Shown here: positions 1 through 64,000 of the stretch, piece by piece | Layout of the letters: the number at the start of each line of letters is the position of its first letter | How positions within the stretch are numbered: the first letter of the stretch is position 1 | Source of the DNA: Urechis unicinctus | Lineage: Eukaryota; Annelida; Polychaeta; Xenopneusta; Urechidae | Direction of reading: 5' to 3' | NCBI GenBank assembly: GCA_034190875.2 | Contig: CM067357.1 | Location: 1,352,693 to 1,416,692 of the forward strand | DNA: 64,000 bases | The notes under the pieces: model-generated | Told to the model about the DNA's origin: nothing | Seen by the model: only the letters and a program-made list of their open reading frames with translations | The model's database searches: none | Made by a program: the position numbers and the translations under genes

Positions 1-480
1 AAGACAACTTGATATCTGTTTTCCGAAAAGTATACCATGTTGAATCAATAGCGTATGGCGTTCACACTCGGACACCAATGTCAGAAATCCGACCACAACC
101 AAAGGTATCAGATATAGCATCGGCGCGTGATTCTGCATGTGACACACCAGTTGACAATCCGCTTAAACATAGCCAGCCCGCTTACGACTAGTCTGTTCAA
201 AGTGGAAACAAATGGACATTGTTAAACTTGATACATCCTAGAGCCTGTGTATTGAGTCGCGTTTAACTGCGTCTCACATTAGCCATCTGTCCCTGAAGCC
301 GTGTATTATTGTTTCTTCATAACATTGTAGGGTTCATTTGTATAACTGCAATACAAAGACTAAATGCGTGAAATTGGGCTCATAAACATCCACGCACTTG
401 ATATATTGTATTATGATCCAGAGTGAGACGTTTGTCTGGACATATGCGGCGCTTACAATGAGGAGCGGTGTGGTATAGAA

Positions 481-714
481 CAGTATTTTAGTTCACGGGT
501 AAAGTGGGCTGATGGATGGAGTTACCCGATGTGCCTGCATCGCTGCTTCAGAGAATGCTCTGATGACGAGTACTGTGACAATGAGACCAGCCATTGTCGA
601 CCTTGTGATTTGTTATGTGACGAGATGGCCACTAAGGAGTGTCGTGTGTTTTGCTATAGTGAGATTAATTTGATGATAGTTATATTATTCCCTATAAAAT
701 ATACAACTATGTGA
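481..714 (+). CDS. Cys-rich extracellular exon candidate (partial)
   Basis: The frame is open through this stretch, and from about 529 it encodes a dense cysteine pattern (CLHRC, CFREC, YCDNE, CRPCDLLC, ECRVFC). Close Cys spacing like this is typical of EGF-like or TNF-receptor-like modules of secreted or cell-surface proteins. The frame runs into AT-rich sequence after the last Cys, near 655, and no convincing donor was found, so the 3' limit is uncertain. It may be the first of three exons together with the plus-strand segments at 799-909 and about 1033-1217. No specific family was recognised and the function is unknown. Confidence 0.35.
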   Translation, partial: QYFSSRVKWADGWSYPMCLHRCFRECSDDEYCDNETSHCRPCDLLCDEMATKECRVFCYSEINLMIVILFPIKYTTM

Positions 715-798
715 TCGTCAATTGCCTACCTGAGGAAGTCAAACAGTGATGTGATTTCAGGTGTATTCCGATGATTCACAACGCATAGGGAAATTACT

Positions 799-909
799 AT
801 GACAGAGTTAGCAATGGCAGCCCCAGCCGAAACAGCATCTAATAACATGGGCGCGTCATCTACTACGACAACACACCACTTTATTGATACTAGTCATAGC
901 ACTACTTTG
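799..909 (+). CDS. Putative Ser/Thr-rich linker exon
   Basis: An open frame begins MTELAMAAPAETAS and ends in a Thr/His/Ser-rich stretch (SSTTTTHHF..). It stops exactly at a consensus splice donor, GTAAGTACC, at 910, in phase 0. Low-complexity Thr/Ser-rich segments often join an extracellular domain to a membrane segment. This would fit a small receptor-like gene with the Cys-rich exon upstream and a hydrophobic exon downstream. The upstream acceptor is not clear. This is a weak gene call resting on the donor and the composition. Confidence 0.3.
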
Positions 910-995
910 GTAAGTACCTTTAATGATAATGATACATTCTTTGGTATTTTGTAAAACTGGAGATGCAGAGGGGAATTCGTATTGGCTGACAAAAT

Positions 996-1217
996 GTGAT
1001 GAAGACAGCTAAATCCTCCTGCCGTGAACATGAGAGGTTTGATGAAGGAATGAAGACTGTCTTGGTTCTGTACAGCATCATGTGCCTCATGATCTGCTGC
1101 GGTGACATTCTCCTTATGAAGCAACCGGTGAAGAATGCAATTTCTGAAGAAACGAACCGAGCATCTTTGCCATTGATGAAGCCCATGAAACAATCACACG
1201 TAGAACAAGGAGCTTAA
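996..1217 (+). CDS. Putative hydrophobic (membrane) exon
   Basis: The 73-codon frame contains one hydrophobic segment of about 20 residues (VLVLYSIMCLMICCGDILL) followed by a polar tail ending HVEQGA and a stop. If an acceptor after CATGAG near 1032 is used, the frame joins the preceding 799-909 exon in phase 0. A single membrane span after a Cys-rich exon and a Thr-rich exon would make a type I receptor-like protein. The order is suggestive, but none of the junctions can be proven from sequence alone. Confidence 0.25.
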   Translation: MMKTAKSSCREHERFDEGMKTVLVLYSIMCLMICCGDILLMKQPVKNAISEETNRASLPLMKPMKQSHVEQGA

Positions 1218-1870
1218 GACAAGTCGCTCAGCAGACTTAACTAGTGCATGTCTACAGAATAAATAACTATGACGTCATCTTAAATATTGATCGCGTCGCA
1301 TTCATATACAAGTCGGCTTTAGGAATGTTATTATTGATACAGCTGGGTGGGGGAGGGGGTACAATAATTAGCGCATGTTCTGTTGCTGATAATTGTATCG
1401 CTGTCGATATGTTTATACTGCAGATATCTTGACACATCGATTGTTTATAGACCTTATCGGATATATGTTGCTTTACAGTGTGCAGCTCCTTGCTGAATAA
1501 ATATTTCAATGGAGGCAGTATTTGTACATAAACCTTATTGTTATTGATGTTATGACAACCGCGTATGTTGTATGTAATGACCACGACTAGTATGCTAAAT
1601 CAGATATACCTACAAAAAACTGTCTGCTCCGACAAAAGCCTGATATATTTATGATACACATTTATCTGACCGTCTGAGGTCGTACACCCATCATCCAGGA
1701 TTTAGCGACTTATTTCAATACATAGGGAAACGCGTCGGTCGATTAAGTAAACTGGACAATATGATGTGATGCAAGTTTTTTTATACTAATGAATGTACTT
1801 ACTTTATTTAGTGTTTAATTAACAGGGACCGCTAAATAACTTTATTGCGTGGTCGACGATCAATTAAACC

Positions 1871-2132
1871 GTACACTGTATACCTCATATGAGGCGTTTG
1901 TAGGTCGAAAATGACTAAAATTGTATCCCAACGTTGGTGTTTGTGAGTTTAGCATATCTAAAATCCGTACACTTCATATCCCATACGTGGCGTTTGTTGG
2001 TCGTAGATGGCTATAATCTGCACTTTTCATACCTCATATATAGCGTTTGTAGGTCGAACATTACTATAATCCATACTCTTCATAAACCGTATGTGCGATT
2101 TGGAGGTCGAATATGACTATTATGCGCACACT
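1871..2132. repeat. Degenerate 53-bp tandem repeat, about five units
   Basis: Units starting near 1871, 1924, 1967, 2020 and 2073 share the core GGCGTTTGTAGGTCG followed by ATGACTATAATC. The last three starts are spaced exactly 53 bp apart; the second unit is shorter and more diverged. No coding capacity. It looks like a small minisatellite. Confidence 0.75.
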
Positions 2133-4190
2133 TAATTTCTTACTTGTGATGTTAGTTTCCGAGAAGTTTGGCCCACACACGTATTGGCACTTATCGTCCT
2201 TTCAACTTTGATTATGTAGCCTATGTTTAGGATATCTGAAATCATCGGGAGAATAATTGATCACTTGAGAATATTAGATATCTGTAATCTACATGTACAT
2301 GTAAAACGTGTAACAAGTTTCGCTCCTTGCTAGCGATCTGAAGAAAAACGATAAAATATATGTTGCTAGCTGTCGGATCCAAAACCAATTATAGCCTCAT
2401 TTCAAAACTGAATTATGTAATGCTCTTCCCTTCGCTTGCCCCCTCACTCTGCAGTCATGTAGAATTTCCAAGTCTGTAATGACGAAATAGTTGGCTTGTA
2501 AAGATCTCCCATCCTTTGCCATCTCTACCCAGGTGGCATTTACTATTTCACAGATATGTTTGATGTATCATTAGGGTTTACCGTATTATGGCAAGCGGAA
2601 GATTACATCAATATATGACTTTTCATAATAGAGCTCAGTGTGCAGCATGTAACCATTCGAAGATGATCGTTTCGGTTTTCACTGTTAAACAAATTATAGC
2701 AGTAGCGGTAATACATCGATTATTGCACAATGAACTTTCATTGTCCTACAGAAAAACAAAGAGGAATACAACAATTGGTCACTACTGAGCTCCTTGTTCA
2801 CGGATCTAAAGTGATCGCTGCATGTAGTTTGATAAGTGACAACAATGATTCACTTCGCTGGTCATGGTAGTTTAAGTTAAAGTCATAACCGCAGCAAAAA
2901 ATAGTATATTTAGAATTCCAAACCTGTAGTGTCTTTATCAATCTCAAAATGTAACAGTTGCAGGGCAGTTCGCGATCCTTTTTTAGGAAGTGCAAGTTCA
3001 AGAATTTGCAGCAAAGTGTTTTAGTTGAAAGTCATAGTGGCCATTACATTTACTCTTATAAATTTTAATAGGAAAAGAATTATTTATAGCGATGCATTGT
3101 TTATGCTTATAGACCAGCTGGCGATATACGAATTATTAATGTCATCGGAATCTCCGACCAATAATATAGCGGCAGTCAGGTAATTCATCAGCTTCTATTT
3201 TTTAACATTCAGATATTTCGTGCATAACTCTTGCCCATTCAGTATCTGATTCAGCCTGCGTTTGTCGAGCGACGATCAGTTGTTGTCGACATGACGTACC
3301 CCTCCTTACAGCACCCACTTGTTACTTTGTACAGCATCTGTAACCAACTGCCTGACACAACTCTTTAAGCTGCTTGCCAAGAGGCGATGAGTTCTTGCAA
3401 ACATGGCGTTAAGTATATACATCATTGATAATCACCCATCAAGAACATGGTGTTGTTTTGTATAGTTTACGAGCGATATTTGAATCTATATAAAGCTTCC
3501 TCATGAACATCTGGCAAAATATGACATATTTGCTTTGTGACACCGATATCGAGTTTTGAGTAGTTATATTCTATTTAATAAAGACAATTTTGATAAATTA
3601 TTTTGAGATATAATGCGTACTGGTAGACCAAGTCACTTATCGACAGGCAATTTGTAAACATTCCCTTTTTAATAGCTGTTACATTAAATCCATGAGACAG
3701 TAATACATCTTTGTCTACTGGGGATCAATACCTCGTTTTCAAGAGTATTTCACAAGCATATAAAACGTTAATATTTTAATGTATGTTAAAGTAATGCGAT
3801 ATAAAGCAAAATGAAGTGTACAGACTTACAGATGGGAAATGCATGAAGTGTACGCACAGTGAATGAACCCTGTTGAAGCTGATAAGAGAATAACGGGTTA
3901 TGATCGAATGATTAATGATGGCTGTCGACAGAGCGTATATACCATGGATAATGCTTGAGCACAAAGGACATTCCTATAAGTGCCCTTTACTCAGGTAAAC
4001 CACAATTAATGTTTGATCTGATATGGCAGTGTGTCCTTCTATGGATGAGTACTTTGAAGTGACGGAGCAACCGCCCTGATATATTTGTTATATATGAGGA
4101 CAATAATCCTTATACTGAATCTGCTTCGATTCAACAGCATAACTAAATGTTTTAGAAGATATCGTAGTATGATTTGGCAGAGTACTTGTT
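2133..4190. other. Non-coding, nothing recognised
   Basis: AT-rich sequence with only short chance frames, no recognisable domain and no repeat boundary seen. Confidence 0.5.
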
Positions 4191-4206
4191 CCATGCTAGC
4201 AGAGTG

Positions 4207-4800
4207 TTAACATTCAGAGTCGTAACCCATGGTTCTATGATGAGTGGAGGTCGAAACGACCATCTGGATTGTCGTTACTTGACTGGTAGGCGTGTGTTTT
4301 CTAAAATGACCAACTAGAGAGAAAGTTTTCCCACAAATGTCACCAATATGCGTTCTCACATGTTCGTTTGACATAACTTCTCCAACTGAAAGACTTCTCA
4401 CAAATATCACAGTTGTGAGGTTTTTCTCCAGTATGCATTTTCATATGTCGTCCAAGATGGCTTCCGTGAATGTAATAATTTCCACAGACGACAAATGTGT
4501 ACGGTTTTTTACCCGTATGCGTTCTCTTGTGTTTTAGCACGTTCCTTTTACTGAACGACTTTCCACAGCTTTCACATTTAAGTGGTTTACCAGAAGTGTG
4601 CGTCCTCGTGTTAAAATGGCCACTACAAATGAGTGTACAGTTCGGTTATGCATTTTTACGTTCATGTGGTTTTTTTTCACAATGTGTGTTTTCGTATGGT
4701 GCTTTGGACTGCTTCTACGATTGAAACTCTTCCCACAAATGCCAAAACGGAATTCGATATCTTATGGGTTGTTATATATTGCTTCCAAATGTAAGGGTTT
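4207..4800 (-). pseudogene. Decayed C2H2 zinc-finger array
   Basis: Minus-strand frames contain clear C2H2 pieces: KHKRTHTGKKPY, HGSHLGRHMKMHTGEKPH, CDICEKSFSW and GDICGKTFSLVGHFRKH. TGEKP-type linkers are visible, but the array is split over at least two frames by indels. Several fingers have lost a cysteine or a zinc-binding histidine; VVCGNYYIHG, for example, keeps only part of the CxxC pair. C2H2 arrays normally bind DNA and regulate transcription in the nucleus. This one is broken and is probably an old relative of the intact arrays at 14.1 and 60.4 kb, although its finger sequences are clearly more diverged from them. No N-terminal exon was identified. Confidence 0.75.
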
Positions 4801-6395
4801 TTCCAAATATAACACATTTGATCTCTCATATATGCGTCGTTTCGGAAACCATCGTTCGATTCCCAGCATCACAATATATATTATCATCCACATCACATCC
4901 GATTTAAGGTGTCCTTATTCATTTCACATTCTAGTTTGGTAGCATAATTCACCACATGTTTCTCACGCGCTCTAGACTTGCTGCTGAGAGTGCCATCGCT
5001 ACCTGAATGTATACTGTTAAATTGCCATTGGTATACTGCCTTTTACGATCATTAAGGTTCCTTACATAATCCTTTACACTTCAAACCCAATGATATCATA
5101 TCATGTTTATCCTCGACTGGTAAAGTTGCACATATTCAAAGACTTAAATTGCAACATCCACCTAAATGAGTCGGTTTGTAGCTTGACGGATTCAATCTCT
5201 CCATCCATGAGTTGCCAACAAATATCGCTGCATGACAGTCCTTCACATCCACTGCATATCACAGCTAAATCCAACATTCATGAAATGGCACAATGTAGGA
5301 GTACTGCCTCGTTTGTTACTATTTGTGAGTTAACATATAGTAAACCCAACATGCTTTCATAGGTTATTAAATAGCAGCTATAGTGGTTCTACATGTTGTG
5401 AACCCATCAGGCTAACCGGAGACGTGCGTTCGGGTACAATTTTAATTTCTTTCTCTTGCAATAAATATTCTTCGTCTACCAAATGCCGCCGATCAATTGG
5501 ACAACATGTAATTGAATTGAGATATTTTCATCGCGTCATGTGCGCTATCTATTAACTGCTTTTAGTGACTGAGGCCAGAAACATTATCCTTGATTGTCAG
5601 CACAACTCGCAGACCATTTTATTGGCTATTAAGATGGCGAATATATATAAAACTTATTTACATCTGTTAACCAATGATAAAAATGATAATGGTTCTTGCT
5701 ACAGTCACGCAAATGTCCAGTTTCAACTTGCTGGATTGATACACACTCTTAAAGTGAATTCAGCCCTGGGATGCGCTTTTTAGTTTTCCCGGGTTTTTAT
5801 GGACAAGAAACATATTTGTAGAATTAGCGTTCTCCGTCTGACGTCACCCTATACATAACACTAGCCTAATGTTCAACGAGGGTATTTGGCAACATATCAC
5901 GTACGACAGTTGCCGCCCATCCCTAAGTGACTAGACAACACATATCAGGAGTCAGCAGTTGTTCCTACTCATTAACTAACACCTCCTCTGGTCGGTCTGT
6001 CCATGCATATCCGAACGTAATCAACCACTGATTGGTCAATTTTTACAGCGTCGTGCTTCATAGCAATCAAACGGTCAGTATTTACTCTTCCTGCAGACAC
6101 CCCGACACCCTTTTCTACCTTTTCTTTGAATGCCTCTCGCAACACTTTTTGACATTTTGCTCGTTCTTGATCTCTGCGAGGCCATCAAAATTAGTATTCC
6201 TCGGTATTTCATATGTACATACTGCTTATATTAGCATTTGATTCTGTACCATGTTGTATCAAATTAGGTAATGCTCAATGAGTATTGCATTATGTTTAAT
6301 TTTTATCGTTGCACATATCCATTTCGGACACGAAAGTATTCTTATTCAGACTTTCAACCGTTAAGCATATGCCATTATGCCTATCATGAAATCAA
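4801..6395. other. Non-coding, nothing recognised
   Basis: Only short frames without recognisable motifs. No boundaries of mobile elements were seen. Confidence 0.45.
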
Positions 6396-6399
6396 TGTG

Positions 6400-7050
6400 A
6401 TTTGTACCAGACCGGCTATCATGTGTTAGTTTAGGAAGTGATCTCGGATCCTGTCAGTCAATTTCGCCTGAACGAAGAGTTCAATGGTAAGCTGATTATG
6501 GAAATATATCAATATTTAGATATGCGCACATTTGAGGGGAAACATAAACTTGTAATACTTACACATCCTGCATGGAATTACACGCAATGAGACCGACACA
6601 ATTATACCAGAATTCACACATGAGAATGGCTTTTGCGACCGTGTCAAACAGCAGTTCATAATTAATGAATTTCTTCAGGAAGTACTGTATCGTATTAGTA
6701 AACCAACATCCCCTAGTTGTCATGAATCCCCCACCCCATACCAAAAGTACTACTGTTATTAAGGCAGATGTAAGGAAGCTGGTAAATTATCTCGGGTGAC
6801 TGATACTATTCATTGAGATTGAAAACAGTTAACATCGACCTAATTGTCTTATGGGCATTTAATTGTCAAAGGCTTGGCGACATGCCTACTCTGTCAGCAT
6901 TCAATATGTACTGCAGTGGTTGTAGCCGAAATGTGATTGGTTCCGGACTGGCTAACTTGTGTCAGTTGAGCATGTGATCTAGGGTCCTGACAGTCAATTT
7001 CTCCCGAAAGAGGCTTTAAATGGTAACCTGATTATAGAAGTGGCTACCTA
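6400..7050. repeat. Locally duplicated segment (copies 1 and 2 of 3)
   Basis: The stretch near 6405-6505 (GACCGGCTATC.., CCTGTCAGTCAATTTC.., GGTAAGCTGATTATGG) recurs near 6945-7045 with many substitutions. A longer version, about 6770-7050, recurs at about 8160-8440. The three copies are in the same orientation. They may be intronic remnants of a duplicated gene, because the lectin-like exon follows the third copy. Confidence 0.6.
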
Positions 7051-8159
7051 TCAGTTGTCTGATATACCAAGCGCGCATTATATTCAGCATGCTGACAAAA
7101 TATGTATGAGTCAATGCGCATGGAACTCTCATGCACAATCTGTTTAGATGGTTTGGTAACTAACTTATGGTCGATATCCTGTTTTGGTTGGATTTGCTTA
7201 AATCAATCAACAATTACGGTATTCCACTTGATTCTTTGCGAACCATATATCTGCTTATAATCAATACAGATATCATAATATTTGTGGAGTTTTAAGGAAG
7301 CATAACATTTTCATTGATAGACTACCTGTATGAAACATCAGAGTTCACAAGCAATGAGCTAAACATACAATCAATTGTCCCATTAACGGCGATTATCGAC
7401 CAGTCAGTCTGGTGTGTTCTCCAACAGGTCATGAATATTATGTAACAGCCACCAGAGTTGTGAGAACTATGGCAAAACTATAAAGAGATCTATACCTCAT
7501 TATTATTCCAAAGAGATTATCGATCAGTCAGTCTATGGGGTTAGCAATCGGGCAAAACCTAGTATGTAACAGCCACCTAAGACAAAGTACGGTGGTTAAA
7601 TGTCAAAGCATATAATTTGAGCGATGCTATCTTTGGATGACTGCCCCTGGTATATTGATTCGACTGCAATCTCTGTACGTTCCATGGGTGTGGGAGATAA
7701 TCTGACATTTTTGAAATCATTTGAACCTTATTGGTTGGATTTTGCTTTCGTTAACAGCTGAATTGAATTTATTTTCCAATTGTATGGCTTATAATAAATG
7801 TTACTTAAATATCAAGCCGATTGACGTCATTCGGCCCTCCTGTCAACGGAGGCCTGTCAAAGTTTGTTTGCCGCTTGTTTGTGAGCTTTAAAGCCTTACA
7901 GGAACACTGTTTTGGTATTGTGTGTCTCATCAGGTGTCTTAAGGCTCAGCTTTATACTGTAAGTCAGCTGTTTGGTTATATGTGTAGGTTTTTCTAGGGA
8001 AATATGATTCTCCAGTGTCCAGTGCATGACTATGAATATATGTTTTGTCATCATTATTTTCTCTGTTTATTTCATGCTAGTGACGTCTTAGCAAGACATT
8101 AGTGCATTTGGCAAGGTCAAGGTTAGGGTTCAGAGGAACCATAGAAATCGCTAATAACC
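7051..8159. other. Non-coding, nothing firmly recognised
   Basis: Contains two short related motifs around ATTATCGACCAGTCAGTCT (about 7392 and 7517). No gene was identified. Confidence 0.45.
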
Positions 8160-8440
8160 ACATTGATTACATAAAGCAGCTGGTAAGTTTCTCCTGTGAC
8201 TGATCCTAATTATTAGGATGGCAAACATTTAACCTCGTCTTAATGTCTTATGTGTGCTTATTTGTCATCCAAAATTGCATGTAATAGGTTTGACGACATG
8301 TCTAAATTTTCGCCATTCAATGTGTGCTGGGGAGCAGAAATGTAATTGGTTCCTGATGTTAGACCACTTTAGGATGTGTTCTCGGGTCTTACCTGTCAAT
8401 TTAAACAGGGAGGCTTTCTGTGCAATATCGTTACCATTTG
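8160..8440. repeat. Locally duplicated segment (copy 3 of 3)
   Basis: Matches about 6770-7050 over roughly 270 bp. Shared landmarks include AGCTGGTAA, ATTGTCTTATG/TAATGTCTTATG, GACGACATG/GCGACATG, and CTGTCAATTT. Confidence 0.6.
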
Positions 8441-8484
8441 CAACAAATGATGTAGGCGGATATTCTGCGTGATATGCTTGGTAG

Positions 8485-8685
8485 ACACATCGAATCTTCG
8501 TGTCAGGAACCGACAAACAGCATCATGGAAGCTGGTTATGGGCCAACCCCGTAATCTCCAGACTGGATGCTGGCCTCATTGATTGGTTCCCTGGACAGCC
8601 TGACAACGCTGGAGGTGCTGTTTGTGCCACAAGCAGCAAATTCAACTGGTCTCACGATATCAATATGACGCTCAAGGCTTTGTAA
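8485..8685 (+). CDS. C-type lectin-like domain, C-terminal half (partial, probably decayed)
   Basis: The frame encodes GTDKQHHGSWLWAN, then DWFPGQPDNAGGAVCA and KFNWSHD. This is the characteristic second half of a C-type lectin-like domain: the W-x-W strand, the GQPDN loop and the FNW element before the last disulphide cysteine. Such domains bind carbohydrate or protein ligands outside the cell. A candidate acceptor (GGTAG) lies just upstream at 8484. The final conserved cysteine region reads DINMTLKAL and then a stop, so the terminal Cys and the usual F-I-C ending are missing. The exon is therefore probably a pseudogene or the relic of a duplicated lectin gene. No N-terminal half was found upstream. 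Confidence 0.6.
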   Translation, partial: THRIFVSGTDKQHHGSWLWANPVISRLDAGLIDWFPGQPDNAGGAVCATSSKFNWSHDINMTLKAL

Positions 8686-11600
8686 CCCGATGCTACATTT
8701 ACCCTGTAACAAATGTGTCTTCAGCAGCAGATATCAAATAGATAATACGAACATGTATTGGTTGTATAATTGTCAATACATAATAAAATTGTGTTTATTG
8801 TTGATAGTATAATTTATGTACCATAGTTGTCTCATCTGTTTCATCATACTCTATGCTTAATTGGTCATTTTCAAGTCTGATATATTACATAACGTGCAGC
8901 CTTTCCGTGAATAAAAATGTCGGTCTTAGCATGAATATATCTTACAAACTTTATCCCGCACAGACAATCTGCTGCTGCATCAAAGATGATTGGTCATGTA
9001 ATATGTCATAGCATGGATGCTTAATGCAGTTGGTGCTGCAGGAGAAAAAATCATCATATATCTCGTAGTTTATAACTTGAAACTCTAATTTAGTTCCAAG
9101 GGCATGTGATTACTCTCGAATTGCACCGTTATTCAAGGACGACATTTCCTTTGTCTGAAGCATTGTTTTGAAAGCGTCGAAAATCTGGCGATATGGATTC
9201 ACGGCATGTTGACGACAATGGGGAGCCCGTCAAACATTTTCTAGCCGTATTTGTTTATTCCTCTCCTTCTATCAGGACATAAACTTTTATGGCTGCCTGA
9301 GGTTGACTGTTTTGTTAGACAACGAATATTGATGGCTGTCGCAGCTATGGAAGGTTTGCTTAGCGCGACCTGTTCCAAATCGAGATCGCCTTTAAGCTTT
9401 ACAAATATTAACTCATCTGAAGGTGCAAGTGGTATTATGTAGCTTATACATTGTATATAAACAGTATCTAACTGATATATGAGTGTTATTATATGATTTT
9501 TGTGTCGCCTAGTCCCATAAGAGAATAAATGTGTTGTTCGTTCCCTGATATTTATTGGTAGTTTTACTCGGAAGGTGACCTAGAACCAAAGCCCCTCGTC
9601 ATGCAACACAAAATTAATCAAATCATGAATTACCAAGTTTGTACATCAGTCAATAATGAGCATTTGTATTCAGTATTCGACAATAAAAGGGGAAAAGGTA
9701 GTAAGTAGATCGGCAAACTATTGTGAGGATACCTTATATGATTATATTAGGAAATCGAATTATTCATAAAAGTGGCCATGTATATGGTCGGTTATCGACT
9801 TTATTTCCCAATTCACACATTTGCATGGTGGGTGAATAACTGTGCCATGGTATACCTTACGGCCCTACATAAGTATTGAAAAGCTAAAAAATAGAACAAT
9901 CCTGATCAATACTTTGGAATAGGCTTTATCTAGACTGTGCATTACTAAATTTCATTCATTGGTGTATACAAATATGTCATTGGATGCATGCACAAATATA
10001 AAATTTCATCAAGAGGTTCCCCAGAGTCGAATATTTCAGAACATAACATCCTCCAGGAATTCCCCGAGATTGCTAAAGCAAGATCGGTAATGCCGAAAAC
10101 CATTTTGAAATATATTAAGTTACGTTTTCTGTCGGCGTTCCTCTTATATGTATTTCCAGTATGTTGCTTACCGCAGATATCAAGCTGACTGGCTTGTCAT
10201 TTGCTACCTGTTTTGTTTCGTAATATAGGCGTCACGTTGTCACACTTCCAATTAAACCTGGTAATTTTACATTGCATAATTGGTGGGAAATGAAAATGTT
10301 TTCGAATAAAGTTTATCAATGAAGTTTTAACATGCACAACAACAAAGGAAATCATCCGAACGACCTTGATAATTCAATTATTCCTGATTTTGTTTGTAAT
10401 GGATCGACTTGAATGGACGCCGATTCATACCCCGACAAATCTGTCCTGTGTGTGGAAATACAAAAATACACTCAGTGATTGTGATACTCCCCGTGGGGAG
10501 CTGTGGGAGAAACAGCGACAAGCACAGGGTCCGAATTCAGCTTTCCAAGGGATAAACGCTGGTGGATAAGTACATTTGAATGACAATTAACCACTAGTAT
10601 AGTTTCTACAAGTCTGATAAAGGCTCCATGAATATGAAGAGACATGGTATGATGCTCACAGTAGAGAAGCCAAATAAATGTGGCATTTGCAAGTATCATT
10701 TTATCTACACGGAGAAGGAAAACGGGGAAGGGTATGGGGTGGAAAAGGGGAGGAAGGATTGATGTTGGAGGAAGTTAAGTAGATGGAGAGAGGTTTGGGC
10801 AGGCAATAGTGTGAAAAAGAATGGCGATAATGTAAAAGATCGGAAAAGGCTTGAAGCTAGACAGAGATTAGGTACGAAGGAAGGAATGGGATGTAGGGAT
10901 GATATAAAAACAAATGTGATAACATTTAATGTCTTTCGCCCATTGGTCAGTGCTATTCGAGTCTGTTTAGTTGCTGATATGAATGACATAGATGAAGCTA
11001 TGGTTCTTTTGTTTAGGTGCCTCAGCTTATATTTTGAAACTTTGTTAGTATGTTACAGCTTAGAAGTAATGTTATGTAGCAACACTACTCAGCTTGACTA
11101 TTGACATTGTGTCCCAGATAATGTCATTGAAATACCGCCCATAAAAGTGAATCTCACTGCATCAGAGTAAAATACGAATCTTCCTGAAATTCAAGCTGAA
11201 AGGAGAATGAAATCCGGTTAGCTGCTAGGTTATGCAATATGCAATATAAATGAGTGAATGACTCAACAATGTCAATGTTTCCATGTTGCATGATACAGGT
11301 TAAAAACTAATTGCTTAAGGTAACAGTATCAAGATACAAGTGGTCTATCACATGCGATGAAAGTCGAGGTGGCATTCATTGTCGTCGAATAAGTTGCACA
11401 GTAAGTTAAAGTTAAAAGCGTGTAATTACCAGTTAATTCATAGAAATTGGGCTGATAATTCACAAGACCGGCTTCATGTCAACTGAAGTTTTATCTCTGC
11501 GTCATTTGACGAGGCCATACCGTTACCATACCAGTTTGTGTAACCGTATGGACGTTTCACGTTCCGCACAGCCCGGGAACTGGGCTATATGACCATGCTG

Positions 11601-12550
11601 TCTGGCAAGCATTTACCACTGGTGGTGGAGCAAAGAGGTTGCTAAGAACCTGTGCTCCATTGCTAGTTCATCCTACGTGTTCCAAACACACATCATTACA
11701 ATGCATACCAAAATGTTATTCATAATTCGATTCTATGTTCACATATCTTTGCATATTGAAACCAACGTAAACCATGTGAAATCTTATATTTGTACATTAA
11801 TGACTCCTGAATGAAGGATGATTGAACTTTAGCTTGATATATTCCATTAAGATACTGCAATTTTCACTGGTTTAACGCAATGCATATTACGGTTAGGTTT
11901 GCATCCGCCCTCGTGACAGCTGTAGGTAAAGCTGACTACAACAAGGTAGAAAATTAGAAAACCAGTGGAGGGTTGGATAGGGAAATTACGATAGAGCGTG
12001 CAAGATATCGTCAGATTAGTAAGAGGGATTGTTAATCGCCCCTCTGACTCGATGAGCAATTAAAACGTCATGTGCCCGCCATGCATGGCGGTCAGCCATT
12101 AGCCACATCGATCAAATGAAAAACAAAACGTGCGGAAAGATCATAGACATTATGATATTTTGCAACCACTATGACTCCCAACCATACCAGAAAAACACGT
12201 AAAAACCAGAAGCACGCATAGGCAAGCAAGATGATTATCAACAAACTTGAATACCATAAATGACATACAGCTCGCTCGTATTTGTTACCGTGCTTACAAG
12301 TTCGCCCAGTCATGATGAGTATATGCCATGTACTATCATAGCATCGTCAATTCTCGGCAACCGGGATCACGTCGGATTTGTTTTCTTTAATCGGAAAGGA
12401 TTCTCCATCAAGCGACTTGAATCAACGTCATTGATATTGTTAATGAACTTGATTTTAGTTGAGAAAGTTTGCAAATGCCCGCTCGACGGTAAGGGTAACG
12501 TGTGCATAGCCTTGTACACAGCACAATCTAAAATTTACTGGTCTGCAAGG
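8686..12550. other. Non-coding, nothing recognised
   Basis: No conserved domain was recognised in any frame. The C/T-rich strand around 10700-10870 gives a long but low-complexity minus frame that is not protein-like. A minus-strand hydrophobic frame at 12092-12313 could be a membrane exon but has no support beyond hydrophobicity. Confidence 0.45.
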
Positions 12551-12554
12551 ATGA

Positions 12555-12806
12555 CGTAACAGCAACCAGTTGTGTGTAGGACAGATGTTACACAATTTGT
12601 CATCTTTACTCCAGCCATATTCACATTGCATGTATCCAGTGCAAGTGACAGGTAAACATGATAATGCAGGGGAACATTGGCAGGTGCCTCAACCGTTATC
12701 GTCCTTCTTAAAGCAATGCTGTGTGTCGTACATGGAATTCAGGGCCGGTACACAAGCTCTACACCCACACCCATCATCACCTTTCTCAGATATGTATTAA
12801 TGGTAC
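12555..12806 (-). pseudogene. Antistasin-like Cys-rich exon, interrupted by a stop
   Basis: The minus-strand frame reads GDDGCGCRACVP, then HCFKKDDNG, a stop, GTCQCSPALSC, and then TCTGYMQCEYGWSKDDK followed by LCNICPT. The pattern C-x3-C-x-[YF]-G-[FW]-x2-D-x3-C-x2-C is that of antistasin-type domains, small disulphide-rich modules of secreted protease inhibitors and matrix proteins in invertebrates. A TGA codon falls exactly where a conserved cysteine (TGC or TGT) is expected, which suggests a single-base nonsense change. Downstream on the same strand a hydrophobic frame (12313-12092) might be a membrane exon. No signal peptide or start was found. Probably a decayed gene, or an exon with one assembly or sequencing error. 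Confidence 0.5.
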
Positions 12807-13789
12807 AAAAAGTTAAATGCGATACTGTATTTGGTAATATACCATCTTAGTAATTCTCGTCTTGGTGTGGGACGTAAAAATGTGTATTTAACAGACGGCA
12901 AATAATGACGTACGCTGCATCACAATCTGACCAATTTATCTGTTATTTTACTTGTGTGAATAGTACAGAGATCACATTTAACCACGAAAACACGTCCCTA
13001 GTAAAACGTAAGTAGCATGCCAACAAATTGCCAACCGTGCGATAGCAGTAAACTATTATAAAGGTATCTCACCATGTATCATATTATTGTTGTATTATAT
13101 TCATGTAGCGTGGTCGTGGCGCTCTATAAGTTAACATCTGTCTCTTTGCCACGTTATAGTATGTCGGAGCAGGTGAACTAAATTACGACTATCACCATTG
13201 ATGATGGTCTTTGGCGTCGACATGACATAGTCACGTAAGCGACTCGGTCAACAAAACGCTGGTGCTTTGCTGAAATTATCAAACAAAGAGAAAATAATGC
13301 TGAATAGTTTGCAGGATTCTCTTCAACCACTTCTATCTTGTATAACGTTATATCGCTCTCAATGACAAATTATGTAATGCTAGCCTATATTGTAATGCTA
13401 ACATTTAAATAAATTTAAAATAATATTAGGGTTTTCATTCGTGTAATTCCTAAGCTACAGAACAGGAAGTTAGCAACTCCAACTAATTATATCATGTGCG
13501 TGGCACCCTGCGCGGTTACATTCTCTTGCTATTCTGTTTTTGACTTTCTCTGATTAAATATTTGATTTATTCTTCCTTTGAAAATGTTTTCCCCAAACTT
13601 CCATTTGAGTCAACAGAAGCTATGTACACACTTTTTGTTTTCCCCAAACTACTCCATTTGAGACAATAGAATCTTCTGCCCAGTAATGCCCATGGCATGG
13701 AACACCGTCCCGCGACACATCATGACACAATTTCATACCATGGCATCCCAAACAGAACACCCCAGCAATAAATATATGAAAATCGCGCG
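12807..13789. other. Non-coding, nothing recognised
   Basis: AT-rich. A short direct repeat (TTTTCCCCAAACTNCCATTTGAG-like) occurs near 13587 and 13640. No coding signal. Confidence 0.5.
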
Positions 13790-14128
13790 TAACATTGCAC
13801 TATAGGGTACTGAGAAGATACCTTAAATATTACATTCGTGGAGCCCAAGACAGTAGTCATGCGTGGAATAATAACAATAGCTTTTATTCACAGGGAATCA
13901 TACATGTAATACAAATGAATGTCGTAGATACATTTGAGCGCATATATATTAACGTCACCTTACTAGAATGGGTCACATTCGTACGATATTTTCCAAATAT
14001 GACTTTTAATATGTTGTGTCAATGAACTTCCTTGACAAACGACTTCCACAAGTGTCACATTCGTACGAATTTTCACCAACATGCCTTTTCATATGTTGTG
14101 TCAGATGACTTCCCTGAGCAAAAGACTT

Positions 14129-14986
14129 TCACCACGAGTGGCACATTTGCAAACGACTTTCACCAGTATGCGTTCTCATATGCTTTGTTCGATCACTTGC
14201 ATGAGCGAACGCCCATCCACAAGTGTCACATTTATAAGGTTTTTCACCAGTATGCCCTTTCATATGTTGTGTCAGATGACTTCCACTATAAAAAGACTTA
14301 AAACAAGTGTCACATTTAAAAGGTTTTTCACCAGTATGCGTTGTCATATGCCTGGTTAGATCACTTCCATGAGCAAACGACTTTCCACAAGTGTCACATT
14401 TGTAAGGTTTTTCACCAGTATGCGTTCTCATATGCTTTGTTCGATCACTTGCATGAGCGAATGCCTTTCCACAAGTGTCACATTTATGAGGTTTTTCACC
14501 AGTATGCGTTGTCATATGCCTGGTTAGATTACTTCCATGAGCAAACGACTTTCCGCAAGTGTCACATTTATAAGGTTTTTCACCAGTATGCGTTGTCATA
14601 TGCCTTGTTAGATAACTTCCATGAGCAAACGACTTTCCACAAGTGTCACATTTATAAGGTTTTTCATCAGTATGCGTTGGCATATGCCTGGTTAGATCAC
14701 TTCCACGAGCAAACGACTTTCCACAAGTGGCACATTTATAAGGTTTTTCACCAGTATGTCTTCTCATATGTTGTGTCAGATGACTTCCTTGAGCAAACGA
14801 CTTTCCACAAGCGTCACATTTATAAGGTTTTTCATCAGTATGCATTCTCATATGCTGGGTTAGAACACTTGAATAAGCGAACGACTTTCCACAAATGTCA
14901 CATTTACCAGCTTTTACACCAGTATGCATTCTTTTATGGGCTTTTATATTGCTTCCAAGGCTGAGAAGATCCATCGTTGACATCAT
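14129..14986 (-). CDS. C2H2 zinc-finger array (nine fingers)
   Basis: The 285-residue minus frame holds nine consecutive C2H2 fingers with intact Cys and His ligands and TGEKP/TDEKP linkers, from CDICGKSFAYSSVLTQHMRMH to CDTCGWAFAHASDRTKHMRTH. Such arrays bind DNA in the nucleus, usually as transcription regulators. The helices are almost identical (GSDLTRHM, GSNLTRHM, GSHLTQHM, ASDRTKHM), a sign of recent internal duplication. The apparent start MMSTMDLLS overlaps, in another frame, a degenerate copy of the N-terminal exon, so the true start may lie elsewhere. The frame ends in SRLQMCHSW after a frameshift; further finger-like pieces (SHLTQHMKRH, SLTQHIKSH) continue downstream to about 14000 in another frame. 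Probably a truncated paralogue of the gene at 60094-61155. Confidence 0.85.
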   Translation of the reverse strand: MMSTMDLLSLGSNIKAHKRMHTGVKAGKCDICGKSFAYSSVLTQHMRMHTDEKPYKCDACGKSFAQGSHLTQHMRRHTGEKPYKCATCGKSFARGSDLTRHMPTHTDEKPYKCDTCGKSFAHGSYLTRHMTTHTGEKPYKCDTCGKSFAHGSNLTRHMTTHTGEKPHKCDTCGKAFAHASDRTKHMRTHTGEKPYKCDTCGKSFAHGSDLTRHMTTHTGEKPFKCDTCFKSFYSGSHLTQHMKGHTGEKPYKCDTCGWAFAHASDRTKHMRTHTGESRLQMCHSW

Positions 14987-14989
14987 CAG

Positions 14990-15100
14990 CGGCCTCCAGT
15001 TTTATCACTGATTTAACGTCTTCCATTCTGATGTTTTCGGCTCCACCAGCTAGAATTCTCCTGTTACACATGTACATGAATCAATAGCTGCTTTCATGTG
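14990..15100 (-). pseudogene. Degenerate second copy of the zinc-finger N-terminal exon
   Basis: The minus strand encodes CNRRILAGGAENIRMEDVK and VIKLEAADDVND. It is clearly related to the N-terminal exon at 15121-15465 and to residues 4-30 of the gene at 60094. The frame runs on to YKSP and a stop, out of frame with the finger array. It shows that the N-terminal module was duplicated in tandem in the left arm. Confidence 0.7.
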
Positions 15101-15120
15101 GTCTTTTAAAACATCGACAC

Positions 15121-15465
15121 TTAAACGAAAGGGTGGAAAACGCACTTCACTGTGAAAGCCATATTTCCAAGTAAATGGTTATCAAGAGCCCCTGATCGAC
15201 TGAAAGCGATGACAGCAGCTCCCTGTTCATGGCGACCATTGGAAGAAATGTCAATGGGCGATGACTCGTCCGATGTGTCACAATCAATGCTCTCCTTTTT
15301 ATAATTCTGGAGCAAAGCAAATTTGTCCGAGTCAAGTTCACCTTGCATGCAAGAATATACATCACAGATAGTATCAGGGGCCTCCAGTTTTACGACTGCT
15401 TTAACGTCTTCCATTCCGATGTATTCGTTTCCATCAGCTAGAATTCTCCTGTTACACATGGACAT
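15121..15465 (-). CDS. N-terminal exon of a C2H2 zinc-finger protein
   Basis: Starting at the ATG at 15465, the minus frame encodes MSMCNRRILADGNEYIGMED followed by VKAVVKLEAPDTICDVYSC, an acidic segment (CDTSDESSPIDISS) and FSRSGALDNHLL. The same module opens the single-frame protein at 60094, where it runs directly into zinc fingers. Here it diverges at NMAFTVKCVFHPFV and stops before the array. The module has no family I can name; it resembles an acidic regulatory head. Both copies have TGTAACAG just before ILADG, which could be a splice acceptor. If so, the start codon seen here is intronic and the real first exon is missing. Probably non-functional in this arm. Confidence 0.65.
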   Translation of the reverse strand: MSMCNRRILADGNEYIGMEDVKAVVKLEAPDTICDVYSCMQGELDSDKFALLQNYKKESIDCDTSDESSPIDISSNGRHEQGAAVIAFSRSGALDNHLLGNMAFTVKCVFHPFV

Positions 15466-17040
15466 AAAACAAATGCTGCTTTCATGTGATCTTTTAAAAC
15501 AACGAAACTTAAAGGAAAGTGTGGTCTTGCATAGAAAAAGCACTTCACTGTGGAAGCTGTTGCTCGATTTTTATAAAAAAACCCGCCATATTTGCCAGTA
15601 AATTTGTGGCAAAATCCCATTATCTCATGAAACAATGTGGTGGAATGATCGCTATTGAGAAGTAGGCAAATGGCATAGTCATCTATTGTCACAACATGTG
15701 GATAAGTCGGCGAAAACCTCACTATCATTTGTAGCCCTACAAGACGTCTGCGTAGACGTCTTACCGTTTCTCGAAACAACGCAACTCAATTATTTTTAGA
15801 TCGATTCAGACAACTACCAAACACCAAACATACACAAGTGATGGAGTTATAGAATGCAATGATGTTTTACGGACAATTTCATCCCTTTTCGGCTGGTGAT
15901 TTCATCCGTGGTAATTATGTATAGTTCGATCAATTTGGGAAGCGGTAAAAAGTCAGAAACACAGCAACATGTTTGTTTACAAGTTCAAGACCACATGCAT
16001 TGCGCGGGGGGGATACTTAAGTGTAAAGATATAGTATACATGTGCCGCACGAAGGGGGTGGTTTTTTCAACATCTCGACTTTTACGACGGGTTAGACATT
16101 CGCATAATACCTTGTACGATGGAGTATACTTTTTCTCATTCTCAACGAGTACAACGGGTACAGGTTTTCGAGGTCCCGCGGCACACCCCTATCCGAGTTA
16201 GGGTAAGTGCCCCCCACTTGGGATGCTAAGGCAATGCGGGAAATCGCGAGAATTAATTGTTTCCAAAATGGCAGACATCGTATCGCGGTTTGTTAGGAAA
16301 CGAACTATCGATGCCATTTATTGAAGAATAGCGTCGAGTGGTGGTAAGTTTTTTGGCGCGTAGAGTCTATTTTTTGTAAAGGCTCTTGATCTATGTTATT
16401 TTCTAGGTACGCAGAGTAGTCCTTCAACCCCAACGAGAACTTGCCGACTGTGTTTGACGAACTCTTCGTAACGGTATAAATTCATGTTACCGTTACACCG
16501 GAGCTATATCATTTGGTACTATTTGTCTACGCATAGATAATATAGTTGACTTAAATATACCGCTACTTATTTAACCATGAATTAATTGAAAACAATAACA
16601 GTTTTAATTCCATGATTCCACCAAACAACGCTAGCACTTAGTTCATCAGCAAACAAAGGTATACCATACTGACTTGTCAGACTGATCACATTGATGTCAA
16701 GGCAACAATGTGCTTCATATTCGCCAGCCGAACGCTAGACATTCTATATTATCCAGCCAATCAGAGTTCGAGAAAAAGCCCGGTCTTTTTCCCATATCGC
16801 CTCAAACGCACAGTTTGCCGTGCGATAACTGCAACGGTGTCGATATATCACCAAGAAACAACTTCATTTGAGCAGGTACCTCACGGAGCACCGCTGCTCT
16901 AACATGGCAACACTACGGACGTTCGTAATATCATGCACACCTTGCAAGTCTTATCACGCACACTTTGCAAGTCTTATAACGAAGGTTTTTGTTTGCCAGC
17001 CGCTAATCTGGTTGCGTATCGCTCATCGGGAAGTCACGGT
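15466..17040. other. Upstream flank of the left zinc-finger locus; CpG-rich near 16.2-16.4 kb
   Basis: This holds the 5' flank of the zinc-finger locus and a CpG-rich stretch (about 16170-16380). The latter has an ATG in good context (AAAATGGCAGACATCG, about 16267) giving a short 18-codon frame, then a donor-like GGTAAGTTTTT. It could be a promoter and first exon of an unidentified transcript. Nothing firm. Confidence 0.3.
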
Positions 17041-17190
17041 ATGTTGGCTTGGTATTATTCACTGCTAGTGAATCAGGCTGTTCTCCATGTAAGTGTTGGT
17101 TTGCATGGTCACGTGGGTGATACGGGGAAAGAACACGAGGACGCCGAGAACAGTCTGATATCCTAGCAGTGAATAATACCCAGCCAACAT
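17041..17190. repeat. Foldback element with 28-bp inverted ends
   Basis: 17041-17068 (ATGTTGGCTTGGTATTATTC..) and 17163-17190 are inverted copies with one mismatch over 28 bp. Weaker complementarity continues inward (TCAGGCTGTTCTC against CAGACTGTTCTC). The unit is 150 bp, the size and shape of a miniature inverted-repeat transposable element. In the right arm (about 59622-59660) only one end is present. Confidence 0.7.
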
Positions 17191-17613
17191 CTGGCCATCA
17201 CTTGCTGTCTCTTAAATCAGTGACCTAGATAACTACGGCCAGGAGAGAAGAGCCGAGGAAGGAACAAGGTCCCCTTCAATCTGCCGCCGCTTACATAAGC
17301 TGAGAAATCAAGACAAAGCCGCTTTAATGAACTAGTGTATCTGATTAAATTATTATTTGTATAACTAACAAGAGGAGGCTATAATAATTTATCAATGGAT
17401 GCGCTGATTTATAGATTTCAAGCCAGTAAACCAAGTCGACTGTGATAAGCTGCTGCGGCATTGCCTGGAAAGAAGATGGGGGAATTCATAGGAAATTTCC
17501 ATCCAAAGTCTACATTCAAGGGTAGATGGTTAAAATAAAGGGATATCCACGTGGATGAAAATGGACAAGATTTCCCTAGACCATGTCACCACCAGCGTAT
17601 GGACTGAACTGGG

Positions 17614-20600
17614 TCATTCCAGCCACTTGTCTCTGTGAAATCCACCGACAAGAGTCACAACCCATGGCCAACTGGCTGCCCTCTTTTAACCTAGGGAATG
17701 ATGTCCCTGATGAACTATCCAATCCAAGATCATAACAGTCCGAAAATTTATCGTTATTTTAAAGAAAGTATACCAGGTCTTCTGATTGCTTAAAAACAGC
17801 ATCTTAAATTCCTCTTTGGGACGAGTTGCATATGAAATATTCTAGTAATAACACAGGGAGAAAGGTGATGTAGTACTTTTTTTACTTTCAAAGAGCCATC
17901 AATATAAGAGGGGTCTACGTGTAATTTTAGGCTGCTTGCTTGCTATACAAGAAAAGTGCTATCAAAACTTATCACCTATTGAGCTTACATCAAACAAGAT
18001 AATTAAAATTAACAAAGGGGTCAAAGGTCAGACAGGGTTGATTTTTAGTTAGCAATGTGCCATTGACATATGGGGGCTCAATGTCTAAATTATTTGAAAA
18101 CGTGCAATCAAAATACATTAGCTTCACATTCTCTTTATTAGTCACTGTGACCTTAAATAAAGTCACATAAACTGATAACCTCTCTAATATAAGGTCCCAC
18201 CATACTTTACATCATATAATATGTATGTGTATAGATAACATTCCACAAGCCATATTGACAAAATGGGCCTGATCTCAGATTCTGTTCTCAATTGAGGAAA
18301 CACTGAACAGAGAATTTCTCGGCAGTTTTATTATCAATCACTCAGAGGTCAAAGTGGAGGTTGGAATGAAGTTATATGGCAGCCATATGTATTATTCCCC
18401 ATTGGATTTACATTGCACAAGAGATCTGTTCATAAGTCATACTCAATGTCATGCAGGGTAAATGTTAAGTTTGCAAGGAAACATAAGCATCTGAGGGGCT
18501 CCATGTGTGATTTCAGACAGTTATAAAGAAACAGGTCATCAACAATTATTCTCCACTGGGTTATCAGAGTACAAGAGATTATGCATACATTCTTATCCAA
18601 TAACTCAATTCTCAAATGTTTTGTAGTGATGATATTTAGTTTGAAATTAGCCATCAACATAAGACAGGAGGGTACTCTGCTTAACAAGAAAACCTGCCAC
18701 CAACATTTACAAACAGATGGATGGACAGACGGCTTAGGAATGGTATTATGAACTCTGTTCAAGAGCAGAGCTAACAAAGGTGTGAACATTTGTGAAAAAT
18801 GAGCACAATCCCATGAGGTTCACCAGCCATGTCAATCAATAGTCACATCAATTCTACAACTTTAAGGCAATGCAGAAAACTGTAAATGTGAGACACAGAT
18901 AGAGTATCTGACTCGTGATAAAACTGTGTAGAGATGATTCTCTATCCAGCCAATCACTACTAATGTAGGAAGACCTAAAATTGTCTGAAGCAACAATAAT
19001 GGAACACCAAGAAGAGACATCAGGAAACACACGGCAGCTGTACGAGGCAGTATGACCAACCGATCAACAAGTACTGTGGATTCTGTCAATAAACACCCTC
19101 ATCACAAGCAGAAAACACAAACCAAGTAACCTGCTGTTATTAACAACACATCACCAACAATGAAGACAATCACTTGGCCTACATTCTGACCATTACTCAC
19201 CTTAGTGTTACAAATTGTCTTCAAATCGAATAAAACAAAATAATAGCTTTATGGACGAAAGTGTTTTTTCATATGTGCAATATTACAAAAATTATGTATT
19301 TGGTTTTATAGGGCACAATGTGGCCTTAAAACATGATGCACTGAAGATATGTGAAATTAAATACTCCCTTCGGTGTCAACACGCCACCTACGCACAGCCA
19401 TCCCTCTTACCCGTGCCCCATGACAACAGTTTACATAGCAGAGCTTTCATTTCACAACACCCTTATAATGATGTGGTTCATTTTACTGTTGTGGGTTCTT
19501 TCTATGCTATAAACATTCATCAATTGCAATAAGTAATGATCTTTGATCAGAGCACCCAAAAAAGCACGTCACATGATATCCCATCCATAACCTTCACCTT
19601 TGACCTTCAGTGTTGATTGTGATCATTATTAAAGACAATATTTTGTAAAAATTCCCTGGCCATTACAAAAACAATTGCTGCAGAATGACTTGTAAGGAAA
19701 GAGCGGACTCCGTCTGACAAGACAAGTGAACACGACACCCTTGGACAAGAGTGCTTTGTCATATTTGGAATTTTTTGATCAATTCATGGGTGTGGTCTAG
19801 CTCTTTCAGACTTAGTAAGGGTAGTGCTGCATGCACTCCCTCTTAGTTCTGGCGTCCAAAGGTATCTAGCCTGCGTGATTCAAAGGAATGATTCGGATTC
19901 CTGTGTTTTATCTTGTTTTAGCTAGTGAAATCAACTCACCAAACATTTTTATCGGAACAGAGGAGGAATATCATCCTGTGAATTAGTTTTTGGGCCTAAA
20001 ATCATGCCAAGCGGTAATATCTGGGCATGACTAGGCAACTGGGCAGCGGAAACTGAACAGGGGAAGCTTTCACTAATTGGAACATAGGCGAGAAAGCTCG
20101 CAAGATGCGGTTTCACAGAGACCATTTGTAGAAAAGGCCAGTATCAGATAAAATCAGGAAGAAAGCACCGAAAACATGGGGAAAAGCCGGCAGGAGCTAT
20201 CAGCTATAGCTTTTGCCTACGTTCTCACTGCCTTATTCACATTATATGTCAGGGATATAGGTCTCCAGTATGGTATTTCAGAAAAAAATATCACCAGTAA
20301 ACTATGAAAGTTATCGAAAATATACTTTTCTGCAGACAATAGGAATATGAATCATTATCATTAACCGAACTAAGTAATAACTTTAAACACTGATCGCCTG
20401 AAACTCATGAGAACATGCATATTTCATGAAAAAGGTGGCGAGTTCTGTATGCATCGACAACAAAATTTGGATTTAACTATTGGACCGACAAGGTGATAAA
20501 TACAACCTGACGTTGGTCTATTGATTGGGCTAGCGTGATCACCTCGAACAATCAGAAATCTCCAACACATGCCAAATGAGGCCCCAACTGCTCAATACTA

Positions 20601-20620
20601 TAGACGTTGGATCAATAGAC
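17614..20620. other. Non-coding, nothing recognised
   Basis: No domain, repeat boundary or convincing exon was found. Minus frames at 18430-18789 and 18862-19089 are hydrophobic but have no recognisable motifs or splice context. Confidence 0.45.
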
Positions 20621-20624
20621 TAGT

Positions 20625-20691
20625 CTATACCCAGTATGCGATTTGTCGGCCATGACACCTGGTGCCGAAGGCCCACCGGAAATCGGTGGTC
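20625..20691 (+). repeat. Left terminal inverted repeat of the transposon
   Basis: ACCGGAAATCGGTGGTC at 20675-20691 is a perfect reverse complement of 23851-23867. Outward of it, TATACC.A.TA.GCGA.TT and GCCAT are also shared with the right end. The core is itself nearly palindromic (CCACCG..CGGTGG). Confidence 0.65.
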
Positions 20692-21208
20692 TACAAAATC
20701 AAAACATTGGTGTGTAATGGCTTCTCCCCGGTGGAACGTTTTTTTGCGCTTCGTGAGATTCAGCTCGCCAATTGCGATATATCACCCGAAAATGCGGTGC
20801 GATGTAGTTCAGAGATGACAGAAAGTACTAGAGCCTCATTTAGTTCATAAACTGTGCAGTATTTGGGAGAAATACGACTGAAAGTTGAAGGATCAAAGCA
20901 GGAGCTTGCGACTTTGGCCTTTTGGGCTTGGAAACTCAACCTTCCCTAAAAACCCCACTGGTATGGAGTTATTATACAGATATGTATCTACTATTTTGTG
21001 TTTTTCTTAGACCCAATGTTATTTGTATTTGATTTATACTGCAATATGCGTATGATTAACTCGGTTATGAAATCAATTGCCAATCAACATTTTGTAATCT
21101 TGGGTGGTGATTTATCCAAATTAATCAAATAATTGGGATATTGTGTCACATTTGGTATTGCTCTTGCCCTTGATTTTTTGTTGTGGTCAATGTATTTATT
21201 TTTAAAAA

Positions 21209-22464
21209 TTGTATTATCCTGAAGACACATTTGTTCCAGAAATTGAAACCCAGCAACTTGCCAAACAGCGTCTGGACTGTCTTCTTCAGCTTGATGGTGA
21301 AGCCTCACTTCCCCATCCACAAAGTGTATCAAACAGGTCGTCCCACAATTTCAGTGTGGGAACCTCTACACCAGGTAATTTTTTTGTTTAGTTGCTTTTG
21401 ATTTCTTATCAGTCATACTTGCTTAGAAATGTTTGTTCATATTTCAACACTACTTACTATTAACCTGTAGTATGAAGTGGCCCTTTAATTCACTTACACT
21501 GCTAATGAATTATTGCTTCAGTCATTTACAACAAGGATTCTTTGGGTGCATTCAAGGCCTTGGATGCATACAACTATGTTTACTATGGCTGGGTAGACCC
21601 AGCTTCGTGTTCACATGACGGCAAGCAAGTTCGTGTTTGGACAGCAACAGCTGTCCGTCCATCTCAGCACACCACAATCGCCCAGTATGATGTGTGGGCC
21701 CTCGTTCACCAAGAAGGATGGGTCAAGGGAGCAAGGTGCTGCTGCATGGCTGGGCTTGGGGAAGCAAGCAGTCATGCTGGCGCCTTGTTGTTCATGATGC
21801 TGGCCGTGAATGACCTTGGCCTCAACAAAGCGGACACATGTACAGATATTCCTGCCCAATGGAATAAAGGCCTTCAGGTAAGTGTATTGTTAAAAAGTTC
21901 ATAGTTACCACATTTGTGTGACGTGGACATCATGCCAATGACTGTCATTAATATATATATATATATATAAATAATACTTTTATGATTCATAGTTATTCAT
22001 TTGTTGTTTGTCCCTTTAGGACAGATATTGTCCCCATGAAGCTGCAGAATATCAGCTTCTCAATGCCCCAGTATGGCAAGCGGCATGTGCGTAACAAGCA
22101 ACCTAAAGAGATGAAGAATCCCTCTGGAATATTGTAGCTGAGGCTGCACCGAATGCAGTCATTCTAACTGCCATCGACCCAGTTGGACACCAACAGAATT
22201 CCATTGGTGAGTTGGTACACTTATGGTTACAGCAAATCAGATCTCATGGAACTATTTTATTTATGCATCTCCTTACTTGAATAATCTAATTAACTGATAT
22301 TTGTCTGTTCTTCAGCTGATGTTTCAAGTCATGTAGTCATATCAGAGACATCTGAGTATGTAGCCCCGGTAATTGCTGACAATGCTGATGTGGACCTCAT
22401 TGCCATCAAGTCCAGCATCAACCCTGCCCAGTCAGACCGGTTGTACCAATCCAACAAACTTTAG
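21209..22464 (+). pseudogene. SWIM zinc-finger protein of an ISL2EU-like element (four exons, frameshifted)
   Basis: Four exon-like blocks lie at about 21209-21374, 21522-21877, 22020-22206 and 22316-22464, with AG/GT borders (TTCAG, CAGGTAAGT, TTTAG, GGTGAG, TTCAG). Junctions 1-2 and 3-4 agree in phase 1. The second block carries the hallmark VRPSQHTTIAQYDVW, then CCCMAGLGEASSH.GALLF, a CxC..CxH SWIM zinc site in a context typical of these transposon proteins. The third block (ISFSMPQYGKRH.., WNIVAEAAPNAVILTAI) is split over two frames and is also one base out of phase with block 2. The fourth ends SDRLYQSNKL and a stop. The YqaJ nuclease region expected next is absent. Its role would be as an accessory protein for transposition; the exact function is unknown. 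Confidence 0.7.
21949..21972. repeat. (AT)n microsatellite
   Basis: An uninterrupted run of TA dinucleotides inside the second intron-like gap of the SWIM gene. Confidence 0.85.
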
Positions 22465-22755
22465 GGGAGATGTGCATTGCATAGAAAAACCTTTTTTAAT
22501 ACTGATAATCTATCAGCTTGTACATTTAATTCATACATTTGGCACATGGCTAAACTTATTGTGTGTTACTAATTATTTGTTTGTAGTCAAGGTAATGTTT
22601 TTTTCTTCCATACTATGACGGTATGCTTTCATTACAAAATATTGTTTATTTTCATAAATCACCAATTTAAAATGTGTAATCATAGTGAAATATTTACAGG
22701 GAGCAAATGATGTAATAAATTACATTGTTTCCATATATTGCGTACTGTTCTCAAC

Positions 22756-23091
22756 TCAAGTTTCAAGGTCACTATCTTGTACTAAAGGAGGGAGATTTGT
22801 TATGGCACAAACAATTGTCATAATATTGTCAAGCTGGCTAATCCGACTCAGGGAGAAAACAGCCTGCTACACTCTTAAGTCCTTTATTCGCTCTATTGCT
22901 CTCAACGTGAATCCTGAGGCTGAACACTTTTTTGTGGCGTTCGACTTCACATTGGCTAAGCTGTGTCTTTCCTTTGGTGAATGGGGGTATATTGAGCGTG
23001 ACACATCTGGGAGCCAGAAGATCTGCAATGACAAAACCCCGGTCTGCCATAATCTGGTCGTGTGGGTCCAACTGATCCAAGAACTCTACTC
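22756..23091 (-). pseudogene. DDE transposase C-terminal exon (ISL2EU/Harbinger-like)
   Basis: After an acceptor (TTTACAG) at 23092, the minus frame reads GVEFLDQLDPHDQIMADRGF, then IADLLAPRCVTLNIPPFTKG and SLRIHVESNRANKGLKSV. DRGF carries the second catalytic Asp, and RIHVE carries the catalytic Glu of the DDE_Tnp_4 type of transposase, which cuts and joins the element ends in the nucleus. A premature stop (ESD) occurs at 22838. The expected C-terminus (IVCAITNLPPLV) continues in another frame down to about 22756, so there is at least one frameshift. The first catalytic Asp exon was not found between this block and the THAP exon. Confidence 0.75.
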
Positions 23092-23326
23092 CTGTAAACA
23101 TTTTGAAAAGCAAATGATATAAACGGGTATATGTACATAGTATACAGGCAAGCAACAAGTTAAGTTACACAAGACCAATGATAGATTCATATTCACGGCG
23201 AGAGGACAATCTGAACCTGGAAGTATAACATTCAAATTAAGATTCTCAAACAGAAGTAGATTTTAGTTGTATGACATAGCTTTACTAATGTATTACAATA
23301 AATCAAACAGTCACCTTGTCTTAAGT

Positions 23327-23579
23327 ATCTTCGATGGGTAACCCATGTTAAGGCATGGTGTTGGATGTTGAGGTGTTGGCATACCTTCTACAAAATGCTT
23401 GGAACAAACAACAGTGTGTGGTTTGATAGCTAACTTCTTCCTGCTAACTGCCTTGACCCATGCCTTGTACCTGGGTAGCGAATCTGCCCCGGGAATTTGA
23501 AGAATTTAGGTTTGGAGCCATCCTGGTGTGTAGTTCTTGAGCTTGTGATGCAATCGACAACGCAGCAGTGATTCACCAT
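23327..23579 (-). pseudogene. THAP zinc-finger exon of the transposase (frameshifted)
   Basis: The minus frame starts at the ATG at 23579 with MVNHCCVVDCITSSRTTHQD and PKFFKFPGQIR. A second frame continues with YKAWVKAVSRKKL, TVVCSKHFVEGMPTP and NMGYPS. Together these give the THAP signature, C..C at the start, a W in the middle (AWVKAV) and C..H in CSKHF. THAP domains bind the ends of their own transposon. One indel near 23480 separates the two halves. It sits upstream of the DDE exon on the same strand, which fits one split transposase gene. Confidence 0.75.
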
Positions 23580-23850
23580 TGTGATATATACCATAATTAT
23601 TGAGATTAACCCCTTTATATAACCAGTGGCGTGCATGGTTACGAGCGGTGTTGGCATTTGATCAGATCATAATAAACCGTGAGCGAGAGGCCAGCCTCAT
23701 TGCATTGACTTTCTGCATGATCAAAGGTATCGGCAGCTACGAAATGTGTCCTTTAATCCTTCCAAACCGCGACACACCCGAAATCAAAGACATCTACCAC
23801 ACGACGACCTGTCTTCCACCTATTTCACAGCTGTCAAAATCGCGTTCCTC

Positions 23851-23914
23851 GACCACCGATTTCCGGTTTAGCGATCCAAGATGGCGGAACTCGCCTAGTC
23901 GGTATATGCGTTGG
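23851..23914 (-). repeat. Right terminal inverted repeat of the transposon
   Basis: GACCACCGATTTCCGGT at 23851-23867 is a perfect inverted match to the left end. Outward similarity (ATGGCGG, TCGCCTAGTCGGTATA) continues to about 23910. No short target-site duplication could be fixed with confidence. Confidence 0.6.
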
Positions 23915-25871
23915 ATGATTTTATGACAACAAATTATTCCATATGTCCATGTTTTGGTGAGCTGGGGAGTTGGGGTTGTACAGAGGTTAAATACTGGAAA
24001 GATTTCTGAGCAGAATCATAGAGCACATCGCGTTATGATATATAGTATACCATGGCTAATTTCTTGATATGATTACATTATCGCTCAAGTCCATATAAAA
24101 AAGTGTTACGATTATTCATTTGAAGGGGTTAATATATATATTAAATAATAAATATAAGTATATATTTAGAAGACATGAAAACATACTTCCGATCTATCGA
24201 TCTCACCGAAACAACCAAGTTTGTGGCATTCGTCGATAACATCAAACAAATTACCGCGTTCATAATTTCGCTCCCCGTCGACTCGTCCTACATCATTCTC
24301 GTTAAGCTCCGACCGGAATTACCACAGGGAAAATAGGAAGTTATTTATCGTATGAAGGGAGGTGCCTTCATTTGAAACAATATATGTAATGATCGATAAT
24401 AATTCATCACAAACAGGACACCCGCATCGATACAACTTGTGTTGGACGTAAATTTCTTCGCATGACTGATTCAAATGGCGAAGTTGGAAATTACTGAAAC
24501 CTGACCCAATTATCTTACGATCTTTGAATAACTCCACGTTGGATTGTAACAAGATTGTCGTATTAATATGTCTAGTGTAAAAAAATGAGTACAAAAGTGC
24601 TGAAAAACGGGAATTTTTTTCTTCTTGGTAGTTTTTTTTACCATCCTAGAAGAAACAATACTTGAAAGACCCCCAACAATTGAATGTGGCTATTAACAAA
24701 TTGACTGGTAAACCACGCTTACATTAAGTTTTGCATGGTAGTTATACATATAAATTACAATACACAATAATTCGAGATGGTATATCCTAAGGTGAATTTT
24801 ATAATACTGCATAACGTTTGCAGGGTGCGGCTTTTCTTGAACGGAATAATTATTTTGCATTAAGTACACCATATTTAACAATATTAACGTACATATGATT
24901 TTTTTTATCATTATGTCTTAAGTTGTTTGAAAGTGTAGAGTCATTCAGATTACACGAACGTGGATCGGTCAAATATTTAAAACAAGAATAGAATATTCAC
25001 TGTTACAGGATGAGCCCAAATACGACAATCTTATTTGCTTTCGGGTATATATTCATGCAACCATAACAGTGTTCAAACCAATTCGATGAACATACCAGTT
25101 GTCTAAGTCTAAATATAATGATCACGAACATACTACACTGTCATGGAGAACTGACAAACATATGCCTTTTTTTCAACAGCATCAATACAAATATGTAATA
25201 TGAAATTATGTTGGGTTCTAGTTTCAAACACTACATAAACCACATTTCGTTTTGACAGTTGGAGCTGATACACTGGACAGAGTCAAAACATGTATTGGTG
25301 TTGTTATGTCCCAACTTGCAAAGCGTCCAATTTCGAAGAGCATTCAATGTGCACGATGCTTAATGTTCAAGAAATGTATAAAATATCAAGTCATACTCAT
25401 TCATATACATTGTTTTCAAGTGAAGCGATTTATCTGAACGTATTCAAAACAACCTGAAGTGTATTGAAACCGTATTCGCTGATCTGTCATAAAGACTAAT
25501 CACCAGATTCAAAAGTGTTCCAATTTGATCGTAAATACATTATTATTAACATGAGGGAGATAATCATGTGTGCGCGTGTTTGCTCTGAACTCATATGGCC
25601 TTGTTGTTAATCATTCTTGCATCTAAAAATTGTACTAGGTTAATTACGTCAAATGCATAGGCATTCATTAGGGTGACACAAATGGACACCAGGTACTGCC
25701 TCAGAAGTCAGGCATATGTCACATTGCCGTACCAGCTATTGATTTTAAGTGCAACTTTTCTAGCCTGATGTGCCTGGTGGATTTACAAGCGGATGTTAGA
25801 TTCCTGACTCGACTGTTTTACTAAGCCACATCGAATTGGTGTTAGTGTTATTTGTAATGTGCATTTGATCT
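23915..25871. other. Non-coding, nothing recognised
   Basis: Contains an open minus frame (24319-24594) with YRCGCPVCDELL that matches no family I know. AAGGGGTTAAT at about 24123 is inverted relative to ATTAACCCCTT at 23606; this may be a chance or transposon-related match. Confidence 0.4.
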
Positions 25872-26083
25872 TTATATTGTAGATTTTGGTAGTGGCACGA
25901 ATTTATCATAATTATTTCCATCATCGGTCAGCAATTTCTCCATTGGTTGAGACAGGTTGTGTTTGGTAGGGGCTGAGGTGGATGTGTTGCATGGGGTTAC
26001 GATGATTGGGATGTCTGGTACCTCACATTGCCTACGCCAAGACCTAACCCTCCTCACAACTAACTTGATAGCTGGTAAGGGGG
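25872..26083 (-). CDS. Putative terminal exon, cytoplasmic-tail-like
   Basis: A pyrimidine-rich acceptor (CGCCCCCTTACCAG) precedes a minus frame encoding IKLVVRRVRSWRRQCEV, then PCNTSTSAPTKHNLSQPMEK, and ending YDKFVPLPKSTI and a stop. The basic start followed by a polar Ser/Thr/Pro-rich tail looks like the cytoplasmic end of a membrane protein, but no upstream exon was identified. No family recognised. Confidence 0.35.
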
Positions 26084-27220
26084 CGTTAAAGTATAGGCAT
26101 TAAGTATATTGTTTAAAGGCCATAGGTTAACCTTACACAATACATACATACTGCTAATTCGACACCTTTGAGCCAGGCAATGACCTACAGAAGAACAATA
26201 TTCACGTGAAAGCTCTGCACTATACAAATAACGAGAATGCGCATGCAACAAAATACTGCCGTTCAAGTTTTCTTAAGATTGCGTTTACCAAGATTGACGA
26301 TTGCGTTTAGGATTCTTAGAACAACCGGGATTTCATTGGCAAACATAAAAGTTCCACATTAATTGTATGAATGCAATCAATTGTGGAACACATCTGACAC
26401 TGGTAAAGTTTAACCTCGGTTGGCTTGGAAATGATGTTTGTATGATGTCAATACAAACACCATACAGGGCTAAGGTGGCATATAAAGCTAGTTAAAAAAT
26501 GAACCCCATAATTCAAAGTATATGAATCAAATTTTAAACTATATAATATTGTAGTTAATGCGACATCAAATACCCTCAGCTTGACGCTATTGTGTCATTT
26601 GGGATTCAGCACATCAGGTTTTCAAGGCGTCAATATCAATAAATTAACGATGATATGGTGTTTCCTTTCCTAATCAGGTGTTGCAGTAAAGTTATTTAGA
26701 ATGAAACGCTCATGGGTTAATACAATTCAATGATAAGAAAACAAATACCCACAAAACATTCATTTTTAACAATGCTTCCAATCGTAATATCAGAAAAGAA
26801 AAATCGAACGAATATGGTCGGTCATTCATTGATTGGCGGCAAGCACTATGAAATTTAATTGAATATTTAGAGAAAAACTTGAAAAGTACAAGGTGACCAT
26901 TGCCTTTAATCCATTTACATCTCACTTTTTGATATTTGTACGGACGGAAAACAAAACTACTCGGGCATGTAGCGTTGTGGGGCCGTAACCTCCGTGAACA
27001 TTATACTTGATCAGAAGAAATAAACAGTTGGTAAACGCATGGATTTTTCGGCGAGGTAATAATTACCGAGAAAAATAACGGATTGACTCTTTTGGTATTA
27101 TTAATATACTACATTAGGTGTTCAATGCGTAATTAAACTGTCATGGTAGTAAGAATCATGTGTGTTCGACTGATGTGCTACCTTCGCTTCGGTGTGGTGC
27201 GAGCGATAATATGTGTGACT
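26084..27220. other. Non-coding, nothing recognised
   Basis: AT-rich with no recognised gene or repeat. Confidence 0.45.
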
Positions 27221-27299
27221 TATTACGTAGTTTGACAGGCAACTAGTTTATTCACAGGGAGCCTTGCCTAAAACACATTACAGGGATCATATCGTAACA
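27221..27299 (-). repeat. 3' LTR (79 bp)
   Basis: Matches 30849-30927 at most positions. Shared parts include GTTACGATATGATCCCTGTA and CTCCCTGTGAATAAACTAGT; the latter contains an AATAAA polyadenylation signal. Confidence 0.9.
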
Positions 27300-27316
27300 T
27301 CTTCCCTTTCCCCTTA
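27300..27316 (-). promoter_or_regulatory. Polypurine tract
   Basis: A purine run (minus strand TAAGGGGAAAGGGAAGA) lies immediately upstream of the 3' LTR, where plus-strand DNA synthesis is primed in LTR retrotransposons. Confidence 0.8.
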
Positions 27317-27728
27317 AAACAAAAGAGATGTATTAAGCAACCCAACTACAAAAGGATACTGCATAACCATAATGTCAGAACACCACAAATTAACTTTCAA
27401 AGTTAATAATGTCAGTTCGCGCACACATTGTAAAGTTCAGAGATATGTTCTTTCAGTGTCTCTATATCCGTAACTAAACATTCCTTGCATTATTATGAAC
27501 TATTATCATGAAATCTACTTCAACTCAACATATTCTACTAACAACTGCTATAGTAACTACTAATTATAACATTCATCGAGGTCGACTCGTTCTAACTCTC
27601 TACAGATGTTTAGGAGTTCTAACGGCACGGCCTGACACGTGGTCTGGTTGTTGGTTGAGGTGCTGTGCTCGACTGATTTTCCAGGGCTCTTGAATGGCGT
27701 GGCTGCTGGAGTCCGATGTGGGGGTCGC

Positions 27729-29830
27729 TCAGCAGTTTGGCGTGGTTCCTCTACGTCTATGGATATGGGTGCCTGGTGACCATGTTGTGGAGGCTTGGGG
27801 TTTCACCTTGGCTCTAATTTGTTGTCCAACAACTAGTGGAGGTAGATCCTTGGTGTGTTTGTCATAGTGGATCTTGGCTTTTTGCTTCCTCTCCACTTGG
27901 CTGGTAATCACATCCTTGGATGGTATCACCTGTGGCTCTAGCCTGTCACTTCTGATGGGGATCAGCAATTTTGTTCTTCGACTCATAAGTTTTTGCACTG
28001 AACTGCCAGTATTGTCTGCAGCTGGGGTATTTCTGTGTTCTAGAATTGCCAACCATGGGTCTCTCCCATCAAATTTTGCTTTGTTTAGAATGTTTTTAGC
28101 GACTTTGACTGTGGCTTCTGCTGTTGAAGTTCCTCTTGGGTGGTCCGGCGATGATGTGTGGTGAGTGAACTGCCACTCCTTTGAGAATAGCTTGAACTCA
28201 TGACACTGGTACTGGGGGCCATTGTCTGATATCAGAAGTTTAGGAATGCCATGGCGGGCAAAGTTCTGCTTCTGATGTTGTTTCATGGAGGTGTGAGATT
28301 TCCCAATACTTTGAGAAATGATCTACCAGTATCAGATAGTTTTCGTCTTTGATCGAGAACAGATCGGTGCTAACAATTTCAAATCTGTTCTTCGGTTTTG
28401 GCTGTGTCTGCATCGACTCTCTCGGTTGATTCGGCTGGTGTTCAAGGCAGATACTGCATGTTGAGATCACATTCTTTATGTCATTGTTGATCTGCGGCCA
28501 GTAGATGGCTTCTCGTGCTTTGCGTATGGCAGCATCCATGCCTTGGTGGCTTGTGTGTACTCGATCAAGCATCTGCTTCCTGAGACTTGTAGGTATGATT
28601 ACTCTGGTACCTCGATACAGTATTCCGTCCTGGCATGATATCTCATCTCTGTATGGCCAGTATTCTCTGCAATTTATGGGGACCATAGTTTTGTCTGTGG
28701 GCCAACCTTCTAGCACTAGGATCAGCAAGCTCTGTAGTGTTTCATCTTGAAGTGTACGCCACTTGACATTCTCCACCATTTCATCAGACACATTGCTGTA
28801 GGTAGGGTAGCTAATGAGCTCGACTTCCCTGGCAAACTTCTGTTTTACCGCAAATATGTCGTACTCTGTATCTCCAGCAGGTGTGTCTGTTTCACGCGTG
28901 GTTGCTCGAGATAGTGCATCAGAAATGTGCATGAGTTTTCCTTTCTGGTATTTAACCTCTATGTGGTACTTCTGGAGATGGAGTCTCATCCGCTGCAGTC
29001 GCTTGGGTGCTGCGAGTATCGGTTTCTTGAAGATAATCTCGAGGTTTTGGTGATCTGTCCAGACTGTGATGTAATCTCAACCATGTAGGTATTGATCAAA
29101 ACGGTTGCATGCGAACGTGAGGGCCAAACACTCTTTCTCCATCTGCGAGTAATTCTGTTCCGTTTTAGACAGCGCTCGGGAGGCATATGCTACGGGCTGA
29201 CCTCCTTGTAGTAGCACGGCTCCTAACCCATATTCACTGCTGTCCGCTTCTACCGTGACCTCTTCGTTTACACTGTAGTACCGCAGCACGGGAGCCGTCG
29301 ATATCATCTGTTTGATGTCTTGAAGCGTACTCTTGTGCTTGCTCGACCAGACGAACTCGACTTTTTCGTCTGTCAGTCGTCTCAGTGGTTCGCTCACTGC
29401 GGATAAACGAGGACAAAATTTGGCTAGATAGTTCACCATTCCGAGACATCTTTTCACCGCCTTCTTGTCCTCCGGCCGGGGCATCTTTCTTATCGCCTCA
29501 ACTTTGGCGGGATCTGGTTTCTGGCCTTCGCTAGTCAAGATGTGTCCTTGATACTTGACTGCAGACTGCTTGAAACGCAGCTTTGATTTGTTCAGTTTGG
29601 AATTCCTCTCTCTGCACCGTTCTAGTAGTGCAATAACGTTGTTGTCGTGATTAGCTACCGCCTCTACATAGCTGTCTCTGCTGCCGTAAATCAATATATC
29701 ATCTGCTATCGCTTTGATGCCTTCCAGTCCTTCTACTAATTCTAGGACTCACCTTTGAAATTCCTCAGGGGCTGATGAGATCCCGAATGGCATTCGTAGC
29801 CAACAGTATCGCCCGTCATCTTCTTCGACT
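27729..29830 (-). pseudogene. Pol remnant: RT palm-to-connection, RNase H, integrase
   Basis: Minus-strand order: RT palm (CWLRMPFGISSAPEEFQ, then an in-frame stop, then ADDILIYGS, the metal-binding Asp pair), RT thumb and connection (KYQGHILTSEG, FCPRLSAVSEPLRRL), RNase H (VEADSSEYGLGAVLLQGG, AYASRALSKTEQNYSQMEKE), then integrase. The integrase has a zinc-binding H..H..C..C head (HTSHQGM.., CSICLEHQ), catalytic STDLF, SDNGPQY and an STAEATVKVAKN motif with the Glu in place, and a chromatin-side C-terminus (VERKQKAKIHYDKHTKDLPP). Frame changes occur near 29748, 29080 and 28260. These enzymes would copy and integrate the element. The protease and RT N-terminus are absent. Confidence 0.9.
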
Positions 29831-30467
29831 TCTTCTTCTTATGTCTCTGGCTCTGTTTCACCGCATGGACTGCATCTATTTCTCCGCTTCCGTCTATCGC
29901 CTTCAGTTGCTGACTGGTCAACTCGGCTGCTCTGCAGGTATCCAGACACTTCTCTAGCGTCAGATTCTTTTCTCTCAGCAACCTGGCTCGTAGCACAGAG
30001 TCCCTGACTCCGATCACAATCCTGTCTCGTGTCATTTCATCCAACAGATTATCGAGCTCGCACGTTGCACTCTACTTTCTCAGCCTGTTGACGTAGCTGT
30101 CAGCACTCTCGTGTGGGTCTTGTGAACACGTATTGAACACGTACTGCTCATACACTGTGTTCCGCAGCGGCTCGAAATATTTCGTAAGTCCATCAAGTAT
30201 TTTCTGGGGATACCTACGTTCTGTATCTGTCAATGGCAAGTTTTTGTATATCAAAAAGCACTCCTTGCCCATGATGGACAGAAGTGTTGCTACTCTTATC
30301 GTATTATCCTTCTTGACCAGTTCTACGGGAATCTCATAGTTGCTCCACGAGTCCTTGAAGAACTGCCAGTTTGAGGGCAGGTGATTCTTCACATCCATGG
30401 GTTGAGGGGGTGGGATCCAACTTCTACCATCACTTGGCGTTTGACTTGCACTCAGTGTCGTCGTCAT
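29815..30467 (-). pseudogene. Gag remnant
   Basis: Starting at the ATG at 30467, the minus frame has a Ty3/gypsy-type capsid region (NWQFFKDSWSNYEIPVEL, YPQKILDGLTKYFEPLRN, ESADSYVNRLRK). After a frameshift near 30060 it continues with LLDEMTRDRIVIGVRDS, LRARLLREKNLTLEKCLD and a Lys-rich stretch (RHKKKKSKK). The zinc knuckle and protease that should follow are missing; the frame passes directly into RT sequence at about 29815. Gag would form the particle shell. Confidence 0.85.
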
Positions 30468-30837
30468 TTTCGGATTTCACACTCACACAGTGACCTGTTC
30501 TGTATTCACACACTGGCACAATCGGATTGTTCACTTTTATGGTTTCTTTATACTCTTCTAGAACTACAACCAGCTGCATGTCAACTTCAACTTGAGTCTC
30601 GACTGACATATTCTGCGATCAGCTGGTGTTTGTTTGCACTTGAGAGTTCAATTCCGACCTGCGCAGTGACCTGCACAACGATACACACATGGCTTCTCTC
30701 CTCTCCCTCTAATGCTCGTCTTCCAATCAACGATCCTCTCTTTCCTGGCGAAGTTCTTTAGCTTCCTTGGCCTCTTATTTAGCTATGGGCGCTGTTTAAA
30801 AGCAATATCACGGCTGCATGTCGGCGTGGGGAAGATA

Positions 30838-30848
30838 ATCTGACACCA
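30838..30848 (-). promoter_or_regulatory. Primer-binding site
   Basis: Minus-strand TGGTGTCAGA directly follows the 5' LTR end. The sequence is of the TGGTGTCAGA type commonly seen in metazoan gypsy elements; the tRNA species was not verified. Confidence 0.7.
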
Positions 30849-30927
30849 TATTACGTAGTTGGACAGTCAACTAGTTTATTCACAGGGAGCATGGCTTAAT
30901 ACGCATTACAGGGATCATATCGTAACA
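30849..30927 (-). repeat. 5' LTR (79 bp)
   Basis: Partner of 27221-27299, with roughly ten substitutions. Directly followed outside by a (TA)n run. Confidence 0.9.
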
Positions 30928-30947
30928 ATATATATATATATATATGT
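30928..30947. repeat. (TA)n microsatellite
   Basis: A TA repeat abutting the outer end of the 5' LTR. It may hide a target-site duplication. Confidence 0.8.
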
Positions 30948-31980
30948 CTGTTGCGCCATCAAACTCGCAGAGTGAAATATTGATTGTACAACAGTCCGCC
31001 AAAACACAACGTTTTGGATCGCGCACTCAGTCATCAACATATAGTAAGATCTTAGGGCTCCTTCCTTTGGTAAACCAATTGATTGCAAAACTTACTAAAT
31101 CTACTGCATGCCAGCAAGAACAATGACGACATTACAACGTGGGCGACTGAAAATAGTCACACTGAGTGAAAGAACAGTAAACAGATGAACACTAATTTCG
31201 GCAAGAGTCAAAGAACAGTTAATGATACTCTCTAGTCCCTCCTCAACATACAATTACAAACAGGACAAAATGCATAAGTTACAGTATGGACACCCACAAA
31301 TAAAGTACTACAAATTGTACTTACCAAATGCAACGTTCTCCTGTCTAATCAGATCTTAACTAATGCATAATCATCAGATTTTCCAATAGGTTAACAAATC
31401 ACATTTAATAGTGAACATACACAATAAAAAAATAACAAAACCATCACATGCAAGTTTGGACTTCAAGCTTGGATAGGTTTTCCTTGAGGGGTTGAAGTTT
31501 GCCAAGTAAAATTGCTCAACAATGGAGTTATTTTTAGTCTGATATGACTGTCTGCAGCTCTTCCTTTTTTTCGCTGATGTTGATTTTTTAGATCTTGTGA
31601 TCATTCCCTCCCTTAGCTGCCGTCTGTGTATGGGATTGACAGTCCGTTTGGGTTGTACGAAAATTCATCAAGCTATTCCAGGTCAGTTTCGGGGTTACTT
31701 TGGTGTCCATCACATTTCAGGAAGTTTTTCGGAACATGAGTGTTTGGATTTATTTCACTTTTCTGGTTCAAAGGTGCGTCCACCATGTCCCCATGAGTCG
31801 ATTAGAAATAGATGATTTCAGATGAAGTCTACCATTGCCAAATATGTCTCGGAGAAGCAATCAAAATAAGGTTGTTTTGATTTGACCGGAAGTCAGTGGT
31901 GAATAGTTTAAAAATAAATCTTCAGTAATGAATCTGACAGTAAACAAAATACTTAACGACAATGCTTTCCAACATCAAGT
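30948..31980. other. No firm gene
   Basis: Overlapping frames at 31374-31604 (minus; a basic stretch with TRSKKSTSAKKRKSC) and 31597-31815 (plus) show some complexity but no family or splice support. The basic segment could belong to the minus-strand gene whose last exon lies just upstream of it on that strand. Confidence 0.3.
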
Positions 31981-31983
31981 CCA

Positions 31984-32219
31984 CTACTCTGCATCAAATC
32001 GAATTGCCAAGAGAAATCTTTGAATGGCCTGTTGTGCTTGGCCAGAGCTGGAGCAACTCTGAAGTTGGTCTGCTGTCTCCTTATTCAAGGAAGACAGCAG
32101 TTTTGGTGCCTTGAATTCTTCAACAGGCCTCCTCTTGACTTTTTCAACAGTCTCAGCTCGCTTGTGTATATCACGGTCATTGTGATAAAGTATTGTTGAT
32201 GCCTTCCAGTTGTTTGTAC
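31984..32219 (-). CDS. Putative terminal coding exon, unknown family
   Basis: An acceptor (AATAAGTCAG) at 32220 opens a minus frame of about 78 codons: TNNWKASTILYHNDRDIHKR, then EKVKRRPVEEFKAPKLLSS, ending QQAIQRFLLAIRFDAE and a stop. The amphipathic, charged composition and the long uninterrupted frame look coding. No family was recognised. It may be the last exon of a gene whose earlier exons are hidden in the SINE-rich DNA at 32.5-38 kb. Nothing shows its function. Confidence 0.4.
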
Positions 32220-32752
32220 CTGACTTATTAAAACAAGACTGATATTAAACACTGCATACCATGATGTAATATTCAAGCACGGAACGTAGATTGACAAGAA
32301 CAGGTAGACCTACAAGTATGAATATTGAAATATAACATTTATAACGATGATAATGGGAAATGTGAAGTAAAGACTTCAAATGTTGCACTTAACTATAAAG
32401 TTACCTCAGCCATTTAGTATTTACATAAAATACACGGTGACATACATTATTATAAAGGCTTGGGTTTATTGAATATGATTACAATATAAATAAGTTAATG
32501 CATTCATATTTTGAGGCACGTAATAACAACTGCAAAACGGTTACCTTAAAAGAGGGCACATCGGGCACTTTCTTATGAACATGCCAAATGGGTTGTGCAC
32601 CACCTGGGCATGGCTGAGTTTAGCAGCAGTTACCTTCAGCTGGAAGGAGATAAACGAAATTCTATGGTGAAAACTATAGCAGTAATTTATTAACTAAACC
32701 AAATTCAAAAGGGACAGAATCTTAACTATTTAAACACCATACAACCAAGAGG

Positions 32753-33183
32753 CCCATGGGTACATCCCCTCTGTGGGTGCGGGGGTAGAATAGGCGCACC
32801 GTATCCTCCTGCATATCGTAAGAGGCGACTAATAGGAGGCAACCTGTTGGCCGTGGGTTGCGAATCGTGTCGGTGGACAATGGGATCCAGGTGGTTGAGT
32901 GGAGTGGTTCTTTTGAGGGCCATATCTGCAACATACCACTCTGGCCCGGATTTCACCTAGACAAGAGGCTGGAATGGCCTGGTCCAGTCAATCGGCTTGT
33001 GGTGACTGGCCCTAGGATAATCGTTTCCATTTTTATCTTTTCCATCTCCATTTTCATTTATCCTAGAAGGCGGCTGCTTAATCAGGTCAATCTTATCTAT
33101 TAACCTTTCTTGGCACCATATAACCCATTAGTGTTGGTGTACCGTTAAACATTATACTTACCTTACCTTACCCATGGGTACAT
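32753..33183 (+). mobile_element. SINE-like element copy 1, full length with 13-bp target duplication
   Basis: The element (32766-33170, 405 bp) is flanked by perfect duplications CCCATGGGTACAT at 32753-32765 and 33171-33183, which proves retroposition. It runs from GTGGGTGCGGGGGTAGAATA through GTTGGCCGTGGGTTGCG, GGTGGTTGAGTGGAG and AAGGCGGCTGCTTAATCAGG to a tail CCGTTAAAC..TTACCTTACC. GGTTGCGACTCG-like and GGTTGAGCGGAGCGG-like stretches resemble Pol III B and A boxes, but their order is not that of a tRNA, so promoter function is uncertain. The last 70-90 bp match the LINE 3' end at 51050-51137. Confidence 0.95.
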
Positions 33184-33920
33184 GGGGAAACTAGGCGAAA
33201 TGATCCAAATAATTGGAATAATTTCAGAATCGGGTCAAAATTTACCATAATCGGCCAAATATTACCCAAGTTATCATAGATTATAATTTATTGTCGACGA
33301 ATGGGGAAACTTTCAATTTCATCAAGTTAACAATTGAGATAGGATTGTATGATATGGATTTTAATTAAATATATACAATAAGATGAATTAGTTAGAAGAC
33401 TAAAAAAGTTAGTAATTTTTTTCGAAGCTGACTAATGTTATAAGAGACAAAAGCTTAAATAATCAGCATTTGTTTATATGATCAATTTTATTTGTTTGGA
33501 GATATAGATGAAGTTGATGTTAGTTGTTTGGCGAAGGTGTAAAACAAAACTTGGGGTTTTGCATGTTGTCAAACAACGTTCATACAAAAAAAATCACAAA
33601 TGTTGAAAATTGTCATTTATTTATTGAAACAATGAAAAGTTAAATGCAATGTTAAGTGATAACAGAAAGTAAGATTCCTTACTGAAAACTGTGATCTAGG
33701 TTGATTACAAATAATAGTTAAACGTGTAACACATAGAGATTGGTGAAGAAAAATAAATGAAAGCAATTATGTAGGTTAACAAAATAACAAACAAAACTAA
33801 TCATGTAATCTAACAAACAAGTAACACTAATTATAAGTTGACAAAATCAACACTAATCATGTAATCTAACAAAACACTAATAATGTAATCTAACAAACAA
33901 GCAACACTAATTTAGCTGGT
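33184..33920. other. AT-rich non-coding
   Basis: Contains short repeated AACAAACAAG/CACTAATNATGTAATC motifs (33780-33910). No gene. Confidence 0.5.
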
Positions 33921-34154
33921 CTAAAATGTGAGAACATTATCGTTGTCAAAACAAGTTATTTTGATAGGTAGGATATCCCGAAGTTGTTCAATAGTACTGA
34001 TATCATTGTCCAAGTAAGTATTGAGATGAGATGTATTAACTTTAACAACTTTATCTTCTTCTTGGATGAGGATTGTCAGGTCCTCGTCCCATTCATCATT
34101 GAATACACCAATGATGGTGTACTCTTGGAGGGTAGGCTGTTGGCTTTCAAGCAC
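33921..34154 (-). CDS. Putative terminal exon, unknown family
   Basis: A strong acceptor (AACCTTTTGTAG) opens a 77-codon minus frame: VLESQQPTLQEYTIIGVFND, then EWDEDLTILIQEEDKVVKV and ending FDNDNVLTF and a stop. The sequence is acidic, with beta-strand-like alternation. It joins in phase 0 to the OB-fold-like exon at 37936-38149 if that exon uses the donor after GGTAAA. In that case the parvovirus-like insertion lies in the intron between them. This gene model is inference; the family is unknown. Confidence 0.4.
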   Translation of the reverse strand: MLESQQPTLQEYTIIGVFNDEWDEDLTILIQEEDKVVKVNTSHLNTYLDNDISTIEQLRDILPIKITCFDNDNVLTF

Positions 34155-34960
34155 CTACAAAAGGTTGCACATAAAGTTGAGAAATGTACTATTTTGTTTA
34201 GGACTGTTAAAATTTCTCTTATGCATGTTCCATGTTTTTAACATGGGAAAGGTTTTGGTGTGTCCACCGCAGATAGTTAAATTTAATGATTGGATGATTT
34301 TAACAACACAGCATTAAAAGTTTGAGTTGTTGCTAGACGTTGATGTGTGAGGTAATAATGAAATGTAGGTATTAGGCGTCCGAATTTTACTAGCTTAATA
34401 TGATTTATAGTGATTCAAAATCATACATTGGAAGTTCTTAATTGATGTGTGCAAACTCTTAAGGGTCGGTGAAGTTAAAGATATATAACTATTATACTGC
34501 CGTACAAACGTGAGGGTGTTGACATATTCATATCAAGAGTGAATTATATCATTAAGGTACCTGTTTGTTTCAATTGCATAATTTGGTTCTCAAATTATGT
34601 TATAATTATGTTTAAATGGTTCTACTTTGATTTTTTTTGCTAATATGTGATAGCAAGTGTATTTATTTTATTCTGATAGTGATTTTTAACAAAGTTGGTA
34701 TGTATGATATTTACACATTTATTTGTTGTGGCTGTGACATGGGGGATTTTAACATGATATTGGGCTGCTAATCTGCTTTTATAACAACTTGTGCAACGGA
34801 AATTACTAGATGGAATGGACAGTTGAAGGTGAAAAGGTGTAAATTAAGTTTTGAGAAACAGCAGAGCTCACAATAGGGTTAATTAAGTGCAAGATATTTT
34901 GACAGGAGATGTTGCAAAGTGGGCATATCCTCGTAATGTTGGGAGCAAGTTTACTTGCAT
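34155..34960. other. Non-coding, nothing recognised
   Basis: AT-rich; no viral terminal repeat or gene was seen next to the parvovirus-like region. Confidence 0.45.
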
Positions 34961-34963
34961 TAA

Positions 34964-36640
34964 TCAATTAAACGTTATGACAATCTCTATCTGTCTCCAA
35001 GCATCGGTTTCCTCCAAGCATCCACCTACTCCCATATGTCCTTGTTGACCCGGTTCATCGTTCTTGCAACCTTCGTAAGTCGTTTCCTTATCTTTCACCG
35101 GGCTCAAGAGTTCCTCCTCAGGTATCTGCTCAAAGTCCGAGTCACTCATTTTATCTTCCTCCTCCTCTTCACTGTTTCCGTCTTGACTGTCGACATCGGC
35201 TAGTAATCTGTCAAGTGCGGCATCTAACTTTTGCTCGTGTTTGTCCGCCGTTTCGTGCATGATCTCGATCCAGGCACGAGGGTGTACATCCTTCTTGCAC
35301 AACTTCAACAACGGACAGTCTCTGTTTAGTATCCAGCGGTATATCCTGGCCTCGATAGCTTTTCTCTGCGCCTGCGCGAAATGCCACAGTGCATTGTTGC
35401 TGGTAATTATCACCGGCGTACGGAACACTTGCTCCTCCTCCTTTCCCTTCTTCTTTACGTACGTCACTCCTCCCTCTAGCAGTATCTTGCACTGCTCTAT
35501 CGCCTCCTGATTGAAGCACGGCTCATCGATGTAGATCAAGTTCCGGTCCAGGGTATTTTCGTACATAATCTGCTATTATCGCCTGCATGAATCTCACCAT
35601 AGTACAACGCGATCTCACGTAGTCCGCGCAAGGCGAAGCTCTTACCAGCATTGGGAGGGCTCTCTATGACGAATGTATTTATCTTTGGCACCCTCTTATT
35701 CAGGACATTGAACAACTCCTGTACGAACTTCTTTTTGCGTATACCATGTTGACTCATCCAGGCGTTAATAATCTTCTTGGACATTGTCACCCCATAGTAC
35801 AACTCTGTTTCTTCTCGGTCGGCTCTTGACTTGACATATTGCTTCTCGAGGGCACTCCATGACATCCGGCACGCTGCAGTCTTGCGCAATAGGAAGGCCT
35901 TTTTACACAGACTGTCGAAGTTAGAATTTGCGTACGTTTGCATCCAATCTTCTGCCTTTTTCCCTGTGAAGCGGTCGCAGTAAGACACTAACCGACTTTG
36001 GGTCTGGACTCTGGACTCTTTTATCAGCTCGAGTAGCTTCAGGAGTGTGAGGGCTTGCTTGCCCATGTTCACTTGCTCTGTCTCCTCCGGTGTTTGACTT
36101 GAGTGGGCCGAGGTACTTTGCTTTGATTCTTTTCTTGTGGTGGGGGGGGGGGGGGGGGGGGTCCCAGCTCTCTCATCCTCTGGTGTAGCTCTGTCATCAA
36201 GGTCGTCCAGTGCTGGTCTGGCGTCGGTGTTATCTTCCTCCACACTTCTCTTGGCGCCTGTTGTAAGTACCTCAACATGCTCCCCGGCATCTTGACAGTA
36301 ATGTATTGTATGTCCCTCGTGTTGCCTGAGAAGGTTACGTACCCGTCCTTTAGCGACTTGTATTTCCTGTCTGCTGTAGGATGGTATGCCGAGCAGAACA
36401 ATGTATGGAAATGGTCGTGCTCTGTCCACGCCTTCCCTGAACAACTTGTATGGTTCGGCGGATGGTACACTACTAGCGCGTTTCTTGACCTTATGAACTC
36501 TATCAGCCTCCGACTTGACTAGTTCGTTTCCGATTTCGGTGTCAGACATCCTCCCTTTTCCGTGTGCTTTAACTCGAATTCGTCAGGAGAATGCCACTGG
36601 TATATGAATACGTATAGCTTGGACTTGGTTCTGTAACATA
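34964..36640 (-). pseudogene. NS1: Endogenous parvovirus-like NS1 (replication initiator/helicase), frameshifted
   Basis: NS1 of parvoviruses nicks the viral origin with an HUH nuclease and unwinds DNA with an SF3 helicase in the nucleus. Here the minus strand shows an N-terminal strand (KLYVFIYQWHSPDEFE) in one frame. A second frame starts at MSDTEIGNEL (36549). An HUH-like motif (HDHFHTLF) with a YLQQAPRE segment where the nicking Tyr is expected lies in a third frame (36470-36160). After a run of 20 C (36161-36142) the frame returns for the helicase head, with Walker A ESPPNAGKS (about 35650). A further frame change near 35550 leads to Walker B LIYIDEP and motif C VIITSNN. The C-terminal part is acidic (EEEEEDKMSDSDFE). 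At least four frame breaks make it non-functional. It resembles invertebrate parvoviruses more than retroelements; the genus is not determined. Confidence 0.85.
36142..36161. repeat. Poly-G run (20) inside NS1
   Basis: An uninterrupted G run (C on the coding strand) encodes a proline string. The reading frame of the surrounding NS1 changes exactly here, so run-length change explains the break. Confidence 0.95.
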
Positions 36641-36681
36641 AAAAAAATGTCTCGCGTATCGTAACAATATATTCAGCAATT
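36641..36681. other. Short NS1-capsid junction
   Basis: Only about 130 bp lie between the capsid stop (36682) and the NS1 ATG used here (36549), and about 40 bp if the upstream NS1 frame is counted. No hairpin of the length expected for a parvovirus terminal repeat is visible. A TTTTTTTTATGTTACAG stretch on the minus strand resembles a splice acceptor. Confidence 0.5.
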
Positions 36682-37539
36682 TTAGTCGCGAGGCACGAGT
36701 CGCCTCATCTTCTTTCTCGGTGGTGGTGGCGGAGTCATCGTGGAAGGGCGGACAAAGGTCGGCGTTACGAATTCCTCTTCTGCCTCGCTTTCTACTTCCC
36801 TTTCCGCTTCCGCCACTGCTGCTTCGACGTCGTCATCGTCTATATTCCCTTGCACGCCTTTCAGTTCCTCTTCCGTCTCTCCTTCTCTTCCGGTGAACTC
36901 TATTCTAGTGACTCCTTGTGCAAACTTGGAATTTCCTTGGAACTTGGAAGCATTTTCCCAGGTGCCTGCATCGTGGTAGCTTATATTATAGCGTCCGTAC
37001 GGTGCCATTTCGTATCTGGTGCCGTCTCCACTTGCTTTTCCGTTCGGACCTGCGTAGTCCGGGAAGCATACTGGCAATGTGCTCCGATTTCCTTCTCCTT
37101 GCGCGATTCCCTCCCACTCCGTATAGTATTCCACCACTATTTCTGCAAACCAGCCCATGTGCGCGTTGTTGTGATCGTTGACCTTTGGTATGCATACGAA
37201 TGCTGCGGGCGGCTTGTGATTGTGGTAGTATTTCTGGCCCGTACTCAAGTGCCGGTACTGCTCGTATTGATTTTTCTTCCTGGTGAACTCGTAGACCCAC
37301 ATCTGCCCTCCGTCCGCAAACTCGGTCGTGGTGGTATTGGTGCCGCTGACGGACTTGACGACATCTCTGTAGTATTTGATATTGTTTATCTTGAATCCGG
37401 CTCCCTTGAGTCGCATCCTGTGGCATTCGGTCATCAAGTTGTGCCATTCCCGACTGCTTATGAGTGACGGGTCCTTGGCGTGGTACGGAATCTTGCACCA
37501 GTTGAACTTCCTGTAGAAGCGATTCGTGACAATACTGAA
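36682..37539 (-). pseudogene. Endogenous parvovirus-like capsid (VP) gene, 5'-truncated
   Basis: The minus frame is open from 37539 with no start of its own. It begins FSIVTNRFYRKFNWCKIPYH and contains SSREWHNLMTECHRM and GAGFKINNIKYYRDV, the part of the parvovirus coat protein that leads from the NPW/W-x-x-L region into the conserved strand-turn. QMWVYEF, YEQYRHLSTG, HKPPAAFVCIPK and AEIVVEYYTEWEG follow. The tail is acidic and then rich in Pro and Lys/Arg (TPPPPPRKKMRRLVPRD). The protein would form the icosahedral shell. The N-terminal part is missing; the frame ends at a TGA close to SINE copy 2. The frame of about 285 codons is otherwise intact, less damaged than NS1. Identification as VP is by pattern and by its place next to NS1. 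Confidence 0.65.
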
Positions 37540-37596
37540 TCAACACTTCGATTGAAAAGTTTTCTAAGGTGGAAGTAGTTTATGAATGTTGTTACC

Positions 37597-37936
37597 TCTT
37601 ATAGGGGACAACCTGTTGGCCGTGGGTTGCGACTCGTGTCGGTGGACAATGGGATCCAGGTGGTTGAGTGGAGTGGTCCTTTTGAGGGCCGTATCTGCAA
37701 CATACCACTCTGGCCCAGATTTCGCCTAGATGAGAGGCTGGAATGACCTGGTCCAGTCAATCGGCTTGTGGTGATTTACCCCAGGATAATCGTTTCCATT
37801 TATATCCTTTTCCATTTCCATTTTTCCTAGAAGGCGGCTGCTTAATCAGGTCAATCTTATCTATTAACCTTTCTTGGCACCATATGACACACTAGTGTTG
37901 GTGTGCCGTTAAACCCTATACTTACCTTACTTTACC
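37597..37936 (+). mobile_element. SINE-like element copy 2, 5'-truncated
   Basis: Starts at ATAGGGGACAACCTGTTGGCC and is otherwise colinear with copy 1 to the CTTACCTTACTTTACC tail. It separates the viral capsid fragment from the OB-fold-like exon, which reads on the other strand. Confidence 0.9.
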
Positions 37937-38149
37937 TTCCATCACATTGACAGTCAACGTATTCTGCTTGTGGAAAGCATTGTGATTGACCGAAGCGTCT
38001 TTAATGATGACTTGTTGGCCAGTGAAGAGGTCGTGGCCTGTGCTTGATTCCCAAAGTGTCAGCCTCACCTTGACTGCGGGTCCACTTAGGGTGCAATCTC
38101 TGACCGGCACTTTTCTTCCTTTTACGGTTACTTCTCTTAGTTCTTTGAT
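37936..38149 (-). CDS. OB-fold (RPA-like) exon candidate
   Basis: After an acceptor (ATATTTAACAG) the minus frame reads IKELREVTVKGRKVPVRDC, then VKVRLTLWESSTGHDLFTGQ and VIIKDASVNH, ending NTLTVNVMEG. The arrangement (K-x-x-V-R-D, L-T-L-W, G-Q-x-V-I-I) is that of single-stranded-DNA-binding OB folds such as RPA. At its 3' side the exon runs straight into the antisense SINE tail, which supplies GTAAGG and GTAAGT donors. It may be joined to the terminal exon at 34154. The endonuclease-like block upstream (38523-38885) does not join in frame with the donor I see, so the two may be unrelated. Function inferred from fold only. Confidence 0.45.
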
Positions 38150-38522
38150 CTGTTAAATATCATTATGCTCATATATTTGTTCATTGTATGCATAATGAAA
38201 GTTTTTAAACTCATTTGTGCATTACAGATTTGCAATGTATATGATGACGGTAGTTAAGGAATATTCTGTTCAAGATACATAGTAATAAGGTAGTGAATTA
38301 TCGATGACTTTTTCATTATGTATAAATGTCCTTAAATTTACCAGCATTTGAACAGTCAAGCTTTGATTTATTATAATGATTAATGCTTGGTATGTTTACA
38401 TTTAGGCTTGACCCATATGTTTTGATATAAATTGTTAAAGGGACAGATATAAGTTAGTAACTAGAATTTAGTTATTTTATCTTAGTTGAATTGTGTATAA
38501 TCAAAGGGTTCTAAAATACTTA
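38150..38522. other. Intron-like, nothing recognised
   Basis: AT-rich sequence between two exon-like blocks on the minus strand. Confidence 0.4.
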
Positions 38523-38885
38523 CAGCTAAGAGTCAATTTGCGTTTCACTGGTGACGATTTCACTACATCAAGTTGAACTTCTGGGTTCTTCGGGGCTAAC
38601 AGCTTTGCTTTGGCCTCCTCAAACTTTTCCTCCGTCACAGCCAATGTTGGTGCTGTGTGCGTGACAACTATGAAGATGTTTTGGTCGTCGTTATAGCACA
38701 TTGTAATCGCGTTTGACCAGGTTGGTTGTTCTTGCTCCTCAGCTTCTTGGTTGAAATGAATATGAACTAATAATGTCCCATTGTGAATTGTTGGTACTTT
38801 GACAAATTGCTGCAAGCCATGTCCATTAAGCATTGAGGTGTTTAACCATGCTCAAGTGCATCATTGAAATCTCCAAGCACGGAAG
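38523..38885 (-). pseudogene. Endonuclease/exonuclease (EEP) domain fragment
   Basis: In one minus frame the motif VLGDFNDALEHG appears near 38880-38855 and ends at a stop. The adjoining frame (ATG at 38833) continues HGLQQFVKVPTIHNGTLL, which matches the stretch preceding the catalytic SDH in EEP nucleases of LINE- and Helentron-type elements. That catalytic segment here reads YNDDQNIFIVV, so SDH is lost. The frame goes on with a charged linker and ends at a donor (AGCTGTAAGTATT). A decayed transposon nuclease is the best explanation. The parent could be a LINE or a PIF1-type Helentron. Confidence 0.5.
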
Positions 38886-39049
38886 TTGTCACTTGTTAAG
38901 GCACAAGCAGTAACACTTTCTCCATTGTCTACAAAACATGCCATTGATTGCAAAGGCTTACAGTATATCAGCAGCCACGAATATACAGGTTTTGTAAGAT
39001 TCTAAGGCAACAACATATGACACTAGTCCGGTAACTTTGATCTTATCTA

Positions 39050-39196
39050 TTGATACTGCCGGCCATTAAGATAAGTCGGCAACAGAATGTTTTGTCCCTT
39101 GGCTCCATATCGCCGCAGAAACTTCACAGCGACAGTATCGTGGTTTAGAACAGCAAGGTGAAATGGAGTCTTATGGTCATTGTTATCAGTATGAAG
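39050..39196 (-). pseudogene. Ankyrin-repeat exon, downstream half
   Basis: The minus frame encodes HTDNNDHKTPFHLAVLNHD, then TVAVKFLRRYGAKG, a good ankyrin repeat (TPFHLA, then V..FL..YGA). It continues the upstream half at 39607-39740; between them lies SINE copy 3. Removing the SINE would make the two halves contiguous in the same frame across a GTTCAG/CTTCAT junction, so the element landed within the exon. Confidence 0.65.
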
Positions 39197-39606
39197 CCCT
39201 GTGTGAGTCCGGGGGAAGAATAGGCCCACTGTATCCTTCTGCATTTCGTAAGAGACAACTGATGGGGGGTGAGCCTCTTAGCCGTGGGTTGTGACTCGTG
39301 TTGGTGGCCAATGGGATCCAGGTGATTGTGTAAATCGGTCCTTGTGAGGGTCAGGTCTGCAACACACTACTTTGGCCCTGATTTCACTTAGATGCACGAC
39401 TGGGATGGCCTGGCCCAGATATTCGGCTGGAGGTGGCTGGTCCTAGGTTGTTTTTGCTTTTTTATCTTTTTCATCACCCTCCACTCTTTTTTCCCATTTC
39501 TCCCAGAAGGCGGCCGATTGATCAGGTCGATCTTATCTTATCTTCTCACCTTTGTAGGCATCATATAACACATTAGTGTTGGTGTGCCGTTAAACCCTAT
39601 ACTTAC
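39197..39606 (+). mobile_element. SINE-like element copy 3, inside an ankyrin exon
   Basis: Full-length but diverged: begins CCCTGTGTGAGTCCGGGGG and ends CCGTTAAACCCTATACTTAC. Antisense to the ankyrin exon. No clear target duplication remains. Confidence 0.9.
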
Positions 39607-39740
39607 CTGAACATGGGCCCCGTACTGCAACAGCATCTCGGCTGTATCTGACTGTTGTTGAGCACAACGTCATGAAGTGATGTGTCGCTGTCCTCAAAAG
39701 GAAACTATGTCATGCCCAAGATCGGCCACTCGCTCACTGT
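39607..39740 (-). pseudogene. Ankyrin-repeat exon, upstream half
   Basis: The minus strand encodes EDSDTSLHDVVLNNS and then, one frame over, DTAEMLLQYGAHVQ, the second half of an ankyrin repeat. One indel lies between. Ankyrin repeats mediate protein binding; the parent gene is unknown. Confidence 0.6.
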
Positions 39741-40260
39741 ACCTGAATATAACGTGGAAATTCAATTTCAAAGAAAAGCAGATCCATGACATGTTTCTTG
39801 TTCTTATAACGACAACAATAATTTATTCACATCTTAAGTAAATGTGTGGAATCATTTTTCTCCTTTGAATCAATAAATGGCGCTAGAATGTGTTGCAAAA
39901 GATTCGCTGGTTTGTTTCAGTGAAACATTATATTTCTTCTGGGCATTTGAGGTCTACCATTGTATTAAAGAAGTGTCTTATGTTAAGATTTTCAACTGTC
40001 AACCATTCTGGGTATCTCTGTGCACGAGAATTGGTGGATCAAATTGTAGTATGCACCTTGATTGCATTTCCATCATCTCATCAGCAATTGTTGGATTTGT
40101 CTTGATAGTCTTGGGATTGAAATCGGTGATATAAAAACCTTACAGTTTTCTTCACACAACTGCATTCATCATACACTTTGCCGATCTTCAATGACAACAA
40201 TTTGGTTAATAGTAAGACCTTGACGTTTTGAACGGTTACAACACATGCACCCTCTTTGTG
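39741..40260. other. Non-coding, nothing recognised
   Basis: Short plus frames of no recognisable kind. Lies between two SINE copies. Confidence 0.4.
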
Positions 40261-40668
40261 TCCGGGGGAAGTATAGGTCCACTGTATCCTACTGCTTGTC
40301 ATAAGAGGAGACTAATAGGAGATAACCTGTTGGCTGTGGATTGCAACTCATGTCGGTGGGCTGTGGGATCCTGATGGTTGAGTGGCTCGGTCCCTGCAAG
40401 GACCATGTCTGCAATATGCAACTTAGACCCGGATTTCACCTAGACGAGAGGCTTCAATGGCCTGGTCCAGTTAATCGGCTGGTGGTGACTTACCCTATGA
40501 TGATCGTTTGCATCTTTATCTTTAACGTCATCTCATATTTGTCTTTTTTTCCCCCTTTATCCTAGTAGGCGGCTGCTTAATCGGGTCGATCTTGTCTATT
40601 TACCTTTCAAGGCGTCATATAACACAAGAGTGTTGGTGTGCCGTTAAACCCTATACTTACCTTACTAT
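40261..40668 (+). mobile_element. SINE-like element copy 4
   Basis: Starts CCTCTTTGTGTCCGGGGGAA and ends CCCTATACTTACCTTACT. Colinear with copy 1 throughout. Confidence 0.9.
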
Positions 40669-41150
40669 CATTTTGAATTTTGAATTGCATATTTCATCAA
40701 TTGTATTGTTATAAAGACAGCTAGGGTTTCGTTGGAGTAGCATAACGTTTTTTTTCTCATTACATTATCGCATATATTTTGAATAACAATCGCGAAATAT
40801 GTCGATACATTTCGAATTTTCTATGATAACTGCCTAGTGGCTACACTAGTTTCTTTGAACAACCTAGTGGCTACATTTGTTCCATTTTATAACCGCCTAG
40901 TGGCTACACTAGTTCCATCTTTGAACAACCTAGTGGCTACATTTGTTCTATTTTATAACCGCATAGTGGCTACACTAGTTCCATCTTTGATCAGCCTAGT
41001 GCTACATTTGTTTCATTTGCTTGGCAATTTTTCCATTTTATAAAAGCCTGGTGGTTTTAATGTCCCCACCATAATCTCATTTGGAATAACATCTTTCATC
41101 AATTGTATTGTTATAAAGACAGCTAGGGTTGCGTTGGAGTAGCATTCATT
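40669..41150. repeat. Minisatellite between direct repeats
   Basis: 40829-41045 is a tandem array of about 64-bp units alternating CCTAGTGGCTACACTAGTTC and CCTAGTGGCTACATTTGTTC. It is flanked by direct repeats of about 75 bp (TTCATCAATTGTATTGTTAT.., GACAGCTAGGGTTNCGTTGG) at 40692-40745 and 41095-41145. The array also gives an artefactual open frame rich in LVATLVPS. Confidence 0.8.
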
Positions 41151-41249
41151 ACATAATCGCATATATTTTGAATAATAAACGCGAAATATGTCAATACATT
41201 TGTTTACATATATATATGCGCTCAATAACAATAACCCATCACACACATT

Positions 41250-41627
41250 GTGGGTCCGGGTGTAGAATAAGTCCACTGTATCCTCCTGCATGACGTAAGA
41301 GGCGACTAATAGTGGGCAACCTGTTGGCCGTGGGTTGCGTCTTGTGTCGGTGGACAATGGGATCCAAGTGGTTAAGTGGAGCTGTTCTTTTTTTGGCCAT
41401 ATCTGCAACGCACCACTCTGGCCCGGATTTCGCCTAGATGAGATGCTGGCATGGCCTGGTTCAGTCAATCTCCCTGGGATAATTGTTTCCATTTTTATCT
41501 TTTCCATCTCCATTTTCATTTATTATAGAAGGAGGCTTCTTAATGAGGTCAATCTTATCTATTAAGCTTTCATGGCACCACATAACACATGAGTGTTGGT
41601 GTGCCGTTTACCCCTTTACTTACCGTA
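41250..41627 (+). mobile_element. SINE-like element copy 5
   Basis: TGTGGGTCCGGGTGTAGAAT to CCGTTTACCCCTTTACTTACC. A shortened middle section. Confidence 0.9.
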
Positions 41628-41716
41628 CCTTCAGCTCCATATCGCAGCAGTAACTTCACGGCAGCAGTATGGTGATGCAGATCATCCAGGTGGAATAATG
41701 TCTTATGCTCTCTGAA
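41628..41716 (-). pseudogene. Ankyrin-repeat fragment between two SINEs
   Basis: The minus strand encodes EHKTLFHLDDLHHHTAAVK and LLLRYGAEG. It is a paralogue of the repeat at 39050-39196 (HKTPFHLAVLNHDTVAVK). Only about 89 bp remain, with SINE sequence directly on both sides. Confidence 0.65.
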
Positions 41717-42195
41717 GATCCAGGGGAAGAAAAGGTCCTATGTATCTTTCTGCATGTCATAAGAGGCGACTAACAGGGAGCAACCTGTTAGCCGTGACTC
41801 GTGTCAGTGGACAAAGCGATCCAGGTGGTTGAGCAGAGCGTTCCTTTTGAGGGCCGTATCTTCAACACACTACTCTTCCACAGATTTCGCCATCGCTGTG
41901 CTCTCATTTGTTGAAATTGGAAGATAATATGTGATTGACGCTCTGTGGTCGATGGCAGAATACAGACTTCTGTGATTAATTAGAATTATTTTCTTGGGAC
42001 TTGGTTTGCTGCTCTGTCCTTCAGTGGGTCCAATGGGAACCTTCCTGTGTGTTGAGAAATTGGTGGTTTGATATCTGGCTCTGTTTGTTGGATCGACAGC
42101 TGAGCTGATCTTTAGCTTCATATATCAGCTGTTTGATTATGGGCATCATATAAAACATTACTGTTGGTGTGCTGTTAAAGCCTATACTTACCTTA
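41717..42195 (+). mobile_element. SINE-like copy 6, split
   Basis: 5' part at 41720-41890 (AAGATCCAGGGGAAGAAAAG.., TAAGAGGCGACTAACAGGG). Unrelated sequence of about 230 bp follows, and then the 3' end at 42140-42195 (GGGCATCATATAAAACATTA.., CCTATACTTACC). This is a replaced or recombined middle. Confidence 0.75.
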
Positions 42196-42330
42196 ACTTC
42201 CTTTAAGTAGGTTTCCAATTATGTCCTTTACGGCTGCTTCTGTTGTATTGTCATACACTGAGCTGACACGTCACACTCCTTGAATATGTACTTAAGATCG
42301 ATGCGTTCAGCGGCGGTTGTTGCAAGTCCT
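42196..42330 (-). repeat. Conserved exon-like segment, copy 1 of 3
   Basis: The minus strand reads TTAAERIDLKYIFKECDVSA. Related sequences occur at about 51660-51795 and 55505-55640, where the frame is broken. It may be another exon of the duplicated ankyrin-containing gene. Family unknown. Confidence 0.45.
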
Positions 42331-43318
42331 TGTAGGCCGCTTGTTTTGGAGTTATCCTGCTCACTCACTCACTGGGGATTTGAGCACACCAACGACAATG
42401 GTAAAAAAAAGTCATCATTTAAAATGATTTTGGCATATTAAATAAAGGGACCGGATCTTTCTCTGGCAGAGATCTCGGACTTGGCTCACCATCCCCTTTA
42501 ATGGAATTTGAATTGTTTTAAACATTTACAGGCCTAAGCCTGCTGTGGGGTTGGCTAAAAGGCAATCCCACAAGGCCAACTGACCCAATTATACTCCCAA
42601 GCGCAAAAATACTCTACTCAATTATAATACGTTAACCTCTTTTACAAAATCAAAAATTAATATAGCCTTCTACAAGTTACTTGAAAAACATATCAAGTAT
42701 GAGATGACGCATGAAGTATGAAGTGAAAGGATTACATCCATACAGGGTGCGTGATGAAATTGACCAGGATATTTTTATCTTTGGCTCCATATTCTTCTGT
42801 GCATCTTCATCAACATCGATTTCCCTTTTTTTTCTAGTGCGTTTATTTTTAAGGTGTCTGTAAAATAAGGTTACGTTTATCTCAACATCTTAGCATATAG
42901 CTCCTCTAAAAAGACAAAAAGCGACTACGTCACAGGCAATCAAATAGTTAATACAGGTCAATGGTAAACTGTCAAGTTTTCAATAACTAATATAAGAGTT
43001 ATAAAATGAAATAGACGTGTCGTCGTCTGTCATCTGCTTGTGTGACTTACCGCCACTTTGATATACATGCACTTATACAGACTGACAAGACGCGCAGCTA
43101 CCTGAGAAGAGTCCGCACCTTGCCAGAGAGAGGTGACTTGATGTGCTGTTTACGAGTAACTTATCCACTTGTATTTCAAACCTCTGGCTGATATATCGAG
43201 CTTCTTCTTCACTCAGCGCCTCTTAATGGCCAAGGTTCACATGCCTCAGGTTGTTATCAGGTGACAGGAGTTCAACCACGTCGCGTTGGTATCCCCAGAC
43301 ATGTCTTCAGAGGCAAGT
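42331..43318. other. Non-coding, nothing firm
   Basis: Includes a passage with AGGCCTAAGCCTGCTGTGGG and CCCACAAGGCCAACTGACCC (42530-42590) that could be the edge of another retroelement. Not identified. Confidence 0.35.
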
Positions 43319-43727
43319 TATAGGGGGCAACCTGTTGGCCATGAGTTGCTACTCGTGTCAATGGACACGGGATTTATGTGGAGAGAGGCCCTTTTTAGGG
43401 CCATGTCTGCAACACAGAGCTATCTGGCTTGGATTTCCCCAAGACGAGGGATAGAAATTACCTGGTCCAATCAATCGGCTTGTGGTGAAATAATATGTGC
43501 ATTTTTATATTTGACATCATCATCCACTTGTATCTCCCTTTTTATTCCATTTGCCTTAGAAGGCGACTGCTTAATCAGGTAAATCGTATCTATTCATCTT
43601 TGTAGGCCCCACATAACACATCAGTGTCGTGGACAATGGGAATATGAGGTCCTTTTGTGGGCCATATGTGCAACACACCACATTGACACGTATTTCATCC
43701 AGACGAGAGACTGGAATGACCTGGTCC
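43319..43727 (+). mobile_element. SINE-like copy 7 plus an adjoining internal fragment
   Basis: 43319-43626 is truncated at both ends (TAGGGGGCAACCTGTTGGCC to ACATAACACATCAGTGT). It is directly followed by a second piece from the middle of the element (GTGGACAATGGG to GACCTGGTCCAT, 43627-43727). Confidence 0.8.
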
Positions 43728-44130
43728 ATAGCTTTGGAGTTCTGTTGTTTTGGTGGAAATTCTCATTGTCTTAAGTAAGGAATCTAGAGACCACTCATGC
43801 ATTGACTCAATGTCCTTTTGTATTATATGATTGGCCATGACTCGTGACTTTCAAATCAGTTAAGCGCTTGCATTGATGAAAGCCAATCATTTTCCCTGAT
43901 GCGGAGGGATTGACGGATACATATTCTATCCTCCTAGGAGGAAAATTCAACCCCGTTTGAGTCGCTGGAATTAGTAGTTGGTTATTTTCTTGTAGCCGCA
44001 ATTTTGTTGTACTTAAACTGGAATACAAACAAAAGCATGCAGCAAGTGTGCATTTGCTAAGTAACAGCAGTTGACTCGGTCCTGATTTTGCGGACCGACC
44101 AGGTCTTTCTGACAACTGACTGACTCTTTG
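43728..44130. repeat. Duplicated segment, copy 1
   Basis: Closely matches 53115-53530. Landmarks: GCTTTGGAGTTCTGTTG, ACCACTCATGCATTGACTCA, GGTCCTGATTTTGCGGACC. Non-coding here. Confidence 0.85.
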
Positions 44131-44179
44131 GTCTCTTTCTGTTGACCTACCTCGTTATTGTGATATATTATCGTTGATT

Positions 44180-44205
44180 GGGGGGGGGGGGGGGGGGGGG
44201 GGGGG
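44180..44205. repeat. Poly-G run (26)
   Basis: An uninterrupted G run, one of several in the window (also 36142-36161, 61501-61516 and about 63453-63469). Confidence 0.95.
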
Positions 44206-44649
44206 TTCTTTCTGGCCAAAAGATGCGTTATCTGGCACTTGTTGTTGTGCTGCATAACCTTATGCTTACCTCACTTGTCACTTGCACCCGGTACAGCGTG
44301 TGCGTCAGCACAGACATCCCTTGCTCCATTCTAAACGACAAAACAAATGTATTTGATGCGAAAGCAGGATAGAAGCTGATTGTAAGGATTATAAGACCAA
44401 CCGTCGCTATCTGATCCTTCGTTTATATATGTATGATTTTCGATTGCGGTCTGCTTGCTTATTACTCATGTGGACATCATTGCAGCCCACACACACATCA
44501 CCAGTGAATGCGGATAACCCGCCAAATATCACTAATGCTGATTAGTGTTCATCAAGCTTTATGCGACGTTAATATTTAGATATTACTGTATTCCCAAATG
44601 AGGTTCATGTAGTTTTTTCATTTCTCCTGAGTCCATCTTGTGTAGCTTG

Positions 44650-45130
44650 CTCTTCTCTAACAGTGAAGTAAGGAAGTATTTCCTGTTGAGTCTTCTCCTT
44701 AACAATGGGTCATCCCCTCATTATAGTTTGCTGTAGGGTCTGGAGTGTGTGGTCAGCTTTGGTTTGTTGTTGCAAATTTAGCAGTCTCTCTTCATTACTC
44801 TGGGGTAATTAGCCGTGTGTATGACTTCCAGTTTCTTTTCCAAATGGCTTTGGAGCTTCTGCTTATACGTTGGATAGGCACGACTGAGTGTATCTGCTAG
44901 ATTCATATCTTTTCCTTGTTTGTACACCACTATGACGTCATAGTTGTGCATTCTCAGAAGCATGCGATGAAGACCGTTTGGGGCTCTGTTCCAGTCAGAA
45001 AATGCTAGCTAATGTTTCCTTTACAATTTGCGCATACCTTTGCTCCACGTTTGTTAGTGCTCTTGAAGCAAATGCTACCGTTTGCGTTTTCTGCATTAGG
45101 CACGCACCCACGCCTACTTCTGACACATCC
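44650..45130 (-). pseudogene. Ty3/gypsy RNase H/connection fragment
   Basis: The minus strand encodes SEVGVGACLMQKTQTVAFAS, then RALTNVEQRYAQIVKETLA and, after a break, RMHNYDVIVVYKQGKDMNLA and DTLSRAY. This is the RNase H and following tether of a gypsy-class pol, from a different family from the element at 27-31 kb. Frames change near 44970. No LTRs were seen. A partial, shuffled second copy is at 54182-54700. Confidence 0.8.
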
Positions 45131-45240
45131 TTCTTTTTCCCATTTGTCTTAGAGGCTGCTGCTTAATCTTATCTATTCACCTTGGTGGGCACACATAACA
45201 CATTAGTGTTTGCGTGCTGTTAAACCCTGTCCTTACCATT
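45131..45240 (+). mobile_element. SINE-like 3' fragment
   Basis: CCCATTTGTCTTAGAGGCTG through CACATAACACATTAGTG to the CTGTCCTTACC tail. Confidence 0.75.
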
Positions 45241-45565
45241 CTATTTTGTTGTCGCTGACATCCAGTGTGATGACGTATTTTGTCCAGCTCAGCTGACAGC
45301 TGCGATGACAGGACTTCCATCAACCATGTGCGGTACATAATTTGCGAACTGAGTGTTGAGTCCCCTTGTGCGTCTGGTGCTGCATGGGGTACATCTTAGA
45401 TGTTTAGGCCATACCAGAGAAGCACCACGTGACGGAATAAGCCCATCGTGTGTAAGTGGGTCAAATAGTGGTACGTTGAATCAACCAGTGGGACAGGGTC
45501 TCAGTTCTGACCTGTTGATCCATCTCTTCCTTCCTATTCTCTCCTTGACATAAACTTCTCTGTCC
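45241..45565. other. Unassigned sequence upstream of the LINE
   Basis: No gene recognised. The sequence recurs, shuffled, at about 54830-55110. Confidence 0.4.
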
Positions 45566-46009
45566 TGCTGGTGGTTGAGCGGAGCGGTCCTTGCGAGGGC
45601 TATATCTGCAACACACCACTTTGGCCCGGATTTCGCCTAGACGAGAGGGTGGGTTGGCCTGGCCCATTCCTATCGGCTGGTGGCGTCGTGCCCTGGGACT
45701 ACCCATCACATGCATTTGGCATCTTCCTTCATGACATTCATTTACTTCATGGACCATTTCTCATTTCATTGGCTTCACTAGTCCCAGAAGGCGGCTGCTT
45801 AATCAGGTCAATCGGATTCCATTAGGGGTGTTATGGTGCGCCTCTACGAGCTCAGCACCTTGCCAGTGTCTGGGCTCTATGGGTTACGTATTGTATCACT
45901 TTTTATGGGGGACGAGTATATCACCTGTGTAGCCCTGGCATCTTTAAGATGTCCCTTTATTGGGCTCCGGGGCGGGTGGGGAGCACAGGTGATGAATTGT
46001 TTTATTACT

Positions 46010-47254
46010 ATGTCTATTTCTCCTCCTGGCCAGAAAAGGAAGCACACTGAAGAAAATGATTTGAATCAAATAGAAAATTGGCAAAGATTTCTTATACTTG
46101 AAAGGACCGACGGAAGTTTAGAGAAAGTTTCATTCATTGTTCTATTTAAAGGAATTTGTGGTATTGCGGGCACCCCAAAAACTTTAAAACTTTTGCGATC
46201 TGGGCTTTACCTTGTAGAAACTTCAAAACAAATTCATTCCAAACTTCTTCTCCAAACCACTAAAATAGCAAATATCAATGTAAAATTCAGCCCTCATCGA
46301 ACCCTTAACACCATCAAGGGTGTTATAAAATCTTTCGAACTCAAATATTGCAGCGAAGAAGAAATTTTGGAGGAATTGAAAAATCAAAATGTAAGTGAAG
46401 TAGCCAAAGTGCTCATTAATAAAAATGGAGAAAAAATTCCCACAGGCACCCACATCCTTACTTTCAACACCCCTTACCTTCCAAACAACATTAAAATAGC
46501 TGGCCTGAACATCAAAACTGAACCATTTATTCCAAATCCTTTAAGATGCCACAACTGTCAAAGATATGGCCATTTTAAAACCAAATGTAATAGAACACCA
46601 ATCTGCCCCAAATGCGGTGATGAGCACGGGGAGCAGGATTGCAAGGCACCATTCAAGTGCGCAAACTGCTCCGGTGCTCATCCCGCATACTCTAAACGTT
46701 GTCCAATTTGGCAAATCGAAAAACAAATTCAAACACTACTTATCACCCAAAAACTTCCTTTTCCTGAAGCGAGAAAAATAGTAGAGTGCCAAAATTCAAC
46801 TTCTTCCAGACCTTCATATGCTAGTACTGCAGCAGCACCAACTAAAATAACCAAATCTATTAGTACACAAACAGAAAACTACCCTCCGAAACTACCCCCT
46901 TTCAAAGCCAGCAATCCCCCAACAGAACAACAAACAAAACCAAACACTCCCACTACCCCAAAAGTCAATGAACACATAACAACAAACAAATACAATGAGA
47001 AATCTAAACTCCCACGGTCAATCAAATCCAAACTCACCAGGGTTCAGAACCCAGATTCTTTTGTTGGGCCCAACATCTATGGCCCATTGTCTGCCATGGA
47101 GACTGATGAGGTCCCCCATGGCAGACACACATCATCAGGGGCCAATCGGGACCCTGGGTCTGTAGTGGCCCAGGGAACCTGCGGCCCTAGGAATGCCATG
47201 GGGACTGAGGTCCACCATGGCAGCAAACGTCCCGCCAAACCCCCTGATAGGTAA
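46010..47254 (+). CDS. LINE ORF1 (nucleic-acid-binding protein)
   Basis: ORF1 proteins bind LINE RNA and act as chaperones in the ribonucleoprotein. I chose the ATG at 46010 (MSISPPGQKRKHTEEN), which gives 414 residues; the open frame upstream belongs to the leader. An RRM-like N-terminal part (SLEKVSFIVLFKG, SGLYLVETSKQIHSKLLL) is followed by three CCHC-type knuckles at about residues 180-232 (CHNCQRYGHFKTKC, CPKCGDEHGEQDC, CANCSGAHPAYSKRC). The C-terminal half is polar and rich in Pro, Thr and Asn. The frame is intact. Its TAA overlaps the ORF2 ATG in TAATG. Confidence 0.9.
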   Translation: MSISPPGQKRKHTEENDLNQIENWQRFLILERTDGSLEKVSFIVLFKGICGIAGTPKTLKLLRSGLYLVETSKQIHSKLLLQTTKIANINVKFSPHRTLNTIKGVIKSFELKYCSEEEILEELKNQNVSEVAKVLINKNGEKIPTGTHILTFNTPYLPNNIKIAGLNIKTEPFIPNPLRCHNCQRYGHFKTKCNRTPICPKCGDEHGEQDCKAPFKCANCSGAHPAYSKRCPIWQIEKQIQTLLITQKLPFPEARKIVECQNSTSSRPSYASTAAAPTKITKSISTQTENYPPKLPPFKASNPPTEQQTKPNTPTTPKVNEHITTNKYNEKSKLPRSIKSKLTRVQNPDSFVGPNIYGPLSAMETDEVPHGRHTSSGANRDPGSVVAQGTCGPRNAMGTEVHHGSKRPAKPPDR

Positions 47255-50200
47255 TGGCGGGCATTATACAATGGAATTGCCGAGGACTTCGGAATAATCA
47301 TGAAGAACTTCTTACTTTACTCAACAAAAATAATGGTATTGCAGCCTGCCTTCAGGAAACATTTCTGAAGGCAGAAAATAAATATAGCTTGAAAGGCTAT
47401 AAATCTTACCATAAATTTGGAGGCACTGGGGAACGAGCTTCTGGCGGCTCGTCCATTTTAATCAAGGATTTTATTCCCCAGAAAGAAATAGAACTCAATA
47501 CAAACCTTCAAGCAGTAGCAGTAAATATTACCTTAAATAAGTCCATCACACTTTGCTCCCTTTACTTACCGCCGCCAAGCCGAAATTTTACGCGGGGAGA
47601 ACTGGACAACATCGTGGCCCAGTTGCCAGAGCCAGTTCTCCTCATGGGTGATTTTAATGCCCACAACTCTTTATGGGGCAATACATATGATGATGGAAAA
47701 GGCCAAATTGTAGAAGATTTCTTCATTTCTCACAATCTCTGCCTTTTAAATGACGGCTCAAATACATACATCCATCCAGGCTATGGCACACCCACCGCAA
47801 TAGATCTTTCTTTCTCTTCTCCTTCTTTGTTTCTCGACCTTGCATGGGAAGTTGGTGTCGATGATACCTGTGGAAGTGACCACTTCCCCATTCTTATCCA
47901 CCTAAACCCTCCGTTACCACCAGAGTCACCTCCAAAGTGGCAGCTGCATAAAGCAGACTGGCCCTCCTTTGGATCTCTGTGTGGGGAGGCTATCCACAGG
48001 GATAAGATGCAAGGGCGAGATACACACATCGATACATTTTGTGCTAAACTGCTTGAAATTGCCTCCAAAACTATTCCGAAGTCCTCGGCAAAGCCCAGGC
48101 GCATCCCAAAACCATGGTTTAACCAAGACTGCCAGGACGCCATCAACCACAGAAAAAGGGCCCTTAATTTTTTTCAAACTCACCCAACCCATGCAAACCT
48201 GGCATCATTCAGGGCAGCGAGAGCGAGAGCTCGGCGGGTCGTTAAAGAAAGTAAAAAGAATTCATGGAAAACTTATATATCAAAATTAAACTCGAAAACA
48301 TCAATCAAAAAGACATGGGAAATGGTCCGCAAAATAAGTGGAAAAAACACCTCTTCCACTTCTTCTTACCTTCTAACACCAGATGGTAATGAAGTAAAAA
48401 ACAAACAAGAAATATCTAACATCATAGCGGACACAATAACCATGAATTCTTCCACTGCTAATTATACTGAAAAGTTTCAAAGACATAAACAGATAACTGA
48501 AAGAACAAAACTTAATTTTAGGTCAAACAACGAAGAAAATTATAATGTTCCTTTTACTGTAGAAGAATTGAAAGAATCTTTGAAACTCTGCAAGGACACT
48601 GCAGTAGGACCAGACGATGTTCATTACCAATTTCTTAAACATCTTCCAGAAGAGTCCTTGTATGTCTTATTAGACATATACAATCACATATGGAGCAGTG
48701 GAGAATATCCGGACTCATGGAGAGAGGCTACCATCATCCCTCTCCCAAAGTCCGGAAAAGACCCAACCAACCCGTCGAGCTACAGGCCCATCGCTCTCAC
48801 GAGCTGTCTCTGTAAAACCATGGAGCGAATCGTTAACAAGCGTCTTATGTGGTACTTGGAAACTAATAATATAATAAATGAACATCAATCTGGCTTTAGA
48901 AAAGGCCGATGTACCACAGACAACCTTGTTAAGTTAGAGTCTTATATTAGGGATGCATTTTTAAGGGGGACCATGTCGTGTCTGTGTTTTTCGATCTTGA
49001 GAAAGCATATGACACGACATGGAAATATGGGATTTTAAAAGATCTACAAGAAGCTGGTCTTCGAGGTAATATGCCACTATTTATACAAAATTTTTTAAAT
49101 GATAGATTTTTTAAGGTAAGAATTGGGACATCACTTTCGGACCAACATGGTCAGGTAATGGTGGTCCCACAGGGCAGCATTCTTTCTGTCACACTTTTCA
49201 ATTTAAAGATCAATAGCATCACAAAAGTTCTTAAACCTGAAATAGAAAAATCACTTTATGTAGACGATTTCCTTATATCTTACCGATCCAGCAGTATGAC
49301 CACCATAGAACGCCAGCTACAAATCAACCTTAACAAAATTCAGAAATGGGCAGATGAAAATGGTTTCAAATTTTCCACTACAAAAACAGTTTGTGTACAT
49401 TTTTGTCAAAGAAGGGGCCTTCACCCTGACCCAGAATTAACCATAAATGAAAATCCCGTCCCTGTTGTGGAAGAAACCAAATTCTTAGGTATCATATTTG
49501 ATTCAAAACTTAATTTTAAATCCCATATTAATTACATCAGGAATAAATGTCTCAAGGCAATGAATCTTCGTAAAGTAGTGTCCAAGCTGGACTGGGGAGC
49601 TGACAGGCAGGTCCTGCTCAGGCTCTACCGGTCCTTGATAAGATCAAAGCTTGACTATGGCTGCATCGTTTACGGTGCAGCTCAAAAATCTTATCTAAAA
49701 CGACTGGACATAGTCCAGAATCAGGCTCTGAGGATTTGCCTTGGGGCATTTCGAACATCACCCATTGAAAGCCTCCACACTGAAGCCAATGAAATGCCTA
49801 TCCATCTAAGAAGAAACAAACTGGCCCTTCAATATGCAATTAAAATAAAAAGCAATCCAGATCACCCTGCCTATGACATTATCTTCCATCCCAAATACCA
49901 AGTAATATATGAAACTAAACCTAATGCCATACCACCTCTTGGGCATCCGTATTCAAGAATCGCTAAACAACATATCCAATAATTTAGACATTATTGCTCC
50001 AAACAAAATTCCCGAAACACCACCCTGGCAATTGAACACACCAACAATAGACACATCCCTTACCAAATATGATAAATTAAATGCAAATGACCTCTTGATG
50101 AAATTTCATGAAATAAAAGAACATCACAAAGACAAGATACTTATTTATACTGATGGATCCAAAGATGCAAACCGTGTGGGCGCTGGAGTCGTGTTCGGAC

Positions 50201-50939
50201 CTCAGACCCACAAGGAAAGACTGCCTGGTGCAGCATCTGTTTTTACAGCTGAAGTTACCGCAATAAGGATGGCATTGTGCCTTATTGCTCACCATCCCAA
50301 TGCGGATTTTACAATTTTTAGTGATTCTTTATCTGCCCTGGAGGCAATTGGGAATAAGTTGTTATCGTGCCATATTGTTGTAGATATTTTAGAAAATCTT
50401 ACTCGTTTATCCATGCTGGGAAAAAATGTTGAGTTTGTCTGGGTACCCAGTCACATAGGTATCCCAGGCAACGAAAGAGCCGATAGGACTGCAAAGGAAG
50501 CCCTACATGAGCCAGTGTCTGAAACCAAGATTCCCTTTACAGACTTAAAACCGCAGGTCGTTAAACTTTTTAAACAAAAAAATGGCAGGACCAGTGGGAT
50601 GAATCCATTCCAAACAAACTTTACGAAATCCAGCCTCAACTTGGGGAGTGGCCACACAGCTGCAGAGAGAGCCGAAGAGAAGAGGTCGTTCTTGCTCGCG
50701 CTCGTATAGGACACACCTATACAACTCATGCCTTTCTACTAAGGGATGAGCCCATCCCTGAATGTATTTCTTGTCAATGTGCCTATACTGTCAAGCACAT
50801 TCTCATCGAATGTGCTGATTTGATTTTGATCCGAAATCGCTTCTTCCGGGTTCAAACCCTTTCAGAATTGTTTGAAAGGGTGAATCCATCCAAGATACTT
50901 GGATTCATAAGAGAAATTGGACTTTTCTATAGATTTTAG
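47254..50939 (+). pseudogene. LINE ORF2: endonuclease, reverse transcriptase, RNase H (three frameshifts)
   Basis: ORF2 nicks target DNA and copies the LINE RNA there. The EEP nuclease comes first (WNCRGLRNN, QETFL, GDFNAHNSLWG, GSDHFPI). RT motifs follow: SYRPIALTSCLCKTMERI, FRKGRCTTDN, then after a frame change near 48972 FFDLEKAYDTTW, VPQGSILSVTLFN and the catalytic LYVDDFLIS. A second break lies near 49980. The RNase H has its acidic residues in YTDGSKDA, FTAEVTAIRMAL, FSDSLSAL and GIPGNERADRTAKEA. A third break is at a run of seven A (about 50575). The tail has a Cys/His motif (CISCQC, VKHILIEC) and ends at 50939. All breaks lie at or near simple runs, so the copy may be young or contain sequencing errors. 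Confidence 0.9.
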
Positions 50940-51137
50940 ACCATGCAATTCTCAAAATATTATATATAATTCAATTAATATAATTCAATTAATACTAATG
51001 GGTTTAATTCTTAGTTTTAACCCTTGATTCCTTCTTATCCTTTCGTACTCGTATTTACCCCTCCTTAAGTAGGCACCATATAACACACTAGTGTTGGTGT
51101 GCCGTTAAACCCTATACTTACCTTACCTTACCTTACC

Positions 51138-51660
51138 TGCAGTTTCTATGCAACCCTGTGGATTTATGGTCTTCATGCATCGTACATATTTCTCGGCCTA
51201 CAACTGCCCTGCTGTCGATCAGCAAGTAGGGCAATACAGAGCCATCTGTTTCTCGCATTTGTTTCCGGGAATTCAAAGATTTGTGCCGTACTGCCATTTA
51301 CACAGATGATTGCAAAGAAAGAGAAGAGAGTTCTAAGCCTTATGGAATTATTTCAAAGGGTTGATCCGTGGGGAACTAACACCGAAATGGTTGACACATT
51401 GCTGTCGGCCAGTAAGAAGGGCTATACAGAGCAATCTGTTTCTCGCATTGGTTTCCTTGAATTCAAAGATTCGTAGCGTACTGCCATTTACACACATGGT
51501 TGCAAAGAAAGAGACGGCGTTCCAAGCTTTTGGAATTATTTCAGAGGGTTGATTCATTGAAGTTCTTTACATGCACTAAAGAAATCGATTTTATATAATA
51601 AGAATGATGCTACTGAATATCTCAAGTTTTGGTGTGCCAAAAAACCCTATACTTACCTTA
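51138..51660. repeat. Tandem pair of about 190-bp segments
   Basis: CTGCTGTCGATCAGCAAGTA.. (51209-51365) and CTGCTGTCGGCCAGTAAGAA.. (51400-51550) are two copies of one segment (ATCTGTTTCTCGCATT, TACTGCCATTTACAC, TTATTTCANAGGGTTGAT). Another pair is at 55050-55400. Frames on either strand are open but not recognisable. Confidence 0.75.
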
Positions 51661-52084
51661 TTTTTCCGATAACGTCCTTCACAGGTGCTTACGTTGTATT
51701 GTCAGACACTGGGCTGATTCTTCACGCTACTTGAATATGTACTTGAGATCGATGCGTGCCGCAGCATTTTGGAAAGTTGCCCCCTTTCTGTGTATACCTT
51801 GACTTAGTTTCGCATAGGGCTTTTCAATGCTTTCTAAATTACGAGTTTGGCCAAGCAGTGGTATTATCTGTCTTGTTGTAATAATCGGATCGCAGTTGAG
51901 TTAGATACAATATTTTCAATGAATAATTAAAACTTGGTTGATTACACCCGAGTTCGATTAGTTTCGTTATGCTGAAGAGGCCTAGTGTTGTAACTCTGTC
52001 ACTGGATGGGTGAGTGATGAAGTTGAGAGGAGCTCCTCTTTAATACGTATCTTCCTTGGACACCTTTAATGTCAGACGTAAAAC
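51661..52084. repeat. Duplicated segment including exon-like copy 2
   Basis: 51661-51795 is related to 42196-42330. The whole region 51560-51900 is nearly identical to 55408-55755. Non-coding as it stands. Confidence 0.7.
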
Positions 52085-52378
52085 ATCGTGTTGGTGGACA
52101 ATGAGGTCCCGGTTATTTAGTGCGGTCATTGTGAAGGCCCGGATTTTACCTAGAAGAGAGGCTGGAACGACCTGGTCCAGTCAATCGGCTGGTGGTGACC
52201 CTGAATAATGTGTGTTTCTGTTCACCTTCATTAGCATCGATTTCAGTATCACCCTCTCCCCCGTCTTATTTATCCTAAAAGGAGGCTGCCTAATTAGGTC
52301 AGTCTTGTCCATACATCTTTGTAGGAACCATATTACACATTCGTGTTTGTGTGGCATTAAACCCTAAACACTTTATTA
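52085..52378 (+). mobile_element. SINE-like copy 8, truncated and diverged
   Basis: TGTTGGTGGACAATGAGGTC through GACCTGGTCCAGTCAATCGG to TGTGGCATTAAACCCTAAAC. Confidence 0.8.
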
Positions 52379-52487
52379 CTGGAGGCCATTACATAGCGTA
52401 ATCCACGTGAAGTTTGCAGTTTAAGTCTTATTCTTTGTTATTGAATATTGGTTTGTTCCTGTGGGTTTCCAGCCATTTCTGGATATC

Positions 52488-52795
52488 CGTAGGGGGCAAT
52501 CTGTTTGCTGCGGGTTACGACTCGTGTCGGTGGACAATTGGAGAGGTCCTTATGGGGGCTGTATCGGCAACACACCACTTTGACCTGGACTTCAAATAGA
52601 CGAGAGGCTGGAATGGCCTGGTTCAGTCAATCGGCTTGTGGCGACTTGGCCAAGGATAATCGTTTCCATTTCCTTTTTCATTTATCTTAGAAGGCGGCTG
52701 CTTAATCAGGTCAAACTTATCTATTAATCTTTCTAGGCGCCATATAACACATGCGTGTTGGTGTGCCGGTTTTAAACCCTATTCTCTCTCACTCA
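52488..52795 (+). mobile_element. SINE-like copy 9, 5'-truncated
   Basis: GTAGGGGGCAATCTGTTTGC to CCGGTTTTAAACCCTATTCTC with a TCTCTCACTCA tail, a variant of the CTTACC tail. Confidence 0.85.
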
Positions 52796-52968
52796 ATCAT
52801 TTTGCGATTCTCCCATTTAATTGTGGATTTTGTAGGTTCCAGCAAACTGTAACGCATCACGATATGCTAAGGTACAAGTTTTGTGAGGAGCCCAGACTTG
52901 ATTGGCATATTCACTGTGTGGTTTAACTAGGAATTTGTAAAACATAAAAGTTATTCAAATCCAGGTAA

Positions 52969-53196
52969 TCAAAGGATCGCCTTATTATTTCCAAGTATAA
53001 AATTTGCTTTATTTATTTTCTCATTGATATGGACATCAAAAGTTGATCTATCATCCACAATAGTACCAATATCATTGTCTGTTATTGAAAAAGTAATCAC
53101 TTGACAGTTGGTTCCTATCGTATAGCTTTGGAGTTCTGTTGGTTTGGTGGAAATTCTCATTGTCTCAAGTAAGGAATCTAGAGACCACTCATGCAT
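52969..53196 (-). pseudogene. Second non-LTR reverse transcriptase fragment
   Basis: The minus frame encodes TNCQVITFSITDNDIGTIVD and DRSTFDVHINEKINKANFIL. It matches the RT segment after the catalytic box in CR1-like LINEs (K-D-L-G-V-x-[IV]-D, then L-x-F-x-x-H-I-x-x-x-x-x-K-A). It is too short to classify and differs from the I-type LINE of this window. Confidence 0.6.
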
Positions 53197-53530
53197 TGAC
53201 TCAATGTCCTTTTGTATTATATGATTCGCCCCGACTCGTGACTTTGAAATCAGTTAAGCGCTTGCATTGATGTAAGCCAACCATTTTCCCTAATGCGGAA
53301 GGAGTGACGGATACATATTCTATCCCCCTGGAAGGACATTTAAACCCCCTTTGAGTCGCTGGAATTAGAAGTTGGTGATTTTCTTGCAGCAGCAGCCATT
53401 TTGTTGTACATTAACTGAAATACAAACAAAAGCATGCAGCAAGTGTGTATTTGCTAAATTACAACAGTTGACTCGGTCCTGATTTTGCGGACCAACCAGG
53501 TCTTTCTGATAACCCACTGACTCTGTGTCC
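53115..53530. repeat. Duplicated segment, copy 2
   Basis: Matches 43728-44130 with scattered substitutions. Confidence 0.85.
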
Positions 53531-53744
53531 AGCTTGTTTCTTTTTCAACTGAACAACTCAGTTGTTTTCATATTTATTTCACGGATTGCAGAATTAACTT
53601 CCAGTTAAAATATGTAAGAGCATAATTTGAATGGTTATAAAATACGATTTTTAACATGGTTCTTTACATGACCATGCAAGTATAGTAACTGGTCATTCAT
53701 GCTTGTGTCAACTAACCACTACCATCCTTCACCTCACTTGACCT
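53531..53744. other. Non-coding spacer
   Basis: Nothing recognised. Confidence 0.4.
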
Positions 53745-54181
53745 TGGGTCCGGGGTAGCATAGGCGTTCACGAGCATCATGCACCTGCATGCTGTAAGAT
53801 TCGACTAATAGGGGGCAAACAACTGTTGGCCGTGGGTTGCGAAAGTGTCGGAGGAAGATGGGATCCTGGTGGAAGATAAGAGCAATCGTTGCGATCTATA
53901 TCCTTGCACTTTACATACTTTGGCCCGGATTTCGCCTAGCGAGAGGGTGGGTTGGCCTGGCCCATTCCTATCGGCTGGGACGTCGTGCCCTGGGACTACC
54001 CATCACATGCATTTGGCATCTTCCTTCATGACATTCATTTACTTCATGGACCATGTTCTCATTTCATTGGCTTCACTAGTCCCAGAAGGCGGCTGCTTAA
54101 TCAGGTCAATCGGATTCCATTAGGTGGTGTTATGGTGCGCCTCTACGTCTCAGCACTTGTGTGTCTGGCTCTATGGGTAAC
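53745..54181 (+). mobile_element. LINE 5' leader starting with the SINE-like head
   Basis: Begins TTGGGTCCGGGGTAGCATAG, like the SINE-like elements. It passes through GGCCCGGATTTCGCCTAG and GGCGGCTGCTTAATCAGG, then continues GGATTCCATTAGGTGGTGTT and ATGGTGCGCCTCTACG as in the LINE leader at 45815-45850. It shows that the head of the SINE-like elements is the start of the LINE. Confidence 0.75.
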
Positions 54182-55140
54182 GTGAAGTAAGGAAGTTTTT
54201 CCTGTGGACGAGTCCTTATATGGGTCATCCCCTCATTATAGTTTGCTGTAGGGTCTTTAGTGTGTGGTCAGCTTTATTTGTTGTTGCACATTTAGCAGTC
54301 TCTCTTCATTACTCTGGGGTAATTAGCCGTGTGTATGACTTCCAGTTTCTTTTACAATGTCTTCCTCTCTGCTTATACGTGGATAGGCACGACTGAGTTT
54401 ATCTGCGAGATTCATATCTTTTCCTTGTTTGTACACCACTATGACGTCATAGTGCTTGAAAGAACCGACGGGAGTTTAGAGAAAGTTTCATTCATTGATT
54501 TAAACCGTTTGGGGTTCTGTCCCGGCACTCAGAAAAATGCTAAAACTAATGCGATTTCCTTTACAATTTGCTTCATACCTTTCATTCTAAACTTTTGTTC
54601 AGTGCTCTTAGCGAATATCAATGTATCAAGGAATACATACAGGGATGAGCCTCTTGAAGCCTGCTAATGTTTTCACTGCATTAGGCACATACCCATTCCT
54701 CCTTCTGACACATCCTGCTTTTTCCCATTTTGTCTTAGAGGCTGCTGCTTAATCTTTCAGAATTATTCACCTTGGTGGGCACCACATAACATTCATTAGT
54801 GTTTGCGTGCTGTTGAGTAACCCTTAGTCCTTACCATTCTATTTTGTTATCGCTGACATCCAGTTGATACTAACACGTATTTTGTCCAGCTCAGCTGACA
54901 GCTGCGATGACAGGACTTCCATCAACCATGTGCAGTACATAATTTGTTGAGTGTTGAGTCCCCTTGGGCGTCTGGTGCTGCGTGGGGTACATCTTAGATG
55001 TTTGGGCTTCACCAGAGTAGCACCACGTGACGGCCTAAAGTGGTACTGCTGTCGATCAACAAGTGGGCAATACAGAGCCTCTGTTTCTCGACATTGGTTT
55101 CCATCTCTTCCTTCCTATTCTCTCCTCGACAAAAATTTGT
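54182..55140. repeat. In-order patchwork of sequences from 44.66-46.26 kb and 51.2-51.3 kb
   Basis: Short patches (about 8-270 bp) alternate between two sources that each keep their own order. For example, the gypsy fragment to TATGACGTCATAG switches to LINE ORF1 sequence (CTTGAAAGAACCGACGGGAG.., 54463-54500), then returns to the gypsy fragment (CCGTTTGGGGTTCTGT). At 55030-55140 patches of 45.43-45.54 kb alternate with 51.2-51.3 kb. No intact gene. Confidence 0.75.
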
Positions 55141-55839
55141 GCCGTACTGCCATTTACACAGATGATTGCAAAGAAAGAGAAGAGAGTTCTGTGCCTTATG
55201 GAATTATTTCAAAGGGTCGTCCATGGGGAACGGCCTACAACTGCCCTGCTGTCGATCAGTAAGTAGGGCTATACAGAGCCATCTGTTTCTCGCATTGGTT
55301 TCTTGGGAATTCAAAGATTTGTGGCGTACTGCCATTTACACACATGGTTGCAAAGAAAGAGACGGCGTTCCAAGCTTTTGGAATTATTTCAGAGGGTTGA
55401 TTCATTGAAGTTCTTTACATGCACTAAAGAAATCGATTTTATATAATAAGAATGATGCTACTGAATATCTCAAGTGTTGGTGTGCCAAAAAACCCTATAC
55501 TTACCTTATTTTTCCGATAACGTCCTTCACAGGTGCTTACGTTGTATTGTCAGACACTGGGCTGATTCTTCACGCTACTTGAATATGTACTTGAGATCGA
55601 TGCGTGCCGCGGCATTTTGGAAAGTTGCCCCCTTTCTGTGTATACCTTGACTTAGTTTCGCATAGGGCTTTTCAATGTTTTCTAGAATTACGAGTTTGGC
55701 CAAGCAGTGGTATTATCTGTCTTTGTTGTAATAATCGGATCGCAGTTGAGTTAGATGCATATTTGTCAGACGTAACATCGTTAGTTTCGTTATGGACAAT
55801 AGAGTTGTAACGCAGGATGGTTTGAGTGCGGGAGCTCCT
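55141..55839. repeat. Near-identical copy of 51280-51950
   Basis: Includes ACATGCACTAAAGAAATCG and AATATCTCAAGTGTTGGTG in both. Exon-like copy 3 lies at 55505-55640. Confidence 0.8.
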
Positions 55840-56108
55840 CATTGTGAGGGCCATATCTGCTACATGCAGCTTTGCCCCGGATTTTACCTAGAAGAGAGGC
55901 TGGAACGACCTGGTCCAGTCAATCGGCATGTGGTGACCCTGAATAATGTGTGTTTCTGTTCACCTTCATTAGCATCGATTTCAGTATCACCCTCTCCCCC
56001 GTCTTATTTATCCTAAAAGGAGGCTGCCTAATTAGGTCAGTCTTGTCCATACATCTTTGTAGGAACCATATTACACATTCGTGTTTGTGTGGCATTAAAC
56101 CCTAAACA
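55840..56108 (+). mobile_element. SINE-like copy 10 (partner of copy 8)
   Basis: Nearly identical to copy 8 from GATTTTACCTAGAAGAGAGG to TGGCATTAAACCCTAAACAC. Confidence 0.8.
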
Positions 56109-56227
56109 CTTTATTACTGGAGGCCATTACATGGCGTAATCCACGTGAAGTTTGCAGTTTAAATCTTATTCTTTGTTATTGAATATTGGTTTGTTCCTGT
56201 GGGTTTCCAGCTATGTCTGGTTATCCG

Positions 56228-56497
56228 TAGGGTGCATTCTGTTTGCTGCGGGTTACGACTCGTGTCGGTGGACAATTGGAGAGGTCCTTATGGGGCCGTA
56301 TCGGCAACACACCACTTTGACCTTGACTTCAAATAGACGAGAGGCTGGAATAGCCTGGTTCAGTCAATCGGCTTGTGATAATCGTTTCCATTTTCTTTTT
56401 CATTTATCTTAGAAGGCGGCTGCTTAATCAGGTCAATCTTATCCACCATATAATACATGAGTGTTGGTGTGCAGTTACACCCTGTACTTACCTCACC
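56228..56497 (+). mobile_element. SINE-like copy 11 (partner of copy 9)
   Basis: GTAGGGTGCATTCTGTTTGC to GTTACACCCTGTACTTACC. Confidence 0.8.
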
Positions 56498-56904
56498 TTC
56501 CTGAATCACACGGCATATGGCAGCCGGTGTGTAGTCATAACACCTCAGGCTCATTCAAATACCTAATTAATTACAATGCGAATAAACGAACAATATCAAA
56601 CCGAACTCAGAGTTCAGTTTTCGGCATTGCTTTTGATTCTGCATTTGTCCATTTCTTGAAGAGTGCGATCACGGAACGGCGGCGTTTGTGAGAGATAAAT
56701 AATCCATAAACTGATACCATCTGACATGTTTGTTGTCTTGATTAAGGCAAGAAGAAGACTAAATAGCCGCTGTGCAAGAAAGCGTCAATCCATGTAAAAG
56801 AATTAAGTGAATCAAACGTGCAGCAGTTTATCGTTGCGTTGTATTTTGACCGAATAGATCCAGACTCAGTTAATGAGAATGTTAGTCTTTTTCTCCCCAT
56901 CCTC
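56498..56904. other. Unassigned sequence between repeats
   Basis: No gene recognised and no match to other parts of the window seen. Confidence 0.4.
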
Positions 56905-57465
56905 GACGAGTCCGCCAGCTACAAATCAACCTTAAAAAAATCAGAAATGGGCAGATGAAAATGGTTTTTCCAAACAAAAACATTTTCCACAACAAAAACA
57001 GACCCAGAACTACATTTTGTCACAGAAGGGGCCTTCACCCTGACCCAGAACTAATCAGAAACCAAATTCTTAGGTATCATATTTGATTCAAAACTTAACT
57101 TTAAATCCCATATTAATTACATAAGGAAGAAATGCCTCAAGGCAATGAATCTTCTAAAAGTAGTGTCCAAGCTGGACTGGGGAGCTGACAGGCAGGTCCT
57201 GCTCAGGCTCTACCGGTCCTTAATAAGATCAAAGCTTGACTGTGGCTGCATCGTTTACGGTGCAGCCCGAAAGTCTTATCTAAAACGACTGGACATAGTC
57301 CAGAATCAGGCACTGAGGATTTGCCTTGGAGCATTTCGAACCTCACCCATTGAAAGCCTCCACATTGAAGCCAATGAAATAAACTGGCCCTTCAATATGC
57401 AGAAAAAATAAAAAGCAATCCAGACCACTCTGCCTATGACATTATCTTCCAACCCAAATACCAAC

Positions 57466-57888
57466 ATTATACGAAATTAATCCCCATGTGGGTGCGGGGG
57501 TAGAATAGGCCCACTGTATCCTCCTGCATGTCGTAAGAGGCGACTAATAGGGGGTAACCTGTTGGCCGTGGGTTGCAACTCGTGTCGGTGGACAATGGGC
57601 TCCTTGTGGTTGAGCGGAGCGGTCCTTTTGAGAACCATATCTTCAATATGCCACTCAGGCCCGGATTTCACCTAGATGAGAGGCTGGAATGGCCTTGTTC
57701 AGTCAATCGGCTGGTAGCCCTAGGATAATCGTTTCCATTTTTATCTTTTCCATCTCCATTTTCATTTATCCTAGAAGGCGGCTGCTTAATCAGGTCAATC
57801 TCATCTATTAACCTTTCTTGGCACCATATAACACATACGTGCTGGTGTGCCGTTAAACCCTATTCTCACTCACTCATTATACGAAATT
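57466..57888 (+). mobile_element. SINE-like copy 12, nested in the LINE, with 13-bp target duplication
   Basis: The element 57479-57875 is flanked by ATTATACGAAATT at 57466-57478 and 57876-57888, inside LINE sequence. It begins AATCCCCATGTGGGTGCGGGG and ends CCCTATTCTCACTCACTC. It is among the best-preserved copies and younger than the LINE fragment. Confidence 0.95.
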
Positions 57889-58002
57889 TAACCTAATGCC
57901 ATACCACCTCTTGGCATCCGTATCTAAGAATCACTCAACAACATATGCAATAATCTAGACATAATTGCTCCAAACAAAATCCCCGAAACACCACCCTGGC
58001 AA

Positions 58003-58548
58003 TTGATCACACCAACAATAGACACATCCCTTACCAAAAATGATAAATCAAATGCAAATGACCGCTTGATGAAATTTAATGAACTTAAAGAACAACACAA
58101 AGACAACATACATATTTATACTGATGGATCCAAAGATGCAAACCGTGTGGGCGCTGGAGTCGTATTAGGACCTCAGACCCACAAGGAAAGACTGCCTGGT
58201 GCAGCATCTGTTTTTACAGCCGAAGTTACCGCAATAAGGATGGCATTGGGCCTTATTGCTCACCGTCGCGATGCGTATTTTACAATTTTTAGTGATTCTT
58301 TGTCTGCCCTGGAGGCAATTGGGAATAAGTTATTATCGTGCCATATTGTTGTTGATATTTTAGAAAATCTTACTCGTCTATCCATGCTGGGGGAAAATGT
58401 TGAGTTTGTCTGGGTACCCAGTCACAAAGGTATCCCAGGCAACGAAAGAGTCGATAGGACTGCAAAAGAAGCCCTACATGAGCCAGTGTCTGAGACCAAG
58501 ATTCCCTTTGCAGACTTAAAACCGCAGGTCGTCAGACCAGTGGGATGA
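58003..58548 (+). pseudogene. RNase H domain of the second LINE copy
   Basis: A 181-codon frame from MITPTIDTSLTKN, with the RNase H acidic residues in YTDGSKDA, AEVTAIRMAL, FSDSLSAL and the GNERVDRTAKEAL Asp. It degrades the RNA of RNA-DNA hybrids in the LINE cycle. The frame ends RPVG; the next part lies in another frame, with a short deletion relative to the first copy. Confidence 0.85.
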
Positions 58549-58938
58549 ATCCATTCCAAACAAACTTAACGAAATCTCAACTTGGGGAGTGGCCACACAG
58601 CTGCAGAGAGAGCCGAAGAGAAGAGGTCGTTCTTGCTCGCGCTCGTATAGGACACACCTATACAACTCATGCCTTTCTACTAAGGGATGAGCCCATTCCT
58701 GAATGCATTCCTTGTCAATGTACCTACACCGTCAAGCACATTCTCATCGAATATGCTGATTTGATTTTGATCAATATAGTTCAATTTAATAAAATTCAAT
58801 TAATGCTAATAGGTTTAATTTTTAGTTGGTTGTAAACCTTGACTTCTTATCCTTTCGTACTCATATATACCCCTCCTTAAGTAGGCACCGTATAACACAC
58901 TAGTGTTGGTGTGCCGTTAAACCCTATACTTACCTTAC

Positions 58939-59053
58939 CCATCGTGCCGAGGCGGAATGTTTTCAGGCAAACCGCAAAGTACGCGTCATACTTGTCCCGC
59001 TTCACCAAAGCCCTGTCTGTCAACCATCTATCATCAAACAGGCACTTTCCCAT
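58939..59053 (-). pseudogene. BED-like zinc-finger exon fragment, cut by the LINE 3' end
   Basis: The minus frame starts MGKCLFDDRWLTDRALVK and continues YFAVCLKTFRLGTMG, where LINE sequence begins. The pattern M-G-K-C-x-F-x-x-x-W-L and C-x-K-x-F-x-L-G-T-M-G is that of the N-terminal zinc-finger region of hAT-type or related transposase proteins. The first Cys of the zinc pair appears replaced by Phe. The LINE is antisense to it. Confidence 0.5.
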
Positions 59054-60093
59054 TGTTTGCTGGGGTATCCACGTTATCGACGCCGCGTGATATCGAAACT
59101 AGGTCACGGTCTCGCCACCGTGGTGCCGTCTGCAAAATATATTCCGCATGCTCGCTAGAAAAACGTTGTCGCTCGAAATTGGTGAGAGCTCAGAAATGGC
59201 AAACGTTAGTTCGGTCTATATGCTGATGGTGACATGGCCTAGGGAAATCTTTTTTCATACACGTAGATTTCCCTGTATTTTATCCATCTACCCTTGAATG
59301 CAGACTTTGGGTGTGAATATCCTATGAATTCCCTGGCAATGCCGAGGCAGCTTACCACAGTCGACTTGGTTTACTGGCTTGAAACCAATAAATCAGCGCA
59401 TCCGTTGATAAATTATTATAGCCTCCTCTGATTAGTTATACAAATGAGAATTTAATCAGGTACACCAGTTCATTAAAGCGGCATTGTCTTGATTCCACAG
59501 CTTATGTAAGCGAAGGTAGAGTGAAAAAGACCCTTGTTCCTTCCTTGGCTCTTCTCTCCCGGCCGTAGTTATCTAGGTCACTGATTTAAGAGACAGCAAG
59601 TGATGACCAGATGTTGACTGGGTATTATTCACTGCTAGTGACTCAGGCTGTTCTCCATGTAATGTAGAATGTCCTACGTATGGCTGGCGAATATGTAGCA
59701 CATTGTGTACCTTTGTTTGCTGATGAACTTAGTGCTATCGTTGTTTGGTGGAATCATCGAATTAAAAATGTTATTGTTTTCAAGTAATTCATGGTTAAAT
59801 AAGTCATCTATCAGTAGCAGTATATTAAAGTCATCTATATTAATTATGCGTGCACAAATAGTGCCAAAAGGATAGTGCAGTTTTCGCCAACATATCTACA
59901 TGTTGTGAAAATAGATGACTGCACATTTGATTACTTATAAATGGTGATCATTCCAATACATTGTTTCATGATGAGAAAGGATTTGGCGCATTTACGGGGA
60001 ACAATGGCTTATTATTATAATTTTCCATGCAAGACCACCCTTTCCTTAAAGTTTTGAGGTTTTAAAAGATCACATGAAAGCAGCTATTGATTC

Positions 60094-61155
60094 ATGTCCA
60101 TGTGTAACAGGAAAATTCTAGCTGATGGAACCGAATACATCAGAATGGAAGACGTTAAAGCAGTGATAAAACTGGAGGCCCCTGATACTGCCTATGATGT
60201 ATATTCTTGCATGCAAGGTGAACTTGTCTCGGACAAATTTGCTTTGCTCCAGAGTTATAAAAAGGAGAGCATTGAATGTGGTACCTCAGAGGAGTCATCG
60301 CCCATTGACATTTCTTCCAATGGTCGCCAAGAACAGGGGGCTGCTGTCATCGCTTTCAGTCGATCTGGGGCTCTTAATAACCATGTTGTTGTGAATCATA
60401 AGTCGTTCGCTCGTGGAAACAATATAAAAAGGCATAAAAGAACGCACACTGGTGGAAAACCTTACAAATATGACACTTGTGGAAAGTCGTTTGATCATGG
60501 AAGTGATTTAACCAAGCATATGAGAATGCATACTGATGAAAAACCTTATAAATGTGACACTTGTGGAAAGTCGTTTGCTCGTGAAAGTGATCTAACAAGG
60601 CATATGACAACGCATACTGGTGAAAAACCTTATAAATGTGACACTTGTGGAAAGACCTTTGCTCGTGGAAGTGATCTAACCAGGCATATGACAACGCATA
60701 CTGGTGACAATCCTTACAAATGTGACACTTGTGGAAAGACGTTTGCTCGTGGAAGCAATCTAACCAGGCATATGACTACGCATACTGGTGAAAAACCTTA
60801 TAAATGTGACAATTGTGGAAAGTCGTTTGCTCATGGAAGTAATCTAACCAGGCATATGACAGCGCATACTGGTGAAAAACCTCATAAATGTGACACTTGT
60901 GGAAAGACGTTTGCTCGTGGAAGTGATCTAACCAGGCATATGACAACGCATATTGGTGAACATCCTTACAAATGTGACACTTGTGGAAAGTCGTTTGCTC
61001 TTGGAAGTCATCTGACACAACATATGAAAGGACATACTGGTGAAAAACCTTATAAATGTGACACTTATGGATGGGCGTTCGCTCATGCAAGTGATCTAAC
61101 CAAGCATATGAGAACGCATACTGGTGAAAAACCTTACAAATGTGACACTTGTTGA
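60094..61155 (+). CDS. C2H2 zinc-finger protein with acidic N-terminal module
   Basis: This 353-codon frame is the best-preserved host-type gene here. Residues 1-115 form the head (MSMCNRKILADGTEYIRMED, KLEAPDTAYDVYSC, SEESSPIDISSNG), shared with 15121-15465. C2H2 fingers follow to the end with TGEKP-type linkers: eight full units, of which the first (KYDTC) and eighth (KCDTYGW) lack one zinc Cys, leaving six canonical ones. Helices repeat GSDLTRHM, GSNLTRHM and GSHLTQHM. A ninth finger is cut by TGA at CDTC (61153-61155), where GGA (Gly) is expected; finger sequence (KSFARGSPLKQHVKRH) follows in frame. Likely a nuclear DNA-binding regulator. TGTAACAG before ILADG may be a splice acceptor, making the start uncertain. 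Confidence 0.8.
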   Translation: MSMCNRKILADGTEYIRMEDVKAVIKLEAPDTAYDVYSCMQGELVSDKFALLQSYKKESIECGTSEESSPIDISSNGRQEQGAAVIAFSRSGALNNHVVVNHKSFARGNNIKRHKRTHTGGKPYKYDTCGKSFDHGSDLTKHMRMHTDEKPYKCDTCGKSFARESDLTRHMTTHTGEKPYKCDTCGKTFARGSDLTRHMTTHTGDNPYKCDTCGKTFARGSNLTRHMTTHTGEKPYKCDNCGKSFAHGSNLTRHMTAHTGEKPHKCDTCGKTFARGSDLTRHMTTHIGEHPYKCDTCGKSFALGSHLTQHMKGHTGEKPYKCDTYGWAFAHASDLTKHMRTHTGEKPYKCDTC

Positions 61156-61246
61156 AAGTCGTTTGCTCGTGGAAGTCCTCTGAAACAACATGTGAAAAGG
61201 CATGTTGGTGAAAAACCGCACATTCATTTGTTTTGCATATATGTAT

Positions 61247-61263
61247 GATTCCCTGTGAATAAA
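61247..61263 (+). terminator. Candidate polyadenylation signal
   Basis: AATAAA in GTGAATAAAAGC (about 61257) lies about 100 bp after the zinc-finger stop. The left arm has the matching sequence. Confidence 0.4.
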
Positions 61264-61360
61264 AGCTACATACATACATATTATTCCCCTACTGTCTCGG
61301 GCTTCACAAATGTAATATTATTAAGGTATCTTCTCAGTATCCTATAAGGCAATGATATGT

Positions 61361-61945
61361 ACACACAACGTAACTGCCCGTGTGTGATGTCTTCTCATCC
61401 AATAGTATTGGTTATTTGAGCCGTACCTTGCTCAACATGAGCTCCATAAAGGGAATGTCATCAATGGGTGAATATGGTATGAATGTTTCATAGACGACCA
61501 GGGGGGGGGGGGGGGGCGGACTTTATGGCGGCTAATGTTGTGTATGACTTTGATGTATAATTATGGGGGTGAGGCAAACTCACATGCGCCAATCAACCTT
61601 ACACTCTGGAGAGATTTTGTGAGCATGTTTAATTCCATATGGCATGTTAGACAACAACTTACTTGACTTAAGAGGGATGTGTCCCATATAAGAGGAATAT
61701 GTCCGACTGAGAATGAATATTTGATCATTTGCTGATATCCGAAATCAAACAAAGGAATACCTCCAATAAGGTGCGGAGCCGTTCACAACAAATAGCCGCC
61801 GATGGGGGTGAAGTGATGTAATCGATATTGACTGTTTCAAGCAACGTATATTGAGACTGAATGCCTCAAGTGTTATGATATTAATCTAGCTCTTATGACT
61901 TTTGAAACGCTCCCCCTCTTTTCCATTTTCAGCACGACATGTTTC
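61361..61945. other. Non-coding, with a poly-G run at 61501-61516
   Basis: No gene recognised. Confidence 0.45.
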
Positions 61946-62290
61946 ACTAGCCCGGGGATACTTCCGCCCTTAAGACGGGGGTGTGACCCTGATAATAGAC
62001 CTGGCTGGTACCTTTTCCCATTGGCCAATGACCCTTCGAGCCCACGCCCCATGTGAGCAATTGGGGTTGACCTTTGTGAAGGGGGACCGGCTATACTTGG
62101 ACCAATGGGAGGCCAGCTGTGGGTGGGGTTCCGAGCGTAATCCAATGCCGGAACCCCGATAAAATAGCTGGCCTCGCGGAAGTACAGGGGGAAATACCTA
62201 GCGAAGAGACGAAGTATCTGAACAAGATTCTGACCCGAGATTCCAGAGAAAGCTAGCTAATAAGCAAAACTCGAATAAACCAACAAACAA
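61946..62290 (+). promoter_or_regulatory. CCAAT/TATA promoter-like stretch, possibly a solo LTR
   Basis: Contains CCATTGGCCAATGAC (62018), GACCAATGGGAGG (62100) and a TATA-like GATAAAATAG (62158). A G/A-rich leader follows, with AATAAA at 62272. CCAAT boxes, a TATA box and a polyadenylation signal within about 260 bp is the layout of a retrotransposon LTR. No internal coding region follows, so it could be a solo LTR or a host promoter. Confidence 0.35.
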
Positions 62291-64000
62291 CTCAACTCCT
62301 GGACTCGTGTTTTTCACTCAAGCAACTACAAGCAGCTACAATATTCCTATATACGAAGGAGCAAAATACGAATCAAGGTATAACAAGAGTATTATATGGA
62401 GGAAAAACATAAGACAAGAACCAGTTATTATTGCAATAAACAGAGACGAATTTGTTCTTTATTATAATGAAATAGGTGCATGCGAATACACTATCACACA
62501 TTTGTGAACAACTCAAAAATGAAAATTTACTTGGTGACCTTGTGTTCAGAACATTCAGAACAAGATGTGTCCTATTAGATGACAGCTATATAAATGTTAG
62601 TAATTCACTTTGATGAATGTTGTACATTGTTTCATGCATTACCTTTTGCGAAGCGAACCATTCGCATTCATGAATCGCTATCAGCAGTCGCCGCTCATAG
62701 GAACTGGTACAGATGCGTTTCGGTAGATATATCTAACCGAGGCTATTATTTGATCAAATCCTGATTAGACGTTGTCTAACAACCTTACCCAACCCTGTAA
62801 GAAAGGTTCACATAGTATTTGGCGCATGTGACAAAAGTAAAACGGGGGCCAAAAAATGGAGAAATTTTCGAGGAAAGAATAAATACCATATTTAATCAGA
62901 GACAACCACAAACAGACCAGCAAGGGAATCTAACCACGAAGAGTGCTGAAATTATGAATGAGTGAATTAAAGTGCAAATCCTACAGCAAAATGGATATTG
63001 TTCTTTGTCCATAAAGTTTTTGGTCAGATGCATTGGATTGACATGAATGAAAACGGCAAGTTTGCTTTTATGTGAACATTTAGCTACATGACATGTCCAT
63101 ATTTGTATAGCAGAATCAAGAAGTTATCCTATTGGAGCTAGCATTTCAGAAACTCCACGACCTGTTATGTAGATGTACTGAGGCGCCACATATCTTGTCA
63201 CCACTCTATCCTTGAGATCAATATAATGTTATACAAGATAGAAGAAGCGAATGCCTCAAATGATTCAGCAGCATTTTCTCACTTTTTTTATAATTTTCTG
63301 TTCAGCCCCATGGTTTTGCTACCGAATCTTTAATATGACTACATCATGTCGACACTACGTCTATTAACCCCAAACCATCTTGTTCACTTGCTCTACCACG
63401 GATGTCTGTCATTCGAGCCTAGTGCAACATATTTATAGTGCAATATTGAAATGGGGGGGGGGGGGGTTTTACTGACGGTGATAGAACAATGCCCCATCCC
63501 CATCTTTAATATAGGCGATAATAAACTTCCGATGTCTCGACAAACCAGTGTACCTGCTTGCTTGTTAACTGTGGTACGATAAAATAACTTACTCACACGT
63601 TGGAGAGGCCGTATGCTTACAGCAGTGGTGAATCTAAGAACACGTAGGCTGTATTCATGTGATATTTGTTGGATGAGTTTTGGACGCGCCTAGAATGTAA
63701 GAACTTTCAGGAGGATGCACACATGTAAAAGGCCATATACCGCTAACACAGAGAAACTATGTAATTCCTCATAGAAATCAAATAAGATAAGCAGACATAA
63801 TGCTCTAGCCAGCAAATGATAAAGTACGCGATAACAAATGCACACTTATCCTCATCTTACCTGGTCAGTGTGAGGAGAATGTCACCCTAGAAGGCTATCA
63901 TCCACAGAGGTGGTTTTGTGATTGTCAAAATATCCAATAAATATGTTCATTAAACGGAGGCAATATAGAACATGTATGATTTTAGCGAGTTCAGAAATCA
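62291..64000. other. Non-coding, with a poly-G run at about 63453-63469
   Basis: No recognisable domain or repeat boundary. Confidence 0.45.

Follow-up and report, generated by a model that had tools for sequence, protein, structure and literature searches.

The repeated elements of about 400 bp at this locus raise the question of whether they are SINEs built from the two ends of a LINE, as the first-pass annotation proposed, and if so from which LINE and by which route. The window referred to below is the whole stretch of Urechis unicinctus DNA that was analysed (64,000 nucleotides). The SINE copies in it, located by BLASTN within the window, are the following:

32753..32765, forward strand: left target-site duplication (TSD) CCCATGGGTACAT of the SINE at 32766, repeated at 33171-33183
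32766..33170, forward strand: full-length SINE with (CTTAC)n tail (BLASTN and TSD script)
37598..37936, forward strand: 5'-truncated SINE, 91% to the copy at 32766
39197..39608, forward strand: old SINE copy, 78%
40250..40665, forward strand: SINE, 79%
41249..41631, forward strand: SINE, 84%
41710..41891, forward strand: SINE, 5' part only
43289..43627, forward strand: old SINE without the very 3' end, 71%
52136..52362, forward strand: partial SINE, with a duplicate at 55842-56100
52490..52785, forward strand: partial SINE, with a related copy at 56228-56499
57480..57869, forward strand: SINE with (CTCA)n tail and TSD CATTATACGAAATT, inserted in LINE copy 2 within its 3' half
17554..17688, reverse strand: SINE fragment

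The LINE features are:

45566..51137, forward strand: LINE-B copy 1, 5'-truncated, the first ~115 nt of the leader gone and the ORF2 frame broken
46010..47254, forward strand: LINE ORF1, with CCHC-type knuckles seen by eye and Pfam matches below cut-off
47254..50939, forward strand: fragmented LINE ORF2, with endonuclease, RT and RNase H
51072..51137, forward strand: LINE 3' end common to the SINE, with the hairpin GGCACC..GGTGTGCC (by eye), TTAAACCC and a (CTTAC)n tail
53745..54625, forward strand: diverged LINE-B 5' fragment with the full head present (L030)
56913..58939, forward strand: 3' half of LINE-B copy 2, interrupted by the SINE at 57480-57869

The similarity between the ends of SINE and LINE in the window is beyond chance. 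BLASTN within the window matched the 5' part of the SINE to the LINE fragment in two places (32774-32997 to 53745-53976, 74%, E 7e-28, and 33061-33092 to 54080-54111, 97%, E 2e-9), while LINE copy 1 matched the SINE leader at 45570-45698 (82%, E 4e-31) and at 45782-45813 (97%, E 2e-9), and the 3' end of the SINE at 33112-33172 matched the LINE at 51072-51132 (92%, E 1e-19). Copy 1 had been put forward as an example of the leader and does match from 45570 onwards, but its first ~115 nt are truncated away; among the LINEs of the window the full head is found only in the decayed fragment at 53745.

When copies from the whole genome were compared, the SINE was collinear with both ends of the LINE, as predicted. 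The elements are ~390-415 nt long and lack a coding region, the leader running straight into the LINE-type 3' end; the first ~325 nt, agreeing with the shared start of about 300 bp first noticed, run collinear with an APE-RT-RNaseH LINE leader, and the last ~61-66 nt with the tail, instead of the 70-90 bp suggested earlier, are the 3' end of such a LINE. TSDs of 12-15 nt flank 10 of the 25 near-full copies at seven distinct sites (at least 12 nt with at most one mismatch; one of the ten, L015_1990, was read by eye), confirming the elements as SINEs. Having LINE-homologous 5' and 3' ends, no coding region, TSDs and a 3' tail, the family is genuinely a SIDE (short internally deleted element), and a new one.

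Of the 30 LINE-B leader loci fetched from the host genome, 23 share one start base and open with C(3+)TGTGGG (21 sites, since two pairs have common flanks), and exact TSDs of at least 12 nt surround the ~5.66-kb element in six of the eight copies with a readable 3' end (found in 14 fetched windows), no TSD being seen for L037 and L046. Because of this common start base and the TSDs round the ~5.66-kb copies, the head of the SINE is the LINE's own 5' end. The LINE-A copy L011 is complete from head to tail with the TSD CCCATCTGAATC, the pre-ORF1 motif of the LINE occurs at 269 exact places (control 0), and all eight LINE-B tails read are (CTTAC)n. The duplicate at 54902-55330 was also tried as an empty site of LINE copy 1, a reading that was dropped as the flanks showed no clean abutment.

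The leader-linker junction of the SINE recurs at 2,592 places (at most 3 mismatches; reversed-pattern control 0) and the SINE leaders are monophyletic (support 86/93, in a tree with a LINE of a different scaffold as outgroup), and therefore a single founder is likely, its likely source being a LINE older than, but related to, the resident one. Compared with LINE-B, the SINE leader reaches a mean of 91.5% over the first 115 alignment columns and 64% over the last 119, and its last third is 71% to LINE-A against 64% to LINE-B. The tree, rooted in this way, weakly suggests a placement of the SINE leaders outside LINE-A and LINE-B (support 63/89), and the immediate parent was not found among the LINE-A and LINE-B leaders compared. 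The proposed derivation from a LINE without its coding part thus holds for the leader and the 3' end, both of which are kept, but the parent is not the LINE family resident in the window.

In our reading, in which we have considerable confidence, the SIDE formed once, when the leader of an APE-RT-RNaseH LINE was joined to the final ~65 nt of a LINE of this kind, the leader giving transcription start and the 3' end recognition by the reverse transcriptase. The founding join would most likely have been made by the reverse transcriptase jumping templates in target-primed reverse transcription, with a genomic deletion as a possible alternative. Transcription would start inside the retained leader, as in the LINE, with Pol II as the probable polymerase, and the 3' hairpin with TTAAACCC and the tail would be recognised by the LINE reverse transcriptase, which would copy the SINE in trans.

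That the founder arose by internal deletion of one genomic LINE copy, and not by a template jump, seems less likely, although nothing decisive speaks against it and short direct repeats are described at the deletion ends of Persaeus in Lepidoptera (PMC6740152), an element for which template jumps are likewise considered in that paper. That RNAs of different LINEs become joined here is suggested by the ~19-nt SINE linker, TTATCTATTAACCTTTCTT, for which no clear source was found, and by two LINE-A copies in which the last ~500 nt are 86-100% to LINE-B and the bodies 41-72%. A second helper LINE with another tail type may exist, since 11 of the 25 SINE copies end in (CTCA)n whereas the eight LINE-B tails read are (CTTAC)n.

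The reverse order of events, with the LINE taking its leader from a pre-existing SINE, would fit the excess of SINE junctions over LINE 5' motifs (2,592 against 269, counted at different stringencies) and the SINE clade lying beside, not inside, LINE-A and LINE-B, but is improbable in view of a LINE on a Solemya-symbiont scaffold (L001/L075). This LINE carries the same head (77-88%), with an open ORF1 that is 38% identical to LINE-A over 122 aa and an open ORF2 that is 48% to the window LINE, and its leader matches again directly before ORF1; the head was therefore in the LINE group before this SINE, and a capture would have to predate the split of LINE-A and that LINE. Moreover, the entire ~325-nt leader of the SINE, beyond the short head, is LINE leader. 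Searching prokaryote genome contigs with the head gave a single exact match, L001, while the viral contigs searched held no relatives of the head or the LINE and three words of the head sequence had no match in the literature searched. Abalone and bivalve SINEs presumably have a similar GGTAGAATAGG...TAAGAGGCGACTAA head.

The surprising part is the degree to which the 115-nt head is conserved, above that of the proteins (LINE ORF1 at 38-44% identity). Tentatively, the ~115-nt head may be a portable 5' module, kept almost letter for letter during the drift of ORF1 and, like the 3' ends, exchanged or made uniform among LINE families through template jumps, with head and 3' hairpin being the complete cis requirement for movement. 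In such a module the head might, with the same reserve, act as an internal Pol II promoter and/or a structured RNA (processing, packaging, 5'-end completion).

With regard to transcription, an ordinary tRNA SINE whose very diverged Pol III promoter is also carried by the LINE is most improbable. By eye GGTTGCGACTC looks like a B box carrying an additional base, but the A+B box scores, 12-13 of 18 in four heads, were reached by 40-85% of 500 shuffles, so that Pol III signals in the head, which had been raised for testing, stand at chance level. ARAGORN found no tRNA in the window, and tRNA, 5S and SRP had no match in the window, nor any when the L011 LINE-A leader was compared with Rfam at a limit of E 10, in agreement with the expected lack of tRNA similarity. 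T4+ runs, at which Pol III would stop, are present in 25/25 near-full SINEs; neither a small-RNA-like head nor A/B boxes without an internal terminator were found. Finally, a SINE merely inserted upstream of the two window LINE copies, as the single decayed fragment with a head and the headless copy 1 might imply, is already refuted by the genome-wide copies, where full-length LINEs do not start with a different leader, the head being in place at the shared start base in 23/30 loci and TSDs in 6/8 enclosing the whole element.

When comparing the leaders, the middle of the shared part (33018-33060 in the SINE and 45699-45781 in LINE-B) differs in both sequence and length, and the edges of these regions can form the same stem, S1, with the following arms:

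33012..33020, forward strand: S1 5' arm CTAGGATAA, SINE
33058..33066, forward strand: S1 3' arm TTATCCTAG, SINE
45693..45701, forward strand: S1 5' arm CTGGGACTA, LINE-B
45779..45787, forward strand: S1 3' arm TAGTCCCAG, LINE-B

Among 15 sequences 97.1% of the cells were paired and 12 cells held a double change, compared with 91.1% and 4.0 in shuffles (0/500 as high), and the score was 0.216, no slid position exceeding 0.067. Two other measures, the pairs showing a double change (238/500) and the pair types (167/500), did not rise above shuffles. A search for the longest pairing picked S1 in 9/14 SINEs, 1/2 LINE-A and 1/30 LINE-B leaders, while in 27/30 of the latter a pairing of equal length that includes G-U pairs was obtained. 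Conservation of the leader stem is fairly supported. Helices drawn by eye within the first 115 nt showed covariation not above shuffles (63/500 as high) and were rejected. A pre-ORF1 stem was read by eye only, the alignment missing its 5' arm in LINE-B. For an HDV-like ribozyme in the head, Rfam covariance models gave no match to the L011 leader with a limit of E 10 (sole match SraC_RyeA, E 8.7) and none to the window at the gathering score; a hand-drawn P1 pairing CCCCCT with AGGGGG was dropped, its inner part being too long.

From its domains, we take the partner LINE to be of a type other than CR1 and R2. In SINEs with a tRNA, 7SL or 5S head a LINE-derived 3' tail gives RT recognition; the 3' end here likewise comes from a LINE, but the head is LINE leader, with similarity to small-RNA genes not detected. 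In trypanosomes RIME (as also TSIDER1/SIDER) is a short element standing to the LINE ingi as here, with a common conserved 5' module, and the parallel drawn earlier stands, leader and 3' end being kept and the coding part missing. Ingi belongs to a LINE group with RNase H, as does the partner LINE; RIME and ingi end in poly(A), unlike the hairpin and pentamer tail found here. Their Pr77 module is described as a promoter and HDV-like ribozyme (PMC8190864, PMC4035085), whereas no HDV match was obtained here.

The plan had been called unusual for an animal SINE, which is fair against SINEs with tRNA, 7SL or 5S heads, but joined LINE ends are already published in insects as SIDEs, in Persaeus/Zenon (PMC6740152) and the R2 SIDEs of Drosophila (PMC3414825). 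As described in PMC6740152, Persaeus/Zenon similarly join LINE 5' and 3' ends without a coding part, in many copies and with an unrelated stretch between the ends; there the partner is a CR1 LINE, here one with RNase H, at least four origins stand against one likely here, and there the deletion is bordered by the short repeat AGGCC, for which no counterpart was established here. The R2 SIDE and the R2/R1 hybrid SIDE also join a 5' module to a 3' end, the hybrid indicating that ends from two LINEs can be combined, but the R2 SIDE is portrayed as rDNA-specific and rare with a ribozyme head, in contrast to the dispersed thousands of copies here (PMC3414825).

SIDEs have been termed rare among non-LTR retrotransposons (PMC6740152), and the present one has thousands of copies and an RNase H-bearing LINE partner. 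The precise 5' terminus common to LINE and SIDE makes it a natural experiment on the minimal 5' and 3' signals of a LINE, and a head conserved above the proteins offers a concrete target for how LINE RNAs start. If the head is indeed a portable module, the SINE would be nature's minimal construct of head and 3' hairpin.

BLASTN within the window (C16:1352693-1416692 of a 1.19-Gb, 926-contig genome) showed that the ~400-nt SINE occurs some twelve times, as copies or fragments. The LINE, encoding CCHC-type knuckles in ORF1 and endonuclease, RT and RNase H in ORF2, is present as:

45566-51137, LINE, 5'-truncated (copy 1)
53745-54625, LINE 5' fragment, decayed
56913-58939, LINE 3' half, split by a SINE at 57480-57869

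A protein search (7,997 candidates scored) gave 426 relatives at E <= 0.001, the top-scoring one being 54% identical. Copy 1 has a segmental duplication on both sides (45300-45557 with 54902-55138; 51138-52437 with 55130-56175) which, read as its empty site, was not clean. The window also contains two C2H2 zinc-finger genes that carry 84-bp repeats and lie in inverted orientation (14074-15538 and 60021-61287), LTR-retrotransposon pol pieces on the minus strand (27729-29694; RT/RNase H by eye, integrase core as a Pfam match below its cut-off) and, at 34964-37546 on the minus strand, a Parvovirus-like remnant, next to which are the SINE copy 37598-37936 and, near 36145, a run of poly-G. The helicase-type ORF of this remnant shows a Walker A motif (SPPNAGKS) by eye and matches Pfam PPV_E1_C below its cut-off.

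The SINE shares 5' and 3' pieces with the LINE, as proposed in the first-pass annotation, with E-values of 1e-19 to 4e-31 for the main pieces and 2e-9 for short 32-nt blocks (BLASTN), and a pyrimidine-rich stretch of variable length separates the two shared leader pieces. The proposed ending in the last 70-90 bp of the LINE holds for the common 3' end but not for its length, which is 61-66 nt plus tail. Very probably the SINE is a short internally deleted element (SIDE) derived from the two ends of such a LINE. Capture of the leader by the LINE from a pre-existing SINE needs one event, not two, and is nevertheless improbable, as the LINE group had the head (the first ~115 nt of the leader) before this SINE arose, judging from a LINE with diverged ORFs that carries it. 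This LINE (L001/L075) has the head, an open ORF1, 38% identical over 122 aa to that of LINE-A (a second family, copies L011 and L022), and an open ORF2 frame of 1,238 codons, 48% identical to the window LINE; its first 120 nt are 77-88% identical and its 3' plan is similar by eye (hairpin, TTAAACCC, pentamer tail). Its scaffold (L075, G001:C4:518800-526800) is filed as the bacterial Solemya velum gill symbiont and probably carries DNA of the animal host.

Probing the host genome with the leader of LINE-B, the family of the window LINE, gave 275 candidates, of which all 40 scored matched and 30 were cut out as loci. The start C(3+)TGTGGG was found in 23 of the 30 (29 examined together, L030 read separately), counted as 21 sites because of shared flanks in the pairs L035/L036 and L038/L039. 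Among the remaining seven, the start of the head is altered in L051 and L055, L030 corresponds to the diverged fragment in the window, and truncation affects L031, L045 (copy 1), L053 and L056. The 3' windows fetched for 14 of the 23 copies contained the 3' motif in eight and lacked it in six; exact target-site duplications (TSDs) of at least 12 nt were found in six of these eight and none in L037 and L046, and the TSD of L059 extends into tail-like letters. LINE-A starts with the head too, L011 having the TSD CCCATCTGAATC and L022 no clear one. The head is the beginning of the LINE and, since the copies start there bracketed by TSDs, the earlier alternative of a SINE inserted upstream of the LINE falls. 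In L033 the head start is partly repeated just before the C-run (GGGTCCGGGGGTAGAATA then CCCCCCTGTGGGTCC), possibly a 5' template jump.

No tRNA, 5S, SRP or HDV match was found in the window (Rfam at gathering score; ARAGORN for tRNA) or, up to E 10, in the L011 leader, in agreement with the suggested lack of tRNA similarity in the head. A and B boxes reached 12-13 of 18 in four heads, the same as shuffles. All 25 near-full SINEs contain a sense run of T4+, so that, by the known rules of Pol III termination, SINE and LINE alike are probably transcribed by Pol II.

Complementary edges of the pyrimidine-rich stretch form a stem, S1 (CTAGGATAA/TTATCCTAG in the SINE, CTGGGACTA/TAGTCCCAG in LINE-B), directly after which the SINE departs from the LINE sequence. 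Among 15 sequences of our choice, 97.1% of cells were paired (91.1% in shuffles) and 12 showed double changes, from few, inherited events (4.0 in shuffles), with 0/500 shuffles as high in both cases; the score was 0.216, and at most 0.067 when slid, and two other measures were not above shuffles (238/500 and 167/500). A blind longest-pairing search picked S1 in 9/14 SINEs, 1/2 LINE-A and 1/30 LINE-B; in 27 of these 30 LINE-B leaders it gave a pairing of the same length that includes G-U pairs. Hairpins within the head had no support, 63/500 shuffles reaching the observed covariation score. A second LINE stem seen by eye just upstream of ORF1 (CACTGGTG/CACCAGTG in LINE-A, CACCTGTG/CACAGGTG in LINE-B) is absent from the SINE, as if serving translation. 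This apparently covarying stem and a conserved block (TTGGGCTC..GGGTGGGGAGCAC; by eye), likewise missing from the SINE, are located at:

L011, about 6986-7078, minus strand, pre-ORF1 block
L042, about 1655-1735, pre-ORF1 block
L001, about 7410-7515, pre-ORF1 block

When comparing L011 with the window LINE (45566-51137), the body is mostly 41-68% identical whereas identity climbs from 86% through 95% to 100% in the last ~580 nt; L022 is 92-93% identical over the last ~470 nt, and the bodies of both range over 41-72%. L011 and LINE-B L042 differ at 2 positions in the first 150 nt. Selection can preserve a head, but that an AT-rich 3' UTR is nearly identical too points to template jumping as the route of exchange, and in these two LINE-A copies the ends (head and last ~500 nt) have likely been exchanged with LINE-B; the SINE may have arisen by template jumping likewise.

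Genome-wide, the head pattern gave 3,592 matches with at most 2 mismatches (reversed control, 1), and among 20 fetched, all on C1, 18 were SINE or SINE-like (L013, L016 and L021 decayed, L016 ending after the leader) and two were LINEs. The leader-end and linker pattern had 2,592 matches with at most 3 mismatches and the LINE-only pre-ORF1 motif, at a different stringency, 269 exact ones (controls 0). TSDs of at least 12 nt with at most one mismatch were found in 10 of the 25 near-full SINEs (7 distinct sites), leaving out matches not adjoining the element (L018, L019). A tree was built from 34 leaders, namely those of 21 SINEs (four of the 25 near-full copies were excluded because they were duplicates or too degraded), 2 LINE-A, 10 LINE-B and one outgroup. 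In it the SINEs form one clade (support 86/93) beside LINE-A+LINE-B (63/89), making likely a single founder from a relative older than the sampled LINE families. The earlier view of the SINE as the resident LINE minus its coding part thus stands for both ends being LINE, but not for the resident LINE as source. SINE tails are (CTCA)n in 11/25 and mostly (CTTAC)n-like in the others, and (CTTAC)n in the eight LINE-B tails read, perhaps reflecting two helper LINEs.

Among the papers searched, five use a SIDE phrase and none of their titles is on molluscs; a targeted search for LINE-derived SINEs and molluscs gave one unrelated paper. SIDEs are described in Drosophila (PMC3414825), in Lepidoptera (PMC6740152, which also names Ag-Sponge of Anopheles and TbRIME) and in trypanosomes (PMC3820030, PMC4035085); the plan is already known, and the present SINE family is a new SIDE.
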